DNA from: a virus
Virus record (IMG/VR): IMGVR_UViG_3300037337_000109
Coordinates: 1-37,139 of that record
Reading direction: 5' to 3' (one strand)
DNA: 37,139 nt
In this document: positions 1 through 37,139 of the stretch, piece after piece
Position numbering within the stretch: position 1 is the stretch's first letter
Layout of the letters: the number at the start of each line of letters is the position of its first letter
Translations under genes and position numbers: made by a program
Notes under the pieces: model-generated
Told to the model about the DNA's origin: nothing
The model's database searches: none
Seen by the model: only the letters and a program-made list of their open reading frames with translations

Positions 1-210
1 GTCTTATGTCTTATATAAGACCTACACTAGAATAATGTGCATGCGCGCCCATGCATGCGACTACCATACTTTTCTGCAAAATTTTACTTTTGAGGTGAAA
101 ATAAATTATTTATTTTATTTTCATAAGGTGCGGTAAAGCAACATTTTTAGGTGCATAATTCGCACATCGGTTAGCGATTTTGTTACCGACAACCCCTAGA
201 AAGTCAGACC
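1..210. other. AT-rich leader without a gene
   Basis: I see no supported gene in this stretch. It opens with two direct copies of GTCTTAT, and the second copy forms half of the perfect 14-bp palindrome GTCTTATATAAGAC at 8-21. A second small dyad-like stretch rich in GCATGC lies at 39-59. Bases 60-125 are strongly AT-rich and hold an inverted repeat at 97-122. A TTGAGG at 90-95 followed by TATTTT at 111-116 could act as a weak promoter for the gene at 211, but the 15-bp spacing is poor. An AAGTCA half-site (201-206) of the dyad family found elsewhere in the window sits directly before the start codon. An origin, an operator region or a contig end are all possible. Confidence 0.4.
97..122. repeat. 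AT-rich inverted repeat
   Basis: GAAAATAAA at 97-105 is matched by its exact reverse complement TTTATTTTC at 114-122, with an 8-base AT-only spacer. It lies about 90 bp upstream of the gene at 211. It could be a regulator site, a melting element or chance in an AT-rich stretch. Confidence 0.35.
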
Positions 211-933
211 ATGAAAAACGCAAACACCGCCCCTAAGACCGCCCCTAAGACCGCCCCTAAGACCGCCCCTAAGACCGCCCCTACATTGTCAGTCAGCGCT
301 TACAGTGCGAACTTCGCGACCCGTCGTTCAGTGTTGGTCGAAAACCTCGCACGGTTAAAAGTGAAAAATGGTCCCGACGCGGGCAAAGATTTAGAATCTA
401 TGCTAAGCGATTCAAACTCAAAATTCTTTTTTGACGCGAAAGTGTCAGCGAGAATCGATGCGTTGGGCATCGATGTTTCTAAGCTGTTCACAAATACGAT
501 CAACCCTAAATCGGTTAAGCGTTTCATACAATTTGTGTCAGCACTTGACGCAAAGACCTATAAAAACATCGACGTTACAAGCGCGACGATCGTTTACTCT
601 TTGCATATCGCGGGTGATAACCCGCTGACAGTTGAAGCGTTACAGTATCTCGCAGCGGGTCTTAAAACGGGTCGTGTAAGCCCTGAGACACGCGGTGTAT
701 CGCGCGCGACTTGCGCAAAACTGTTCGGGCGTGTCGCGGTTTCTACGGTGCCCACGCAAGCATGTAGAACGGTGGGCAAGAATGGTTTCTTGCAGCTTAT
801 CGGTGCAACCATCGGGGAACCGGGCAAAACAAACCAGCAAGTCAGATTGAATGCAAGTCACCCGCTGATAGTGAACTTTTTCAATGTAATGAATACCGCG
901 AACGAAGGGCAGATAGAAGAAATGGTCAAGTAA
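211..933 (+). CDS. Unknown phage protein with N-terminal TAPK repeats
   Basis: I do not recognise this 240-residue protein. It begins with a flexible Thr-Ala-Pro-Lys tract (residues 6-24) made by a 12-bp DNA repeat. The rest looks globular and mixed alpha/beta, with no signal peptide, membrane segment or motif I can name. Lysine is frequent and acidic patches are few, so nucleic-acid contact is possible but unproven. The ATG at 211 is the first start in the frame; the upstream purines (TAGAAAG) give only a weak ribosome site. Codon choice and base composition are clearly more AT-rich than the operons to the right. The gene stands alone and converges on the leftward operon ending at 1141. This fits a separately acquired accessory (moron-like) gene or the end of another module outside the window. 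Confidence 0.65.
   Translation: MKNANTAPKTAPKTAPKTAPKTAPTLSVSAYSANFATRRSVLVENLARLKVKNGPDAGKDLESMLSDSNSKFFFDAKVSARIDALGIDVSKLFTNTINPKSVKRFIQFVSALDAKTYKNIDVTSATIVYSLHIAGDNPLTVEALQYLAAGLKTGRVSPETRGVSRATCAKLFGRVAVSTVPTQACRTVGKNGFLQLIGATIGEPGKTNQQVRLNASHPLIVNFFNVMNTANEGQIEEMVK
226..285 (+). repeat. 12-bp tandem repeat, five units
   Basis: The unit ACCGCCCCTAAG is repeated perfectly four times, and a fifth copy has a changed last two bases. It is in frame and encodes Thr-Ala-Pro-Lys. The identical units can gain or lose copies by slippage without breaking the frame, so tail length may vary between relatives. Confidence 0.9.
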
Positions 934-957
934 CCCCCTAATACCCGCAAGGGTACT

Positions 958-996
958 CGACCGACCGACCGACCGACCCCTAATCGGGGATCGGTC
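958..996 (+). terminator. CGAC repeat and hairpin after the 211 gene
   Basis: Five CGAC tetranucleotides (958-977) run into a hairpin. GACCGACCCC at 971-980 pairs with GGGGATCGGTC at 986-996 around the loop TAATC, with a single bulged A. A smaller hairpin, TACCC-GCAA-GGGTA, lies just before it. There is no T-run after the stem, so it may be a weak or factor-dependent terminator, or an mRNA 3' protective structure, for the gene ending at 933. Confidence 0.4.
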
Positions 997-1036
997 CCCG
1001 CCCATGGCCCTTCACGCCGTTTTTCCAGGCTTCAGC

Positions 1037-1061
1037 AAAAAAGTGCTTATAGGGCCAGCAC
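1037..1061 (-). terminator. Terminator of the leftward operon
   Basis: Read on the minus strand, GTGCT and AGCAC form a 5-bp stem with a 9-base loop, followed directly by six T. It lies 80 bp beyond the last stop codon of the leftward operon (1141), in the gap between converging genes, where a terminator is expected. The stem is short, so efficiency may be modest. Nothing else gene-like is seen in 997-1140. Confidence 0.5.
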
Positions 1062-1140
1062 AAACCAAACCAGACCAAACCCAAGCCCACCCGGCACGCA
1101 CACCCCAGAAATCCTGGCGGCCCGCCACCTGAGAGAGTGC

Positions 1141-1659
1141 TTATAGAGCCGGGTGTCTACCACCCGACGCCAGCAGCAGATCGACCGTATCGTCAGCCCC
1201 AGGGCCGCACAGCAGGGCAAGGGGCAGCGCCGCATCGGTGGGCAAGCCCACCTCTTCGTCGTAAGCCGTCAGCCCCATCGCATCGCGAATGGTCACAAAC
1301 CGGGTGGTGAAGACATCGCTACCCGTTCCTGCCAGCGCCAGGGCATCCGCCATGCTCCAGCGTTGAAGCAAGTGCCCATGTCGCGCACCACGGTCCAGCA
1401 TGTGCTCACCCGAGAGCGAACCCCACCCGATAACCGCTAGCACTTCGACCAGAGCGTCATAGGTTCGGTTGGATGCCATGTGACCCAAGCCATCTCGCAG
1501 TGCCATGCGCAAGCTGTTGCGATTCGCAATGCCTGGCCACTCGCGCGTCAGGTCCGAGCCCAGCGCACCTGGGTCGTCCGCCACCCATCGAAGTGTCAGC
1601 TCGCGCGCCAGGTGAACATGCTTGTGAGTGAGAAAAGCGCCTGCAAGCTTTGCGTCCAT
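1141..1659 (-). CDS. Unknown protein, last gene of leftward operon
   Basis: I do not recognise this 172-residue protein. It is soluble, helix-rich and acidic, with no membrane segment or catalytic motif I can identify. The ATG at 1659 overlaps the stop of the preceding gene as TGATG, and GGGAG lies a suitable distance upstream, so I prefer it over the GTG one codon earlier. Such coupling suggests it is made together with the product of 2279-1659 and may bind it. It is the last gene of the operon headed by the UvsW-like helicase, and a terminator-like hairpin follows. The position suggests a role in early DNA metabolism or host takeover; this is inference from context only. Confidence 0.7.
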   Translation of the reverse strand: MDAKLAGAFLTHKHVHLARELTLRWVADDPGALGSDLTREWPGIANRNSLRMALRDGLGHMASNRTYDALVEVLAVIGWGSLSGEHMLDRGARHGHLLQRWSMADALALAGTGSDVFTTRFVTIRDAMGLTAYDEEVGLPTDAALPLALLCGPGADDTVDLLLASGGRHPAL

Positions 1660-2279
1660 CACCAGCTCCCTGCCATTGGGTTGTCGAATGCCGCGACAGC
1701 GGTCTCAATCTGCTCGGCCGCCTCGCTGGCCGTCAGCTCCGCGGGTATGTCGATGATGTTGCCGTCTGCGTCGAATTTGTAGCCGGCCTCCAGCATATCG
1801 CGCCCTTCACGAATAGCGATTTCGAGCTGGGTTTCTGACCTTTTCGCGCGGGCCTTCTTCACCTTGAATCGAGGGTCGTTCTTCAGCAACTCCACGATGG
1901 CCAGGTCTCGCGCAACTGCGAACCCGCCGGCCTTCAGATAATTCAGCAGCTTGTGGTGCTCGTCCCCACACCAGTTTTCGACGATCTGCTTACGCTCGAC
2001 AATCGGGTCCGGGGTTTCGTAGATGTCTGAACCCCTGATGTGAATGTCATCACTTGTTGCCATCAGCTCCTGCTCGGCCGTCCGCGCAGCCTGACAGTAA
2101 CTGGCCGCCGCGAGTGCCGCGCGCAGCTTCTCCGTTGCGTTCTTCAGCTTCGAGCGCGGGAGCAGGTGTGGGTGGCTTTGCTCGATCTTGCTGACCGAGG
2201 TGACGCGCCAGCTTGAGCGGTCAGCTTCAGAGATTGCAGCCAGCGCATTAAAGATCGCCTTGGTTGGATCGTTATCCAT
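1659..2279 (-). CDS. Unknown acidic protein of leftward operon
   Basis: I do not recognise this 206-residue protein. The frame stays open upstream to 2324, but the ATG at 2279 is the better start: AAGGGG lies before it, and it overlaps the end of the previous gene by 8 bp. The central region (about residues 85-150) is charged and helical, with many Lys, Arg and Glu. The C-terminal third has a short acidic, Ala-rich helix. No membrane segment or Cys cluster is seen. It is translationally coupled on both sides, so the three proteins of 2607-1141 are probably made in fixed ratio. Confidence 0.7.
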   Translation of the reverse strand: MDNDPTKAIFNALAAISEADRSSWRVTSVSKIEQSHPHLLPRSKLKNATEKLRAALAAASYCQAARTAEQELMATSDDIHIRGSDIYETPDPIVERKQIVENWCGDEHHKLLNYLKAGGFAVARDLAIVELLKNDPRFKVKKARAKRSETQLEIAIREGRDMLEAGYKFDADGNIIDIPAELTASEAAEQIETAVAAFDNPMAGSW

Positions 2280-2607
2280 CTTGCTGCCCCTTTGCAGCCA
2301 CCGCTGCGGCGATCGCCGCAGCAATCTCGTCCAGACTCAGAACCGTTGCTGACTCTTTCATGTCTTCCATCACCGAGCGCATGGTGGTTTTTCTGAGAGG
2401 GGCCGACTGTGTCATGAGCTTTTGAACCAGGGGCACCAGAACCTTGTTTGCCTCGACGGGGTCTGAGGCCAAACAGGCGATCAGGTTCGACAGCGACCCG
2501 GCCCCGCTGCCCGCGACCATCTTCAGCATGCCGGGGTGGTGGTGCTCTGCGATCGCAAAGGACGAACGAAAGAGCTTTTTGGTGGATTGGGTTTTGACTT
2601 CAGACAT
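2272..2607 (-). CDS. Unknown small helical protein of leftward operon
   Basis: I do not recognise this 111-residue protein. It has a basic N-terminus with a His-rich turn near residues 20-25 and a Gly/Ser loop around 33-40. Predicted helices follow, ending in an Ala-rich helix near residues 90-105. The ATG at 2607 is preceded by GTGAG, a modest ribosome site. A large perfect hairpin (2633-2666) lies immediately upstream in the gap to the preceding small gene. Expression of this gene and the two behind it may therefore be lowered or separately controlled relative to the helicase. Confidence 0.65.
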   Translation of the reverse strand: MSEVKTQSTKKLFRSSFAIAEHHHPGMLKMVAGSGAGSLSNLIACLASDPVEANKVLVPLVQKLMTQSAPLRKTTMRSVMEDMKESATVLSLDEIAAAIAAAVAAKGQQDG

Positions 2608-2632
2608 ACTGGACTCACTATCGTTAAATAAC

Positions 2633-2666
2633 CAGGGGCTCTTACCATTATAGGTAAGAGCCCCTG
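2633..2666. terminator. Perfect 14-bp stem-loop between leftward genes
   Basis: CAGGGGCTCTTACC pairs perfectly with GGTAAGAGCCCCTG around the loop ATTATA. On the plus strand a short T-rich stretch follows; on the minus strand, the direction of the operon, no T-run follows. In the leftward transcript it lies after the small membrane gene (2689) and before the gene starting at 2607. It could be a partial terminator, an RNase processing or stability element, or a block to antisense transcription. The stem itself is certain; its role is not. Confidence 0.55.
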
Positions 2667-2688
2667 TGTTTTATGAATTTGTGGCGAT

Positions 2689-2889
2689 TTACTTTACATC
2701 AGCCGTGAACCCGATCGGTTGTGAGACCGCGTCGGTGTCGCGGGGCTTCGGGTCGGGCTCATCGAAGCGCCCGATCTGGTTCTGGGCGATCAGCAAGACC
2801 AGAATAAACGCCAGGGGCTCTTGGTACATGAAAGCGTAGACGCCTGCGATGATCATCGCAACCAGTGCATAGTGAATGGGGTGGAACAC
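2689..2889 (-). CDS. Small membrane protein
   Basis: This 66-residue protein has one or two closely spaced hydrophobic helices in its first half (about residues 7-20 and 26-36), joined by a short turn. The tail from about residue 40 is polar, with Asp, Pro and Lys. It is probably an inner-membrane protein with a cytoplasmic tail. The start is a GTG at 2889 with AGAGG nine bases upstream. A copy of the dyad motif (2914-2931) lies 25 bp before it, in the 45-bp gap after the helicase, so it may have its own promoter. Small phage membrane proteins often act in host takeover, superinfection exclusion or lysis; nothing here decides which. Confidence 0.65.
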   Translation of the reverse strand: MFHPIHYALVAMIIAGVYAFMYQEPLAFILVLLIAQNQIGRFDEPDPKPRDTDAVSQPIGFTADVK

Positions 2890-2913
2890 GGTAAGAAGCC
2901 TCTGTTGAAGTTG

Positions 2914-2931
2914 AAAGTCAGCACTGACTCT
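2914..2931. promoter_or_regulatory. Dyad motif copy A
   Basis: AAAGTCA-GCAC-TGACTCT carries the AGTCA-N4-TGACT core of the family repeated through the window. It sits in the short gap between the helicase stop (2935) and the start of the small membrane gene at 2889, 25 bp from that start in the direction of transcription. Confidence 0.75.
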
Positions 2932-2934
2932 GCC

Positions 2935-4656
2935 TTATTTGGAAATGCGAGTCAAGCCCAAGGTCGCGAAATCAAAGTCTGTCACGATGCCTTCTGAGAA
3001 GCCCGGGGTGCCCTGCACGATCGACAGACGCTGCACGAAGTGACCCTTCAGGTGGTTGTTGTGATCGTCTGCCATGTCCACGATCAGCGCGACGTTGGGG
3101 CCTGTCTTCTTTTCGCGCAAGCCCCGGCCGATTCGCTGGCGCGTGGCAACCTCTGCCTTGCCCCCGCCGGCCAGCACGATCATGCCCACGCTAGGTACGT
3201 CCACACCCACGTCGAGAATGGTTGAGCCGATCAGGGCGTCGATCGCACCGGTGCCCAGGGCCTTCAGGGTGCGGGTGCGCTCTGCCTGGTTGTCGTCGCC
3301 GTAGATGAAGGCGGCTCTTGCGCCGGCGCGGGTGAGCATGGTCAGCAAAATTTCGCCGTGGGCCTTGTGCTGCACCAAGATCATCGCGTTCAGGCCATAC
3401 CGCATCGCGCGCAGTACTTCCGCACAGATTGCCCTGTTGCGGTATTCGTTGTTGACGATGCCGTGCTCGTAGGCGGGCTGCCAGGGCGTTGAGCGCGCCA
3501 GGCGCTTGGGCTTGTGCTGCACCGGCATGTTGACGTACTTGAAGTAAGGCCGCGCGAGAATGCCGCGCTCGATCAGCAGCTCTTCACTGATGCGAACCGC
3601 GACCGGGCCGCAGCATGCCAAAAGTCGCATGTTGGCCGCCTCGTCGTCCTTCATGAACGGGGTGGCTGTGAGAGCCATGCGGTAGTGGGCGTTCTTGCAC
3701 GCCGACATGACGATGTAGAAGCTGTCGCCCGAAACTTCGTGCGCCTCTTCGACAATCACCAGCTCGAACTTCGCCAGAATCTCGATCGTTGCCACGCGCA
3801 AGCGCTCGTGACGCTCCACCTTCGCTGTGATCTTGCCTAGCTCCAGCTGTAGGTTGCCGTTTTCGCGGTCGAGCTTGTCGGTCAGCGCCAGCAGCTCGTT
3901 GCCGATCTCAAGGGCCGGGGTCTTTTTCTTCACTAGCACCTTGCGCTCAGCATCAACCTTGCGCGAAATCGCAGCATCCCGACGGTCTTTGAGCGCTTGC
4001 ATCTCGCCCTTGACCGACTTGACCTCAAGCCGCGCGGCAAGCGTCTGCACCATCGCAACCGTGTACTTTGACAAGCGTCGACCCTCGCTGCCGTCTTCCC
4101 GGGTGTAGGCAATGCCCCACTCGCCGTCGCCCAGAATCGCGCAGGGCGCGCCGGTCATCTTCTCGACTGCCTCGTGCATCTGGTACATGAGAATGCCGCG
4201 CGTGGTCAGAAAGAGGGCAGGGCGACCGATACGCTTCATCGCCATGCGAGCCAGGCGGGACTTGCCCCCACCGGTCGCTACTTGCACCGTGATGTTCTTG
4301 TGCCGCACCAGGGTCTCGACCGCCGCGGGCTGGTAGTCATACCGCTCAGAGAAGCCAAAGTCGTCCACCACCGGGTTGGGCTCACCCAAGGGCTCTGGCG
4401 CGGGCTTGCCCACCACCTGCACCTGGTGGCCCATCTTCTTCAGCCCCTGGGTCACCAGTCGCACAAAACCCGTGGGGAACGTGCCCTTGTCGTAAGAGAA
4501 AAACGAGCTGTTGCCGTCCCAGCCCCCGCTCTTGAACGCCGTCATGTGCTCAGACCCATCGACCTTGTACGACAAGAGCCGGTGAATCTCGTTGCGCGCC
4601 TCGTTCGGGGCGTTGAGCACTTTGGCGGTGACTGCGTTGAAAGCGATCGAGATCAT
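2935..4656 (-). CDS. UvsW-like SF2 DNA helicase
   Basis: This 573-residue protein is an ATP-driven DNA helicase/translocase of superfamily 2, close in layout to phage T4 UvsW, which remodels branched DNA and R-loops. A WDG-containing N-terminal module (about residues 35-85) resembles the UvsW DNA-binding wing. The Q-motif-like YQP is at 108-110 and Walker A, ATGGGKS, at 127-133. A charged probable coiled coil (about 215-290) is inserted before motif II, which reads EEAH (303-306) instead of DEAH. Motif III, TATPF, is at 330-334 and motif VI, QRIGRGLR, at 507-514. It is the first gene of the leftward operon, reading out of a divergent control region that carries a dyad motif. A role in phage DNA replication, recombination or repair is likely. 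Family assignment is firm; the exact substrate is not known. Confidence 0.9.
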   Translation of the reverse strand: MISIAFNAVTAKVLNAPNEARNEIHRLLSYKVDGSEHMTAFKSGGWDGNSSFFSYDKGTFPTGFVRLVTQGLKKMGHQVQVVGKPAPEPLGEPNPVVDDFGFSERYDYQPAAVETLVRHKNITVQVATGGGKSRLARMAMKRIGRPALFLTTRGILMYQMHEAVEKMTGAPCAILGDGEWGIAYTREDGSEGRRLSKYTVAMVQTLAARLEVKSVKGEMQALKDRRDAAISRKVDAERKVLVKKKTPALEIGNELLALTDKLDRENGNLQLELGKITAKVERHERLRVATIEILAKFELVIVEEAHEVSGDSFYIVMSACKNAHYRMALTATPFMKDDEAANMRLLACCGPVAVRISEELLIERGILARPYFKYVNMPVQHKPKRLARSTPWQPAYEHGIVNNEYRNRAICAEVLRAMRYGLNAMILVQHKAHGEILLTMLTRAGARAAFIYGDDNQAERTRTLKALGTGAIDALIGSTILDVGVDVPSVGMIVLAGGGKAEVATRQRIGRGLREKKTGPNVALIVDMADDHNNHLKGHFVQRLSIVQGTPGFSEGIVTDFDFATLGLTRISK

Positions 4657-4744
4657 GTGTTGCTTGCCAAAAGTGAAGATTGCTTATACAGTCAGGACTG
4701 ACTTACGTGTGCTTATAGATACCTCTCAATTATAGAGAATCAGC
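4657..4744. promoter_or_regulatory. Divergent control region with dyad copy B
   Basis: This 88-bp gap separates the helicase (leftward) from the ParB operon (rightward). It holds ACAGTCA-GGAC-TGACTTA at 4688-4705. A rightward TTGCCA (4664-4669) and TATACA (4685-4690) are 15 bp apart, with the dyad at the expected transcription start. On the minus strand a TATAAG box abuts the dyad and would lead into the helicase. Two TGCTTATA octamers (4681-4688 and 4710-4717) flank it. One DNA-bound regulator here could control both early operons. The promoter boxes are weak matches. Confidence 0.6.
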
Positions 4745-5410
4745 TTGACAAAACAAATCGACATTCAACACCTGGCGCCAGCCCGCCTGATGCCCAACCC
4801 GTGGAACTCCAACCGAGTTGGTCCCGAGATGGAAGAGCGTCTTCGCGCCAGCATCGCTGAGTTCGGGCTTTACAAGCCGATCGTGGTGCGCGAGCTGATT
4901 GGAGACACCTTTGAGATTCTGGGTGGCGAGCACCGCTGGCGCGTCGCCTGCGACATGGGCCTGCAGACAGTGCCGGTTGTCAGCGTGGGCGTTATCACCG
5001 ACAAGAAGGCGAAATTGCTGGGTCTGGCCGACAACGGCCAATATGGCGAAGACGACAGCCTGATGCTGGCTGCGATTCTGCGCGACATTGGCCAAGAGGA
5101 TGTCTCGACCTACCTGCCCTACACCGACGAAGACATGGCCGGCATGTTTGCAGCCGCCGACGTTGACTTGGACTCCCTGGGCTTTGACGACGAAGAAATG
5201 AATGCTGGCACGCCAATGGCAGACAGTGTGCGCCCCGGCGTCACTCACGAGCTGATGCGCTTCAAGGTTCCGATCGAAGACCGTGAGCGTGTTCAAAAGC
5301 TGATCGAGAAAGTCATCGCCGACAACGGCCTGAAGGCCGAGACCGACTCAATGGTTGCCGCCGGCATGGCCCTGGTGGTGATCGCCAACGCCGCGAGAGA
5401 GTCGCTGTGA
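4745..5410 (+). CDS. ParB-like N-terminal domain protein 1
   Basis: This 221-residue protein has a ParB/sulfiredoxin-type fold in its N-terminal half. The signature GGEHRWR at residues 60-66 follows a PNPWN segment near 18-22, typical of phage ParB-like proteins. This fold can bind or cleave DNA and, in some members, hydrolyse nucleotides. The C-terminal 120 residues are acidic and helical, with no motif I can name. The start is a TTG at 4745; I accept it because the conserved PNPWN segment lies close behind it and AGAGAA is upstream. The next in-frame ATG would truncate the domain. It opens the rightward operon and its stop overlaps the next start. With the ABC ATPase and GNAT downstream, a part in DNA modification is more likely than plasmid-style partition: no ParA is seen. 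Confidence 0.8.
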   Translation: MTKQIDIQHLAPARLMPNPWNSNRVGPEMEERLRASIAEFGLYKPIVVRELIGDTFEILGGEHRWRVACDMGLQTVPVVSVGVITDKKAKLLGLADNGQYGEDDSLMLAAILRDIGQEDVSTYLPYTDEDMAGMFAAADVDLDSLGFDDEEMNAGTPMADSVRPGVTHELMRFKVPIEDRERVQKLIEKVIADNGLKAETDSMVAAGMALVVIANAARESL

Positions 5411-5493
5411 CGCCTTACCACCGCGTAATTCCGATTCGGGTCGAGCAGGGCGACCTTGAAGAGATCGAAGAAAACGCCGCGGTGACCGCGTGA
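5407..5493 (+). CDS. Candidate 28-residue coupling peptide
   Basis: A GTG at 5407 overlaps the parB stop as GTGA. The 28-codon frame ends at 5493 in another GTGA overlap with the next gene. It fills the gap exactly and would keep ribosomes moving through the operon. The peptide is acidic in its second half and matches nothing I know. It may be a real small protein or only a coupling reading frame. Confidence 0.4.
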   Translation: MTPYHRVIPIRVEQGDLEEIEENAAVTA

Positions 5494-5690
5494 GCACCGC
5501 GTCGGCATTGATCGCAGTTGTACGCGACCACATGGGCCGCAAGTCCACCTGGACCTTTAGCCGACCTGTTGGCTACTCAGACGTGGTTGTTATTGATAGC
5601 GTTTGCAAGTTGGTCACCAAGTCGATCAAAAAGTACACCAATCACCCACCCAGCGTAATTCTGGTGGCAATTAACGGAGGCAAATCATGA
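5490..5690 (+). CDS. Unknown small protein of ParB-ABC operon
   Basis: I do not recognise this 66-residue protein. It starts with GTG in a GTGA overlap with the 28-codon frame before it and ends in an ATGA overlap with the next gene. It looks alpha/beta, with a hydrophobic strand near residues 30-36 and another near 55-61, and is mildly basic. The tight packing on both sides is the main evidence that it is real. Confidence 0.5.
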   Translation: MSTASALIAVVRDHMGRKSTWTFSRPVGYSDVVVIDSVCKLVTKSIKKYTNHPPSVILVAINGGKS

Positions 5691-5917
5691 GCCTGACACA
5701 AGCAACCCCACAAACGCCTGAAGAGCAAGCCGAGGTCGACTACGGCGACCACGTCATCTGGCGCCTAGTCAATTCGACCATCACCAGCTTCGGCTCTAAC
5801 GAAGATGGCGAGATTTTTCTCTCCACAGTCAAAGACGGCGTGAACTGCGCCTTCGTGATTGGAAAAGACGAGCACGGCGACTTGGCGATCTTTGAGATTG
5901 AGAAGGAATCAAAGTGA
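5687..5917 (+). CDS. Unknown small acidic protein
   Basis: I do not recognise this 76-residue protein. The ATG at 5687 has a strong GGAGG ribosome site and overlaps the previous stop (ATGA). The protein is acidic and appears largely beta-stranded from residue 20, with several Gly-Glu/Asp turns. Its end overlaps the GTG of the second ParB gene. A small acidic protein between two ParB-like DNA proteins could be an adaptor or an inhibitor of DNA binding; this is a guess from position. Confidence 0.6.
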   Translation: MSLTQATPQTPEEQAEVDYGDHVIWRLVNSTITSFGSNEDGEIFLSTVKDGVNCAFVIGKDEHGDLAIFEIEKESK

Positions 5918-6558
5918 GCGACAAAAAACTGAAAACCGAAACTTGGCCACTTGCCAACATCACACCCTATGAGCTGAACGTCAAGAAGCACGACAAGGAA
6001 CAAGTTGCGCGCATTGCCGCTTCGATTTTGAAGAGCGGTTTTGACCAGCCAATCGTGGTAGACAAGAACGGCGTGATTATCAAGGGTCACGGTCGTCGCC
6101 TGGCACTCATTGAACTGGGTCGCACCGAAGCGCCGGTGATTATTCGTGATGATTTGAGTGCGGCGCAAGTTCGCGCCGCACGTCTGGCAGATAACCGTGT
6201 CGCCATTGGCGACATCGACACGGAAATGCTCAAAGTTGAGCTGGAAGACCTTGATTTCGATCTTCTGGAAGGTATTTTTGACGAAAAAGAACTCAATTTC
6301 ATAGTTGCCGACCTGGGTGACATGAATTCTGACTCTTTCGTCACCGACATGAACGCCGTTATCGCTGATCAAAAGACTGACATGACCGAGCGCGTGGCTA
6401 TTGCTGAAGGTGCCCGGGTGCCGCTGGCCAAAGCATTTGGCTTCAAAGACATCGCTGCGCGCGACCAGATTCACATCACCAAACTCATGGGCAAGGCGGA
6501 AAACGTCACTGGCTTGACTGGCGAAGAAGCCCTCACTACCTACATCGCCGCACTATGA
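5914..6558 (+). CDS. ParB-like N-terminal domain protein 2
   Basis: This 214-residue protein carries a second ParB-like domain. A GHGRR signature lies near residues 58-62, and LADNR near residue 90 is typical of phage and methylase-linked ParB-like proteins. It is not a close copy of the first ParB-like gene, which has GGEHRWR, so the two probably have different tasks. The C-terminal half is acidic. The start is GTG at 5914 with AAGGA upstream, overlapping the previous stop, and its end overlaps the ABC ATPase start by 4 bp. That direct coupling to the ATPase suggests a shared complex. Members of this fold may be nucleases or DNA-recognition subunits; I cannot tell which here. Confidence 0.8.
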   Translation: MSDKKLKTETWPLANITPYELNVKKHDKEQVARIAASILKSGFDQPIVVDKNGVIIKGHGRRLALIELGRTEAPVIIRDDLSAAQVRAARLADNRVAIGDIDTEMLKVELEDLDFDLLEGIFDEKELNFIVADLGDMNSDSFVTDMNAVIADQKTDMTERVAIAEGARVPLAKAFGFKDIAARDQIHITKLMGKAENVTGLTGEEALTTYIAAL

Positions 6559-7265
6559 GCGCCTACCTAATTGACAAGCGCTTCACCACGCGGGTGCAAC
6601 GATCCGACCGGGTGCTTGAGGTCGCCGAGGCGTTTGGCATCGGTCTGGAAGACAAAGAATTCGTTGTCTTTGACAACCTAACCTTGAATGTCAACCCCGG
6701 CGACGTGGTCTACATCACCGGTCAGTCGGGCGGGGGCAAGTCGGTGCTGCTGCGCGAGCTGTCTGCGCAGATGGCGGCCGAGGGGGCGCAGGTGGCCAAC
6801 CTGGACGATGTCGCCTTCACCGACATGCCCCTGATCAACCAGATTGGCACCGACACCAACGACGCGATCCGTCTGCTGGGCCTGGCCGGCATCAACGACG
6901 CCTACCTCTGGGTGCGCAAGCCCGCCGAGCTTTCGGACGGCCAGCGCTACCGCTTTCGCTTGGCCAAGGTGATCGAGACCGGGGCGATGGTCTGGGTCGC
7001 CGACGAGTTTCTGGCCGTGCTGGACCGCACCAGCGCGAAGGTGATTGCCTTCTCGCTCCAGAAGGTCGCGCGGCGCGCGGGCGCCACCGTGATCGTTGCC
7101 ACCACCCACACCGACATGGTGGCCGACCTGTGCCCCGATCTGTTCATCGAGAAGCGCTACCGCGAGAAGCTGCGCATCGAAGTCTTTGCCGACGCCCGTG
7201 CGCGCGCCAAAGAGAAAACCTGCACCCGTGACGAACTCAACGAACTTCTTTTAAAGGCCCTGTGA
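6555..7265 (+). CDS. ABC-type ATPase linked to ParB and GNAT
   Basis: This 236-residue protein is a soluble ABC ATPase without membrane segments. Walker A, GQSGGGKS, is at residues 56-63 and the LSDGQ signature at 126-130. Walker B ends in ADE at 149-151 and the switch histidine is H185. The N-terminal lead-in (VLEVAEAFGI, residues 20-29) resembles the ABC half of known bacterial ABC-GNAT proteins rather than transporter ATPases. It overlaps the second ParB gene, and a Mom-like GNAT lies four genes downstream. I infer an ATP-driven step in handling or scanning DNA, or in energising a base-modification complex. Biochemical function is unproven, but ATPase assignment is firm. A shared cassette promoter upstream of 4745 probably drives it. 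Confidence 0.9.
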   Translation: MSAYLIDKRFTTRVQRSDRVLEVAEAFGIGLEDKEFVVFDNLTLNVNPGDVVYITGQSGGGKSVLLRELSAQMAAEGAQVANLDDVAFTDMPLINQIGTDTNDAIRLLGLAGINDAYLWVRKPAELSDGQRYRFRLAKVIETGAMVWVADEFLAVLDRTSAKVIAFSLQKVARRAGATVIVATTHTDMVADLCPDLFIEKRYREKLRIEVFADARARAKEKTCTRDELNELLLKAL

Positions 7266-7266
7266 A

Positions 7267-7614
7267 ATGAAAAAATCAACCATCGCGCGCGTTTGCCACG
7301 AAGTCAACCGCGCGTACTGCCAAGCCCTTGGCGATATGAGCCAGCCCTCTTGGGAAGACGCACCTCAATGGCAGCGCGACTCCGCAATGCTGGGCGTCAC
7401 ACTGCACAGCGAAAACGATGTTGGGCCGCAGGCCAGTCACGAAAGCTGGATGGCGCAAAAAGTCGCCGAGGGCTGGGTGTATGGCGAGGTCAAGAACCCC
7501 GACCTCAAAGAGCACCCGTGCATGGTGCCGTTCTCTGAACTGCCCGCGTCGCAACAAGCGAAAGACTTCATCTTTCGGGCCGTTGTTCATGCGCTGAGCG
7601 AGAAGACCGAATGA
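7267..7614 (+). CDS. RyR-domain protein
   Basis: This 115-residue protein is almost entirely one RyR (ryanodine receptor repeat) domain. The conserved opening HEVNRAYC is at residues 11-18, followed by GD, a W-x-DAP-type stretch near 29-33, SHESW near 57-61, GWVYG near 69-73, a K-x-HPC stretch near 81-85 and a Leu-Pro/Gln stretch near 91-95. In animals this domain is part of calcium-release channels; phage and bacterial single-domain versions are widespread but poorly understood. It begins one base after the ABC ATPase ends and overlaps the next gene. The surrounding cassette suggests a ligand-binding or sensor role in phage-host conflict; that is inference. Confidence 0.85.
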   Translation: MKKSTIARVCHEVNRAYCQALGDMSQPSWEDAPQWQRDSAMLGVTLHSENDVGPQASHESWMAQKVAEGWVYGEVKNPDLKEHPCMVPFSELPASQQAKDFIFRAVVHALSEKTE

Positions 7615-7850
7615 GCGCCAAGACCTTTGGCCAAAAGGCCGTCGACAACTACGACCCGTGCCCCATTGCTGCAAACGCGGCATCGACATGCAAGGCAATT
7701 TTTGCCCAGGCGATCGACCAACTTGCCGCCGAGCGCGCATCGGCCGCATTGGCCGGCGACTCTGAAAAAGCCCGCCTGGTCAGCATCGCCATCACCGAAA
7801 CCCAGGGTGCCCAGATGTGGGCGATTAAAGCCGTCACTTGGAAATCTTGA
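7611..7850 (+). CDS. Small helical protein, Acb2/Tad1-hairpin-like
   Basis: This 79-residue protein looks like two or three helices. Its C-terminal helix has the pattern R..S.A.T..Q.AQMWA.KA (about residues 54-74). This resembles the small phage proteins of the Acb2/Tad1 hairpin group (DUF7681), which in known members trap cyclic-nucleotide immune signals of CBASS or Thoeris. The N-terminal NYDPCP (residues 13-18) also fits the short aromatic-Pro lead-in of such proteins. The match is by eye only and the binding residues cannot be verified. It overlaps both neighbours (ATGA and TGATG), so it is surely translated with the cassette. A generic small helical protein is the alternative. Confidence 0.5.
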   Translation: MSAKTFGQKAVDNYDPCPIAANAASTCKAIFAQAIDQLAAERASAALAGDSEKARLVSIAITETQGAQMWAIKAVTWKS

Positions 7851-8146
7851 TGACCTACGAAGAACTGCTGGCCGGCGGCCAGAGCCACCTGGTGATGTTC
7901 TACGGCACCGCATGCGGCCCGTGCGCGCGCCTGAAGCCCCGCCTGGCCGCTCTGGCGGCTCGCAACGAGGTTTCTTACCACCAGATCAACGTCGCCTCGG
8001 ACATGGACGCCGTGCGCGCCCTGAAGCTGCGCAGCGTGCCCAGCCTGGTGCTGGTGCGGGCCGGGCGGGGTGAGCATGTCCACACCGGTGACGCCACCGA
8101 CGAGCAGATCGAGCAGATTCTGCGCGAGAAGGCGTTTCTGACATGA
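7850..8146 (+). CDS. Thioredoxin-like protein
   Basis: This 98-residue protein is a single thioredoxin domain. The active site CGPC is at residues 22-25, preceded by the usual Phe-Tyr-Gly/Ala strand, and the cis-proline SVPS lies near residues 64-67. It should reduce disulfides in the cytoplasm; there is no signal peptide. The frame is open from a TTG at 7838, but the ATG at 7850, overlapping the preceding stop as TGATG, is the better start and leaves a normal-length domain. It sits directly before the Mom-like GNAT, coupled by ATGA. It may supply electrons to a modification enzyme or keep it or a cysteine-bearing partner reduced. Phage thioredoxins also serve ribonucleotide reductases, but none is seen here. 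Confidence 0.9.
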   Translation: MTYEELLAGGQSHLVMFYGTACGPCARLKPRLAALAARNEVSYHQINVASDMDAVRALKLRSVPSLVLVRAGRGEHVHTGDATDEQIEQILREKAFLT

Positions 8147-9102
8147 GTGCCGCGCGCCACGAGCTGTGGACCCCCACGGTGGTCGAGCGCCGGGCTCGAC
8201 CACCCGCCGGCGTGAGTCTGAGCTTGCTCAAGCACATCTACGTCGAGTTTGGCACCAAGGCCGACTGGGACGCGCTCAGCATGCTGCACTACAAGGGCCA
8301 CACGTTGGCCGCCGGGAGTCGCTACGTGCGCTGCATGCTGGCCGAGCCGGGGTGCTTGCCCACGCTGATTGGAATCATGGTGTTTGCCTGCCCGCGGCCC
8401 CTGGACGGCGGGCGCAACGACGTGTTCCCCAAACTCAGGCCGAACGCAAATGGGCGCGACAACCGCATGATCAACCAGGCGAGGTTGAGATGGATCAACA
8501 GCAACATGACGTGGAACAACCGCACCGTGCTGGACACCATGTACCGCTCGGCCGGCATCGCCTACCGGTTCAAGAACCTGGCATACCGCCTCTACTGCGC
8601 CAAATACAAGCTGCGCTTTGTCGAGTCGCGCAGCTCGATGGGTCGCTTCAACCCATTCTCCATCAAGACCGGGATGGACTTCACCAAACCCCGACCCGCC
8701 GCGGCCTTATCAGACGGGCTGAAGTTCTTCGCTGGCCACTTTACAAGCTCTCCGCACGACAGCGTGGCCATTATGGAAGAGCTAGTGGCATTGCCACCTG
8801 GTGAGCGCGCACACATGGAACGCAAGCTGCGCGAGTTCTACTACAAGTGGTCCAGTGTGGAAAAGTCGGGCGACAAGCGCGACCTGGGCATGACCCGGGT
8901 GAACGAGCTGCCGATCGACTATGTTCTGAAGCAAGTCATGCAGCTGGTGTTTTCCGCCACTGTCTACTGGATTTGGAAAGTCGTCGACGAGCCGGCCACA
9001 CTTGGCACATCGCTACCGCTGAGCGCCTTTGACGACCAAGCGCCCCTAGCGCCGCTTGCGCACGATTGGACGGGCTGGACGCCCGCTCGGGTGCCCGCAT
9101 GA
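8143..9102 (+). CDS. Mom-like GNAT acyltransferase, predicted DNA modification
   Basis: This 319-residue protein shows a GNAT-type core resembling phage Mu Mom, which modifies adenine in phage DNA to block restriction. Visible landmarks are HY at 49-50 in a Mom-like context, a hydrophobic strand LIGIMVFACP (75-84), and an R-x-x-G-x-A acyl-CoA-loop pattern RSAGIA at 135-140. A Ser/Arg-rich motif ending in GRFNPF follows at 161-172. The C-terminal 140 residues are an added, mostly helical region. The start overlaps the thioredoxin stop (ATGA). The ABC ATPase, two ParB-like proteins and this GNAT together form the ABC-ParB-GNAT association seen in other phages. The fold is likely; the modified base and acyl donor are unknown, and Mom catalytic residues cannot be confirmed by eye. 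Confidence 0.65.
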   Translation: MSAARHELWTPTVVERRARPPAGVSLSLLKHIYVEFGTKADWDALSMLHYKGHTLAAGSRYVRCMLAEPGCLPTLIGIMVFACPRPLDGGRNDVFPKLRPNANGRDNRMINQARLRWINSNMTWNNRTVLDTMYRSAGIAYRFKNLAYRLYCAKYKLRFVESRSSMGRFNPFSIKTGMDFTKPRPAAALSDGLKFFAGHFTSSPHDSVAIMEELVALPPGERAHMERKLREFYYKWSSVEKSGDKRDLGMTRVNELPIDYVLKQVMQLVFSATVYWIWKVVDEPATLGTSLPLSAFDDQAPLAPLAHDWTGWTPARVPA

Positions 9103-9515
9103 AGGGTGTGACCGCGTACCAGCTTGAAATTCTGGTGCTTGTGAACCAGGGCGGGCCGGACGGTGCGCTGGACCTTGACCAAATGCTCACGCGACTGAGC
9201 TGGGCGCCGACAAAGGAAAGCGCACAGTTTCCTGTGCGGGCGTTGGTCAAAAAGGGCCTGCTGAAGAAAAGCGAAGAGCTGCTGTTTCGTCGCGGCCGGC
9301 GCCGGGCCAGCTACAGCTTGACCCCCGAGGGCCTGCAGCTACTGGACCCAAGACTCACACCCCTGACGACAAAGACGACTTCGCCGCCTATACCCGGTCT
9401 TCCCGAGCCGGAGCTTGATGTAGCCCTTTCCTCAGAAGTCACTGATGAGCCTCTTTTTCTAGAAGACTCAGACCTTGAGTGGGGCGTTTTTGACGAGCCG
9501 GAGCTTTCCGTTTGA
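9099..9515 (+). CDS. Winged-helix DNA-binding protein
   Basis: This 138-residue protein has an N-terminal winged helix (about residues 4-82). Helix-rich YQLEILVLV opens it, the recognition area is around 35-50, and a basic wing with RRGRRR lies near residues 64-71. Y.LTPEG, typical of MarR/PadR-like proteins, closes the fold. The C-terminal 55 residues are acidic and Pro-rich, probably disordered. The frame extends upstream to 9066, but the ATG at 9099 overlaps the GNAT stop (ATGA) and begins just before the domain. It is the last gene of the cassette and the only clear sequence-specific DNA-binding regulator in the window. That makes it a candidate for recognising the dyad motif family; this is inference. 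Confidence 0.75.
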   Translation: MKGVTAYQLEILVLVNQGGPDGALDLDQMLTRLSWAPTKESAQFPVRALVKKGLLKKSEELLFRRGRRRASYSLTPEGLQLLDPRLTPLTTKTTSPPIPGLPEPELDVALSSEVTDEPLFLEDSDLEWGVFDEPELSV

Positions 9516-9830
9516 GGCATTTTTCTCGTTCCGGGGCTGGTTTTGGCAAGATTTCATAATTTCACGTAAGTCATTGATTTATAAGAAAATTTTAGGGTGT
9601 TAGCGATTTGGGGGTCTTCCCTATATATAGAACTTCAAAAAGAAGAAGAAGAATACAAATACAGATGGGGGACGACACGATCGCTACCCCGGACCTCACA
9701 TGAAAAATAAGTCAACGCTGAAACACCAACGACGCGATTCGGTTTACAATCTCACCCAGAAGCAGAAGAAATTCTCCTCTCGGGTGAGCCTCGCGCTCAC
9801 CCATTTTTTTTGCCTGAGTGAGAACCCCCA
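9516..9830 (+). promoter_or_regulatory. Gene-poor region before terS
   Basis: No well-supported gene lies in these 315 bp. From left to right it holds a TAAGTCA half-site (9567-9573), an AT-rich stretch with a possible promoter (TTAGCG at 9600-9605, 16 bp, TATATA at 9622-9627), and a purine-rich AAGAAGAAGAAG run near 9640. A second TAAGTCA half-site with a decayed partner (9708-9725) and a strong terminator (9782-9811) follow. A 44-codon frame (9700-9834) overlaps the terS start but lacks a good ribosome site. The transcript between promoter and terminator would be about 170-180 nt. Position just before terS also allows a cos or pac packaging site. Confidence 0.5.
9782..9811 (+). terminator. 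Rho-independent terminator before terS
   Basis: GGGTGAGC (9782-9789) pairs perfectly with GCTCACCC (9795-9802) around CTCGC, followed by A and eight T (9804-9811). This is one of the clearest terminators in the window. It would end read-through from the ParB-ABC-GNAT cassette, or a short transcript begun near 9630, 20 bp before the terS start. Confidence 0.9.
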
Positions 9831-10487
9831 ATGAGCGGCACCACCTCACCAGTCAAAAAGCCCGCCGCGAAGAAGAGCGCCGGGCGCAGCGTCGGCTCAC
9901 GCAGTCTCACCATGACCGAGCGCGCAGAAGCCGCGGCCCTGTGGCGCTCCGGCTCAGTCACCCTAGAAGACCTTGCCAAGAAGTTCAAGAAACGACCCGA
10001 GACTTTCTCCCGGCTCTTCACCCGCATGGGTGTGGAGAAGGGCAGCACGGCGGCCAGCGCGATGCGCAAGGCAGAGCTGGCGATTGCTTCTCGGATCGTA
10101 AACCAGGCAGAGCTCACGTTGGAGCGAATTACCCAGGTGAAGGACTCGCACTTCGCCATGAGTCGTTCGATTGCCCTAATGGCCTTCAAAGACCTTCAGC
10201 AAGCCAAGAGGGCAGAGCTGGACATCGGCAAGCTCAAAGACATCATGGCGGTCTACAAGATGGCCTCTGAGGTGGTGGGCAACTCGCGCAAGGAGCTTTT
10301 TCAGATTCTGGACGTTGAGGGGCACAAGGCCGACTCGCTTCTTGATGACTTGCCCGACCTCACGGTGCGCGAACTGACCCAGGACGAAGTAGAAGGGCTC
10401 AGAAACGCGCCGGAAGATGATCTTGATACCTCGACAGGTGCGGGCATGCTGGACCTCGACGACAGCGATTTTGAGAGCGTCGGGTGA
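9831..10487 (+). CDS. Terminase small subunit
   Basis: This 218-residue protein is the likely DNA-recognition subunit of the packaging motor. A basic N-terminus (residues 9-24) leads into a helix-turn-helix (about 28-67, with LTMTERAEAAALW and TLEDLAKKF). Central helices (about 70-160) suit ring assembly, and an acidic tail follows (170-218). Its position directly before and overlapping the large terminase (GTGA) makes the assignment strong despite low sequence conservation of this family. The ATG at 9831 follows a terminator by 20 bp, so mRNA must start very close by or anti-termination must act. Confidence 0.8.
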   Translation: MSGTTSPVKKPAAKKSAGRSVGSRSLTMTERAEAAALWRSGSVTLEDLAKKFKKRPETFSRLFTRMGVEKGSTAASAMRKAELAIASRIVNQAELTLERITQVKDSHFAMSRSIALMAFKDLQQAKRAELDIGKLKDIMAVYKMASEVVGNSRKELFQILDVEGHKADSLLDDLPDLTVRELTQDEVEGLRNAPEDDLDTSTGAGMLDLDDSDFESVG

Positions 10488-11806
10488 GCGCGTCAGAACC
10501 CATCTTGATCCCAACTGAAGTCGTAGCGGCAGTCAGAGATTCCATTGACTCGATCAGTGAGCAGTTTCGACCGCCGGTGAATACGCTGTTTCTGCACAAG
10601 AAACAGATGGAGGTTTACCGCAGCACCTCGCGCTTTAAGGTTGTGGTGGCCGGCAGAAGGTGGGGCAAAACGCAGCTGGCCAAAGTCAGCATGATCAAGT
10701 TCGCGCGCAAGAAGCGCCGTCTGGTCTGGTACGTGGCGCCTTCTTACCGCATGGCCAAGCAGATCATGTGGCCCGAGCTGGTCGAGGCGATACCGCGCTC
10801 GTGGGTCAGGAAGTACAACGAGACGATCCTCACCATCACCCTGGTCAACGGCACCCGGATTGAGCTCAAGGGCGCAGACAACCCCGATTCGCTGCGCGGC
10901 GTGGGCATTCACTACCTCGTCATGGACGAGGTGCAGGACATCGACCCGGACGCCTGGAAGAAGGTGCTGCGCCCCACGCTGGCATCCACCGGTGGGCACG
11001 CGCTGTTTATCGGCACGCCCAAGGCGTACAACTTCTTGCACGAGCTGTGGAGCAACGGTCAGAAGTCCAAGAACAAAGCCTGGGCAAGCTGGCAGTTCCC
11101 CACTATCAGCAGCCCTTTCATTCCGCTCGAAGAAATCGAAGCCGCTCGAAACGACATGGATGAAAAGTCGTTCAATCAAGAATTCGGTGCCTCGTTTGAG
11201 ACCATGAGCGGGCGCGTCTACTACCCCTTCGATCGCAAGGTGCATGCCAACAAGGAGCTGACGTTCAACCCGGCACTGCCGATCTGGGTCGGGCAAGACT
11301 TCAACATCGACCCCATGAGTTCGGTGGTGTTTCAGCACCAGCGCAACGGCGAGCTGTGGGCCGTCGATGAAATTTGCCTGCCCAACTCCAACACCCAGGA
11401 GCTGTGCGACGAGCTGGAGCGCCGGTACTGGCGCTACCTCGACCAGATCATCATCTATCCCGACCCGGCCGGCGCCTACCGCGGGCACCAGCGCGGCGAG
11501 TCCGATCTGGACATCTTTCGCGAGCGCGGCTTCAAAAAGCAGAAGTACCGCAGAAAGCACCCACCGGTGGCCGATCGGGTCAACGCCGTCAACCGCATGC
11601 TGCTGTCGGCCAACGGGCAGATCAGGCTGCGCATTGACCCCCGCTGCAAGAAGTTCATCGAGGCGCTGGAGCAAACGCTCTACAAGCCCGGTGGTCGCGA
11701 GGTGGACAAGAAGGCCGGTGTTGAGCACGCCGCTGACGCTGGTGGCTATTGCATTGAGCTGGAGTTCCCGATTCGCAAGGTGGAGATTTTGGGCGTGTCC
11801 ATTTAA
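10484..11806 (+). CDS. Terminase large subunit
   Basis: This 440-residue protein is the packaging ATPase-nuclease. The adenine-binding region is followed by Walker A, GRRWGKT, at residues 57-63. Walker B with catalytic Glu, LVMDE, is at 145-149, and the coupling motif region is near 169-178. The RNase H-like nuclease domain begins about residue 265, with metal-binding candidates D272 (GQDFN), D327 (YPDPAG) and D418 (HAADAGGY). Length and order fit a typical TerL. The start is GTG at 10484 overlapping the terS stop. It drives DNA into the procapsid through the portal and cuts concatemers. Confidence 0.95.
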   Translation: MSASEPILIPTEVVAAVRDSIDSISEQFRPPVNTLFLHKKQMEVYRSTSRFKVVVAGRRWGKTQLAKVSMIKFARKKRRLVWYVAPSYRMAKQIMWPELVEAIPRSWVRKYNETILTITLVNGTRIELKGADNPDSLRGVGIHYLVMDEVQDIDPDAWKKVLRPTLASTGGHALFIGTPKAYNFLHELWSNGQKSKNKAWASWQFPTISSPFIPLEEIEAARNDMDEKSFNQEFGASFETMSGRVYYPFDRKVHANKELTFNPALPIWVGQDFNIDPMSSVVFQHQRNGELWAVDEICLPNSNTQELCDELERRYWRYLDQIIIYPDPAGAYRGHQRGESDLDIFRERGFKKQKYRRKHPPVADRVNAVNRMLLSANGQIRLRIDPRCKKFIEALEQTLYKPGGREVDKKAGVEHAADAGGYCIELEFPIRKVEILGVSI

Positions 11807-11807
11807 C

Positions 11808-11836
11808 TTGCAACTCAGTCAACGCTGACTTACACT
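11808..11836 (+). promoter_or_regulatory. Portal promoter with dyad copy E in the spacer
   Basis: TTGCAA (11808-11813) and TACACT (11831-11836) are 17 bp apart. The dyad TCAGTCA-ACGC-TGACTTA (11815-11832) fills the spacer and overlaps the -10 box. The portal ATG is 20 bp further on, so the 5' leader would be only about a dozen bases. A protein on the dyad would sit exactly where RNA polymerase binds. Confidence 0.65.
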
Positions 11837-11856
11837 CGGCCATTACCTATAAGAAC

Positions 11857-13401
11857 ATGAACCAAAAATTCTCAGAACTTATCTTGCGCAGACATCCACT
11901 TTACGTGGAGCGACTGCCGCATTGGGACTTTCTCGAAGCCACCTACGATGGTGGGCGCGCATGGTTCGGCGACAACATTTTCAAATACATGAAGGAAGGT
12001 GACGAAGAGTTTGCCGCGCGCGTTAGTCGCGCCTACCGTTTCAACCACACCAAGCAGGTGGTGGACCTGGTGGACAAGTACCTGTTCAAGATGCCCGTGG
12101 CGCGCAACAAGGAAGACGCGCCCGAGCAGGTGCTGCAATTCTGGAAAAGCGCCACCCTGAACGGTCTGGACATTGATACCTTCATGCGCCGGGTCTCCAA
12201 CGCATCGAGTCGCTACGGTCGCGTGTGGGTGGTGGTGGACACCACGCTCACTTCGTCCGACATCGTGACCGTGGCAGATCGCAAGCAGGCCGCCGGTCGA
12301 CCCTACTGCTACATCGTGCGCCCACAGGACATGCTGGATATGGCCTACGACGAGGCCGGTCAGATGCAATGGGCGCTGGTGCGAGAGCTGGCGCGCGATG
12401 ACGCGGACCCGCTGAATTCCACCGGTGACCCAATTATTCGCTATCGTCTGTGGACGCGCGAGGGCTGGTTCTTGTTTGAAGAGCGCACCGCGGTGGTCAC
12501 GGGTCGCGCGCGTCTGAATCGTCTGAAGGTTGAGCTCTTGGATGCCGACAATCACGACCTGGGCATCGTGCCGATCGTGCAGGCCGACCACAACTTCAGC
12601 GAAGAGCCCTATGAGAGCTCCGGCCTGATCGACGACATTGCGTACCTCGACCGCGCCAACGCGAACTACCTGTCCAACCTGGATGCCATCATTCAGGACC
12701 AGACCTTCAGCCAGTTGACCATGCCTGCGCAGGGCATCATGCCTGGCGAAGACGGTCACGACGCGCTGCTCACCGCTGGCACAAAGCGCGTTTTCACGTA
12801 CAACGGTGAGGCCGGCCAGCGCCCTGAGTACATCAGCCCAGACCCGCGTCAGGCGTCGATGATTCTTCAAGCCGTAGGCAAGATCATCAACGAGATTTAC
12901 CACTCGGTCGGCCTGGCTGCAGAGCGCACCAAGGACGACAACGGCGGGGGCATGGACAACGCCTCGGGCGTGGCCAAAGCCTACGACTTTGAACGAGTGA
13001 ACAGTCTTCTGGCCAGCAAGGCCAACACGCTTCAGATCATCGAAGACCGCATCGCGCGCATCGTGGCGCTGTGGGAAGGGGTCGAGTTGCCCGAGGGGCC
13101 GCTTGCGCGCTACCCCGAGAAGTTCGACACCCGCAGTCTGTACGACGAGTTCGAGATTGGATCGCTCTTGGGTGCGCTTGCAGCACCCAATGAGGTGCGC
13201 CGTAAGCAGATGCAAATGATCATTGACAAGATGTTCCCCGCCGACTCTGAAGTCGAGCGCAAGAAGCTGAGCGATGCACTGAAGAGCTGGCCGCCCGAGC
13301 CGCCGGTCGAAGCCGCACTAGGCGCTGAAAAACCCAAAGATGTCGCTGGTGGCAAAACTGCCCCCGGTACAAAAAAGGCCGTCAAGGAATTGACGACTTA
13401 A
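11857..13401 (+). CDS. Portal protein
   Basis: This 514-residue protein is the dodecameric portal through which DNA enters and leaves the head. The N-terminal half has the usual portal opening (YDGGRAW near residues 28-34, then RAYRFNHT and a VDLVDKYLF helix near 55-75). A long wing/stem region follows, then helices at about 350-400 that would line the crown, and a Pro/Lys-rich tail. It resembles SPP1 gp6/DUF4055-type portals. It follows TerL after 50 bp and precedes the scaffold and capsid genes. The ribosome site is weak (AAGAA), in keeping with a low-copy protein. Confidence 0.9.
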   Translation: MNQKFSELILRRHPLYVERLPHWDFLEATYDGGRAWFGDNIFKYMKEGDEEFAARVSRAYRFNHTKQVVDLVDKYLFKMPVARNKEDAPEQVLQFWKSATLNGLDIDTFMRRVSNASSRYGRVWVVVDTTLTSSDIVTVADRKQAAGRPYCYIVRPQDMLDMAYDEAGQMQWALVRELARDDADPLNSTGDPIIRYRLWTREGWFLFEERTAVVTGRARLNRLKVELLDADNHDLGIVPIVQADHNFSEEPYESSGLIDDIAYLDRANANYLSNLDAIIQDQTFSQLTMPAQGIMPGEDGHDALLTAGTKRVFTYNGEAGQRPEYISPDPRQASMILQAVGKIINEIYHSVGLAAERTKDDNGGGMDNASGVAKAYDFERVNSLLASKANTLQIIEDRIARIVALWEGVELPEGPLARYPEKFDTRSLYDEFEIGSLLGALAAPNEVRRKQMQMIIDKMFPADSEVERKKLSDALKSWPPEPPVEAALGAEKPKDVAGGKTAPGTKKAVKELTT

Positions 13402-13474
13402 ACCCGTCGACCCAAGCAACCGGGTCGGCAAACTTCAACAATCGACCGAGAGACTGGTCATAGGAAAACAAGAG

Positions 13475-14383
13475 ATGTACGGAATTCAACGACTTCTGAA
13501 ATTGCACAAGCTGATGAAACCTGCTGACGACGCCGGCTCTAACACCGGTGGAACCGGTACGGGCTCTGCTGCGCTCGGCGCTGGTGAAGGTGATGGCAAG
13601 GTCGGTGAGGGCGATGCCGGCAAAGTGGGTGGCGAGTCACAACCTCCAGCTAAGACCGAACCCGAAGGCAAGCCCGCAGGCATGTCCGAAGGCGATGCCA
13701 AGCTGCTGAAGGAAGTGATGAAGCTCAAGTCGAAGGTAGCTGACTCTGAGACCGCTTTGAGAGAAGCGCGCGAAAGGCTCAGCAGCTACGACGGGGTGGA
13801 CGCAGCCAAGGCAAAGCAGCTGTTGGAAAAGGAAAAAGACACCGAGCGCCAAGCGGCAGAGTCTCGTGGTGAATACGACCGTCTGGTCAAACAGATGGGT
13901 GAGCGCCACACCGAAGAGATGAAGGTCGCTAACGCAGCGCTTGCAGTCGCCAACGGAAGCACCTCGGTGCTTCAGTTGCAGATTGCCGAGCTGACCGTGG
14001 GCAATGCGTTTGGTGTCTCGCAATTCGTCGCTGGCGACCTGACGCTCACGCCTTCAAAGGCGCGGGTGATCTACGGAAACCACTTCGAGTTCAAAGACGG
14101 CCGTGTCGTGGGTTACGACAAGCCAGTGGGTGCAAGTGAGCGCACCGTTCTGGTGGACAGTACCGGCGAACCTCTGGTGTTTGATGACGCGATGCGCAAG
14201 CTCGTGGACGCAGACCCAGATCGTGATCAGTTGTTGCGAAGCAAGGCCAAGGCCGGCGCTTCCAGCTCGACTGTCGCGAAGGGCAGCGCACGCGCGGTCG
14301 CCGATGCCGACAGGGCAGCACGTTCGAGTATGTCTCCCAGCGAGAAAATCGCAGCAGGGTTGAAACAACTTGTCAAAGTCTGA
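13475..14383 (+). CDS. Scaffold protein, DUF6651-like
   Basis: This 302-residue protein is the probable internal scaffold that guides capsid assembly. A Gly/Ala/Asp-rich flexible N-terminus (about 16-70) is followed by a long charged coiled coil (about 74-175). A small folded segment (about 175-240) and a basic, Ser/Ala-rich C-terminal helix that would touch the capsid protein complete it. It directly precedes the major capsid gene. No serine protease motif is visible here or in the neighbours, and no separate head protease gene is seen, so capsid maturation may occur without proteolysis. The start has AGGA 11 bases upstream. Confidence 0.8.
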   Translation: MYGIQRLLKLHKLMKPADDAGSNTGGTGTGSAALGAGEGDGKVGEGDAGKVGGESQPPAKTEPEGKPAGMSEGDAKLLKEVMKLKSKVADSETALREARERLSSYDGVDAAKAKQLLEKEKDTERQAAESRGEYDRLVKQMGERHTEEMKVANAALAVANGSTSVLQLQIAELTVGNAFGVSQFVAGDLTLTPSKARVIYGNHFEFKDGRVVGYDKPVGASERTVLVDSTGEPLVFDDAMRKLVDADPDRDQLLRSKAKAGASSSTVAKGSARAVADADRAARSSMSPSEKIAAGLKQLVKV

Positions 14384-14420
14384 CAAGGTGCCTAAAATCT
14401 GGTAAGTCAGCACTGACTTG
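14370..14420 (+). promoter_or_regulatory. Major capsid promoter with dyad copy F
   Basis: TTGTCA (14370-14375), a 17-bp spacer and TAAAAT (14393-14398) make a good sigma70 promoter. The dyad TAAGTCA-GCAC-TGACTTG (14403-14420) starts 4 bp after the -10 box, covering the expected transcription start. This is the classic position for repressor block. The promoter lies partly inside the scaffold gene end. Confidence 0.7.
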
Positions 14421-14452
14421 CCTCAGTCAAAAACAAACTCAAGGAGTTCAAT

Positions 14453-15358
14453 ATGCCTTTGCTTCGCGCCGAAGCCGAAAAACTGTCCCAGAACCAAGTC
14501 GTTCAGGGCATCATCGAAGAAATCATCACTGTGAACGAAATGTTCGCGCTGCTGCCTTTCGCTAAAGTGGACGGCAAAGCCTTCCTCTACAAGCGCGAGA
14601 GCACGCTGCCGACCGTGGTTTACCTGGACCCGAGCGAAGACGTGCCCGAAAGTGCCGCGACGTTCGAGGAAGTTGTCACCAAGCTGCGCATCTTGATCGG
14701 TGACGTGGATGTGGACAAGTTCATGGACGAGACCCTTTCCGATACCGAAAGCCAGCTAGGCATTCAGATTGCGCTGAAGGTCAAGGCAATGGCTCGCACC
14801 TACCAAGGTTCCGTGGTCAACGGTAACAACACCATCAACTCGAAAGAATTTGACGGTCTGCGCGCCCTGACCGTTGCCGGTCAGACCACCGCGTCAGCTA
14901 CCAACGGTGGCGCACTGACCCTGACCAAGCTCGACGAGTTGCTGGATGCCGTGCCAAACGGTGCCGACTTCTTGATGATGCGCTCGGGCACCCGTCGCGC
15001 CTACGTTGCTCAGCTGCGTGCAGCTGGCGGCAACACCGGTGCGATGATTCAGCATCCGAACTTTGATGTGCCTGTGCAAGCCCACAACGGCGTGCCCATC
15101 ATCATCAACGACTACCTGCCTGCAAATGAAGTGCAGGGCACCTCTGGCGCTGCGACTTGCTCGGTCTACGCAGTTCGTGCCAACGAACTTGATGGTCTGC
15201 ATGGTCTGTACGGCGGCGACTCTGTCGGTATTCGCGTGGAATCCATTGGCACTGTGCAGAACAAAGATGCAACTCGCACCCGCGTCAAGTGGTACTGCGG
15301 CCTGGCGCTCAAGAGCACCAAGTCTGTGGCCCGTTTGAGCGGCGTAACGAACATCTGA
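14453..15358 (+). CDS. Major capsid protein, HK97 fold
   Basis: This 301-residue protein forms the head shell. It has the length and pattern of HK97-fold capsid proteins that lack a cleaved delta domain: an N-terminal helical arm, an E-loop region rich in Thr/Val/Glu near residues 45-75, a P-domain helix around 85-120, and a C-terminal A-domain ending in a strand-rich segment with LALKSTKSVARLSG. Position after the scaffold and before connector genes supports it. AAGGAG lies 8 bases before the ATG at 14453. The gene has its own promoter and dyad upstream and a strong terminator downstream, as expected for the most abundant virion protein. Confidence 0.9.
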   Translation: MPLLRAEAEKLSQNQVVQGIIEEIITVNEMFALLPFAKVDGKAFLYKRESTLPTVVYLDPSEDVPESAATFEEVVTKLRILIGDVDVDKFMDETLSDTESQLGIQIALKVKAMARTYQGSVVNGNNTINSKEFDGLRALTVAGQTTASATNGGALTLTKLDELLDAVPNGADFLMMRSGTRRAYVAQLRAAGGNTGAMIQHPNFDVPVQAHNGVPIIINDYLPANEVQGTSGAATCSVYAVRANELDGLHGLYGGDSVGIRVESIGTVQNKDATRTRVKWYCGLALKSTKSVARLSGVTNI

Positions 15359-15366
15359 TCTTGACG

Positions 15367-15384
15367 TAAGTCAAAGGTGACTAT
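15367..15384. promoter_or_regulatory. Dyad motif copy G
   Basis: TAAGTCA-AAGG-TGACTAT lies 8 bp after the capsid stop and 2 bp before the terminator hairpin. Unlike the other copies, transcription started here would meet a terminator at once. This may mean that it acts on the terminator or that its promoter role has been lost. Confidence 0.65.
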
Positions 15385-15385
15385 T

Positions 15386-15413
15386 AAACGGGGGCCTAGT
15401 GCTCCCGTTTTTT
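15386..15413 (+). terminator. Terminator after major capsid gene
   Basis: AAACGGGGGC (15386-15395) pairs with GCTCCCGTTT (15401-15410), with one G-T wobble, around the loop CTAGT. The 3' arm merges into a run of T. It ends the capsid transcript 28 bp after its stop codon. Confidence 0.9.
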
Positions 15414-15442
15414 CTCACAAAACCTTTATTCAAAGAGACTCT

Positions 15443-15898
15443 ATGAAAATCAAATTGACCCAACCTGGCTACGTCGATTACGACGGTTATTTTGGCGTCG
15501 TTCTGTTTGCCAATGGCGTGTCCGTCGATGACGTGAGCCCCATTGAGCAGCAGCGTCTGGCATCGCTCATTTCTGTCGAGACGCTGGAGGGCAAGAACCC
15601 CTCGCCGGCCCAAATGATCGTGGATACCTACAGCGATGACATGCGCGTGGAAGAAGTGATCGACGCGCCCGAGGCGCCCTCAGCGGTCACGGACTACCAC
15701 AGTGCAGAGACGCTGTCAGCAATCGCCGACAAAGGTGGCATCAAGGGTCTGCGCGTGATCTCCGACCCGCTGGGTATCAAGGGCAACTCGATTGCCGACC
15801 TGATCGCGCACATCGTCGATGCGACCAGGGTCAACAAGCCTGCAGAGTCTGAACAGGTCGTTGAAGTCTCGGTCTCTGAAGTCGTCGTCGCAAAGTAA
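15443..15898 (+). CDS. Unknown head-region protein, 151 residues
   Basis: This frame is open from 15377, but the capsid terminator lies there, so I choose the ATG at 15443 with AAAGAGA upstream. Residues 1-45 form a small beta domain resembling the N-terminal domain of Mu-like FluMu head-region proteins. The C-terminal part (about 90-130) reads GIKGLRVISDPLGIKG, a SAP/HeH-like helix-extended-helix pattern that often binds DNA or proteins. An acidic Val/Glu tail follows. Between the capsid and connector genes, a head-completion or capsid-associated role is likely, but I cannot name it. Confidence 0.65.
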   Translation: MKIKLTQPGYVDYDGYFGVVLFANGVSVDDVSPIEQQRLASLISVETLEGKNPSPAQMIVDTYSDDMRVEEVIDAPEAPSAVTDYHSAETLSAIADKGGIKGLRVISDPLGIKGNSIADLIAHIVDATRVNKPAESEQVVEVSVSEVVVAK

Positions 15899-15910
15899 GG
15901 CGAACCAGTT

Positions 15911-16669
15911 ATGCAGAACTACGCACCAGGCAACGCCATCGTTGTGACATTTCAGTTGCGCAACGAGGCGTCTGAGGTAATCACCCCGACGGCGCTGCGC
16001 CGGCGCGTGCTCGATGAAGAGCAAATGGTCTTGCAGGACTGGCTCAGCGCTGTCGTCAGCGACCTCTCAGAAGACGAGGTCAGCTTCACGATTGACGCGG
16101 CGCTCACCCACTTGATGGCTGGTGCGAACGCCGGCGTTCGCACCATTGAGCTGGAGGTCACCACGGACGCCGGCAAGCTGGTGCTCACCGAGTCGGTGCT
16201 GATTCAAGCCACGACTTCGCTGATGCCTGGTCTGAACTCTTTTGTGACCTACAGCCGCGCGCTGATGGTCTCGCAGGGCTTTACCACCACGGCCATGAAT
16301 GGGTGGAACAACACATTGCAGCGCGACGAGCGCGAGCGCGCCTTACAGCAGGCGTTTCGCTCGATCATGCAGCTGCCGGTGCGCGTCAAGGGCGTGCATG
16401 TGCGCGACATGCTGCCAGAGCAGTTCGCTCTTGTGGCGCCCGCGCTGATCGACGCGCTTCGCAACGCGCAGGTGCTGGAGGCGTCTGCCGCGCTGGAAGC
16501 AGACCCCGTGATGACCGCGCGGCGCAACGGCCTGATCTCGATGACGGTGGGCGAGTCCAGTCAGTTCTTTGGCGAGTCCAAGCAGCTGAACAACTCGCTG
16601 CTGAGCACCGAGGCGTTTGCCATTATTTCCCGCTGGCTTGACTACAGTGTCAAGCTGGCCCGAGGTTGA
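15911..16669 (+). CDS. Probable head-tail adaptor protein
   Basis: This 252-residue protein has an N-terminal beta domain (about 1-95), rich in alternating hydrophobics and Thr. It has a mainly helical C-terminal domain (about 105-250) with many Gln, Arg and Ala. The helical part fits head-tail adaptor proteins that bind below the portal (lambda gpW / HK97 gp6 / SPP1 gp15 position). The first gene after the capsid block and before three smaller neck genes is where the adaptor normally sits. The N-terminal beta domain is an addition I do not recognise. AAGG is 11 bases upstream of the ATG. Confidence 0.6.
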   Translation: MQNYAPGNAIVVTFQLRNEASEVITPTALRRRVLDEEQMVLQDWLSAVVSDLSEDEVSFTIDAALTHLMAGANAGVRTIELEVTTDAGKLVLTESVLIQATTSLMPGLNSFVTYSRALMVSQGFTTTAMNGWNNTLQRDERERALQQAFRSIMQLPVRVKGVHVRDMLPEQFALVAPALIDALRNAQVLEASAALEADPVMTARRNGLISMTVGESSQFFGESKQLNNSLLSTEAFAIISRWLDYSVKLARG

Positions 16670-16673
16670 TTCG

Positions 16674-17015
16674 ATGATTTACCCCACCCTGCGCATTGAA
16701 ATCTGGGAGAAGGCAGGCACCGACCTGTACGCCCAGGGCAAGTTCAGAAAGCTGGCCAGCGAGAAGGTGTGCCCGGTGCGTCTGAGCTTTCAGACCGACA
16801 ACACCACAGTTCGCACCGACTCGGCGGGCACCAAGGGGCATGCCCACGAGCCAAACGCGCAGGTGGTTCTGCTTGCGCTGCCCAGCACCAAAATCAAGAT
16901 CGACAGCAAGCTGGTGATCCTGGACTTCCCCTTGCGCGTCATGGAGAGGCACCCGCGCTTCACCGTCAACGGCAAGCTCGACCACTACGAAATTCACTGC
17001 CTGGCCTGGACCTGA
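16674..17015 (+). CDS. Probable head-closure (stopper) protein
   Basis: This frame opens at 16617, but the ATG at 16674 has GAGG upstream and avoids overlap with the preceding gene, giving 113 residues. It looks like a small beta-barrel with alternating hydrophobic strands around 45-100. In gene order it is the second neck gene, where the stopper or head-closure protein (SPP1 gp16, lambda gpFII position) is found. Sequence alone does not prove the function. It is followed by the next gene after only 2 bp. Confidence 0.55.
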   Translation: MIYPTLRIEIWEKAGTDLYAQGKFRKLASEKVCPVRLSFQTDNTTVRTDSAGTKGHAHEPNAQVVLLALPSTKIKIDSKLVILDFPLRVMERHPRFTVNGKLDHYEIHCLAWT

Positions 17016-17017
17016 TC

Positions 17018-17530
17018 ATGGGTCTCAGAATGGTCACCAACCCCGGCATGCTGGAGATTCGCGTCGAGCAGATCGGCCAGCGCGCGGTCAAGAACATGAG
17101 TCGGCGCATGCACCGTCACGCCATCATGATTCGCGACCTGATGCGCGAATTTGCGCCGCGCAAGTCTGGGCTGTTGGAGTCAGCGATCGACTACGACATT
17201 CAGCGCAGCAGTCTGCGCCGCAACACCTATGTGGTGTTTATCAACCTTGATGCGACCAAAACCACAGCCAGTGGCGGTACGGTCGAGCTGGGCGAATACG
17301 CTTTTCTGATGAACGAACGTCTGCGTCCGCACGGTCGCGGCGGCCCGGCGGTGCAGCTGGGCAAGATCAGCGCGCAAAAAGCAGCCGGCGGCAAGAAGGT
17401 TGGCGGGCGCTTTCTGAGTCGCGCCATAACCGATGCGACCAAGACCGTTTTCGCAGACATGATCGACGAGGTGCGCCGGGTCACTGGTGTCGGCGCGTCC
17501 ACCGTCGGCATGCAATTTCAACGGGGGTAA
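17018..17530 (+). CDS. HK97 gp10-like neck/tail-completion protein
   Basis: The ATG at 17018, 3 bp after the preceding stop, gives 170 residues. The protein has the HK97 gp10 pattern: an N-terminal helix with VEQIGQRAVKNM followed by FAPRKSGLLESAI (about residues 45-57), then beta strands and a basic, Gly-rich region. HK97 gp10-type proteins act at the head-tail joint or in tail completion. Its place as third neck gene fits. A much longer upstream frame extension overlaps the stopper gene and has no ribosome site. Confidence 0.75.
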   Translation: MGLRMVTNPGMLEIRVEQIGQRAVKNMSRRMHRHAIMIRDLMREFAPRKSGLLESAIDYDIQRSSLRRNTYVVFINLDATKTTASGGTVELGEYAFLMNERLRPHGRGGPAVQLGKISAQKAAGGKKVGGRFLSRAITDATKTVFADMIDEVRRVTGVGASTVGMQFQRG

Positions 17531-17533
17531 ACG

Positions 17534-17920
17534 ATGAACATCGAAGCGGTGGCGGTTTACATGGAGATGTCTGGTTTGGGGCGACGCGGTCAGAGCGTTT
17601 TTGTCACAGAGATGCCCAGCGAGTGCCGAGAGGGTGTGCTGATGATCAACCGCTATTCTGGATCGCGCATCGACCACGAGCTGCCAGGCTGGCGCGACAC
17701 TGGCTTTCGGGCGGTGGTTCGTTCACCCGAATACAGCCGCGGCTATGCGATGGCGGAACGTGTAGGCAAGTTGCTCACGATTCACCAGGATGTCGTGATG
17801 GGTGGCGTTATTTTGGTAAAGCAGTGTCTGCCCATGAACGACCCGCTGCCGTACCGTCGATCTGATGGTGGGTTCTGGGAGTTCGAGGTCGATGTGGAGT
17901 GTATCTACATCATCTTGTGA
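17534..17920 (+). CDS. Probable tail terminator protein
   Basis: This 128-residue protein is alpha/beta and matches the general pattern of tail terminators: an initial helix, an MPSE segment, then VLMINR, a Gly/Asp loop and FRAVVRSPEYSRG near residues 55-70, followed by a strand with polar ends. Tail terminators cap the tail tube and connect it to the head. It sits immediately before the tail tube gene, as expected, with a GGGGG ribosome site. The assignment rests on position plus pattern. Confidence 0.7.
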   Translation: MNIEAVAVYMEMSGLGRRGQSVFVTEMPSECREGVLMINRYSGSRIDHELPGWRDTGFRAVVRSPEYSRGYAMAERVGKLLTIHQDVVMGGVILVKQCLPMNDPLPYRRSDGGFWEFEVDVECIYIIL

Positions 17921-17923
17921 CGC

Positions 17924-17975
17924 TTGCCAAGCCCCTGGTGAACTTCTACAATTGCTAAGTCACCCATGACTTAGC
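17924..17975 (+). promoter_or_regulatory. Tail tube promoter with dyad copy H
   Basis: TTGCCA (17924-17929), 17 bp, and TACAAT (17947-17952) form a good promoter. GCTAAGTCA-CCCA-TGACTTAGC (17954-17975) is a perfect 9-bp inverted repeat that starts 1 bp after the -10 box. Its position matches the capsid promoter closely: the dyad covers the expected transcription start. Confidence 0.75.
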
Positions 17976-18012
17976 GGTATTTCGACAAAATCAACGAAAA
18001 AGGAAATTCAAA

Positions 18013-18864
18013 ATGGCTTCGAGTACGAAGAACGTAAAGCTCGGCGTTTGCCGCGCTTTTTTTGGCGGTGTCGACCTCGGTCTCACTAAGGGCGGAGTAG
18101 AGGTCACGATGACCACCGAGACTTACAAGGTTGAAGTGGACCAGTTCGGCAAGACCCCGATCAAAGAGCAGATTCAGGGTCGCACCGTGATGGCCAAAGT
18201 GCCAATGGCTGAGACCACGCTGCAAAACATGGCGATGCTGACGCCCGGTGCAGCCCTGGTGACCGATGGCGTGCGCGCATTTGCCAGTGTGACCTTCGCC
18301 GCCAACCCAACCGCCACCACCACGGTGACGATCGCTGGTCAGGCATTCACCTTCGCAGTGGGTACGCCAACGACCGTGTTTGCCGTCAAGATCGGCGCAA
18401 CCCTGCAAGAGACCATTGATCGGTTTAACTCTGTGGTGAACCGCAGTCAGCTGGCCAAGGCAACTGGCGGCGTGGTGGCGGTTCAAACTGCCCCGACCGT
18501 GGTGATCATTCGCGCCGTGGAGCCAGGTTCTGCATCCAATGCAGTGACCATCGCAGCCACTCTTGGCGGCACCGCTTCGGGCACAACCCTCATAGGCGGC
18601 ATCGTTGAAACGATGGCCCGTCTGGACGTGTCTACCGGTATCGGTGTGGACTTGCTGGATTTGGCTCAAGAGCTGCGCTTGCACCCTGCGAACAAGCCCG
18701 ACACCGACTTCAGCGAAGACTTCGTGATTCTGCAAGCGGCCACGCCTGGCGCCATGCAGTTCGCCTACAAGCTGGACGCCGAGCGAATCTTCAACGCCGA
18801 CTTCATGGGCTACCCAGACCCCGTCACTGGCAAGTTGTTCGTCATCGGCAACACCGCGATGTAA
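18013..18864 (+). CDS. Major tail tube protein with inserted domain
   Basis: This 283-residue protein forms the tail tube. The opening (residues 1-88) has a lambda/SPP1-like tube pattern: a GVCRAFFGGVDLG start, then KGGVEVTM and a VDQFGKTPI loop. Residues about 90-196 look like an inserted Thr/Val/Ala-rich beta domain with its own Gly-Asn/Thr turns, and the tube fold resumes to the end with an AERIFNADF strand. Such insertions decorate the outside of the tail. AAAGGA lies before the ATG. The gene has its own promoter/dyad and a terminator, as expected for an abundant protein. Confidence 0.85.
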   Translation: MASSTKNVKLGVCRAFFGGVDLGLTKGGVEVTMTTETYKVEVDQFGKTPIKEQIQGRTVMAKVPMAETTLQNMAMLTPGAALVTDGVRAFASVTFAANPTATTTVTIAGQAFTFAVGTPTTVFAVKIGATLQETIDRFNSVVNRSQLAKATGGVVAVQTAPTVVIIRAVEPGSASNAVTIAATLGGTASGTTLIGGIVETMARLDVSTGIGVDLLDLAQELRLHPANKPDTDFSEDFVILQAATPGAMQFAYKLDAERIFNADFMGYPDPVTGKLFVIGNTAM

Positions 18865-18870
18865 GCCCAC

Positions 18871-18898
18871 GGGTCGGGCCTGCGTCCGACCCCTTTTT
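18871..18898 (+). terminator. Terminator after tail tube gene
   Basis: GGGTCGG (18871-18877) pairs perfectly with CCGACCC (18886-18892), with an 8-base loop, followed by C and five T. It lies 7 bp after the tail tube stop and separates this highly expressed unit from the chaperone genes. Confidence 0.85.
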
Positions 18899-18940
18899 CG
18901 CTCACCCAACCAACAGGCGTAACGCCACTCTGGACACCTC

Positions 18941-19291
18941 ATGAAAATCTTGAGCCTTGATAATTTTGCACAAGTCAAGCGTCAGTTGACTCTTCGCGGC
19001 AAGCAGCACGATGTGCTGGAAGTCTCTGTGCAGCAGTTCATCAACAACCTGAAGAATGCTGAAGAGCTCGAATCCAAGGGCCAGACCGAAGGGGCCTTGA
19101 GCCTTCAGGTCGAGAATTCTGTGAGTGCCATTTGCGATGTGGTGCCCTCGCTTGAGCGCGCCGACCTGGTCAGCTTGCCGATCGAGGCAATCGCCACTAT
19201 TTTGAAGTTCTTGCGCGGCGAGTTTGACCCGTCTGAATCTGGCGGGGAAGCTCCGGCTGTCGAGGGTGAAGCGGGAAACGCGCCAACCTGA
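18941..19291 (+). CDS. Tail assembly chaperone, lambda gpG-like
   Basis: This 116-residue protein occupies the gpG position between the tail tube and tape measure genes. It is small and mainly helical, with an acidic Glu/Gly-rich tail, as in gpG proteins. Tail chaperones bind the tape measure and recruit tube subunits but are absent from the finished virion. About 36 bases before its stop is a slippery heptamer in the correct phase, so part of the ribosomes will shift to make the longer GT protein. The ATG at 18941 has no strong Shine-Dalgarno, only a GGACACC stretch. Confidence 0.85.
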   Translation: MKILSLDNFAQVKRQLTLRGKQHDVLEVSVQQFINNLKNAEELESKGQTEGALSLQVENSVSAICDVVPSLERADLVSLPIEAIATILKFLRGEFDPSESGGEAPAVEGEAGNAPT

Positions 19292-19605
19292 TTGACGAGA
19301 TCGACCTGGGCTACCTGATCTGTCGGGCCATGCGCGTGTACGGCATGGGCTACCAGGAGATCATGTCGATGCCGATACGGGCCTTTTGGACCGTCTCGGG
19401 GTTCGTTGAAAGGGTCATGGCAGACGAGGCGAAGCTGCACCTGGAGGTCAGCGCGGTGAGTCAGGACGGCGATGCTTCTCAGGCGCTCATGCAGCGCTTG
19501 AACCTTCAAGCGCCAGAGCCTGTGAAAAGAAGCGTGGCGTCGGTGGTTGCTGCGAATTCCGTGAGAGATGAGGCGGGATTTGCTTGGCTTGCGAGTCAGG
19601 CTTGA
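18941..19605 (+). CDS. Frameshifted tail chaperone, lambda gpGT-like
   Basis: A -1 frameshift at 19273-19279 joins 113 residues of the gpG-like protein to 108 residues of the downstream frame, giving 221 residues. The second frame is open from 19270 to its stop at 19603-19605 and lacks a good start of its own, as in lambda T. The T part has a helical, hydrophobic start (IDEIDLGYLICRAMR) and a Met-rich stretch. In lambda the ratio of G to GT is essential for tail assembly. Confidence 0.85.
19273..19279 (+). promoter_or_regulatory. Slippery heptamer GGGAAAC for -1 frameshift
   Basis: In the gpG frame the bases read G-GGA-AAC, the X-XXY-YYZ phase needed for simultaneous slippage of both tRNAs to GGG-AAA. 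Lambda uses GGGAAAG at the same place. It lies in the only short window (19270-19291) in which both frames are open, so the shift site is almost fixed by the reading frames. Confidence 0.9.
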
Positions 19606-19635
19606 TGAAAAAAAACAAGAAAAGCGAGAACTGAC

Positions 19636-22600
19636 ATGAGCTTGGCAAACGGAGGGACGATTCTCGTCGCGCTGGACTTGGATGACCGGGGTTACCGGAT
19701 CAACACCATCAACGCCGGTCGGCTCATGCAGGGGCTTCGACAAGACATCAACCAGGCCGCCGGCTCGCTTCAGCGCATGGAGCGTCACACCGACTCCCTG
19801 GGTCGACGCTTTCGCGACCTGGTGCTCACGATGGGCAGTCTTCGCTTTATCGCGATGGACTTGAACGACATTTTCTTGCGCTTGCCAATGGCAATTCTGA
19901 AGACATCGGGCGAGCTAGAGCGGCTGCAGACCCTGATGACAGGTCTGTCCAAAGAGACCACCCGCGTCAAGCGCGAGATGGACGGCTTGAATGACTTCAA
20001 CTTCGTGGTCGGCATGACGAAGAACGCGCCCTTCGAGGTGTCTGCGTTGGCAGACTCGTTTGTGAAGCTGAAGACAGCCGGCATCGACCCCACCAACGGC
20101 TCATTGCTGGCACTGGTCGACTCGATTGCTCGTTTTGGCGGCACTGGCGAGAGCCTCAAGAGGGCCACGATCGCTATTCAGCAGATGGCGGGCAAGGGTG
20201 TCATCTCGATGGAAGAGCTGCGTCAACAGCTCGGCGAGCACGTCCCCAACGCAATGAAGGCGATGGCCACGGGCATGGGCATGTCAATGGCACAACTGGC
20301 CGTCGTCGTCTCCAGCGGTACGCTGGATGCGGTGCCAGCCATGAAGCGCATGCTGGCTGTAATGGCAGTCGATAACGACGCCGCTGCCGCCGATATGATG
20401 AAGACCTGGGTGGGCCTGCTTGCGCGAATGAAGACTGAGGGGCAACTTGCGGCGAAATTTATCGCTGAGTCCGGCATGGCGTCAGCTTCCAAGCAGGCGG
20501 TCAGGGACATAACAACGGCACTGGGCTCGACCGAGGCCCGAGCATTCTTCAAGGAGTTTGGCGCCGGCATGGGCGATATTATTCTGGCAGCTTCGGCATT
20601 CGCCAAGGTGCTTGTGAGCTGGGGTGAAGAGATCGTTTTGGTCGGAAAGGCATTTCTTGCCTACAAGGTCGTCACTTCGTTCATTTTGCCCGCGATGGTG
20701 GGTCTGAATGCAACCCGGATTAGGGGTATCGCCTTGATTCAAACGGAGGTTGTGGCCAGTCGCGCCGCAGCGATCGGCACCTCTAGACAAGCAGTAGAAC
20801 TCGCAGCAGTCAACAGAAGAATGCTGGCAGAAAGACTGAGCGCACACACCGCAGAGCTGAATTCAAATCGTGCAAAAAACGCGATTATTCTTGCCGAGCA
20901 CACTGCACTTGCTGCCAGAATGGCGGCGACCCGGGGCGGCATCCCAATGCCTGGTGTAGCTGGTTTTGTGCCCCGTCCTGTTGTCGCTGGTCAAATGAGG
21001 GCTATGGCAACCGAGAGCGCAAGTTTGACCAGACAACAGCGTTTACTTGCGGTCGAAATTGGTCGCACGCAGCTGGCAATGCAAGCGCAGGCAGCAGCCG
21101 CAACGGCAGCAGCTGCTGCGCTGGCCAGACTCACTAACGCCTCGATTGCAACGCGCATCGCAACCGTTGCGACCAACGCAGCCGTTGCAGCTGGCAACGC
21201 CCTCTACGCCCTCATTGGCGGCCCGGTGGGCATTGCCCTCATTGCGCTTGGGTCGCTTGCTTACGCTTACTACTACTTGGCTGGTGCCGCAGATCGCGCA
21301 GCAGAGGCTGAGAGACGACGTGCGCGCGCTGAGATAGAGGGCGCCACGCAAAAGGGCGACCCCAAAAAAGCCGAAAAGGCGTTGAGAGACGCAACCAAGG
21401 AGCTGGATAGGCTTGAGAAAGAAAAGGCCCGCATTGCAAGATTGCCAACTAACCGCGCCGCCTTTGGAACAAGCAAGGAAGAAAAAGACAAGATGGAGGG
21501 CGACATCGCAGCAGCGAAAGATCGCATTTTCAAGGCTGAGAAAGAAATCAACGGTCACGCAATCAACATTGCAAGGGACCTTGAGATCGAAAAGCAGAAC
21601 ATTCTGAAGACTGCCCTTGGTCGACGCGCCCAGACAATACGAGATGCCGGCAACATAGAGACTGCGGAGCTGAACCAGCGGCGTGACAGGGAGCTGGGTC
21701 TTTTGATCAACGACAAGGGGCCAGCCGTTGAGAAAAAGCGTCAGGAGATCAGCGACAAGTACCGCGATATGGGTGCTGAGAACTTCAAGGCCAACCGCAT
21801 CAAGATGGCCAAGATGTATGAAGATGAGGCCAGAGACCTGGAGCAAAGTGTCTTGATGGCGCGTTCGGGCACCGCCGCGCAAAAAGAAGCGCAGCTTCGA
21901 GCTGTCGCTGAGTTGCGCACGATCAGTCAGCAGATCATGAATGAGATGGGTAACTTTGGATCTGCGATGCCCACTTTCAAGCTACCGAAGGTCAAGCCCG
22001 AGGGCGGCGACGCAAATTCCAAAAAAGACAGCCCGATACAAAGGCTGATCGAGGACTTGGATGAGAAAAAGGTGCGCTTGCTTGCCGACATTGACAGCAT
22101 CAACGGCTTGAAAGGCCCGGTTGATAAGGCTTCGGGCGTTCTGAGTGAGATGATGAAGCGCTGGGAGAACGGTGATTTTGATGTTTTTGGCACCGGTGAC
22201 AATAAGGGCAAGGTCACCAGGCCCGACAGAAGTGTTGCAGTTGCTGTTGCCCAAGCTGCCGCTGACAACGTAAATCTCGATGTCTTACTGAAGAATAGAA
22301 CAAAAGCTGCGAATGACGCCTCGGAAATTGCCGACTACATCTTGGCCAAAAGAGACGACTTGGCAGAAGCTGCTGCGATTTTGCTCAACCCCCTGGCCAT
22401 TTCGTCAAAGGGCAATATGGAGCGGTTGGATGATGCGGTGATGGCGGCAAACATTGACAAGGTGCGCGCTTACGCCGAAAGAATGAAGATCACCGTAGAT
22501 GAGGCTGCAAAACTCATTCGCAGCCCCTCACTGGTGGTCGATTCTGCGAACATGATTAGGACCTTAGAAGAGGAGACCAAGAGCATGAACGACGCTCTGG

Positions 22601-23385
22601 TGCAGGACTCTAGAGAGGCTTCCAAAAAGCGCACAGAGGCCGACAATGAGCGTCACCGCTCGGCAATGCAGAACATCATCAATGAGCGTGCCGCCAGGGG
22701 TCTAGACCCCGCAGTCGTCACTCAGATGCAAAATGCGCTGGACAGCAGCACCGCTGCGCGTGCCGCCACTGTGACAGACAAGTTTGCGACGCCCATGCAA
22801 AAGATGGCCGAGGAGTGGGAGAACACAACCGCGCAGATGGAGCAAGCGACGGCCAACTGGGGCAACGCCGCGATGCAAACCATGACCGATCTGGTCACCA
22901 CCGGCAAGGCCGACTTCAAGGGCCTGGCGGCCTCGATCATAAAAAACCTCATTCAAATTCAACTTCAAAAAGCGATGGCGGGCGCGGTGAGTGCAGCCAC
23001 GGGCTTTATCAGCACCGCGGCGTCTGCCATGTTCAAGTTCGCTGATGGGGGCGTGATGAACGAGCTGGGCTCGATGCCGCTGAAGAAGTACGCCGCAGGC
23101 GGCGTGGCCAGAAGCCCGCAGCTGGCCATGTTTGGCGAGGGCTCGATGGCTGAAGCCTACGTGCCACTGCCTGACGGTCGCACCATCCCCGTGACCATGA
23201 AGGGTGGCGGTGGGGGTGATGTCGCGATCAACATCGTCGTCAACAACTCGGGTGATCAGAGCAACAGTTCAACCAGCAGCACCGGCAGCCCGGACGAGAT
23301 GTATAAACGCATGAGCGAGAGAATCAAGGGGGTGGTGCGTGAAGAGATGCTCCAGCAACAGCGACCAGGTGGCTCTCTTTACTAA
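19636..23385 (+). CDS. Tape measure protein
   Basis: This 1249-residue protein sets tail length and fills the tube. The N-terminal tape-measure domain (about 90-230) contains the typical alternation of NAPFEVSALADSF, MEELRQQLGE and GTLDAVPAMKR. A hydrophobic segment with Gly-Pro (about 518-550) may insert into membrane during DNA entry. Charged coiled coils run about 555-690 and again about 980-1070. The C-terminal part resembles lambda gpH, with a GKADFKGLAASIIKNL segment (about 1095) and FADGGVMNE followed by AYVPLPDGRTIPV near the end. Length predicts a tail of roughly 180 nm if 0.15 nm per residue holds. The ribosome site is weak. Confidence 0.95.
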   Translation: MSLANGGTILVALDLDDRGYRINTINAGRLMQGLRQDINQAAGSLQRMERHTDSLGRRFRDLVLTMGSLRFIAMDLNDIFLRLPMAILKTSGELERLQTLMTGLSKETTRVKREMDGLNDFNFVVGMTKNAPFEVSALADSFVKLKTAGIDPTNGSLLALVDSIARFGGTGESLKRATIAIQQMAGKGVISMEELRQQLGEHVPNAMKAMATGMGMSMAQLAVVVSSGTLDAVPAMKRMLAVMAVDNDAAAADMMKTWVGLLARMKTEGQLAAKFIAESGMASASKQAVRDITTALGSTEARAFFKEFGAGMGDIILAASAFAKVLVSWGEEIVLVGKAFLAYKVVTSFILPAMVGLNATRIRGIALIQTEVVASRAAAIGTSRQAVELAAVNRRMLAERLSAHTAELNSNRAKNAIILAEHTALAARMAATRGGIPMPGVAGFVPRPVVAGQMRAMATESASLTRQQRLLAVEIGRTQLAMQAQAAAATAAAAALARLTNASIATRIATVATNAAVAAGNALYALIGGPVGIALIALGSLAYAYYYLAGAADRAAEAERRRARAEIEGATQKGDPKKAEKALRDATKELDRLEKEKARIARLPTNRAAFGTSKEEKDKMEGDIAAAKDRIFKAEKEINGHAINIARDLEIEKQNILKTALGRRAQTIRDAGNIETAELNQRRDRELGLLINDKGPAVEKKRQEISDKYRDMGAENFKANRIKMAKMYEDEARDLEQSVLMARSGTAAQKEAQLRAVAELRTISQQIMNEMGNFGSAMPTFKLPKVKPEGGDANSKKDSPIQRLIEDLDEKKVRLLADIDSINGLKGPVDKASGVLSEMMKRWENGDFDVFGTGDNKGKVTRPDRSVAVAVAQAAADNVNLDVLLKNRTKAANDASEIADYILAKRDDLAEAAAILLNPLAISSKGNMERLDDAVMAANIDKVRAYAERMKITVDEAAKLIRSPSLVVDSANMIRTLEEETKSMNDALVQDSREASKKRTEADNERHRSAMQNIINERAARGLDPAVVTQMQNALDSSTAARAATVTDKFATPMQKMAEEWENTTAQMEQATANWGNAAMQTMTDLVTTGKADFKGLAASIIKNLIQIQLQKAMAGAVSAATGFISTAASAMFKFADGGVMNELGSMPLKKYAAGGVARSPQLAMFGEGSMAEAYVPLPDGRTIPVTMKGGGGGDVAINIVVNNSGDQSNSSTSSTGSPDEMYKRMSERIKGVVREEMLQQQRPGGSLY

Positions 23386-23407
23386 TAAGTCACCGTTGAC
23401 TTATACT
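23379..23407 (+). promoter_or_regulatory. Tail-tip promoter with dyad copy I
   Basis: TAAGTCA-CCGT-TGACTTA (23386-23403) is a perfect 7-bp dyad right after the tape measure stop. TATACT (23402-23407) overlaps its right arm. A weak TTACTA (23379-23384) is 17 bp upstream of that box. The arrangement is the same as at the portal and fibre genes. The gpM-like gene starts 24 bp downstream. Confidence 0.6.
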
Positions 23408-23431
23408 GAGCCCCCCGCACATTGAGCCCCT

Positions 23432-23812
23432 ATGTCAAAACCGATATTCAAATGGTTTCCTGATGCCAGTCACCAAAAGTCAACAGAGCCCAGGGTTATG
23501 TCGGCAAAGTTTGGTGACGGCTATGAGCAGCGGTCTTCGATCGGTCTAAACCCAATTCTTCCGACTTGGTCTTTAACATTTACCGGACTCAGAAAAGAAA
23601 TCGACCCCATTGATGTCTTTCTCGAAGCGCGAGGCGGGGCCGAGTCATTTCAGTGGAAAACTCCAGACGAAGAAGGGGGCCTGTACGTGTGCAGAAAGTG
23701 GACTAAAAAACGCGAGCACGGCTCTAAGGTGACGCTTCAGTGCGAGCTTGAGAAGGTGTCGGAGCCGGGTTACGAACCCGAAGAAGAAAACTACCCTGCG
23801 GTGTCAACATGA
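23432..23812 (+). CDS. Minor tail protein, lambda gpM-like
   Basis: This 126-residue protein matches the Phage_min_tail (gpM) pattern: an opening KPIFKWFPD, then KFGDGYEQR near residues 27-35, SLTFTGL near 47-53, and FQWKTP near 73-78. It belongs to the distal tail tip complex, next to the tape measure end. It begins a run of overlapping tail-tip genes (M, L, K, I, J order, as in lambda) and its stop overlaps the next gene by 4 bp. Confidence 0.9.
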   Translation: MSKPIFKWFPDASHQKSTEPRVMSAKFGDGYEQRSSIGLNPILPTWSLTFTGLRKEIDPIDVFLEARGGAESFQWKTPDEEGGLYVCRKWTKKREHGSKVTLQCELEKVSEPGYEPEEENYPAVST

Positions 23813-24501
23813 GCATTTCTTCGGATATTCAAAAGCTCGAACCGGGCGCCATTATTGAGCTCTTTGACATGGAGCTTGATGGCGCCGTTGTGCATTTTCA
23901 CGCCGGTACCAATGAGCTGTTTGAGCCGGTGGTCTGGGATGGCATCACCTATTCCCCCTTGCCTATTCAGGCGGACGGCTTTGAGAAGAACACCGGGGGC
24001 GGTCTCCCGCGTCCAAAAATTCGCATCGCCAACATTGACGGCATCATTTCGCAAGCGCTTCTCACTCGCGACTTTGAAGATTTGACCGGCGCGAAGGTAA
24101 CCCGTCGGCGCACGATGAAAAAGTACCTCGATGCCGTGAATTTTGCAGAGGGTAACCCTTCCGCAGACCCAACTGCCGAGATGCAGCCAGACATCTTTTT
24201 CATCGATCGCAAGTCGGCCGAAAACAAGGCCATTGTCGAATTCGAGCTGGCCTCAGCCTTGGACATCGGTGCAGTCAAGCTGCCCAAGCGCCAGATCATT
24301 CAAAACTCATGCACCTGGCGCTATCGCGGGGCAGAGTGCAGCTACGCCGGTGGCCCCGTGGCCACCATTCTTGACGCCCCCACAGGCGACCTGGCTGCAG
24401 ACCAGTGCGGCAAGCGCCTGTCTTCGTGCAAGCTGCGCTTTGGCGAAACTGGGGTGCTGCCCTACGGTGGCTTCCCCGCGGCCGGGTTGGCGCGATCGTG
24501 A
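23809..24501 (+). CDS. Minor tail protein, lambda gpL-like, four-cysteine site
   Basis: This 230-residue protein matches lambda gpL, a tail-tip ring protein. Four cysteines in the C-terminal part, C168, C177, C200 and C207, are placed as in gpL-type proteins that hold an iron-sulfur cluster. The N-terminal domain opens with the usual IQKLEPGAIIELF and has the LPRPKIRIANIDG strand near 67-79. It overlaps the M-like gene by ATGA and the K-like gene by GTGA. The iron-sulfur ligand role is by analogy with gpL. Confidence 0.9.
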   Translation: MSISSDIQKLEPGAIIELFDMELDGAVVHFHAGTNELFEPVVWDGITYSPLPIQADGFEKNTGGGLPRPKIRIANIDGIISQALLTRDFEDLTGAKVTRRRTMKKYLDAVNFAEGNPSADPTAEMQPDIFFIDRKSAENKAIVEFELASALDIGAVKLPKRQIIQNSCTWRYRGAECSYAGGPVATILDAPTGDLAADQCGKRLSSCKLRFGETGVLPYGGFPAAGLARS

Positions 24502-25214
24502 GCAAGCTGGAGGCGTCTGTTGCAGACGCTGCGCTGGCTCACGCCCGGCGTGACTACCCGTGCGAGGCATGCGGTCTGGTGGTGATCAAAAAGGGCCGTC
24601 AGGTCTACATGCCCTGCAAGAACACGGACGCGCAGCCAGAGGCCCAGTTCTCGATTGATCCGCTCGACTTTGCCAAGTGCGAAGAAGAGGGCGAGGTGGT
24701 GGCAATTTTTCACTCCCACCCAAACGCAAGCGCGCAACCCAGCTCGACCGATCGCAGCTCTTGCAACGCCTCAGACGTGCCCTGGCACATCGTCTCGCTG
24801 CCCATCGTTGAGTGGGTGACCCTCATGCCGGTGGACGTGCGCTCAATGCCGCTGTACGGGCGCGAGTTCGTTCACGGCACCACGGACTGCTACGGGTTCA
24901 TTCAAGCCTGGTATCAGCAGGAGCTCGGCATTGAGCTGGGCGACATCGTGCGCAGTGACGAGTGGTGGCGCCACGGCGAAAACCTCTACCTTGACAACTA
25001 CGCCGCCCAAGGCATGCAGCTGGTGACCGACGGCTCGCTCAACCACGGCGACGTGCTGCTGATGCAGGTGCTGGCCAGCGTCCCCAATCACGCCGCGATC
25101 TACCTGGACGGCAATGTCATTGCGCACCACCTGTACGGGCGCCTGAGTGGGCGTGACGTGTACGGCGGCTACTACAAAAAACACACGACGCACACCCTGC
25201 GCCACAAACGATGA
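24498..25214 (+). CDS. Tail-tip peptidase, lambda gpK-like (JAB + NlpC/P60)
   Basis: The frame extends to 24405, but the GTG at 24498 overlaps the L-like stop and starts right before the domain, giving 238 residues. The N-terminal half is a JAB/MPN metalloprotease with HSH at 72-74 and S82/D85 in the metal site. The C-terminal half is NlpC/P60 with the nucleophile C131 in TDCYGF and H198 in HAAIYLDG. Such enzymes process or open the cell wall and may cleave a tail partner during assembly. Both catalytic sites look complete. Confidence 0.92.
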   Translation: MSKLEASVADAALAHARRDYPCEACGLVVIKKGRQVYMPCKNTDAQPEAQFSIDPLDFAKCEEEGEVVAIFHSHPNASAQPSSTDRSSCNASDVPWHIVSLPIVEWVTLMPVDVRSMPLYGREFVHGTTDCYGFIQAWYQQELGIELGDIVRSDEWWRHGENLYLDNYAAQGMQLVTDGSLNHGDVLLMQVLASVPNHAAIYLDGNVIAHHLYGRLSGRDVYGGYYKKHTTHTLRHKR

Positions 25215-26329
25215 TCAGAACCGTTCACCTTCACGGCCGCCTGGGGAAAAAGTACGGTCGCACGCATCGCTTTGACATCAGCACGCCGGCAGAAGCCATT
25301 CGCGCGCTGACGGCCAACTACCCGTCCTTCACCAAGGAGATTCTCGACCTGGGGCAAAAGGGCTATGCCTACCGCATCATCCACGGCGTCAAGAGCAACA
25401 TCGGGCTGAACTCGGCCGACGAGCTGCTGAGCCCGGCATCGGGTGACATTCGCATCATCCCGGAGATCATCGGCGCCAAGAGAGGCGGCCTGGGTCAGCT
25501 GATTTTGGGGGTCGCTTTGGTCATGCTGGCACCCTACGCGGCGGGCGCCTTGTTTGCCAATACCGCAATGGTCGGACTTGCCACGGGGGTTGCGACGTTT
25601 CTGCCTCAAATTGGCATGGCGCTTGCGCTGGGCGGCATCGTGCAGATGCTGTCGCCGGTCCCAAAGTCAACACAGGCCAGTGAGAGCAAGCTCGACCCGA
25701 GCTACATCTTCAACGGCGCGATCAACACAATGGCGCAAGGTCACCCGGTCCCGGTGGGCTATGGGGAGATGATCGTGGGCAGTGCCGTGATCTCGGCGGG
25801 CATTGACATCGACGAAGTTGCCGTGGATGCGATTCAAAAGGGTCCAAAGTGGACGAACCCCGCAACGGGCGAGATTGAGTTTTACCCGCCCCCCACCTTG
25901 GTCTGGGACGCCAACCTTGGCGACTGGACACTTCCAGATGGCAGGGCACTGCTGTTTGATGTCGAGTACCGAGAAACGGGCACCTTTTGGGAAGACCGGC
26001 AGATCATCCAGTTCAAAACAAATTTTCGCACCGAAGACGGTCGCTTGCCGACGCTTTCGACTTCGCCGCCGCGCTGGGACATTCCCAACCCCACTGTGTT
26101 TGCGACACCCAAAAACAACGGTGGCGACAACTGGACCTGGATGATTCGCAACGGCGCGGTGCCGGTGGACCTTGTTGGGGATCGTTTCGAGGTCGCTCGC
26201 TATTCATCTGATTTTGGCAGTGGCGACGGCGATGGCGGCAGCGGTGGAGACGGCCCAGGAAGTGACAGTGGGCCAGGTGGCAGTTCTGGCGATGGCGATG
26301 GTGGCCCCGGTGGCCCTGGTGGATATTGA
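25211..26329 (+). CDS. Tail assembly protein, lambda gpI-like, extended
   Basis: This 372-residue protein has the lambda gpI-type N-terminus (HLHGRLGKKYG, residues 5-15, then a ubiquitin-like beta-grasp). A Gly/Ala/Leu hydrophobic region (about 97-150) follows, with NTMAQGHPVPVGYGEMIVG after it. Lambda gpI is about 220 residues; here an extra domain (about 210-330), rich in Trp, Pro and Asp, and a final 40-residue Gly/Ser/Asp tail are added. It overlaps the K-like gene by ATGA and precedes the gpJ-like gene by 6 bp. gpI helps assemble the J tip; the added part may interact with this large J protein. Confidence 0.85.
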   Translation: MIRTVHLHGRLGKKYGRTHRFDISTPAEAIRALTANYPSFTKEILDLGQKGYAYRIIHGVKSNIGLNSADELLSPASGDIRIIPEIIGAKRGGLGQLILGVALVMLAPYAAGALFANTAMVGLATGVATFLPQIGMALALGGIVQMLSPVPKSTQASESKLDPSYIFNGAINTMAQGHPVPVGYGEMIVGSAVISAGIDIDEVAVDAIQKGPKWTNPATGEIEFYPPPTLVWDANLGDWTLPDGRALLFDVEYRETGTFWEDRQIIQFKTNFRTEDGRLPTLSTSPPRWDIPNPTVFATPKNNGGDNWTWMIRNGAVPVDLVGDRFEVARYSSDFGSGDGDGGSGGDGPGSDSGPGGSSGDGDGGPGGPGGY

Positions 26330-26335
26330 CATGAC

Positions 26336-29300
26336 ATGACAATGAAAAATACAACAATTCGCGGCGATAAAAAGGGCAAGTCTTCGGGCGGCGCAGTCGA
26401 GGCAGACGACACCCTGCGCTCGCGCGCCTATGCGCGGGTCATTGACGCCATCTCAGAGGGCGAGATCGAGGGGCTGGTTGACGGCTCAAAGTCGATCTAT
26501 CTCGATGGCACGCCCATTCAAGCCTCTGACGGCAGTTTCAACTTTGAATCGGTCACGGTTGATTTTCGCAACGGCACACAGGGCCAGCCCCACCTTGAGG
26601 GCTATCCGAGTATTCAAAACGAAACAGCCGTTGGGGTCGAGGTCAAGAAGATCACGCCTGTTACGAGGGTCATCACCAATTCAAACGTCGATGCCGTGCG
26701 GGTCAAGATTTTGATCCCCCAACTCTCAGAGCAAGACAAGAAGAATGGAGACCTCAAGGGCAGTTCGGTCAAGATTGCCATTGAGATCAAAGACGCCAAT
26801 GGCTCATTTATTCGGGTCGTTGAAGATCAGATCGTGGGCAAGACCATGTCCAGCTACGAGCGGGCGTATCGAATCGAGCTGCCCGGCGTTGCGCCCTGGA
26901 GCGTTCGCATGCTTCGCCTCAGCGAAAACAGCACCGACTCGGCGATCAACAACAAGACGTTCTTCAGCTCCTACACCGAGATCATCGACAGCAAGCTGAG
27001 CTACCCCAACACGGCGCTGGTCGGGTTGCGCATCGACGCCAAGCAGTTTGATTCGGTCCCGAGCCGGGCCTACCACGTCAAGCTGCTGCGCATCAAGGTT
27101 CCAAGCAACTACAACGCGCTGACCAGAACCTATGTCGGGTCGTGGGACGGCACGTTCAAAATCGAATGGTCCAACAACCCAGCCTGGTGCTTCTACGACC
27201 TGTTGACTGCCGAGCGCTACGGCCTGGGCGAGAACGTCCCAAGCGGGGCGGTCGACAAGTGGGCTCTCTACGGCATCGGCCAGTATTGCGACGAGATGGT
27301 CACAGACGGCAGCGGCGGTCTGGAGCCCCGCTTCACGATGAACGTCTACCTTCAGACGCGCCAAGACGCCTACAAGCTGCTGAACGACATGGCCAGCGTG
27401 TTTCGCGGCCTGCTCTACTACAGCGCCGGCTCAATCATCGCCAGTCAGGACGCGCCAAGCGACCCGACTTCGCTGTTCTCAAACGCCAACGTGATCGAGG
27501 GCGAGTTCTCTTACTCGGGCTCGTCAATCAAGGTGCGTCACACCGTGGCACTGGTGACCTGGAACGACCTGAACGACCTGGGGGCACAAAAGGTTGAGTA
27601 TGTCGAAGACGCGGCCGGCATCGCCAAGTACGGGGTCATCAACACCGAAATCGTGGCCTTCGGCTGCACTAGCAAGTCTCAGGCTCACCGGGTGGGTCGG
27701 TGGGCGCTGCTGTCTGAGCTGACCGAGACCGAGACCGTCACGTTTCAGACCGGTCTGGAGGGCGTTGCGGTCGCGCCAGGCAGCGTCATCAAGGTTCGGG
27801 ACAACTACCGTTACGGCAGACGCTTGGGCGGGCGCGTGGTGAGTGTTGACGGCACGACGATCACACTGGACTCCCCGATCGAAGTCTCGGGTGCAAAGAT
27901 TCATGTGGTGGGCGCCGACGGCGACCTGCACACGACCACGGTAAATGGCGACGGTGCGGTGCTGACGATGGGCGCTGCGATGGCGTCACCCGCCGTCAGG
28001 GGTGCAACCTGGGTGGTTCACATCGAGGGTGAGGCGCCACCCAAAGACTACCGCGTCATGGCGGTTTCTGACGCCGGCGACGGCACCTACCGCGTCACCG
28101 CCCTGGAACACAACAAGGATAAGTACGCGCTGATTGACGACATCACGCTGCTGGGCTCTTCTGGCGACATCGACGGCGACGGCGACGGCGCGGGTGGCGG
28201 CAACGGAGCGCCTAAAAAACCCAGCGATGCGCCATCGCCACCGACCGACGTTCAGGTAGTTGTCTCTCAGAGAAATACCGCTGGCGTCCAAAGCTACGAC
28301 ATCACAGCGTCCTGGAAACTTGAGGCCGGCAGCCCCATCTCTCAATGGGAAGTTCACCATCGGCACGACGACTCGAATCCGGTCGTTTTCAGGGATGTCA
28401 AGTACGCAACCCTCGACATAAAAGATGTCAAGACTGGCTACCACGTCATCAGCGTGCGTGCCGTCAATTCAAAAGGGGTGAAGTCAACCTGGACTGTCGC
28501 CCAGCCCGTCTACGCTGGTTCCAAAAAGGTGGGCACGGAATTTGCCAGCGCATCTGCAACACCGGCGTTTCTTGCGGTCAAGATTGCCTGGACCTTGCTT
28601 GAAAAGTTTGTGGAGCGCGTGCGCGCGGTTGAAATCTGGGGCCGGCTGGCAGACGCGCCCGGCGTTGACACCAGTGCGACCAACCCACCCAAGCTGTTGG
28701 CGGCTGTGGCCGGCCCTGGCGAAAGCTGGACACACACCGACCTTGACCCTGGCGTGAACTGGAGCTACAGCGTTCGCGCCACCTTTGCGCAAGAAGAACC
28801 AGGCTCTTTTTACCCAGAGTTTGCAATGATCGCGGCTGCGTCTGCAAACGTGAGCGACATCATTGACAAGCTCGATCAGTCCTTCAAAGACTCTCAGTTC
28901 TACAGAGACCTCACCAGCAGAATCGACGACATCAACATCCCGGGCCTGGATGAGATCACTGAGCTACTTGGCGATTTTTCATCCATCACTGGTCAAGTAG
29001 ACGAGTTTCGAGATCAGGTCGCCGAGACGATGAGCGATGTCTATGACCGCGTCGAAGAGTTGCGAAAAAACAGAGAGCGCGACGGCGAAATTCTTCTTCG
29101 TTCGGTCATTGTGGACGAAGAGGTTCGAGCCGAGTCGATCGACGGCATTGCCAAGGTGCTTGACGAGGTGGTCATTGTTCAAGATGGTCTCGCTCTGGAA
29201 GTGGTTCGCCGTCAAGAGCTGAATGTCGCCGTCGAGAACGCCGAAGCACTGATCATCACAGAGGGGCAAGTTCGAGCCGCTGAGAACGAGGCGCTTGCCA

Positions 29301-30871
29301 ACCAGACCAATCTCGTGAACGCGCGGGTGACAGCTGAGAAGATTGCAACGGAGGCGCTAATATCTTCTGAGCAAACCGCCAGGGCGACCGCGACAGAGGC
29401 GCTTGCTTCAGACATCAACGTCGTGAACTCTAGGGTAACGACCGAGAAGGGCGTGACGGACGCATTGATTCTGACCGAACGCACCGCCAGAACAACTGCC
29501 GACACAGCTACGGCGAATCAGATCAACATTGTTGACGCGCGGGTGACGACCGAGAAAGGCATCACGGAAGCCTTGGTTTTGACCGAGAAAAACGCCAGAA
29601 CAACTGCCGACACAGCTACGGCGAATCAGATCAACATTGTTGACGCGCGGGTGACGACCGAGAAGGGCGTGACGCAGGCGCTTGTGCTTCAAGAGCAAAA
29701 CACAAGAGTCACCCAGGACACGGCGCTGGCAAACAACATCACCACGCTCACGTCCCAGGTGACGACCAACAAGGCAGACGCAACGGCGCTTGTGCAGCAG
29801 GAGTCAAATACACGCGTCACAGCCGTCGGTTCGGTCGCCACCTCGGTCAACAACCTGGCGGCACGCTTCAACAACCTGAGCGGCACCGGGCAGACTGTCG
29901 AGTCGGTCATCATCAACGACCGCAACGCTGCAGCCAACGCCAATGCAGGCACAGCCTCGTCGGTCACGGGCTTGGTCACCCGCTTCGACACAATGGACCC
30001 CACGGGCAAGCCCTTCAACTCGGTCGAGGCGCGCGTCGCCAGGGAAGAGATCACAAGGGCCACCGCCGACACGGCACAAGCGAACCTGACCACCCAAGTG
30101 ACGGCGCGACTGAACAACGCAAGCGGCGCGGGCTCGGGCGTGACTGTAGAGCAAAATTTTGCAGCTTCCGCAACCGCCCTTGGCAACCTTCAGGGTCAGT
30201 GGACAGTCAAGCTCGACAACAACGGAAACGTGTCGGGCTTTGGTCTGGCTTCGACATCACCCAATGGTGTTCCTCACTCAAAATTTGCAGTCGCTGCCAA
30301 CCAGTTCTCGATTGCTCCACCCAGCGGCGGCACAGGCGTCGTGCCCTTTCAGGCATTCACAACGAATACAACAATCAACGGGGCATTTGTCCCAGCTGGT
30401 GTTTATATAACAGATGCCTTTATTCGCAGTGCTCAAATTGACACGTTGAAGATTGCCGGCAATGCAGTGACGGTTCCATCGTCTGTTAGCGTCCCGGGAA
30501 ATCACGTAGTCGTTCCAAGGTATCATCAGATCGGAGATACACTTATTTCATGGACGGAAGCTGCCGTCGTTTGGGTAGATTTCGGAACGTCCCCTGTAAG
30601 GCACATCACTGTAATTGGCAGTTTTAATTTGCTGTCAAATGTATCAGGCTTTACGTCTAGTTATCTTCGAGTGCGTCATCTTCAAAGCGGAGCGACTAGC
30701 AATGTTCCGGGTGTTACTCATAATAACAGCGTGATGTTGTTCATCGGTGACGCAATGGTTGCTTCGCTTATTGGCGTGAATGCGTTTGTTTTAGAGTTTG
30801 TGTCTCTTCAAGAGGGGGGTCAATACAGAAGGGGTGACGCATGGCTAACAATCTTGGGGTCTAAAAAATGA
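26336..30871 (+). CDS. Central tail-tip fibre, lambda gpJ-like
   Basis: This 1511-residue protein is the host-recognition tip. The N-terminal 550 residues have the gpJ/Phage-tail_3 pattern, opening with a YARVIDAISEGEIEGLVDG segment near residue 35. A Gly/Asp linker lies about 605-630. Fibronectin III-like domains follow (about 630-740 and 745-850). A helical region contains six copies of a 36-residue repeat (971-1186). A DUF1983-like module with GQWTVKLDNNGNVSGFGL lies near 1285. The last 170-190 residues are encoded by visibly AT-richer DNA and probably contain the receptor-binding tip. The ATG at 26336 is chosen as nearest the preceding stop; 26342 is an alternative. Confidence 0.93.
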   Translation: MTMKNTTIRGDKKGKSSGGAVEADDTLRSRAYARVIDAISEGEIEGLVDGSKSIYLDGTPIQASDGSFNFESVTVDFRNGTQGQPHLEGYPSIQNETAVGVEVKKITPVTRVITNSNVDAVRVKILIPQLSEQDKKNGDLKGSSVKIAIEIKDANGSFIRVVEDQIVGKTMSSYERAYRIELPGVAPWSVRMLRLSENSTDSAINNKTFFSSYTEIIDSKLSYPNTALVGLRIDAKQFDSVPSRAYHVKLLRIKVPSNYNALTRTYVGSWDGTFKIEWSNNPAWCFYDLLTAERYGLGENVPSGAVDKWALYGIGQYCDEMVTDGSGGLEPRFTMNVYLQTRQDAYKLLNDMASVFRGLLYYSAGSIIASQDAPSDPTSLFSNANVIEGEFSYSGSSIKVRHTVALVTWNDLNDLGAQKVEYVEDAAGIAKYGVINTEIVAFGCTSKSQAHRVGRWALLSELTETETVTFQTGLEGVAVAPGSVIKVRDNYRYGRRLGGRVVSVDGTTITLDSPIEVSGAKIHVVGADGDLHTTTVNGDGAVLTMGAAMASPAVRGATWVVHIEGEAPPKDYRVMAVSDAGDGTYRVTALEHNKDKYALIDDITLLGSSGDIDGDGDGAGGGNGAPKKPSDAPSPPTDVQVVVSQRNTAGVQSYDITASWKLEAGSPISQWEVHHRHDDSNPVVFRDVKYATLDIKDVKTGYHVISVRAVNSKGVKSTWTVAQPVYAGSKKVGTEFASASATPAFLAVKIAWTLLEKFVERVRAVEIWGRLADAPGVDTSATNPPKLLAAVAGPGESWTHTDLDPGVNWSYSVRATFAQEEPGSFYPEFAMIAAASANVSDIIDKLDQSFKDSQFYRDLTSRIDDINIPGLDEITELLGDFSSITGQVDEFRDQVAETMSDVYDRVEELRKNRERDGEILLRSVIVDEEVRAESIDGIAKVLDEVVIVQDGLALEVVRRQELNVAVENAEALIITEGQVRAAENEALANQTNLVNARVTAEKIATEALISSEQTARATATEALASDINVVNSRVTTEKGVTDALILTERTARTTADTATANQINIVDARVTTEKGITEALVLTEKNARTTADTATANQINIVDARVTTEKGVTQALVLQEQNTRVTQDTALANNITTLTSQVTTNKADATALVQQESNTRVTAVGSVATSVNNLAARFNNLSGTGQTVESVIINDRNAAANANAGTASSVTGLVTRFDTMDPTGKPFNSVEARVAREEITRATADTAQANLTTQVTARLNNASGAGSGVTVEQNFAASATALGNLQGQWTVKLDNNGNVSGFGLASTSPNGVPHSKFAVAANQFSIAPPSGGTGVVPFQAFTTNTTINGAFVPAGVYITDAFIRSAQIDTLKIAGNAVTVPSSVSVPGNHVVVPRYHQIGDTLISWTEAAVVWVDFGTSPVRHITVIGSFNLLSNVSGFTSSYLRVRHLQSGATSNVPGVTHNNSVMLFIGDAMVASLIGVNAFVLEFVSLQEGGQYRRGDAWLTILGSKK
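29246..29893 (+). repeat. 108-bp tandem repeats in the gpJ-like gene
   Basis: Six tandem units of 108 bp encode 36 residues each. The third and fourth are nearly identical at DNA level: 70 or so bases starting at 29485 recur at 29593. The outer ones are progressively diverged. Each unit has the frame AL-xx-TE...AR..T...A.AN...V..RVTTEKG, suggesting a trimeric helical shaft. Recent duplication of the central units is likely, so shaft length may vary. Confidence 0.9.
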
Positions 30872-31452
30872 ATTCAAATTACATTTCATATGATGTCAAC
30901 ACGGGCGAAATTCTCTCAAAAGGATACTCTCAGCTGTCTTTGCTTAATTTGCGCCCAGACGTAATTATCCTGGGGGGTGAGGGGGTGGACATCATGGGGT
31001 TTCGCGTTGAAAACGGCGCGCTTGTGGTGATGCCGCCTCGCCCCTCTCAACATCACGCTTTTAACTACGTCGTCAAACAGTGGGAAGACCCGCGCACGCT
31101 TGCTGATCACAAGAGCGTCAAGAACAGCGCCATCAACTCGGCCCGCCTGCAAGCCAACCAGGGCTCGTTCACCTACGAGGGCAAGCAGATCGCCACCGAC
31201 CCGCTGAGCCGGGGCGACATCGATGGCGCGCACGGGGACTGGCTGATCGGCAACGTACCAGCCGATTGGCCCGGTGGGTGGAAGACGATGGACAACACCT
31301 ACGTGGCAATCCCCGACCAGACGACTTGGTTCTTGTTCTACAAGGCCATGACCGCGCAGGGCACGGCCAACTTCATTCACGCACAAGCCCTCAAGGCGCA
31401 GCTTGATGCGGCCACGACCCCAGAAGAGGTCGAAGCGGTCCCGTCATGGTAG
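30868..31452 (+). CDS. Tail-fibre-associated protein, DUF4376-like
   Basis: This 194-residue protein has a short N-terminal part (1-70) and a C-terminal DUF4376-type domain (about 75-192). Its landmarks are INSARLQANQGSF, DPLSRGDIDGA, W..MDNTYVAIPD and AMTAQGTANFIHAQ. Members lie next to tail tip and fibre genes in many phages and are thought to be fibre-associated or chaperone-like. It overlaps the gpJ-like gene by ATGA, so it is made with it. The start of the gene is AT-richer and continues the composition of the gpJ tip; composition returns to normal after about 30960. Confidence 0.85.
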   Translation: MNSNYISYDVNTGEILSKGYSQLSLLNLRPDVIILGGEGVDIMGFRVENGALVVMPPRPSQHHAFNYVVKQWEDPRTLADHKSVKNSAINSARLQANQGSFTYEGKQIATDPLSRGDIDGAHGDWLIGNVPADWPGGWKTMDNTYVAIPDQTTWFLFYKAMTAQGTANFIHAQALKAQLDAATTPEEVEAVPSW

Positions 31453-31456
31453 CCGC

Positions 31457-31485
31457 TTGAAGATAAGTCAGTGCTAACATACACT
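31457..31485 (+). promoter_or_regulatory. Fibre promoter with dyad copy J
   Basis: TTGAAG (31457-31462) and TACACT (31480-31485) are 17 bp apart. The variant dyad TAAGTCA-GTGC-TAACATA (31464-31481) fills the spacer exactly as at the portal promoter. The ATG of the coiled-coil fibre lies 18 bp after the -10 box, with AAGGA in between. Confidence 0.6.
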
Positions 31486-31503
31486 TAGCCAAAAGGAACT
31501 GAA

Positions 31504-33768
31504 ATGGCATGGTATAAATCTGGAAGCGTCGCACTCACAAACGGGTCGCGCAACGTGGTCGGCACCTCGACGAACTTTGTGCGCTTTGCTGAAGTCGGCG
31601 AGGCGATACTTCTCCCCGATGGTCAGGTCTACGAAATCGACCAGATTTCGTCTGCCACAGAACTGCGCCTGGCCCGCCCCTACGCCGGCCCAACCCTCTC
31701 TGACGCGACTTACTCGGTCGCACCCACGCAGGGGTATGTTCGAGAATTGGCATACAAGGCAGCGAACCTCATTGACCAGTACGGCGTGGTCAATGAGACC
31801 ACCGCCACCACGCTGACTGAGCTGACCAACACCCGCGATATTCTGGCCAACGCCTACGGGTCATTGGAGAATATGCAAACCGCGATCGACCAGGCAACAG
31901 GTGAAATTGAAACCGCCCGGGTCACGTCCCTTGGCGATGTTGATGCAGCCCGCACCACATCGCTGGCGCAGGTAGACACAGCGCGTCTTGGTTCACTGGC
32001 TGACGTTGAAGGCGCGCGCACCACATCGCTGACCAATGTGGAGACGGTCCGCACCGGCGCCCTTGATAACGTGGAAGCTGCACGCGCAAGTTCGCTTGCC
32101 GCGCAGTCGCTGGCAAGGGCGACTTCGCTTGCCGATGTCGAGGCTGCTCGTCTCGCCTCGCTTGCAGAGCAGGGGCTCAGTCGCGTCACGTCTCTTGCCA
32201 ACGTAGAGATGGCCCGCTTGAGCTCACTGTCTGATGTGGAGCAACTGCGCACCACCTCGCTGACTGACGTGTCGGCCCTGCGTCTGACCTCACTGACCGA
32301 TGTTGAGGCGAAGCGAGTGTCGTCTGTGGCATCTGTCGAGACAAAACACCAGGCGTCTTTGACATCGGTTGAGCTGGCACGAGTCACATCGGTCGATTCG
32401 GTTGAGGCGACCCGAAACTCCGTTCTTGCCTCGGTTTATGAGGCTGAAAATGCCGCCGTCGTGCATGTCGAGCAGGTGCAGGCAACTGCCACCGCAGACG
32501 TTGACGCCCACTCGGCAACCGCCCACACATCGCTCGAAGTGACACGCATGGCCGCCAACGCGACCATCGAGGTAACGCGGGTTGATGCCAACGCTTCTGT
32601 CGAAACAAAGCGGGTGAGCTCGATTGCCTCCGTCGAAGAAAAGCGTCTTTCCTCTGTGACCGACGTGACCGACACCCGGGTGAGCGCACTCAGCGCCATC
32701 GACATCGAGCTGAACAGGGTGGGTGCGCTTTCACTGTTGGCGCAGGGTAGTGCCTCAGCTGCCGCCAGCACCGCGCTGCATGTCGACAACGTGGCCATTC
32801 TGGTGGACGCATCGCGCGACGCCGCGACAGCCAGCGCCGCCGCAGCTCTAACATCTGCCGACAATTCCAGCGTCAGCGCCGCGCAGTCTGCGCTCAGCTC
32901 GACCGAGGCGACACAGCAGGCGACCGCATCAGATGTCTCGCGCGCCGAGAGTCTGCGACTGCACGACCTGACGCTCGGCTACCAACAGGCAGCGCAAGAC
33001 GCAACGGTCAACGCGATTGCAGTGGCAGAAGACCGCGCCGCGGCGGACGTCAGCGCCACAGCAGCTGCAGCCAGCGAAGCATCGGTCGAGACGAATCGAA
33101 TCGCCAGTGCAGCCAGTGAGCTGAATGCCGCCAACAGCGAATCAGCAGCCGCTGCCAGTCAGGTCGCAGCCGCTGCCAGTCAGGTCGCATCCGCTCTGAG
33201 CGAGACAAACGCCCGGTCAAGTGAACTTGCCAGCGCCGCCAGTGAGACTGTGGTGCTCGCCAAGACGGCGATTGTGCTCACCCAGAGCGAGCAGACGCGC
33301 CTGAACGCAGAGGGGGCGGTTCGAGATGCCGCGTCAACTGCTGCCGATCGCGCGGCCTCTGCCGCCTCTACCGCATCGGCTGCCGCGAGCGAAGACCTGG
33401 CGCGTCGCTGGGCCACGCAAGAGGTCACACCAGTAACGACGGACGCCCAGGGCAACCAGCTGTATTCGGCACGCTACTGGGCCAATTTGGCCGCCACCGC
33501 CGTCAGCGGCTCCATGTCGTACATGGGTGTTTGGGATGCGTCCACGGGGGCCTTGCCGAACGGCTTCGCAACTGGCCAGTTCTACAAGGTCGGCACCACC
33601 GGCGTGATCGACGGTGTGACCTACACCCAGCTGGATATGGTGATCTTCAACGGCTCGACTTGGGACCACATCGACAACACCGAAGACTTCACACAGGTTC
33701 AGACCCAGCTTGACGACATGACCAGGGAGCTTCGCGTGATCAAGGCACTGGCGATTCTTGGTCTGTGA
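31504..33768 (+). CDS. Long tail fibre with hendecad coiled coil
   Basis: This 754-residue protein is a side tail fibre or shaft. Residues 1-95 form a beta-rich attachment domain (WYKSGSVALTNGSRNV, then LPDGQVYEIDQI) common at the N-terminus of phage fibres. Residues 138-401 are 24 consecutive 11-residue repeats with the consensus (A)R.(T)SL.DVE(A), predicted to form a long right-handed coiled coil. Residues about 410-640 are Ala/Ser-rich and helical, like lambda Stf. The last 100 residues (from WATQEVTPV) form a compact C-terminal domain with YWANLAA and YMGVWDASTG. The receptor-binding part is presumably the separate downstream proteins. AAGGA precedes the ATG. Confidence 0.85.
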   Translation: MAWYKSGSVALTNGSRNVVGTSTNFVRFAEVGEAILLPDGQVYEIDQISSATELRLARPYAGPTLSDATYSVAPTQGYVRELAYKAANLIDQYGVVNETTATTLTELTNTRDILANAYGSLENMQTAIDQATGEIETARVTSLGDVDAARTTSLAQVDTARLGSLADVEGARTTSLTNVETVRTGALDNVEAARASSLAAQSLARATSLADVEAARLASLAEQGLSRVTSLANVEMARLSSLSDVEQLRTTSLTDVSALRLTSLTDVEAKRVSSVASVETKHQASLTSVELARVTSVDSVEATRNSVLASVYEAENAAVVHVEQVQATATADVDAHSATAHTSLEVTRMAANATIEVTRVDANASVETKRVSSIASVEEKRLSSVTDVTDTRVSALSAIDIELNRVGALSLLAQGSASAAASTALHVDNVAILVDASRDAATASAAAALTSADNSSVSAAQSALSSTEATQQATASDVSRAESLRLHDLTLGYQQAAQDATVNAIAVAEDRAAADVSATAAAASEASVETNRIASAASELNAANSESAAAASQVAAAASQVASALSETNARSSELASAASETVVLAKTAIVLTQSEQTRLNAEGAVRDAASTAADRAASAASTASAAASEDLARRWATQEVTPVTTDAQGNQLYSARYWANLAATAVSGSMSYMGVWDASTGALPNGFATGQFYKVGTTGVIDGVTYTQLDMVIFNGSTWDHIDNTEDFTQVQTQLDDMTRELRVIKALAILGL
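31915..32706 (+). repeat. Twenty-four 33-bp repeats coding hendecads
   Basis: An unbroken run of 24 units of 33 bp encodes 11 residues each, with hydrophobic residues at conserved places (Leu/Val at positions 6 and 9) and Arg at position 2 in most. No insertion or deletion breaks the period. Units 1-15 are the most regular; 16-20 are diverged; 21-24 return to consensus. Confidence 0.92.
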
Positions 33769-33770
33769 AG

Positions 33771-33813
33771 TCAGTCAGCAATGACTTGACACAAGACGCA
33801 AGCTCGGTACAAT
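33771..33813 (+). promoter_or_regulatory. Promoter with dyad copy K
   Basis: TCAGTCA-GCAA-TGACTTG (33771-33788) begins 3 bp after the fibre stop. Its right arm runs into TTGACA (33786-33791), a consensus -35, with TACAAT (33808-33813) 16 bp away. Here the dyad overlaps the -35 instead of the -10 or start. The next gene has GGAGG at 33827-33831. Confidence 0.75.
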
Positions 33814-33838
33814 CCGCACACTACTTTGGAGGCTTTTG

Positions 33839-34156
33839 ATGTCCGGCTTGTTTGATAGCAATCTCGTGGCTGCCGTGAACAGCACCCCCACGCTGATTTA
33901 CCAGCCGGTAACCGATGGTGTGGCGATGTCATGTCTGATGACCAACGGCTACATGTCGACGCTGCCATTGTCCGTGTGGATCGACCGCGCTGGCGTGGTC
34001 GTGAAGCTGGCATCGGGCGACCGGGTCGAGGCGGGCAAGAGTCTGGAGGTGCTGGCAGGCAGCAAGGTGGCTCTCAAGGCGGACGACATGGTGTATGCCC
34101 AGTGCCCGATCGCCGGTGCCTTCACTGGCATTTTGTCCGCTTACAAGGATCAGTAA
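33839..34156 (+). CDS. Small beta-rich protein of fibre module
   Basis: This 105-residue protein starts at the ATG at 33839 with a strong GGAGG ribosome site and its own promoter. It is rich in Val, Gly, Ser and Thr with alternating hydrophobics, suggesting a small beta-sandwich, and has two cysteines (positions near 31 and 90). No signal peptide is seen. It could be a small virion protein or cap linking the fibre shaft to the receptor-binding protein that follows. I do not recognise it with certainty. Confidence 0.7.
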   Translation: MSGLFDSNLVAAVNSTPTLIYQPVTDGVAMSCLMTNGYMSTLPLSVWIDRAGVVVKLASGDRVEAGKSLEVLAGSKVALKADDMVYAQCPIAGAFTGILSAYKDQ

Positions 34157-34159
34157 ACA

Positions 34160-34426
34160 ATGACTGATGGTGAAACCCAAAATATCAGTCTTGGTGGCGC
34201 GCGTCTGCCGGCCACCTTGGCCAGCGACGTGTTCTACGGCTTTCGACTCGACTCGACAACGGGTCACCTGAACATCGAGGTGATCGGCAACGGCGCGGGT
34301 GTGGTGCAGCTGCCCCAGCCCGGCCAGATTGACCCGCTTGATTACAAGCAGTGGCTCTGGACCCCCGACACCCTGCAATTTCAATTCAACTCAACAAATG
34401 GACACCTGGAGATGACTGTTCTATGA
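34160..34426 (+). CDS. Small beta-rich protein before receptor-binding protein
   Basis: This 88-residue protein starts 3 bp after the previous stop and ends in an ATGA overlap with the receptor-binding protein gene. It has two short repeats of the form F.FRLDSTTGHLNIEV (about 26-40) and FQFNSTNGHLEMTV (about 74-87), i.e. two similar beta hairpins. Coupling to the following gene suggests a connector or chaperone of that protein. The family is unknown to me. Confidence 0.7.
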   Translation: MTDGETQNISLGGARLPATLASDVFYGFRLDSTTGHLNIEVIGNGAGVVQLPQPGQIDPLDYKQWLWTPDTLQFQFNSTNGHLEMTVL

Positions 34427-37139
34427 CCCAAATTATCGACCTCGGCAAGTTGCGCTTTAACTTTGCCGGCCCCTGGAGTGCCGCCACAGCTTATGAGCGC
34501 AACGATGTCGTCAAGTACGGTGGCAACATCTATTGCTACGTGTACACGCTTAAAGAAGCCACACGACTGCCTACGAACACGGTCTACTGGGCTTTGATGG
34601 TCAAGGGTATTGACTTCCAAGGTGTGTTTGTAGAAGAAACCCCATACCGCATTGGTGATGGTGTGGCACACGGCGGCAAGGTCTACGTGGCCATTGCGGA
34701 CTCGACAGGAGCCACTCCACCAAACACGGCAGTGTGGTCACAGTTTGTGGATGGCATTCAGTACGAAGGCGACTACACAAGTCTCTCGGCTTATCAGAAA
34801 AACGATGTTGTTAAGTACGGCGGTAGCATCTACATTGCCAAGCAAGACACCACCGGAAACTTGCCAAGCAATGCAACTTTCTGGGATCGTTTTGTTGAAG
34901 GCATTTCTTCACAAGGTGTGTACAACGCGGCTACCGCTTACGTGCATGGTGATTTGGTAGCTTACGGCGCTAGTATTTACCGGGCACTGGGCAACACAAC
35001 AGGCAACTTGCCAAGTAATGAGGCGTTTTGGATCAGGTTTGTGGCGGGTGTCGCGTTGCAGGGTGTGTACAACGCGGCTACCGCTTACGTGCATGGTGAT
35101 CAGGTGTCTTACGGCGGTAACCTGTTTCAAGCTTTAGGTGACACAGTAGGCAACTTGCCAACTGTAACGGCTAACTGGCAACCACTGCTGCAAAGCATTC
35201 GTCCTACAGGCAATTGGGAAACGGCTAAACCTTATTTTGTAAATGATGTGGTGAGCTACGGCGGCAACACTTTTATTTGTGTGCTGCTTCATGCGTCTGG
35301 CGTTTTTGCAACGGACCTTGGCTCTACAAAGTGGCAAAAGTTTAGCGGTGGCATCAACTGGCGCGATCAATGGACCGTATCTACTTTTTACCACATCAAT
35401 GATGTGGTGCGCAGTGGCGGCTCGGCTTACCTTGCCATTCAAGATCACACATCATCCGGGACTTTTACCGCGGACGTAGACTTGTGGCAACTGTTTGCAG
35501 TGGGGGGAGGTGATGTTCTGCCTCCCATTAATGCGCTGCTCGATCTGGGCAAATCCCTGACTGTAAGGGCAGACGGTAGTGGCTATGAGCTGGCTGCTGC
35601 AACGCTGTCTGCACACCGTCTGTACGTGGCCGTTACTGGGGTTGACGCTCCTGGTCGGGGCGAAAACCAAGCTGTTCCTCTTGCTTCTCTCAAGTACGCC
35701 TGCTCGTTGGCGACTGCGGGTACTGCCATTTTTGTTGCTTCGGGCAACTACTTGGAACAGCTGCCTATTACTGTGCCCGCAGGTGTGGCAATTGTGGGAG
35801 ACACCCAGCGCACAACCATCATTGGTCCCAAAGAAGGCAATGACGACACGGGCCTAGTTCCAAACTCCGAGTCAAGCATGTTCTTGTTGGGCAACGGTGC
35901 CCTTTTGAACAAAATGACTTTTAAGGGCTTGACTGGGTGGGTTCCTGGCGCTGAAGCAAAAGACATTACGACTTCAGTTATTAAAGCGGTGTACGTGCGC
36001 TTTGATCCAGCATCTCCAGTCACAACCAAATCACCTTACGTGATTGAATGCTCGGCAATTGGGTCTGGCGGCATTGGTGCTTTGGTAGACGGCTCTGTTC
36101 ATGACACTGGTTACAGAACTATCATCTTTCATGCATACACGGTGATCCAAGACAATGGCGTGGGTATCTGGTGTAAAGACGCAGGCAAATCTGAAATTGT
36201 TTCTTGCTTTACCTACTACTGCTACTTTGGCTATTCGTGCAGCGGTGGTGGCAATATTCGTGCTCTGAACGGCAACAACTCTTATGGTACTTGGGGTGTG
36301 TTTGCGCGCGGTTTTGATGCAGTCGAGCCTCCTATCACAGGCACGCTGGTAGGCCAACAGTTGAACTTTCTGTATGGAGGCGGCAGTATTTCTGTTGGTG
36401 ACACCGTAAGCAATGACTCGGGTGGATCGGCTGTTATCACCAACGCTCAGTTTTCAGCTAACAAGCTGTATGTCAAAGACGCCACTGGCACGTTTACTCA
36501 AGGTGACGAACTGACTTTTACTAGCGGTGGTCAGGGCACTGTTGCTCAAGGCGCACTGGAAGACCAGCAAGGCTTTCTGTTGATGGCTACTGGTTTCTCA
36601 GAAGTCCCCAAGCCAGGGGTTTCCTTGCAGCTTTCAGACGACACGTACTCTTATGTTGTTCAAAGCGTGTCGGGTACCTATGTTGACAGCCTAAGCGTTC
36701 TGGCCTTAGTTTTGGCGCAAGAAAAGCCAACAGGCTCTGCTGATGGGGCTGCTGTTACTTTGCGGTATCACTACAGTCAGATTCGTCTGACCGGCCATGA
36801 CTTTCTGAGCATTGGTACAGGTGGTTTTGTTACCACCAACTACCCAGGAAGGCCAACCCAACCAGCAGCTCAAGGCAATGAAACTGAAGAGGTGTTTCCT
36901 GGCCGCTGCTACTACGTGTCAACCGACCAAGACGGCAACTTCAGGGTAGGTGAGTATTTCAGGATTGATCAAGCCACGGGTCGGGCTACTCTGAACGCAT
37001 CGGCCTTTGACTTGTCTGGCCTTACCTCATTGAAACTTGGCTCCATTGGCGCTCAGTTGGGCGAAACCATTAACGAGTTTTCGTCTGACCCTACTTTGTC
37101 AGGTAACTCTAACTTGGCAATACCGACCGAAGCTGCGGT
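34423..37139 (+). CDS. Receptor-binding protein: CBM-like repeats and beta-helix, partial
   Basis: An open frame runs from the ATG at 34423 to the window edge with no stop, at least 905 residues. After a short lead (1-13), seven repeats of about 49 residues (to about residue 364) follow the pattern Y..GD.V.YGG..Y.A......N...W..F..G, as in CBM5/12-type carbohydrate-binding modules. A parallel beta-helix follows (about 395-640) with Gly/Ser/Val-rich coils. The visible C-terminal part (from about 830) resembles structural proteins of T4-like cyanophages (RCYYVSTDQDGNFRVG, then SAFDLSGLTSLKLGSIGAQ). DNA is visibly AT-richer than the operons to the left, so acquisition from another phage is likely. 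It probably binds surface polysaccharide. Confidence 0.85.
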   Translation, partial: MTQIIDLGKLRFNFAGPWSAATAYERNDVVKYGGNIYCYVYTLKEATRLPTNTVYWALMVKGIDFQGVFVEETPYRIGDGVAHGGKVYVAIADSTGATPPNTAVWSQFVDGIQYEGDYTSLSAYQKNDVVKYGGSIYIAKQDTTGNLPSNATFWDRFVEGISSQGVYNAATAYVHGDLVAYGASIYRALGNTTGNLPSNEAFWIRFVAGVALQGVYNAATAYVHGDQVSYGGNLFQALGDTVGNLPTVTANWQPLLQSIRPTGNWETAKPYFVNDVVSYGGNTFICVLLHASGVFATDLGSTKWQKFSGGINWRDQWTVSTFYHINDVVRSGGSAYLAIQDHTSSGTFTADVDLWQLFAVGGGDVLPPINALLDLGKSLTVRADGSGYELAAATLSAHRLYVAVTGVDAPGRGENQAVPLASLKYACSLATAGTAIFVASGNYLEQLPITVPAGVAIVGDTQRTTIIGPKEGNDDTGLVPNSESSMFLLGNGALLNKMTFKGLTGWVPGAEAKDITTSVIKAVYVRFDPASPVTTKSPYVIECSAIGSGGIGALVDGSVHDTGYRTIIFHAYTVIQDNGVGIWCKDAGKSEIVSCFTYYCYFGYSCSGGGNIRALNGNNSYGTWGVFARGFDAVEPPITGTLVGQQLNFLYGGGSISVGDTVSNDSGGSAVITNAQFSANKLYVKDATGTFTQGDELTFTSGGQGTVAQGALEDQQGFLLMATGFSEVPKPGVSLQLSDDTYSYVVQSVSGTYVDSLSVLALVLAQEKPTGSADGAAVTLRYHYSQIRLTGHDFLSIGTGGFVTTNYPGRPTQPAAQGNETEEVFPGRCYYVSTDQDGNFRVGEYFRIDQATGRATLNASAFDLSGLTSLKLGSIGAQLGETINEFSSDPTLSGNSNLAIPTEAA
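34462..35514 (+). repeat. Seven carbohydrate-binding-like repeats
   Basis: Units of about 147 bp encode about 49 residues each; the sixth and seventh are slightly longer. Units 4 and 5 are recent duplicates: 39 bases starting at 34915 recur exactly at 35062. Most units carry Gly-Asp/Asn-Asp-Val, Tyr-Gly-Gly and a final Trp, the ligand-binding type of residue in CBM5/12 modules. Confidence 0.88.

Follow-up and report, generated by a model that had tools for sequence, protein, structure and literature searches.

A dispersed 14-bp dyad in SSU5-like phage-plasmids is a candidate promoter-overlapping operator for a phage-encoded 434/P22-type XRE repressor

Repressors of the 434/P22 type act at a few operators in two control regions, and the operator of 434 is 14 bp in size. 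Other described systems disperse many sites over the genome. The C1 repressor of P1, a phage carried as a plasmid prophage, represses lytic genes and has 22 dispersed operators, each 17 bp long and asymmetric (PMC8546580). The stoperators of mycobacteriophage L5 and of Bxb1 are also numerous in each genome, and from one relative to the next their motif changes in step with the repressor. They are asymmetric, point along the direction of transcription and for the most part lie away from promoters (PMC6550527). The present study analyzes a dyad, AGTCA-N4-TGACT, that is repeated in a virus fragment of 37,139 bases (the whole stretch analysed, here called the window) and in its relatives. The reading we favor, with a probability of roughly 0.8 and on the strength of sequence comparison, is that this dyad is a 14-bp, dispersed, promoter-overlapping operator of a phage-encoded 434/P22-type XRE repressor that silences the phage in its plasmid state.

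Like the operators of P1 C1, the dyads are many and spread across early and late regions, the 37-kb window having 8 and one complete relative as many as 34, and P1 is the closest working analogue of the dispersed set. The dyad is nevertheless symmetric and spans 14 bp, with a 434-type XRE protein as its proposed binder, and because the P1 site is asymmetric and 17 bp long we do not file the set as a member of the P1 system. With L5 and Bxb1 it shares the large number of sites per genome and a motif and repressor that appear to change together, but it differs from L5 stoperators in that the core is a perfect dyad and 76% of 154 sites lie at predicted promoters, compared with 28% of controls. 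A first-pass annotation of the window had remarked that the sites were not the same as those stoperators, and this is borne out by symmetric dyads that mostly overlap promoters by prediction; since most sites overlap promoter-like sequences, they are better named operators than stoperators. To the 434 and P22 C2 repressors and Cro the system is similar in the same predicted helix-turn-helix fold and in having near-consensus sites by a divergent repressor gene, and as in 434 there are two 5-bp half-sites in a 14-bp operator; by its predicted model the protein belongs to the known broad XRE/434 fold class. One difference is dozens of operators over about 100 kb as opposed to a few at two control regions; a possible second concerns the S24 self-cleavage (protease) domain of lambda and 434 CI, to which Pfam gave no match in the five XRE proteins scanned. 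The proposed repressor is also homologous to CYRAN_45 of Cyrano (pLF82) and like it lies beside CobT, CobS and DnaE genes, but the half-site in the Cyrano clade is RGTAA-type, unlike the AGTCA dyads of the window. The passages of PMC9928086 consulted contain no description of Cyrano operators, and no earlier report of operators in SSU5-like phage-plasmids was found in the open-licence literature.

Eight exact cores occur in the window (at 2916, 4690, 11817, 14405, 15369, 17958, 23388 and 33773; Table 1), where about 0.05 would be expected by chance from word frequencies, and the reversed control pattern has 0 copies. All eight lie in intergenic gaps, the distance from dyad to start codon is 23–59 bp, and the spacer is constant at 4 nt. 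When up to two mismatches were allowed there were 27 matches, versus 13.1 ± 3.8 in shuffles, so the signal in the window sits in the exact and near-exact copies. The same eight cores had been listed in the first-pass annotation, by the first base of an 18-bp site, which lies 2 bp ahead of the core, and its placing of all of them between genes was also correct. Its longer consensus, TAAGTCA-N4-TGACTTA, needs trimming, because all 14 arm bases are found only at 17956 and 23386 and it is the 10-base core AGTCA/TGACT that is common. Similarly, a distance of 11 bp between half-sites is right for 7-bp arms, but from centre to centre the 5-bp half-sites are separated by 9 bp. At 31464 and 9708 there are indeed a variant and a decayed copy, respectively, each with two mismatches in one half, but orthologous copies of neither were recovered in the homology check of relatives.

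Table 1. Dyads and candidate promoters in the window
Feature	Sequence	Position	Strand	Remarks
Putative operator dyad	AAAGTCA-GCAC-TGACTCT	2914..2931		Exact core; gap after helicase gene, upstream of minus-strand gene 2889-2689
Candidate sigma70 promoter	TTGCCA-N17-TACAGT	4664..4692	+	Consensus scan only; -10 overlaps dyad 4688..4705
Putative operator dyad	ACAGTCA-GGAC-TGACTTA	4688..4705		Exact core; gap between the divergently transcribed helicase (minus) and parB-like (plus) genes; conserved in G002/L010
Decayed dyad	TAAGTCA-ACGC-TGAAACA	9708..9725		Weak, two mismatches in one half; upstream of terS-like gene 9831-10487
Putative operator dyad	TCAGTCA-ACGC-TGACTTA	11815..11832		Exact core; between terL and portal genes
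Candidate promoter	TTGTCA-N17-TAAAAT	14370..14398	+	Consensus scan only; transcription start would fall under dyad 14403..14420
Putative operator dyad	TAAGTCA-GCAC-TGACTTG	14403..14420		Exact core, conserved in relatives; upstream of major capsid gene 14453-15358
Putative operator dyad	TAAGTCA-AAGG-TGACTAT	15367..15384		Exact core, conserved in relatives; after major capsid gene
Candidate promoter	TTGCCA-N17-TACAAT	17924..17952	+	Consensus scan only; directly upstream of dyad 17956..17973
Putative operator dyad	TAAGTCA-CCCA-TGACTTA	17956..17973		Exact core; upstream of gene 18013-18864
Candidate promoter	TTTACT-N18-TATACT	23378..23407	+	Consensus scan only; spacer contains dyad 23386..23403
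Putative operator dyad	TAAGTCA-CCGT-TGACTTA	23386..23403		Exact core; after tape-measure gene, before tail gene 23432-23812
Variant dyad	TAAGTCA-GTGC-TAACATA	31464..31481		Two mismatches in one half; upstream of fibre-like gene 31504-33768
Putative operator dyad	TCAGTCA-GCAA-TGACTTG	33771..33788		Exact core; upstream of gene with likely ATG at 33839
Candidate promoter	TTGACA-N16-TACAAT	33786..33813	+	11/12 consensus matches; -35 begins inside dyad 33771..33788
Possible asymmetric site	AGTAA-ACAA-TGACT (core 34152)	34150..34167		One mismatch to AGTCA; overlaps start codon 34160; may be chance

The window terminase has about 57–69% identity to those of SSU5, Pseudomonas phage nickie, Rhizobium phages, Acinetobacter 110-kb plasmids and a Cupriavidus metallidurans plasmid, which places the window, as a phage fragment, in the SSU5-like phage-plasmid superfamily; a near-identity search with the window among phage records gave no match. 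Inverted repeats in the relatives were searched de novo, without the motif as input, and AGTCA-N4-TGACT was the top repeat in G020 (34 copies), G002 (27), G015 (26), G013 (19), G011 and G001 (14 each) and the Cupriavidus plasmid (12). Other relatives kept this 14-bp frame but had a different half-site, namely AGTAA in pABTJ2 and G006, AGTAA/AGTGA in G004, mixed AGTAA/AGTCA in G003, AATCA/AGTCA in G017 and RGTAA in the clade of SSU5, Cyrano and pJN2-26. The relaxed form AGTMA-N4-TKACT occurred 6–40 times per dyad-bearing genome outside the SSU5 clade, versus 0–1 for the reversed control, and had 0 copies in phage nickie. In pABTJ2, with 14% of the genome noncoding, all 13 of 13 dyads lay fully outside annotated genes (p 1e-11), as did 18 of 23 in the Cupriavidus plasmid, which is 11% noncoding (p 1e-13). 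Dyads were also kept at orthologous gaps, as an example the terL/portal dyad in about 29 relatives at 66–80% DNA identity, with a spacer that varies in sequence. Enrichment in gaps and conservation in related phages had both been named beforehand as checks, and both were found; with up to 34 exact copies per complete relative and the overlap with sigma70-like promoters described below, they support the genome-wide operator regulon that the first-pass annotation had proposed. A second dyad considered in three genomes, TCAGT-N4-ACTGA, was rejected because most of its copies are the same site in an overlapping frame. Separately, AAACAA-N1-TTGTTT forms a second dispersed dyad with 9–11 copies per genome in SSU5 (L090/L091), Cyrano (L232-L234) and pJN2-26 (L235-L237).

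Sigma70 promoters were scored around 154 dyads, as consensus matches and not mapped starts and with neighbouring genomes that are not independent samples, and the median best score was 11.5 at dyads versus 6.8 in dyad-free gaps. Because the dyad itself resembles promoter parts, two controls were used, a dyad implanted in gaps and real dyads with shuffled flanks. Scores of at least 9 were reached at 76% of the dyads, compared with 28% of implanted-dyad gaps and 41% with shuffled flanks, and scores of at least 13 at 35%, compared with 2% and 5%. The -10 elements fall into three position classes: immediately before the dyad, against its right end, or some 35 bases from its left end. Depending on the class, the start, the spacer or the -35 would lie under the dyad, and the five candidate promoters of the window (Table 1) fit these classes. 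On these predictions the dyad is best explained as a DNA operator. A dimer of the XRE helix-turn-helix protein would bind both AGTCA half-sites and, lying over the -35, the spacer or the -10 and start of many separate promoters, would block RNA polymerase; early and late gene clusters would be shut down one by one in the plasmid (lysogenic) state, and loss of the repressor would release the silenced clusters together. The sites, their conservation and enrichment outside genes, the promoter overlap, the sites upstream of the XRE gene, and the co-occurrence and co-variation described below support this reading at the level of sequence, and from them we infer binding and dimerisation of the XRE protein, repression rather than activation, and a role in lysogeny.

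An alternative explanation could be that the same XRE protein activates at many of these promoters, as a late-gene activator or as a dual regulator like lambda CI at PRM. In one of the three peaks, with the -10 at offset +35, the dyad is indeed centred at about -40 relative to the expected start, which is the class II activator position, but many promoters in that peak carry near-perfect TTGACA -35 elements, so no activator would be needed, and in the other two peaks the dyad falls within the spacer or on the start, so that a protein bound there should obstruct RNA polymerase. Activation is unlikely. We consider it less likely still that the sites are stoperator-like roadblocks that halt RNA polymerase during elongation within operons, as those of mycobacteriophage L5 do; many of the dyads do separate genes that belong to one long run of a single orientation, but stoperators differ from a core that is symmetric and without orientation and that overlaps promoter-like sequence at about 76% of sites. 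Hardly credible is an RNA hairpin in gene leaders, with a stem of 5–7 bp and a loop of 4 nt, for processing or translational control. A tetraloop hairpin would be compatible with the constant 4-nt spacer and with a location 23–59 bp ahead of start codons, but at many sites the -10 is at or downstream of the dyad, which would therefore not be transcribed there. Moreover, arm position 4 varies independently between the two halves of the dyad with no compensation, an AGTAA half being paired with an AGTCA half at 19 of 23 sites in G003, 15 of 22 in G008, 11 of 24 in G006 and 11 of 26 in the Cupriavidus plasmid. AGTAA with TGACT leaves an A-G mismatch in the stem, uncompensated at many sites in these genomes and in G010, and such half-sites argue against a hairpin; independent half-sites would fit a protein dimer on DNA. 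Mixed A/C half-sites, as in the possible site at 34150..34167 of the window, are common in relatives. Within G003 (L163-L168), the 19 of 23 mixed sites exceed the expectation for an even mix, and in tandem contexts the A half is upstream in 12 of 14, a pattern not seen in other genomes.

As binder of the putative operator we propose a 434/P22-type XRE protein, on comparative grounds, with its gene outside the window. Two kinds of protein encoded in the window itself could be considered instead, a ParB-like global regulator, by comparison with KorB and the dispersed ParB-family operators of plasmid RK2, or the product of 9099–9515, a small putative winged-helix protein with a weak PadR-like match that the first-pass annotation had suggested for binding assays. 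Both are conserved beside the terminase genes across the superfamily. However, phage nickie, with 0 dyads, has the 9099–9515 protein and both of the ParB-like proteins of the window, so that presence of the genes does not follow presence of operators; either as binder is very improbable, the 9099–9515 product is a poor candidate, and the XRE/434-type repressor fits much better.

The XRE gene was found in nearly all dyad-rich near-complete genomes (Cupriavidus, pABTJ2, G002, G003, G006, G008-G011, G013-G015, G017 and G020-G022), with a homologue also in G001 (E 4e-22) and weak similarity in G004 (E 2e-6), and it was not detected in nickie, which is also without dyads. Two genomes do not fit simple co-occurrence. 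SSU5 (L090/L091) keeps relaxed RGTMA-N4-TKACY sites (11 versus 2 for the control) while no XRE gene was detected in the 100 kb searched, which is all of the genome but its last 3.3 kb, and a guess would be that SSU5 has lost its repressor; G016 has the gene and no excess of the AGTMA-type dyad. In pABTJ2, Cyrano and pJN2-26 the XRE gene is transcribed away from the replication operon of CobT, CobS and DnaE, in a divergent arrangement. Over 30 XRE loci, the 300 bp upstream contained 26 sites that depart from the consensus at no more than one base, some 7 times the background of the locality and compared with 3 for the control pattern, and at 12 of the 30 there was no near-consensus site within that distance. 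The XRE proteins as a whole differ too much for one alignment to serve in scanning, so subgroups were used, and these scans added contigs such as L197, L198, L212 and L214, in which AGTCA-N4-TGACT was again the top or near-top dyad, a partly independent line because these searches began from the protein rather than the motif. Two of the five XRE proteins scanned matched Pfam HTH_3, a Cro/C1-type helix-turn-helix domain, above cut-off, and the predicted model of this domain matches 434 Cro (2cro; TMt 0.80, 1.7 Å over 63 residues) as well as the 434 repressor bound to operator (2or1) and P22 C2. The C-terminal part of the five proteins had no Pfam match, S24 included, and weak Stl-like structural matches. 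According to PMC9928086, CYRAN_45, the XRE homologue of Cyrano in E. coli LF82, is annotated as a putative repressor, its expression in an overnight culture of the LF82 lysogen is 10-fold above background, and genotoxic stress induces Cyrano. This expression fits a lysogeny repressor, and it bears on the protein, not on the operators.

In a profile alignment to the 434 repressor, XRE residue 55 (G015 numbering), in the recognition helix, stands opposite a residue which we take to be numbered Gln33 in 434; in the 434 half-site, Gln33 makes its contact with base pair 4. Among full genomes, and excluding loci fetched with a pattern containing this Met, C was in the majority at position 4 of the half-site in 12 of 14 genomes with Met55, the exceptions being G008 and G016, and in 0 of 6 with Leu or Phe55 (Fisher p 7e-4, which is optimistic because the genomes are related). 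Within a sister pair, C made up 27% at position 4 in G006 (Leu) and 48% in G008 (Met). On the tree the residue-55 label needs four changes, at least two of them forced by well-supported branches, and the label showed no significant clustering either way. The link between Met55 and C was noticed after viewing the data and so is offered as a hypothesis and not as a pre-planned test.

With slightly more confidence than doubt, we extend this to decentralised immunity across the superfamily, in which one small 434-type repressor would act at 10 to 40 promoter-overlapping operators per 100-kb genome, and base 4 and residue 55 would drift together and set immunity groups, in Acinetobacter, Klebsiella, Escherichia, Cupriavidus, Rhizobium and uncultured hosts. 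The dyad and a matching repressor recur across a large phage-plasmid family, including members in hospital bacteria, and phage-plasmids carry antibiotic resistance genes, as stated in the abstract of PMC9600943. If the operator reading is true, the dyads of each genome would give its regulon directly, the recognition helix would predict which phage-plasmids exclude one another, SSU5, with sites and no detectable repressor gene, would be a natural test of immunity loss, and the family would offer a densely sampled example of joint change in a repressor and its dozens of sites.

Several minor features were seen alongside. G013 has a second XRE homologue (L116:17402-17815, G013:57402-57815) near a TrfA-like replication gene, and the Cupriavidus plasmid encodes a protein annotated as RNA chaperone Hfq (L088:46940-47326), with similar stretches in G002, G013 and G015. 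In the window, the unusually long gap before the terS-like gene contains a further half-site-like stretch at 9567-9583 (TAAGTCA-TTGA-TTTAT), and a 14-pair stem at 2633-2666 with T-rich tails on both sides is possibly a bidirectional terminator between genes 2272-2607 and 2689-2889.

Follow-up and report, generated by a model that had tools for sequence, protein, structure and literature searches.

Do the eleven closely packed frames at positions 4745–9515 of a viral DNA fragment form a functional unit, and what might such a unit do? The window, meaning the whole stretch of 37,139 nucleotides that was analysed, carries these frames on its + strand, and all eleven were confirmed as real and overlapping. 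The first-pass annotation had described packing by overlaps or gaps of 1–4 bp, and checking the coordinates bears this out. Neighbouring frames overlap by 4 bp at 5407, 5490, 5687, 5914, 6555, 7611, 8143 and 9099, a 1-bp gap precedes the RyR frame (7267), and the thioredoxin ATG at 7850 overlaps the preceding frame by 1 bp (TGATG), an alternative TTG start at 7838 giving a 13-bp overlap instead. Nine of the eleven frames have conserved relatives in the surveyed loci. No relatives of the 28-aa and 66-aa frames were found there, and packing alone speaks for their status as genes (Table 1).

Table 1. Features of the cassette and its flanks, in window coordinates.
Feature	Position	Strand	Evidence or remark
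UvsW-like SF2 helicase	2935..4656	-	divergent upstream neighbour; PF04851/PF00271/PF21241
ParB1, ParB/Srx-type N-terminal domain	4745..5410	+	TTG start; PF02195 E 1.6e-12; phrog_723 E 7e-52
28-aa frame	5407..5493	+	4-bp overlaps only
66-aa frame, ParB1–ParB2 slot	5490..5690	+	no relative found
76-aa accessory protein, ParB1–ParB2 slot	5687..5917	+	relative in L019 (cluster 26)
ParB2, ParB/Srx-type	5914..6558	+	phrog_930 'ParB-like' E 1.5e-78
ABC ATPase, one nucleotide-binding domain	6555..7265	+	PF00005 E 1e-11; phrog_293
RyR (R12) domain protein	7267..7614	+	PF02026 E 6.9e-11
Helical-hairpin protein, Acb2/Tad1-hairpin type (weak)	7611..7850	+	PF24729 E 5.9e-6
Thioredoxin, CGPC active site	7850..8146	+	PF00085 E 2.1e-12
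GNAT acyltransferase	8143..9102	+	phrog_886 E 1.7e-86
Small winged-helix-like protein	9099..9515	+	phrog_900 E 1.1e-16
Gap, cassette to TerS	9516..9830	+	median length over the loci 320 bp; probably regulatory
Small terminase candidate (TerS)	9831..10487	+	position; conserved in 103 loci
Large terminase (TerL)	10484..11806	+	PF03237/PF17289

Comparison with related loci shows that the cassette is an invariant core with interchangeable cargo. The core consists, in order, of two ParB/Srx proteins, an ABC ATPase, a GNAT and a small winged-helix-like protein; a UvsW-type helicase lies upstream, divergent in those loci that include it, and TerS–TerL follow downstream. Of the loci whose length allows a judgement, nearly all have this layout, 74 of them exactly so, and the loci keeping it include Pseudomonas phage nickie, Salmonella phage SSU5 and Escherichia phage Cyrano as well as Rhizobium and Klebsiella phages. 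The ParB–ABC–GNAT set recurs in many phages, its homologous operons do not all have unrelated neighbours, and synteny over about 100 loci rules out a chance cluster of unrelated frames. Two ParB genes and a thioredoxin had been singled out as unusual additions. Neither impression survives the survey, in which two ParB genes are the rule and the thioredoxin (47.4 bits to PF00085; CGPC at residue 22) lies between ABC and GNAT in 60 loci.

Phages outside this group carry related sets as well. An ABC–GNAT fusion preceded by a ParB-like gene is present in the unrelated Pasteurella phage Pmp13, Leptospira phages LE3/LE4 and Gordonia phage Sisko, commonly beside the terminase, and Streptococcus phage Javan420 has ParB and ABC near TerL. 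Jace and P12024S carry the set with no directly adjacent terminase. Microbacterium phage Appa has a ParB gene overlapping one for a true Mom (PF25680). PADLOC and NCBIfam identified no specific defence or modification system; matches to mad3/mad8 were read as generic ABC similarity.

The GNAT had been called Mom-like, a description that stands in part. The protein has no Pfam or NCBIfam match, PF25680 included, and a direct PDB sequence search gave nothing convincing. Its AlphaFold (AF2) model (pLDDT 91.1), searched with Foldseek against 350,542 PDB chains, ranked Mu Mom (8bv8) first (E 2.3e-4, TM 0.50 by target). In the VIA comparison, Mom matched the model over 170 residues at Z 11.8, tied with generic GNATs, and ordinary N-acetyltransferases were among the top structural matches at the same Z; 613 PDB chains reached Z of at least 8, the best rows listed all being GNATs. 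Judged by the predicted fold, membership of the GNAT acyltransferase superfamily holds, and the structure prediction shows the GNAT resemblance on which the first-pass reading depended. By sequence profile, however, the protein falls outside the Mom family. Profile comparison with two and with 28 Mom sequences rejects strict PF25680 membership (hhalign probabilities of 0.5% and 1.0%), and the protein groups instead with ABC–GNAT fusion proteins (94.7%; E 6e-8 and 7e-8). An ABC gene lies upstream of the GNAT in the surveyed loci that reach that far, and the two marks of the ABC–GNAT family, homology to the GNAT half of the fusions and an ABC partner gene, are both present. The acyl-CoA pyrophosphate loop, R/Q-x-x-G-x-G/A, reads R135-S-A-G138-I-A140. 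R135 and G138 are invariant in 107 GNAT sequences, as is D41-W42...H49-Y50-K51; the invariance of R135, G138 and HYK indicates that catalysis is under selection.

ParB1 matches ParB_N (PF02195) at 47.7 bits, above the Pfam cutoff, and ParB2 at 22.3 bits, below it; both have the conserved G-x-x-R-type loop of ParB/Srx proteins. In ParB1 this is G-G-x-H-R (GGEHR, residues 60–64), with G60, G61, H63 and R64 at 96–100% in 82 loci, and in ParB2 it is GHGR (residues 58–61), at 96% in 90 loci. The ParB2 domain also matches phrog_498, 'DNA methyltransferase' (E 7.5e-38), and domains of this type occur fused to phage DNA methyltransferases. The ABC ATPase (ABC_tran, 46 bits) is intact, with Walker A (56–63), an LSDGQ signature (126), Walker B ADE (149) and H-loop His185, all conserved in 100 loci, and it matches the ABC protein of phage pT24. 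No Pfam family matches the last gene, and phrog_900 is a family of unknown function; a weak MarR-family match makes a winged helix plausible. Its homologue follows the GNAT at a median of -3 bp in 106 loci, and the protein ends in a 48-aa acidic tail (13 D/E, 1 K/R).

Several known systems share parts of this architecture. ABC–GNAT systems (Iyer et al. 2013, as relayed in PMC7824862, which names phage pT24) likewise pair an ABC ATPase with a GNAT, and several of the fused proteins have a ParB partner gene. ABC-coupled GNATs are predicted in that account to acylate a DNA base, which is also the likeliest function of the core. Unlike the fusions, the cassette has separate ABC and GNAT genes, two ParB genes, a fixed small winged-helix-like gene, and thioredoxin, metalloprotease-like, zinc-ribbon and sponge genes occupying its gaps. 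Mu Mom is also a phage-encoded GNAT fold; however, the cassette has an ABC partner and no Com gene, shows no profile-level homology to Mom and, by motif comparison, retains the canonical RxxGxA loop at the place of Mom's S124 region. In Dpd (DpdB) and Dnd (DndB), a ParB/Srx-family ATPase accompanies DNA modification (PMC12839542, PMC10853773), and Dnd also uses an ABC ATPase, whereas the cassette has a GNAT in place of TGT or sulfur-transfer genes.

We lean towards a reading of two layers in one transcription unit: a core that acylates a base of the phage DNA late, and a separate cargo layer that acts during infection. The GNAT would bind acyl-CoA and move the acyl group to the exocyclic amine of a DNA base. 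Adenine is suggested by analogy with Mom, a guess since the GNAT is not a Mom-family protein by profile. A dimer of the ABC ATPase might clamp or scan DNA in an ATP-driven manner, and the two ParB/Srx proteins may serve as nucleotide-hydrolysing, DNA-associated partners like DpdB and DndB, with ABC and ParB proteins together guiding the GNAT to its target. Because the unit directly precedes TerS–TerL, the DNA would be marked late, around packaging, so that the restriction enzymes of the next host would meet modified DNA. The cargo would consist of small genes inserted in the gaps between core genes.

We counted in favour of the two-layer reading the steady core order, the Foldseek rank of Mom, the intact acyl-CoA loop, the homology to ABC–GNAT fusions, the ParB genes that accompany such fusions in unrelated phages and Mom in Appa, the ParB–methyltransferase fusions, the published acylation prediction with the pT24 match, the RyDEP residues kept in the RyR protein, and the siting of Tad2 and other sponges. 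Counted against it were the activity of GNATs on proteins, RNA and small molecules, the lack of profile kinship with Mom, the ordinary N-acetyltransferases at equal Z, the weak Acb2 likeness of the hairpin protein, and the source, a fragment of an uncultivated virus. We know of no modified base in any phage with a ParB–ParB–ABC–GNAT cassette. A literature search found no experiment on such a cassette and no paper on a modified base in a phage bearing it; a paper on nicked DNA (PMC11780129) deals with other phages.

The cargo at this locus comprises the RyR protein and a less well supported hairpin protein. The RyR protein matches the RyR domain (PF02026) at 42.7 bits and the RyDEP structure 35TM at E 6.2e-10, and all four ligand/catalytic residues of RyDEP (H75, W78, H100 and D117; PMC13232231) are kept, as H58, W61, H83 and D100. 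With the RyR protein of a Pectobacterium phage it shares 55% identity; the sponge homologue H7 of the RyDEP paper (PMC13232231) also comes from a Pectobacterium phage and is not necessarily the same protein. The four conserved residues make it a strong candidate for a RyDEP-like anti-Thoeris protein. Unlike RyDEP, it lies outside any NARP1 operon. It would bind or cleave 2'/3'cADPR and so silence Thoeris. Which of the two cannot be read from sequence, since among eight tested homologues other than RyDEP six bind and none cleaves (PMC13232231).

The hairpin protein is a weak candidate for a cyclic-nucleotide sponge. Its score to Acb2_Tad1_hairpin (PF24729) is borderline at 26.8 bits against a cutoff of 27.0; its orthologue in locus L019 reaches 33 bits, and the protein has over 400 relatives on viral contigs. 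The best PDB match of the family profile is T4 Vs.4 (=Acb2), at a weak E of 0.095, and a direct PDB sequence search gave nothing convincing. The model is a two-helix hairpin (pLDDT 86), to which Acb2 (8h2j) ranks only 22nd in the VIA comparison (Z 5.1), and Acb2 is absent from the 49 Foldseek matches at E <= 10. With Acb2/T4 Vs.4 and the Tad1 hairpin the protein shares a predicted helical hairpin with the borderline PF24729 match, and its SIAxTxxQxxMWAxKA helix resembles Vs.4; the KIxGYRDL segment at the N terminus of Acb2 is missing from it, and identity is only 16–19%. It may nonetheless take up a cyclic nucleotide.

RyR and the hairpin protein each occur in one other surveyed locus and are rare accessory genes, so their rank as fixed core members was rejected; a search for RyR elsewhere in 40 related genomes gave one sub-threshold match only. 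In relatives, the gaps between core genes hold Tad2 or Acb2. The first-pass annotation had read RyR and an Acb2-like protein in one unit as DNA protection combined with interference in nucleotide-signal immunity. The clustering of counter-defence genes and the strong RyR assignment uphold this in part; both genes proved accessory, the Acb2-like one borderline, and an integrated multi-layer system is unproven.

Whether sponge genes lie here simply because the gaps tolerate insertion, with no tie of function or timing to the core, is evenly poised; such tolerance would be compatible with an acylating core. Many genes in the slots are unrelated to sponges, among them those for a GIY-YIG nuclease, a GDSL-like lipase, an N4 gp49-like protein and membrane proteins; recognised sponges are present in 32 of 82 complete cassettes and missing from the other 50, and 7 of the 12 Acb2-hairpin genes sit in other parts of the genome. 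Against this, all 14 Tad2 genes in 40 long genomes fall inside the roughly 3-kb cassette interval, about 3% of each genome, in two different slots, and four nucleotide-signal-binding families (Tad2, Acb2, RyR, hairpin) converge on it, an enrichment and not cooperation. A more ambitious version of the two-layer reading, which we regard as less likely than not, is a dedicated anti-defence island, in which an uncharacterised ParB–ParB–ABC–GNAT machine for DNA-base acylation is expressed at packaging time and its gaps act as docking sites where these sponges are swapped.

It is unlikely that the core modifies a protein, the GNAT, partnered on the DNA by ABC and ParB, acetylating a virion, terminase or host protein in late assembly and the sponges being unrelated cargo. 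Most solved GNAT structures near this one do act on proteins or amines, and the core is locked to TerS–TerL; yet the best Foldseek match modifies DNA, such ParB domains recur with DNA-modifying enzymes (methyltransferase fusions, Mom in Appa, DpdB/DndB; PMC12839542, PMC10853773), and Jace and P12024S have the set with no terminase directly beside it. We give little credence to a phage-plasmid DNA-handling module for partition, nicking or packaging start, with the GNAT merely regulating: relatives of the SSU5 type are phage-plasmids, the core has two ParB-like proteins, a helicase and the terminase lie next to it, and ParB/Srx proteins can nick DNA (as cited in PMC12839542), but the ParA gene of the Rhizobium relatives is a separate one beyond the helicase and outside the operon, smaller phages from unrelated lineages have ParB/ABC–GNAT sets too, and the GNAT motif residues are invariant.

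If the core does acylate DNA, this would be an undescribed DNA modification throughout a family that takes in both phages and phage-plasmids, whose hosts include Escherichia, Klebsiella, Salmonella, Pseudomonas syringae and Rhizobium and which has isolated relatives for testing. If the island reading is true, one transcription unit would shut down signalling immunity in the current host and also guard the DNA when it enters the next, and the zinc-ribbon, HExxH and small slot proteins would be candidate new anti-defence factors. Since Tad2, Acb2 and RyR appear repeatedly in the slots, uncharacterised genes of the same gaps are good counter-defence candidates, and the slots offer a simple map to such genes. 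With ParB partners so widespread, what ParB/Srx proteins contribute to DNA modification would become testable.

The cassette proposed in the first-pass annotation is real and was mostly well read. Relatives exist for nine of its eleven frames (4745–9515, + strand). Eight junctions are 4-bp overlaps; the frame at 7850 overlaps its predecessor by 1 bp, and the one at 7267 starts after a gap of 1 bp. Domain searches identified ParB_N, ParB-like, ABC, RyR and thioredoxin domains and a borderline Acb2/Tad1 hairpin; the GNAT candidate and the last gene product gave no Pfam match, and the survey of related loci returned no relatives of the 28-aa and 66-aa frames. The last protein closes with a 48-aa tail of 13 acidic and one basic residue, which extends past the 88-position profile of its family, phrog_900, and may mimic DNA or serve for interactions. 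The window is one entire IMG/VR record of 37,139 bases. Based on gene order and on homologues of the cassette and terminase region, we infer that it is a fragment of a phage akin to Nickievirus and to the SSU5-type phage-plasmids of roughly 100–120 kb.

Features of the cassette and its surveyed relatives (L-numbers, surveyed loci; slot, gap between core genes)
Feature	Window position	Setting	Loci	Example
ParB1	4745-5410	core		
ParB2	5914-6558	core		
ABC	6555-7265	core		
GNAT	8143-9102	core		
Winged-helix-like (wH)	9099-9515	core		
Acidic tail of wH protein	9372-9512			
TerS and TerL	9831-11806			
RyR	7267-7614		2	
Hairpin protein	7611-7850		2	
Thioredoxin	7850-8146	ABC-GNAT slot	60	
Tad2		two slots	20	
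Acb2			11 (9 complete)	
Cys4 zinc-ribbon protein, roughly 60 aa		ParB1-ParB2 slot	60	L026:4959-5228
HExxH metalloprotease-like protein, roughly 125 aa		ParB2-ABC slot only	35	L063:5530-5907
ParB-like gene overlapping Mom-family gene				Appa, L117:3469-4621
RyR of Pectobacterium phage CB1				L126:1273-1821

Neither Pfam nor NCBIfam recognises the GNAT candidate. Its phrog_886 label reads 'ABC transporter ATP-binding subunit' and some deposited records call it an 'ABC-type ATPase fused to a predicted acyltransferase', yet no ABC domain was found in the protein. A structure model from 79 sequences (mean pLDDT 91.1) resembles GNATs, and the protein is a GNAT. Its two top Foldseek matches in the PDB are Mu Mom chains (E 2.3e-4 and 9.7e-4), and ordinary GNATs come next; VIA-align matched 170 residues of Mom at 4.3 Å with a Z of 11.8, the same Z as for other GNATs. 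Invariant among 107 sequences are D41, W42, H49, Y50, K51, R127, D131, R135 and G138, and R135-x-x-G138-x-A forms the canonical acyl-CoA loop. At the profile level, the family matches ABC-GNAT fusion proteins of unrelated phages (94.7% probability, E 6e-8), the alignment pairing the HYK/HYL motif and the RxV..xGxG loop. Against Mom, the profile probability was 0.5% with 2 Mom sequences and 1.0% with 28. Thus, of the earlier reading as a Mom-like GNAT, the GNAT part holds and a Mom-like action is plausible, but by profile the protein does not group with the Mom family.

The ParB-ABC-GNAT set recurs in other phages. A tblastn search with the GNAT candidate gave 30 phage records, and alignment-based scans yielded 80 loci in viral contigs and 18 in bacteria or archaea. 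The layout helicase (divergent)-ParB1-ParB2-ABC-GNAT-wH-TerS-TerL was found unaltered in 74 of the 109 loci analysed, and nearly all others are truncated pieces of it; two archaeal loci yielded ABC only, and in three more an unusual order or an absent call is probably an artefact of mechanical ORF assignment. GNAT-wH and TerS-TerL are spaced by a median of −3 bp, and the ParB1-ParB2, ParB2-ABC and ABC-GNAT gaps (medians 275–362 bp) are filled by variable genes. Escherichia phage Cyrano carries ParB, ParB, ABC, GNAT and wH free of inserts, which therefore constitute the minimal set. In a single IMG/VR record of 215,656 bases, two differing copies of the cassette (L026, L049) lie about 107 kb from each other, suggesting that this contig unites the genomes of two related phages. 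Two Bathyarchaeota contigs (L110, L111) encode an ABC match and a partial GNAT relative, 28–29% identical, possibly a cellular branch of the family.

Similar partnerships occur elsewhere. Several phages have a ParB-like gene ahead of an ABC-GNAT fusion. In Pasteurella phage Pmp13 the fusion is followed directly by TerS-TerL, in Leptospira LE3 and LE4 by TerL, and in Gordonia Sisko a single gene separates it from the terminase; phage Jace has the pair as well. In Streptococcus Javan420, TerL is preceded by an ABC gene and one with a ParB domain. Mom itself also has ParB partners, since a ParB-like gene and a true Mom-family gene overlap in Microbacterium phage Appa. The cassette ParB domains are close to those fused with phage DNA methyltransferases, and DpdB and DndB are ParB-like companions of DNA modification (PMC12839542, PMC10853773). 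DNA would be the favoured GNAT substrate, mainly because Iyer and colleagues predicted that ABC-ATPase-coupled GNATs acylate a DNA base, e.g. in phage pT24 (as cited in PMC7824862), whose ABC matches that of the window. The core had already been predicted in general form, and is best described as a fixed ParB-ParB-ABC-GNAT-wH set, a split version of the ABC-GNAT systems predicted to acylate DNA.

The core gaps collect anti-signalling genes. Slot genes were extracted, clustered and scanned with Pfam, and recurrent families were counted with purpose-built profiles. At least one nucleotide-signal family occurs in 32 of 82 complete cassettes, and two occur together in the window alone. The Acb2 proteins of the slots match the Acb2 structure 8h2j (E 1.8e-23), and the Tad2 proteins that of SptTad2 (8wjd, E 1.9e-20). 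The zinc-ribbon-like protein has four conserved cysteines in two pairs and is confined to its slot; Com, the regulator of mom in Mu, is another small zinc-binding protein. One HExxH representative scanned had no Pfam match. The CB1 RyR and ParB1-ParB2-slot Tad2 (L026, L031, L040 and others) apparently have a common N-terminal domain (PMTxGxYN..., EGYLVEY, SWSPKDVF), which may be an adaptor exchanged among different sponges, i.e. nucleotide-signal-binding proteins.

Tad2 genes were scored with the Pfam cutoff in 40 long records, and each of the 14 above it sits between ParB1 and GNAT, an interval that makes up 1.4–7% of the record. The naive probability product of about 10^-20 treats related loci as independent, and a lineage count is therefore safer. 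Grouping the GNATs at 60% identity gives 10 lineages, of which 3 have Tad2; at 70%, 5 of 25 have it. At about 3% each, the probability is still roughly 10^-5 to 10^-8. The Acb2/Tad1 hairpin domain lies inside the interval in 5 of 12 cases; RyR cases were too few for this test. Three Rhizobium phages (W03, W05, W08) carry Tad2 inside the cassette and a PF24729 hairpin gene at a common position about 4.7–5 kb before it, past the helicase. Since many unrelated genes also occupy the slots, these are a general accessory hotspot, sponge-enriched and non-exclusive. The comparisons show that core and cargo lie together and that the core is kin to the ABC-GNAT family; any cooperation between core and cargo we infer, as we do the core chemistry.

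The window RyR protein (best phage relatives 60–78% identical) keeps all four ligand/catalytic residues of the anti-Thoeris protein RyDEP, as H58, D100, W61 and H83. In the RyDEP study one protein alone cleaves and six of eight other homologues bind (PMC13232231), so that by analogy binding would be the safer expectation than cleavage. The hairpin protein is possibly a sponge: it scores 26.8 bits against PF24729 (cutoff 27; orthologue 33), and the best PDB match of its family profile is T4 Vs.4 (E 0.095), which is Acb2 (PMC12657218); these two matches provide its Acb2/Tad1 link. Unlike Acb2, it lacks the N-terminal segment, and in structure comparison Acb2 (8h2j) ranked 22nd among its matches, at Z 5.1. 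The family is very widespread in phages (over 400 viral-contig relatives), with a strongly conserved helix, SIAITEAQ..QMWAVKA.

The cassette is a testable and widespread candidate for DNA modification, and its slots provide a useful map for counter-defence genes.

Follow-up and report, generated by a model that had tools for sequence, protein, structure and literature searches.

Tail fibres usually consist of three parallel chains. Among coiled coils, heptads give left-handed supercoils and an 11-residue (hendecad) period gives right-handed ones, as in tetrabrachion. For the protein discussed here, one of the closest described systems is the side fibre of the F2-pyocin (PDB 25ve and 25vj), a protein of 363 residues with the same N-terminal attachment module. 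A second point of reference is lambda orf-401, which shares with many relatives an Ala/Ser-rich composition and repeat lags of 7, 14 and 28 residues. For phage DT57C, PMC10713586 describes LtfA, the side fibre, as a three-helix coiled coil. Units of 11 residues are also found in the phiX174 H tube, where, according to the available part of PMC7354561, helical hendecads turn guanidinium and amide side chains inward; that tube is decameric and has three hendecads followed by heptads. Finally, the alpha/beta coiled coils, as presented in the accessible part of PMC4786415, place beta-layers at nonad or hexad spacing.

The window (the whole analysed stretch of DNA, 37,139 bases) is a single IMG/VR virus record whose genes include those for terminase, portal, head and tape measure. 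Neither an Rfam nor a tRNA scan of all 37,139 bases gave a hit, and a search for its terminase in the records of four relatives, run without a positive control, found none. At 226–283, close to the beginning of an open frame of 240 codons, lies a 12-bp repeat (ACCGCCCCTAAG; 4.8 copies, 100%), and the ORFs at 6555–7265 and 8143–9102 match the PHROG 'ABC transporter' profiles phrog_293 and phrog_886. The tail genes of interest begin with a lambda-J-like central tail fibre/tip attachment protein of 1511 residues (26336–30871, plus strand; phrog_31, 2e-276; PF24801, PF13550 and PF09327). This protein contains 36-residue tandem repeats at 29433–29701 (108 bp, about 88% matches) in a predicted fibre part, with a lag-36 identity of 0.69 across residues 986–1135, and repeats of similar wording (AARVAAEQGLTNAIATNEATRLSDAATEQ) also occur in an unrelated fibre (L200) of another virus record. 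A 194-residue tail protein (30868–31452) follows, and the next ORF, the second gene downstream of the J-like protein as in tail-module gene order, encodes a side tail fibre protein of 754 residues (31504–33768, plus strand), which matches the PHROG tail-fibre profiles phrog_2712 (6.1e-21) and phrog_1980 (6e-11).

Its N-terminal attachment module (31504–31785, plus strand; residues 1–94) also occurs in fibres of Pseudomonas phages and in the side fibre of the F2-pyocin. PDB chain 25ve_A, the F2-pyocin side fibre, matches residues 1–96 (E 1.4e-13); the significant match stops at residue 96, and no counterpart of the hendecad array discussed below is reported there. The module is also matched by 45 phage records, 44 of them from Pseudomonas phages, which align to the N-terminal part of the fibre only (both among the matches listed, 40 of the 45). 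Because an attachment module of the F2-pyocin type is combined with a position after the J-like gene, the identification of the protein as the side tail fibre of a lambda-type siphophage is well supported by homology. The sequence-only reading had taken the protein for a phage fibre with a long shaft, and the attachment-module homology, the tail-fibre profiles and the gene order all speak for that assignment.

Beyond the module, a predicted helix (31798–31914, plus strand; residues 99–137, part of an AlphaFold2 helix spanning 99–313) leads into the hendecad array, which is followed by an Ala/Ser-rich helical shaft of heptad type (32707–33417, plus strand; residues 402–638; AlphaFold2 helices 337–579 and 591–638). 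Local autocorrelation of residues 402–638 gives lags of 7, 14, 21 and 28, like lambda orf-401/Stf. The Ala/Ser heptad pattern that defines the lambda Stf type is confined to this second half, the first half being the 11-residue array. The protein ends in a small C-terminal domain with a terminal helix (33430–33765, plus strand; residues 643–754). By tblastn, these 112 residues have matches in 34 phage records (20 listed), in tail-fibre and minor tail proteins. In the AlphaFold2 model this part has strands at 694–702 and 705–713 and a helix at 726–753, all at low confidence. A protein of Aeromonas phage P5 likewise carries the matching domain after an Ala/Ser-rich stretch but continues into a long distal part, whereas the present fibre ends there, which suggests that its distal adhesin is a separate polypeptide. 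A candidate for that role is the downstream fibre ORF (34351–37137, plus strand, open at the window end), which is separated from the side fibre ORF by two short ORFs and contains five CBM_5_12 stretches and DUF1565. This downstream ORF is most like fibres of cyanophages and marine viruses, and its neighbour has the Pseudomonas-type attachment module; judged by these sequence affinities, a mosaic is possible.

The hendecad array itself (31915–32706, plus strand; residues 138–401) was delimited by autocorrelation and unit matching and is helical in both AlphaFold2 models. It consists of 24 in-frame units of 11 residues with the consensus ARVTSLADVEA, 264 residues in total without a single insertion or deletion. 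The lag-11 identity is 0.419, and the maximum reached at any lag from 2 to 40 in 2000 shuffles is 0.191. The earlier description of 24 uninterrupted hendecads thereby holds in full, and the array is a real, unusually long hendecad run in a phage side fibre. Its edges are sharp (three 11-mers on each side match the consensus at 1–3 of 11 positions), and within it the units match at 2 to 10 of 11. Position 5 is Ser or Ala in 23 units, position 9 Val, Ile or Leu in 22, position 2 Arg in 20, position 6 Leu, Val or Ile in 20, and position 10 Glu or Asp in 19 of the 24.

At the DNA level the repetition is far less apparent. Tandem Repeats Finder lists no array at the hendecad region, adjacent units share a mean DNA identity of 51%, and the conserved residues are encoded by many different synonymous codons; the 20 Arg2 residues, for example, use CGC 8 times, CGG and CGT 4 times each, CGA 3 times and AGG once. 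Taken together, these observations rule out a recent DNA duplication as the origin of the array and indicate that the repeat is old and has been kept at the protein level. Opposite the hendecads, a 177-codon open frame on the minus strand (31854–32387) encodes a Ser/Ala-rich mirror of the 11-mer, which is probably a by-product of the repeat and its codon use.

Is the array helical, and is it one continuous rod? Given a single chain without relatives, AlphaFold2 leans towards helix for sequences of this kind, and both of our predictions were made in that way. The model of the whole protein, computed without an alignment and of low overall confidence (mean pLDDT 54), has helices at 99–313, 337–579 and 591–638, with a gap at 314–336. 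Residues 110–419 alone give a single unbroken helix, with block-mean pLDDT values of 88–95 over fragment residues 21–160 and of 62–69 from fragment residue 211 onward. Residues 96–655 include only 1 Pro and 12 Gly. An alpha-helical hendecad segment is thus likely by prediction, and the beta structure that would have spoken against the sequence-only reading does not appear in this segment of the models. The shaft of about 40 nm proposed there agrees with the arithmetic for the array (264 × 1.5 Å), but the helical shaft as a whole is roughly twice as long because the Ala/Ser-rich helical part comes after the hendecads; residues 99–638 would span about 80 nm if the helix is continuous (540 × 1.5 Å).

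Units 16–20 had been put forward as a flexible hinge. They do diverge (4, 3, 5, 2 and 3 consensus matches of 11), Arg2 is missing in units 14 and 17–19, and the weak spot narrows to the degenerate units 17–19 (32443–32541, plus strand; residues 314–346), through which the 11-residue register is nevertheless maintained. The full-length model breaks the helix here, whereas in the fragment model the pLDDT drops to the 60s and the helix runs on unbroken. The divergence part of the proposal therefore stands, and units 17–19 may be a weak point or hinge, for which the two disagreeing models make an ambiguous case.

The nature of the core is where we depart from the sequence-only reading, which envisaged the classical arrangement, a right-handed coil of hendecads around an apolar core, similar to tetrabrachion, and expected the hydrophobic Fourier spectrum to peak at 11/3. 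At that period the power is near nil on three scales, 0.1 (Kyte-Doolittle), 3.5 (Eisenberg) and 1.7 (Fauchere), and the peak lies at 11/4 instead (53.7, 51.5 and 62.7, respectively). The 11/3 peak is absent because a conserved Arg, present in 20 of 24 units, sits between the apolar positions. On the 11/3 wheel, positions 3, 6 and 9 are split by Arg2 and Glu10, so the sequence does not display a plain apolar-core hendecad, and any register that places both Leu6 and Val9 in the core necessarily buries Arg2. The flawless 11-residue period across 264 residues, the predicted helix and the aliphatic residues taken alone (power 15.8 at 11/3, still below 52.6 at 11/4) do fit a classical core, which we nonetheless consider unlikely.

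Conservation tells a different story from hydrophobicity. Small residues have their largest harmonic at 11/3 (power 20.1), and so does per-position conservation (harmonic 3, permutation p 0.019). The five positions of lowest entropy, Ser5, Val9, Arg2, Leu6 and Glu10, are adjacent on the 11/3 wheel (chance 0.024, from the same data as the conservation p value and hence not independent of it); on the other four wheels (harmonics 1, 2, 4 and 5) they are not contiguous. The constraint thus looks like that of one face of an 11/3 helix with a mixed character, with Val and Arg near the middle, Ser/Ala on one side and Leu/Glu on the other. In other words, the fold class proposed earlier is probably right, and a textbook apolar core is not supported.

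The reading that we favour, at somewhat better than even confidence, is a side tail fibre with an alpha-helical 11/3 hendecad shaft that has a polar, ion-paired inner face and passes into an Ala/Ser heptad shaft. Going by homology with the F2-pyocin side fibre, residues 1–94 would attach the fibre to the tail, and residues 99–638 would make the long, predicted helical shaft, assumed to contain three parallel chains; by analogy with other tail fibres, the hendecad part is probably trimeric. In its first half, hendecads would hold the 11/3 helical geometry. Val9 would point towards the axis with Ser5 and Arg2 on its flanks, the edges of the interface would be occupied by Ala1 and Leu6, and Glu10, together with Asp8 in many units, would pair with Arg2 of its own or an adjacent chain. 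On the inner face, each unit would present a single apolar residue (Val), a small one (Ser/Ala) and an Arg. The interface would be polar and ion-paired, with an apolar layer every 11 residues in place of an oily a/d/e/h core. With its 11/3 period the rod would be nearly straight, with a slight right-handed twist. The second half would be an Ala/Ser heptad shaft of the lambda-Stf type, the trimer would be closed off by the small C-terminal domain together with the terminal helix, and receptor binding would probably fall to the CBM-bearing fibre encoded separately downstream. A more specific version, in which a right-handed trimer has a charged core of about 20 stacked Arg/Glu layers, with a single layer of Val between each and the next, is possible, and we put it forward only tentatively.

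Alternatively, the protein could be helical without any hendecad supercoil. The 11-mer would then just record the unit of past duplications, and the chains would pack loosely, without a fixed register, in the Ala/Ser heptad manner of lambda Stf. The relatives of the fibre are informative here. Related shafts with the attachment module are likewise weakly patterned in hydrophobicity. We compared 166 proteins that share the module (6 from the 45 phage records, together with the 80 best of 587 IMG/VR matches and the 80 best of 101 genome matches). Two units of a loosened motif spaced 11 residues apart were found in none of the 166, which speaks for this reading. Repeats in these relatives are often 7, 14, 21 or 28 residues long, and the highest lag-11 identities (0.38 in L018 and 0.36 in L020) occur in Ala/Thr-rich stretches in which lag 21 is stronger. 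Against such loose packing, the register never slips in 264 residues, specific positions are constrained despite the spread of synonymous codons, and the constrained positions are contiguous on the 11/3 wheel. We therefore regard this reading as improbable.

Searches beyond the attachment-module relatives paint a similar picture of rarity. A strict two-unit DNA pattern had no matches in IMG/VR (and 4 in the window itself), which, as the pattern depends on codon choice, shows only that close copies are rare. Seed searches in IMG/VR and tblastn in phages and plasmids yielded no true relative of the repeat, and no repeat match turned up among 399 genomes from the family to which Comamonas testosteroni belongs, in a search without a positive control. 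A looser three-unit pattern hit 45 loci, and a closely similar 11-mer was found only in one IMG/VR fibre and its near copy (L200 and L185). These have at least six units of the type A-R-V-x-x-x-A-x-V/I-E-A, and the L200 units (ARVAEAAAIEA) keep Arg2, Val/Ile9 and Glu10. They differ from our fibre in their N-terminus and neighbourhood, and their units are Ala-rich and nearly identical. As Arg/Glu hendecad arrays in other virus records, they could test the register independently. The other loci were set aside as different or apparently non-coding repeats or as chance matches. Among the matches from the other searches, those in Zymomonas are a 33-bp DNA repeat with the annotated gene on the opposite strand, two further loci (L002 and L003) appear to be leucine-rich surface repeats, presumably of the BspA type, and a plasmid match (H50) is an annotated pentapeptide-repeat protein. 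Literature searches for an 11-residue repeat in a coiled tail fiber and for an F-pyocin side fiber found nothing.

One lead came from the PDB. The stalk repeat of 6h9l (LRKATKEDIEA), an uncharacterised protein that we take to belong to the DUF1640/MCUR1 group, is unrelated to the fibre but has Arg, Ile/Val, Glu and Asp at matching positions; it departs from our consensus at position 1 (Leu) and position 6 (Lys), and at E 0.1 the match is a lead only. The same alignment bears on the idea that the helix is not continuous, the array being either beta-rich or a coiled coil of the alpha/beta kind, in which beta-layers separate short helices. The stretch Ser5-x-x-Asp8-Val9-Glu10 is similar to T-K-x-D, a motif of beta-layer proteins, as given in the accessible part of PMC4786415 and in the 6h9l alignment, and the second strongest Kyte-Doolittle harmonic, 11/5 or 2.2 residues, is strand-like (power 11.3). 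Yet the period of 11 differs from the nonad and hexad spacings described in that part of PMC4786415, so the array lacks the spacing and beta-layers that characterise alpha/beta coiled coils there. Fragment 110–419 is moreover predicted as an unbroken helix, and residues 96–655 are nearly free of Pro with only a dozen Gly. All in all, we consider an interrupted helix very unlikely.

We also fitted a crude burial model, a straight parallel bundle of 2–10 chains compared with position shuffles. The hendecad repeat fits worse than about 90–100% of the shuffles in all bundles from 2 to 10 chains. Heptad windows (23 in total: 21 from same-family fibre relatives, lambda orf-401 and the fibre's own Ala/Ser part) gave mean correlations of 0.44 and 0.55, and three of them (L022, L102 and L130) scored about as low as the hendecad repeat on at least one scale. 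Since neither of the two control repeats, from phiX174 H and from 6h9l, did better than shuffling, the model is unfit as a discriminator and was dropped. A many-chain helical barrel with Arg2 lining the lumen is scarcely credible, as the attachment module and gene context favour a side fibre and the best burial fit for the 24 units, at 10 chains, reaches a correlation of just 0.26–0.31 that about 90–96% of shuffles equal, even if Arg2 is flanked by two apolar seams on the wheel and the H tube, in the available part of PMC7354561, combines hendecads with a lumen lined by amide and guanidinium groups; the residue pattern of that tube is in any case unlike that of the present fibre.

Should the packing be ordinary, the fibre would still hold an unusually long hendecad array. 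If the polar, ion-paired packing is true, an ion-paired hendecad geometry would be usable in long phage fibres, and the array would offer a template from nature for straight helical rods of great length as well as a test of how far the hydrophobic a/d/e/h rules of coiled coils can relax. It would also mean that one and the same attachment module takes shafts of quite different geometry.
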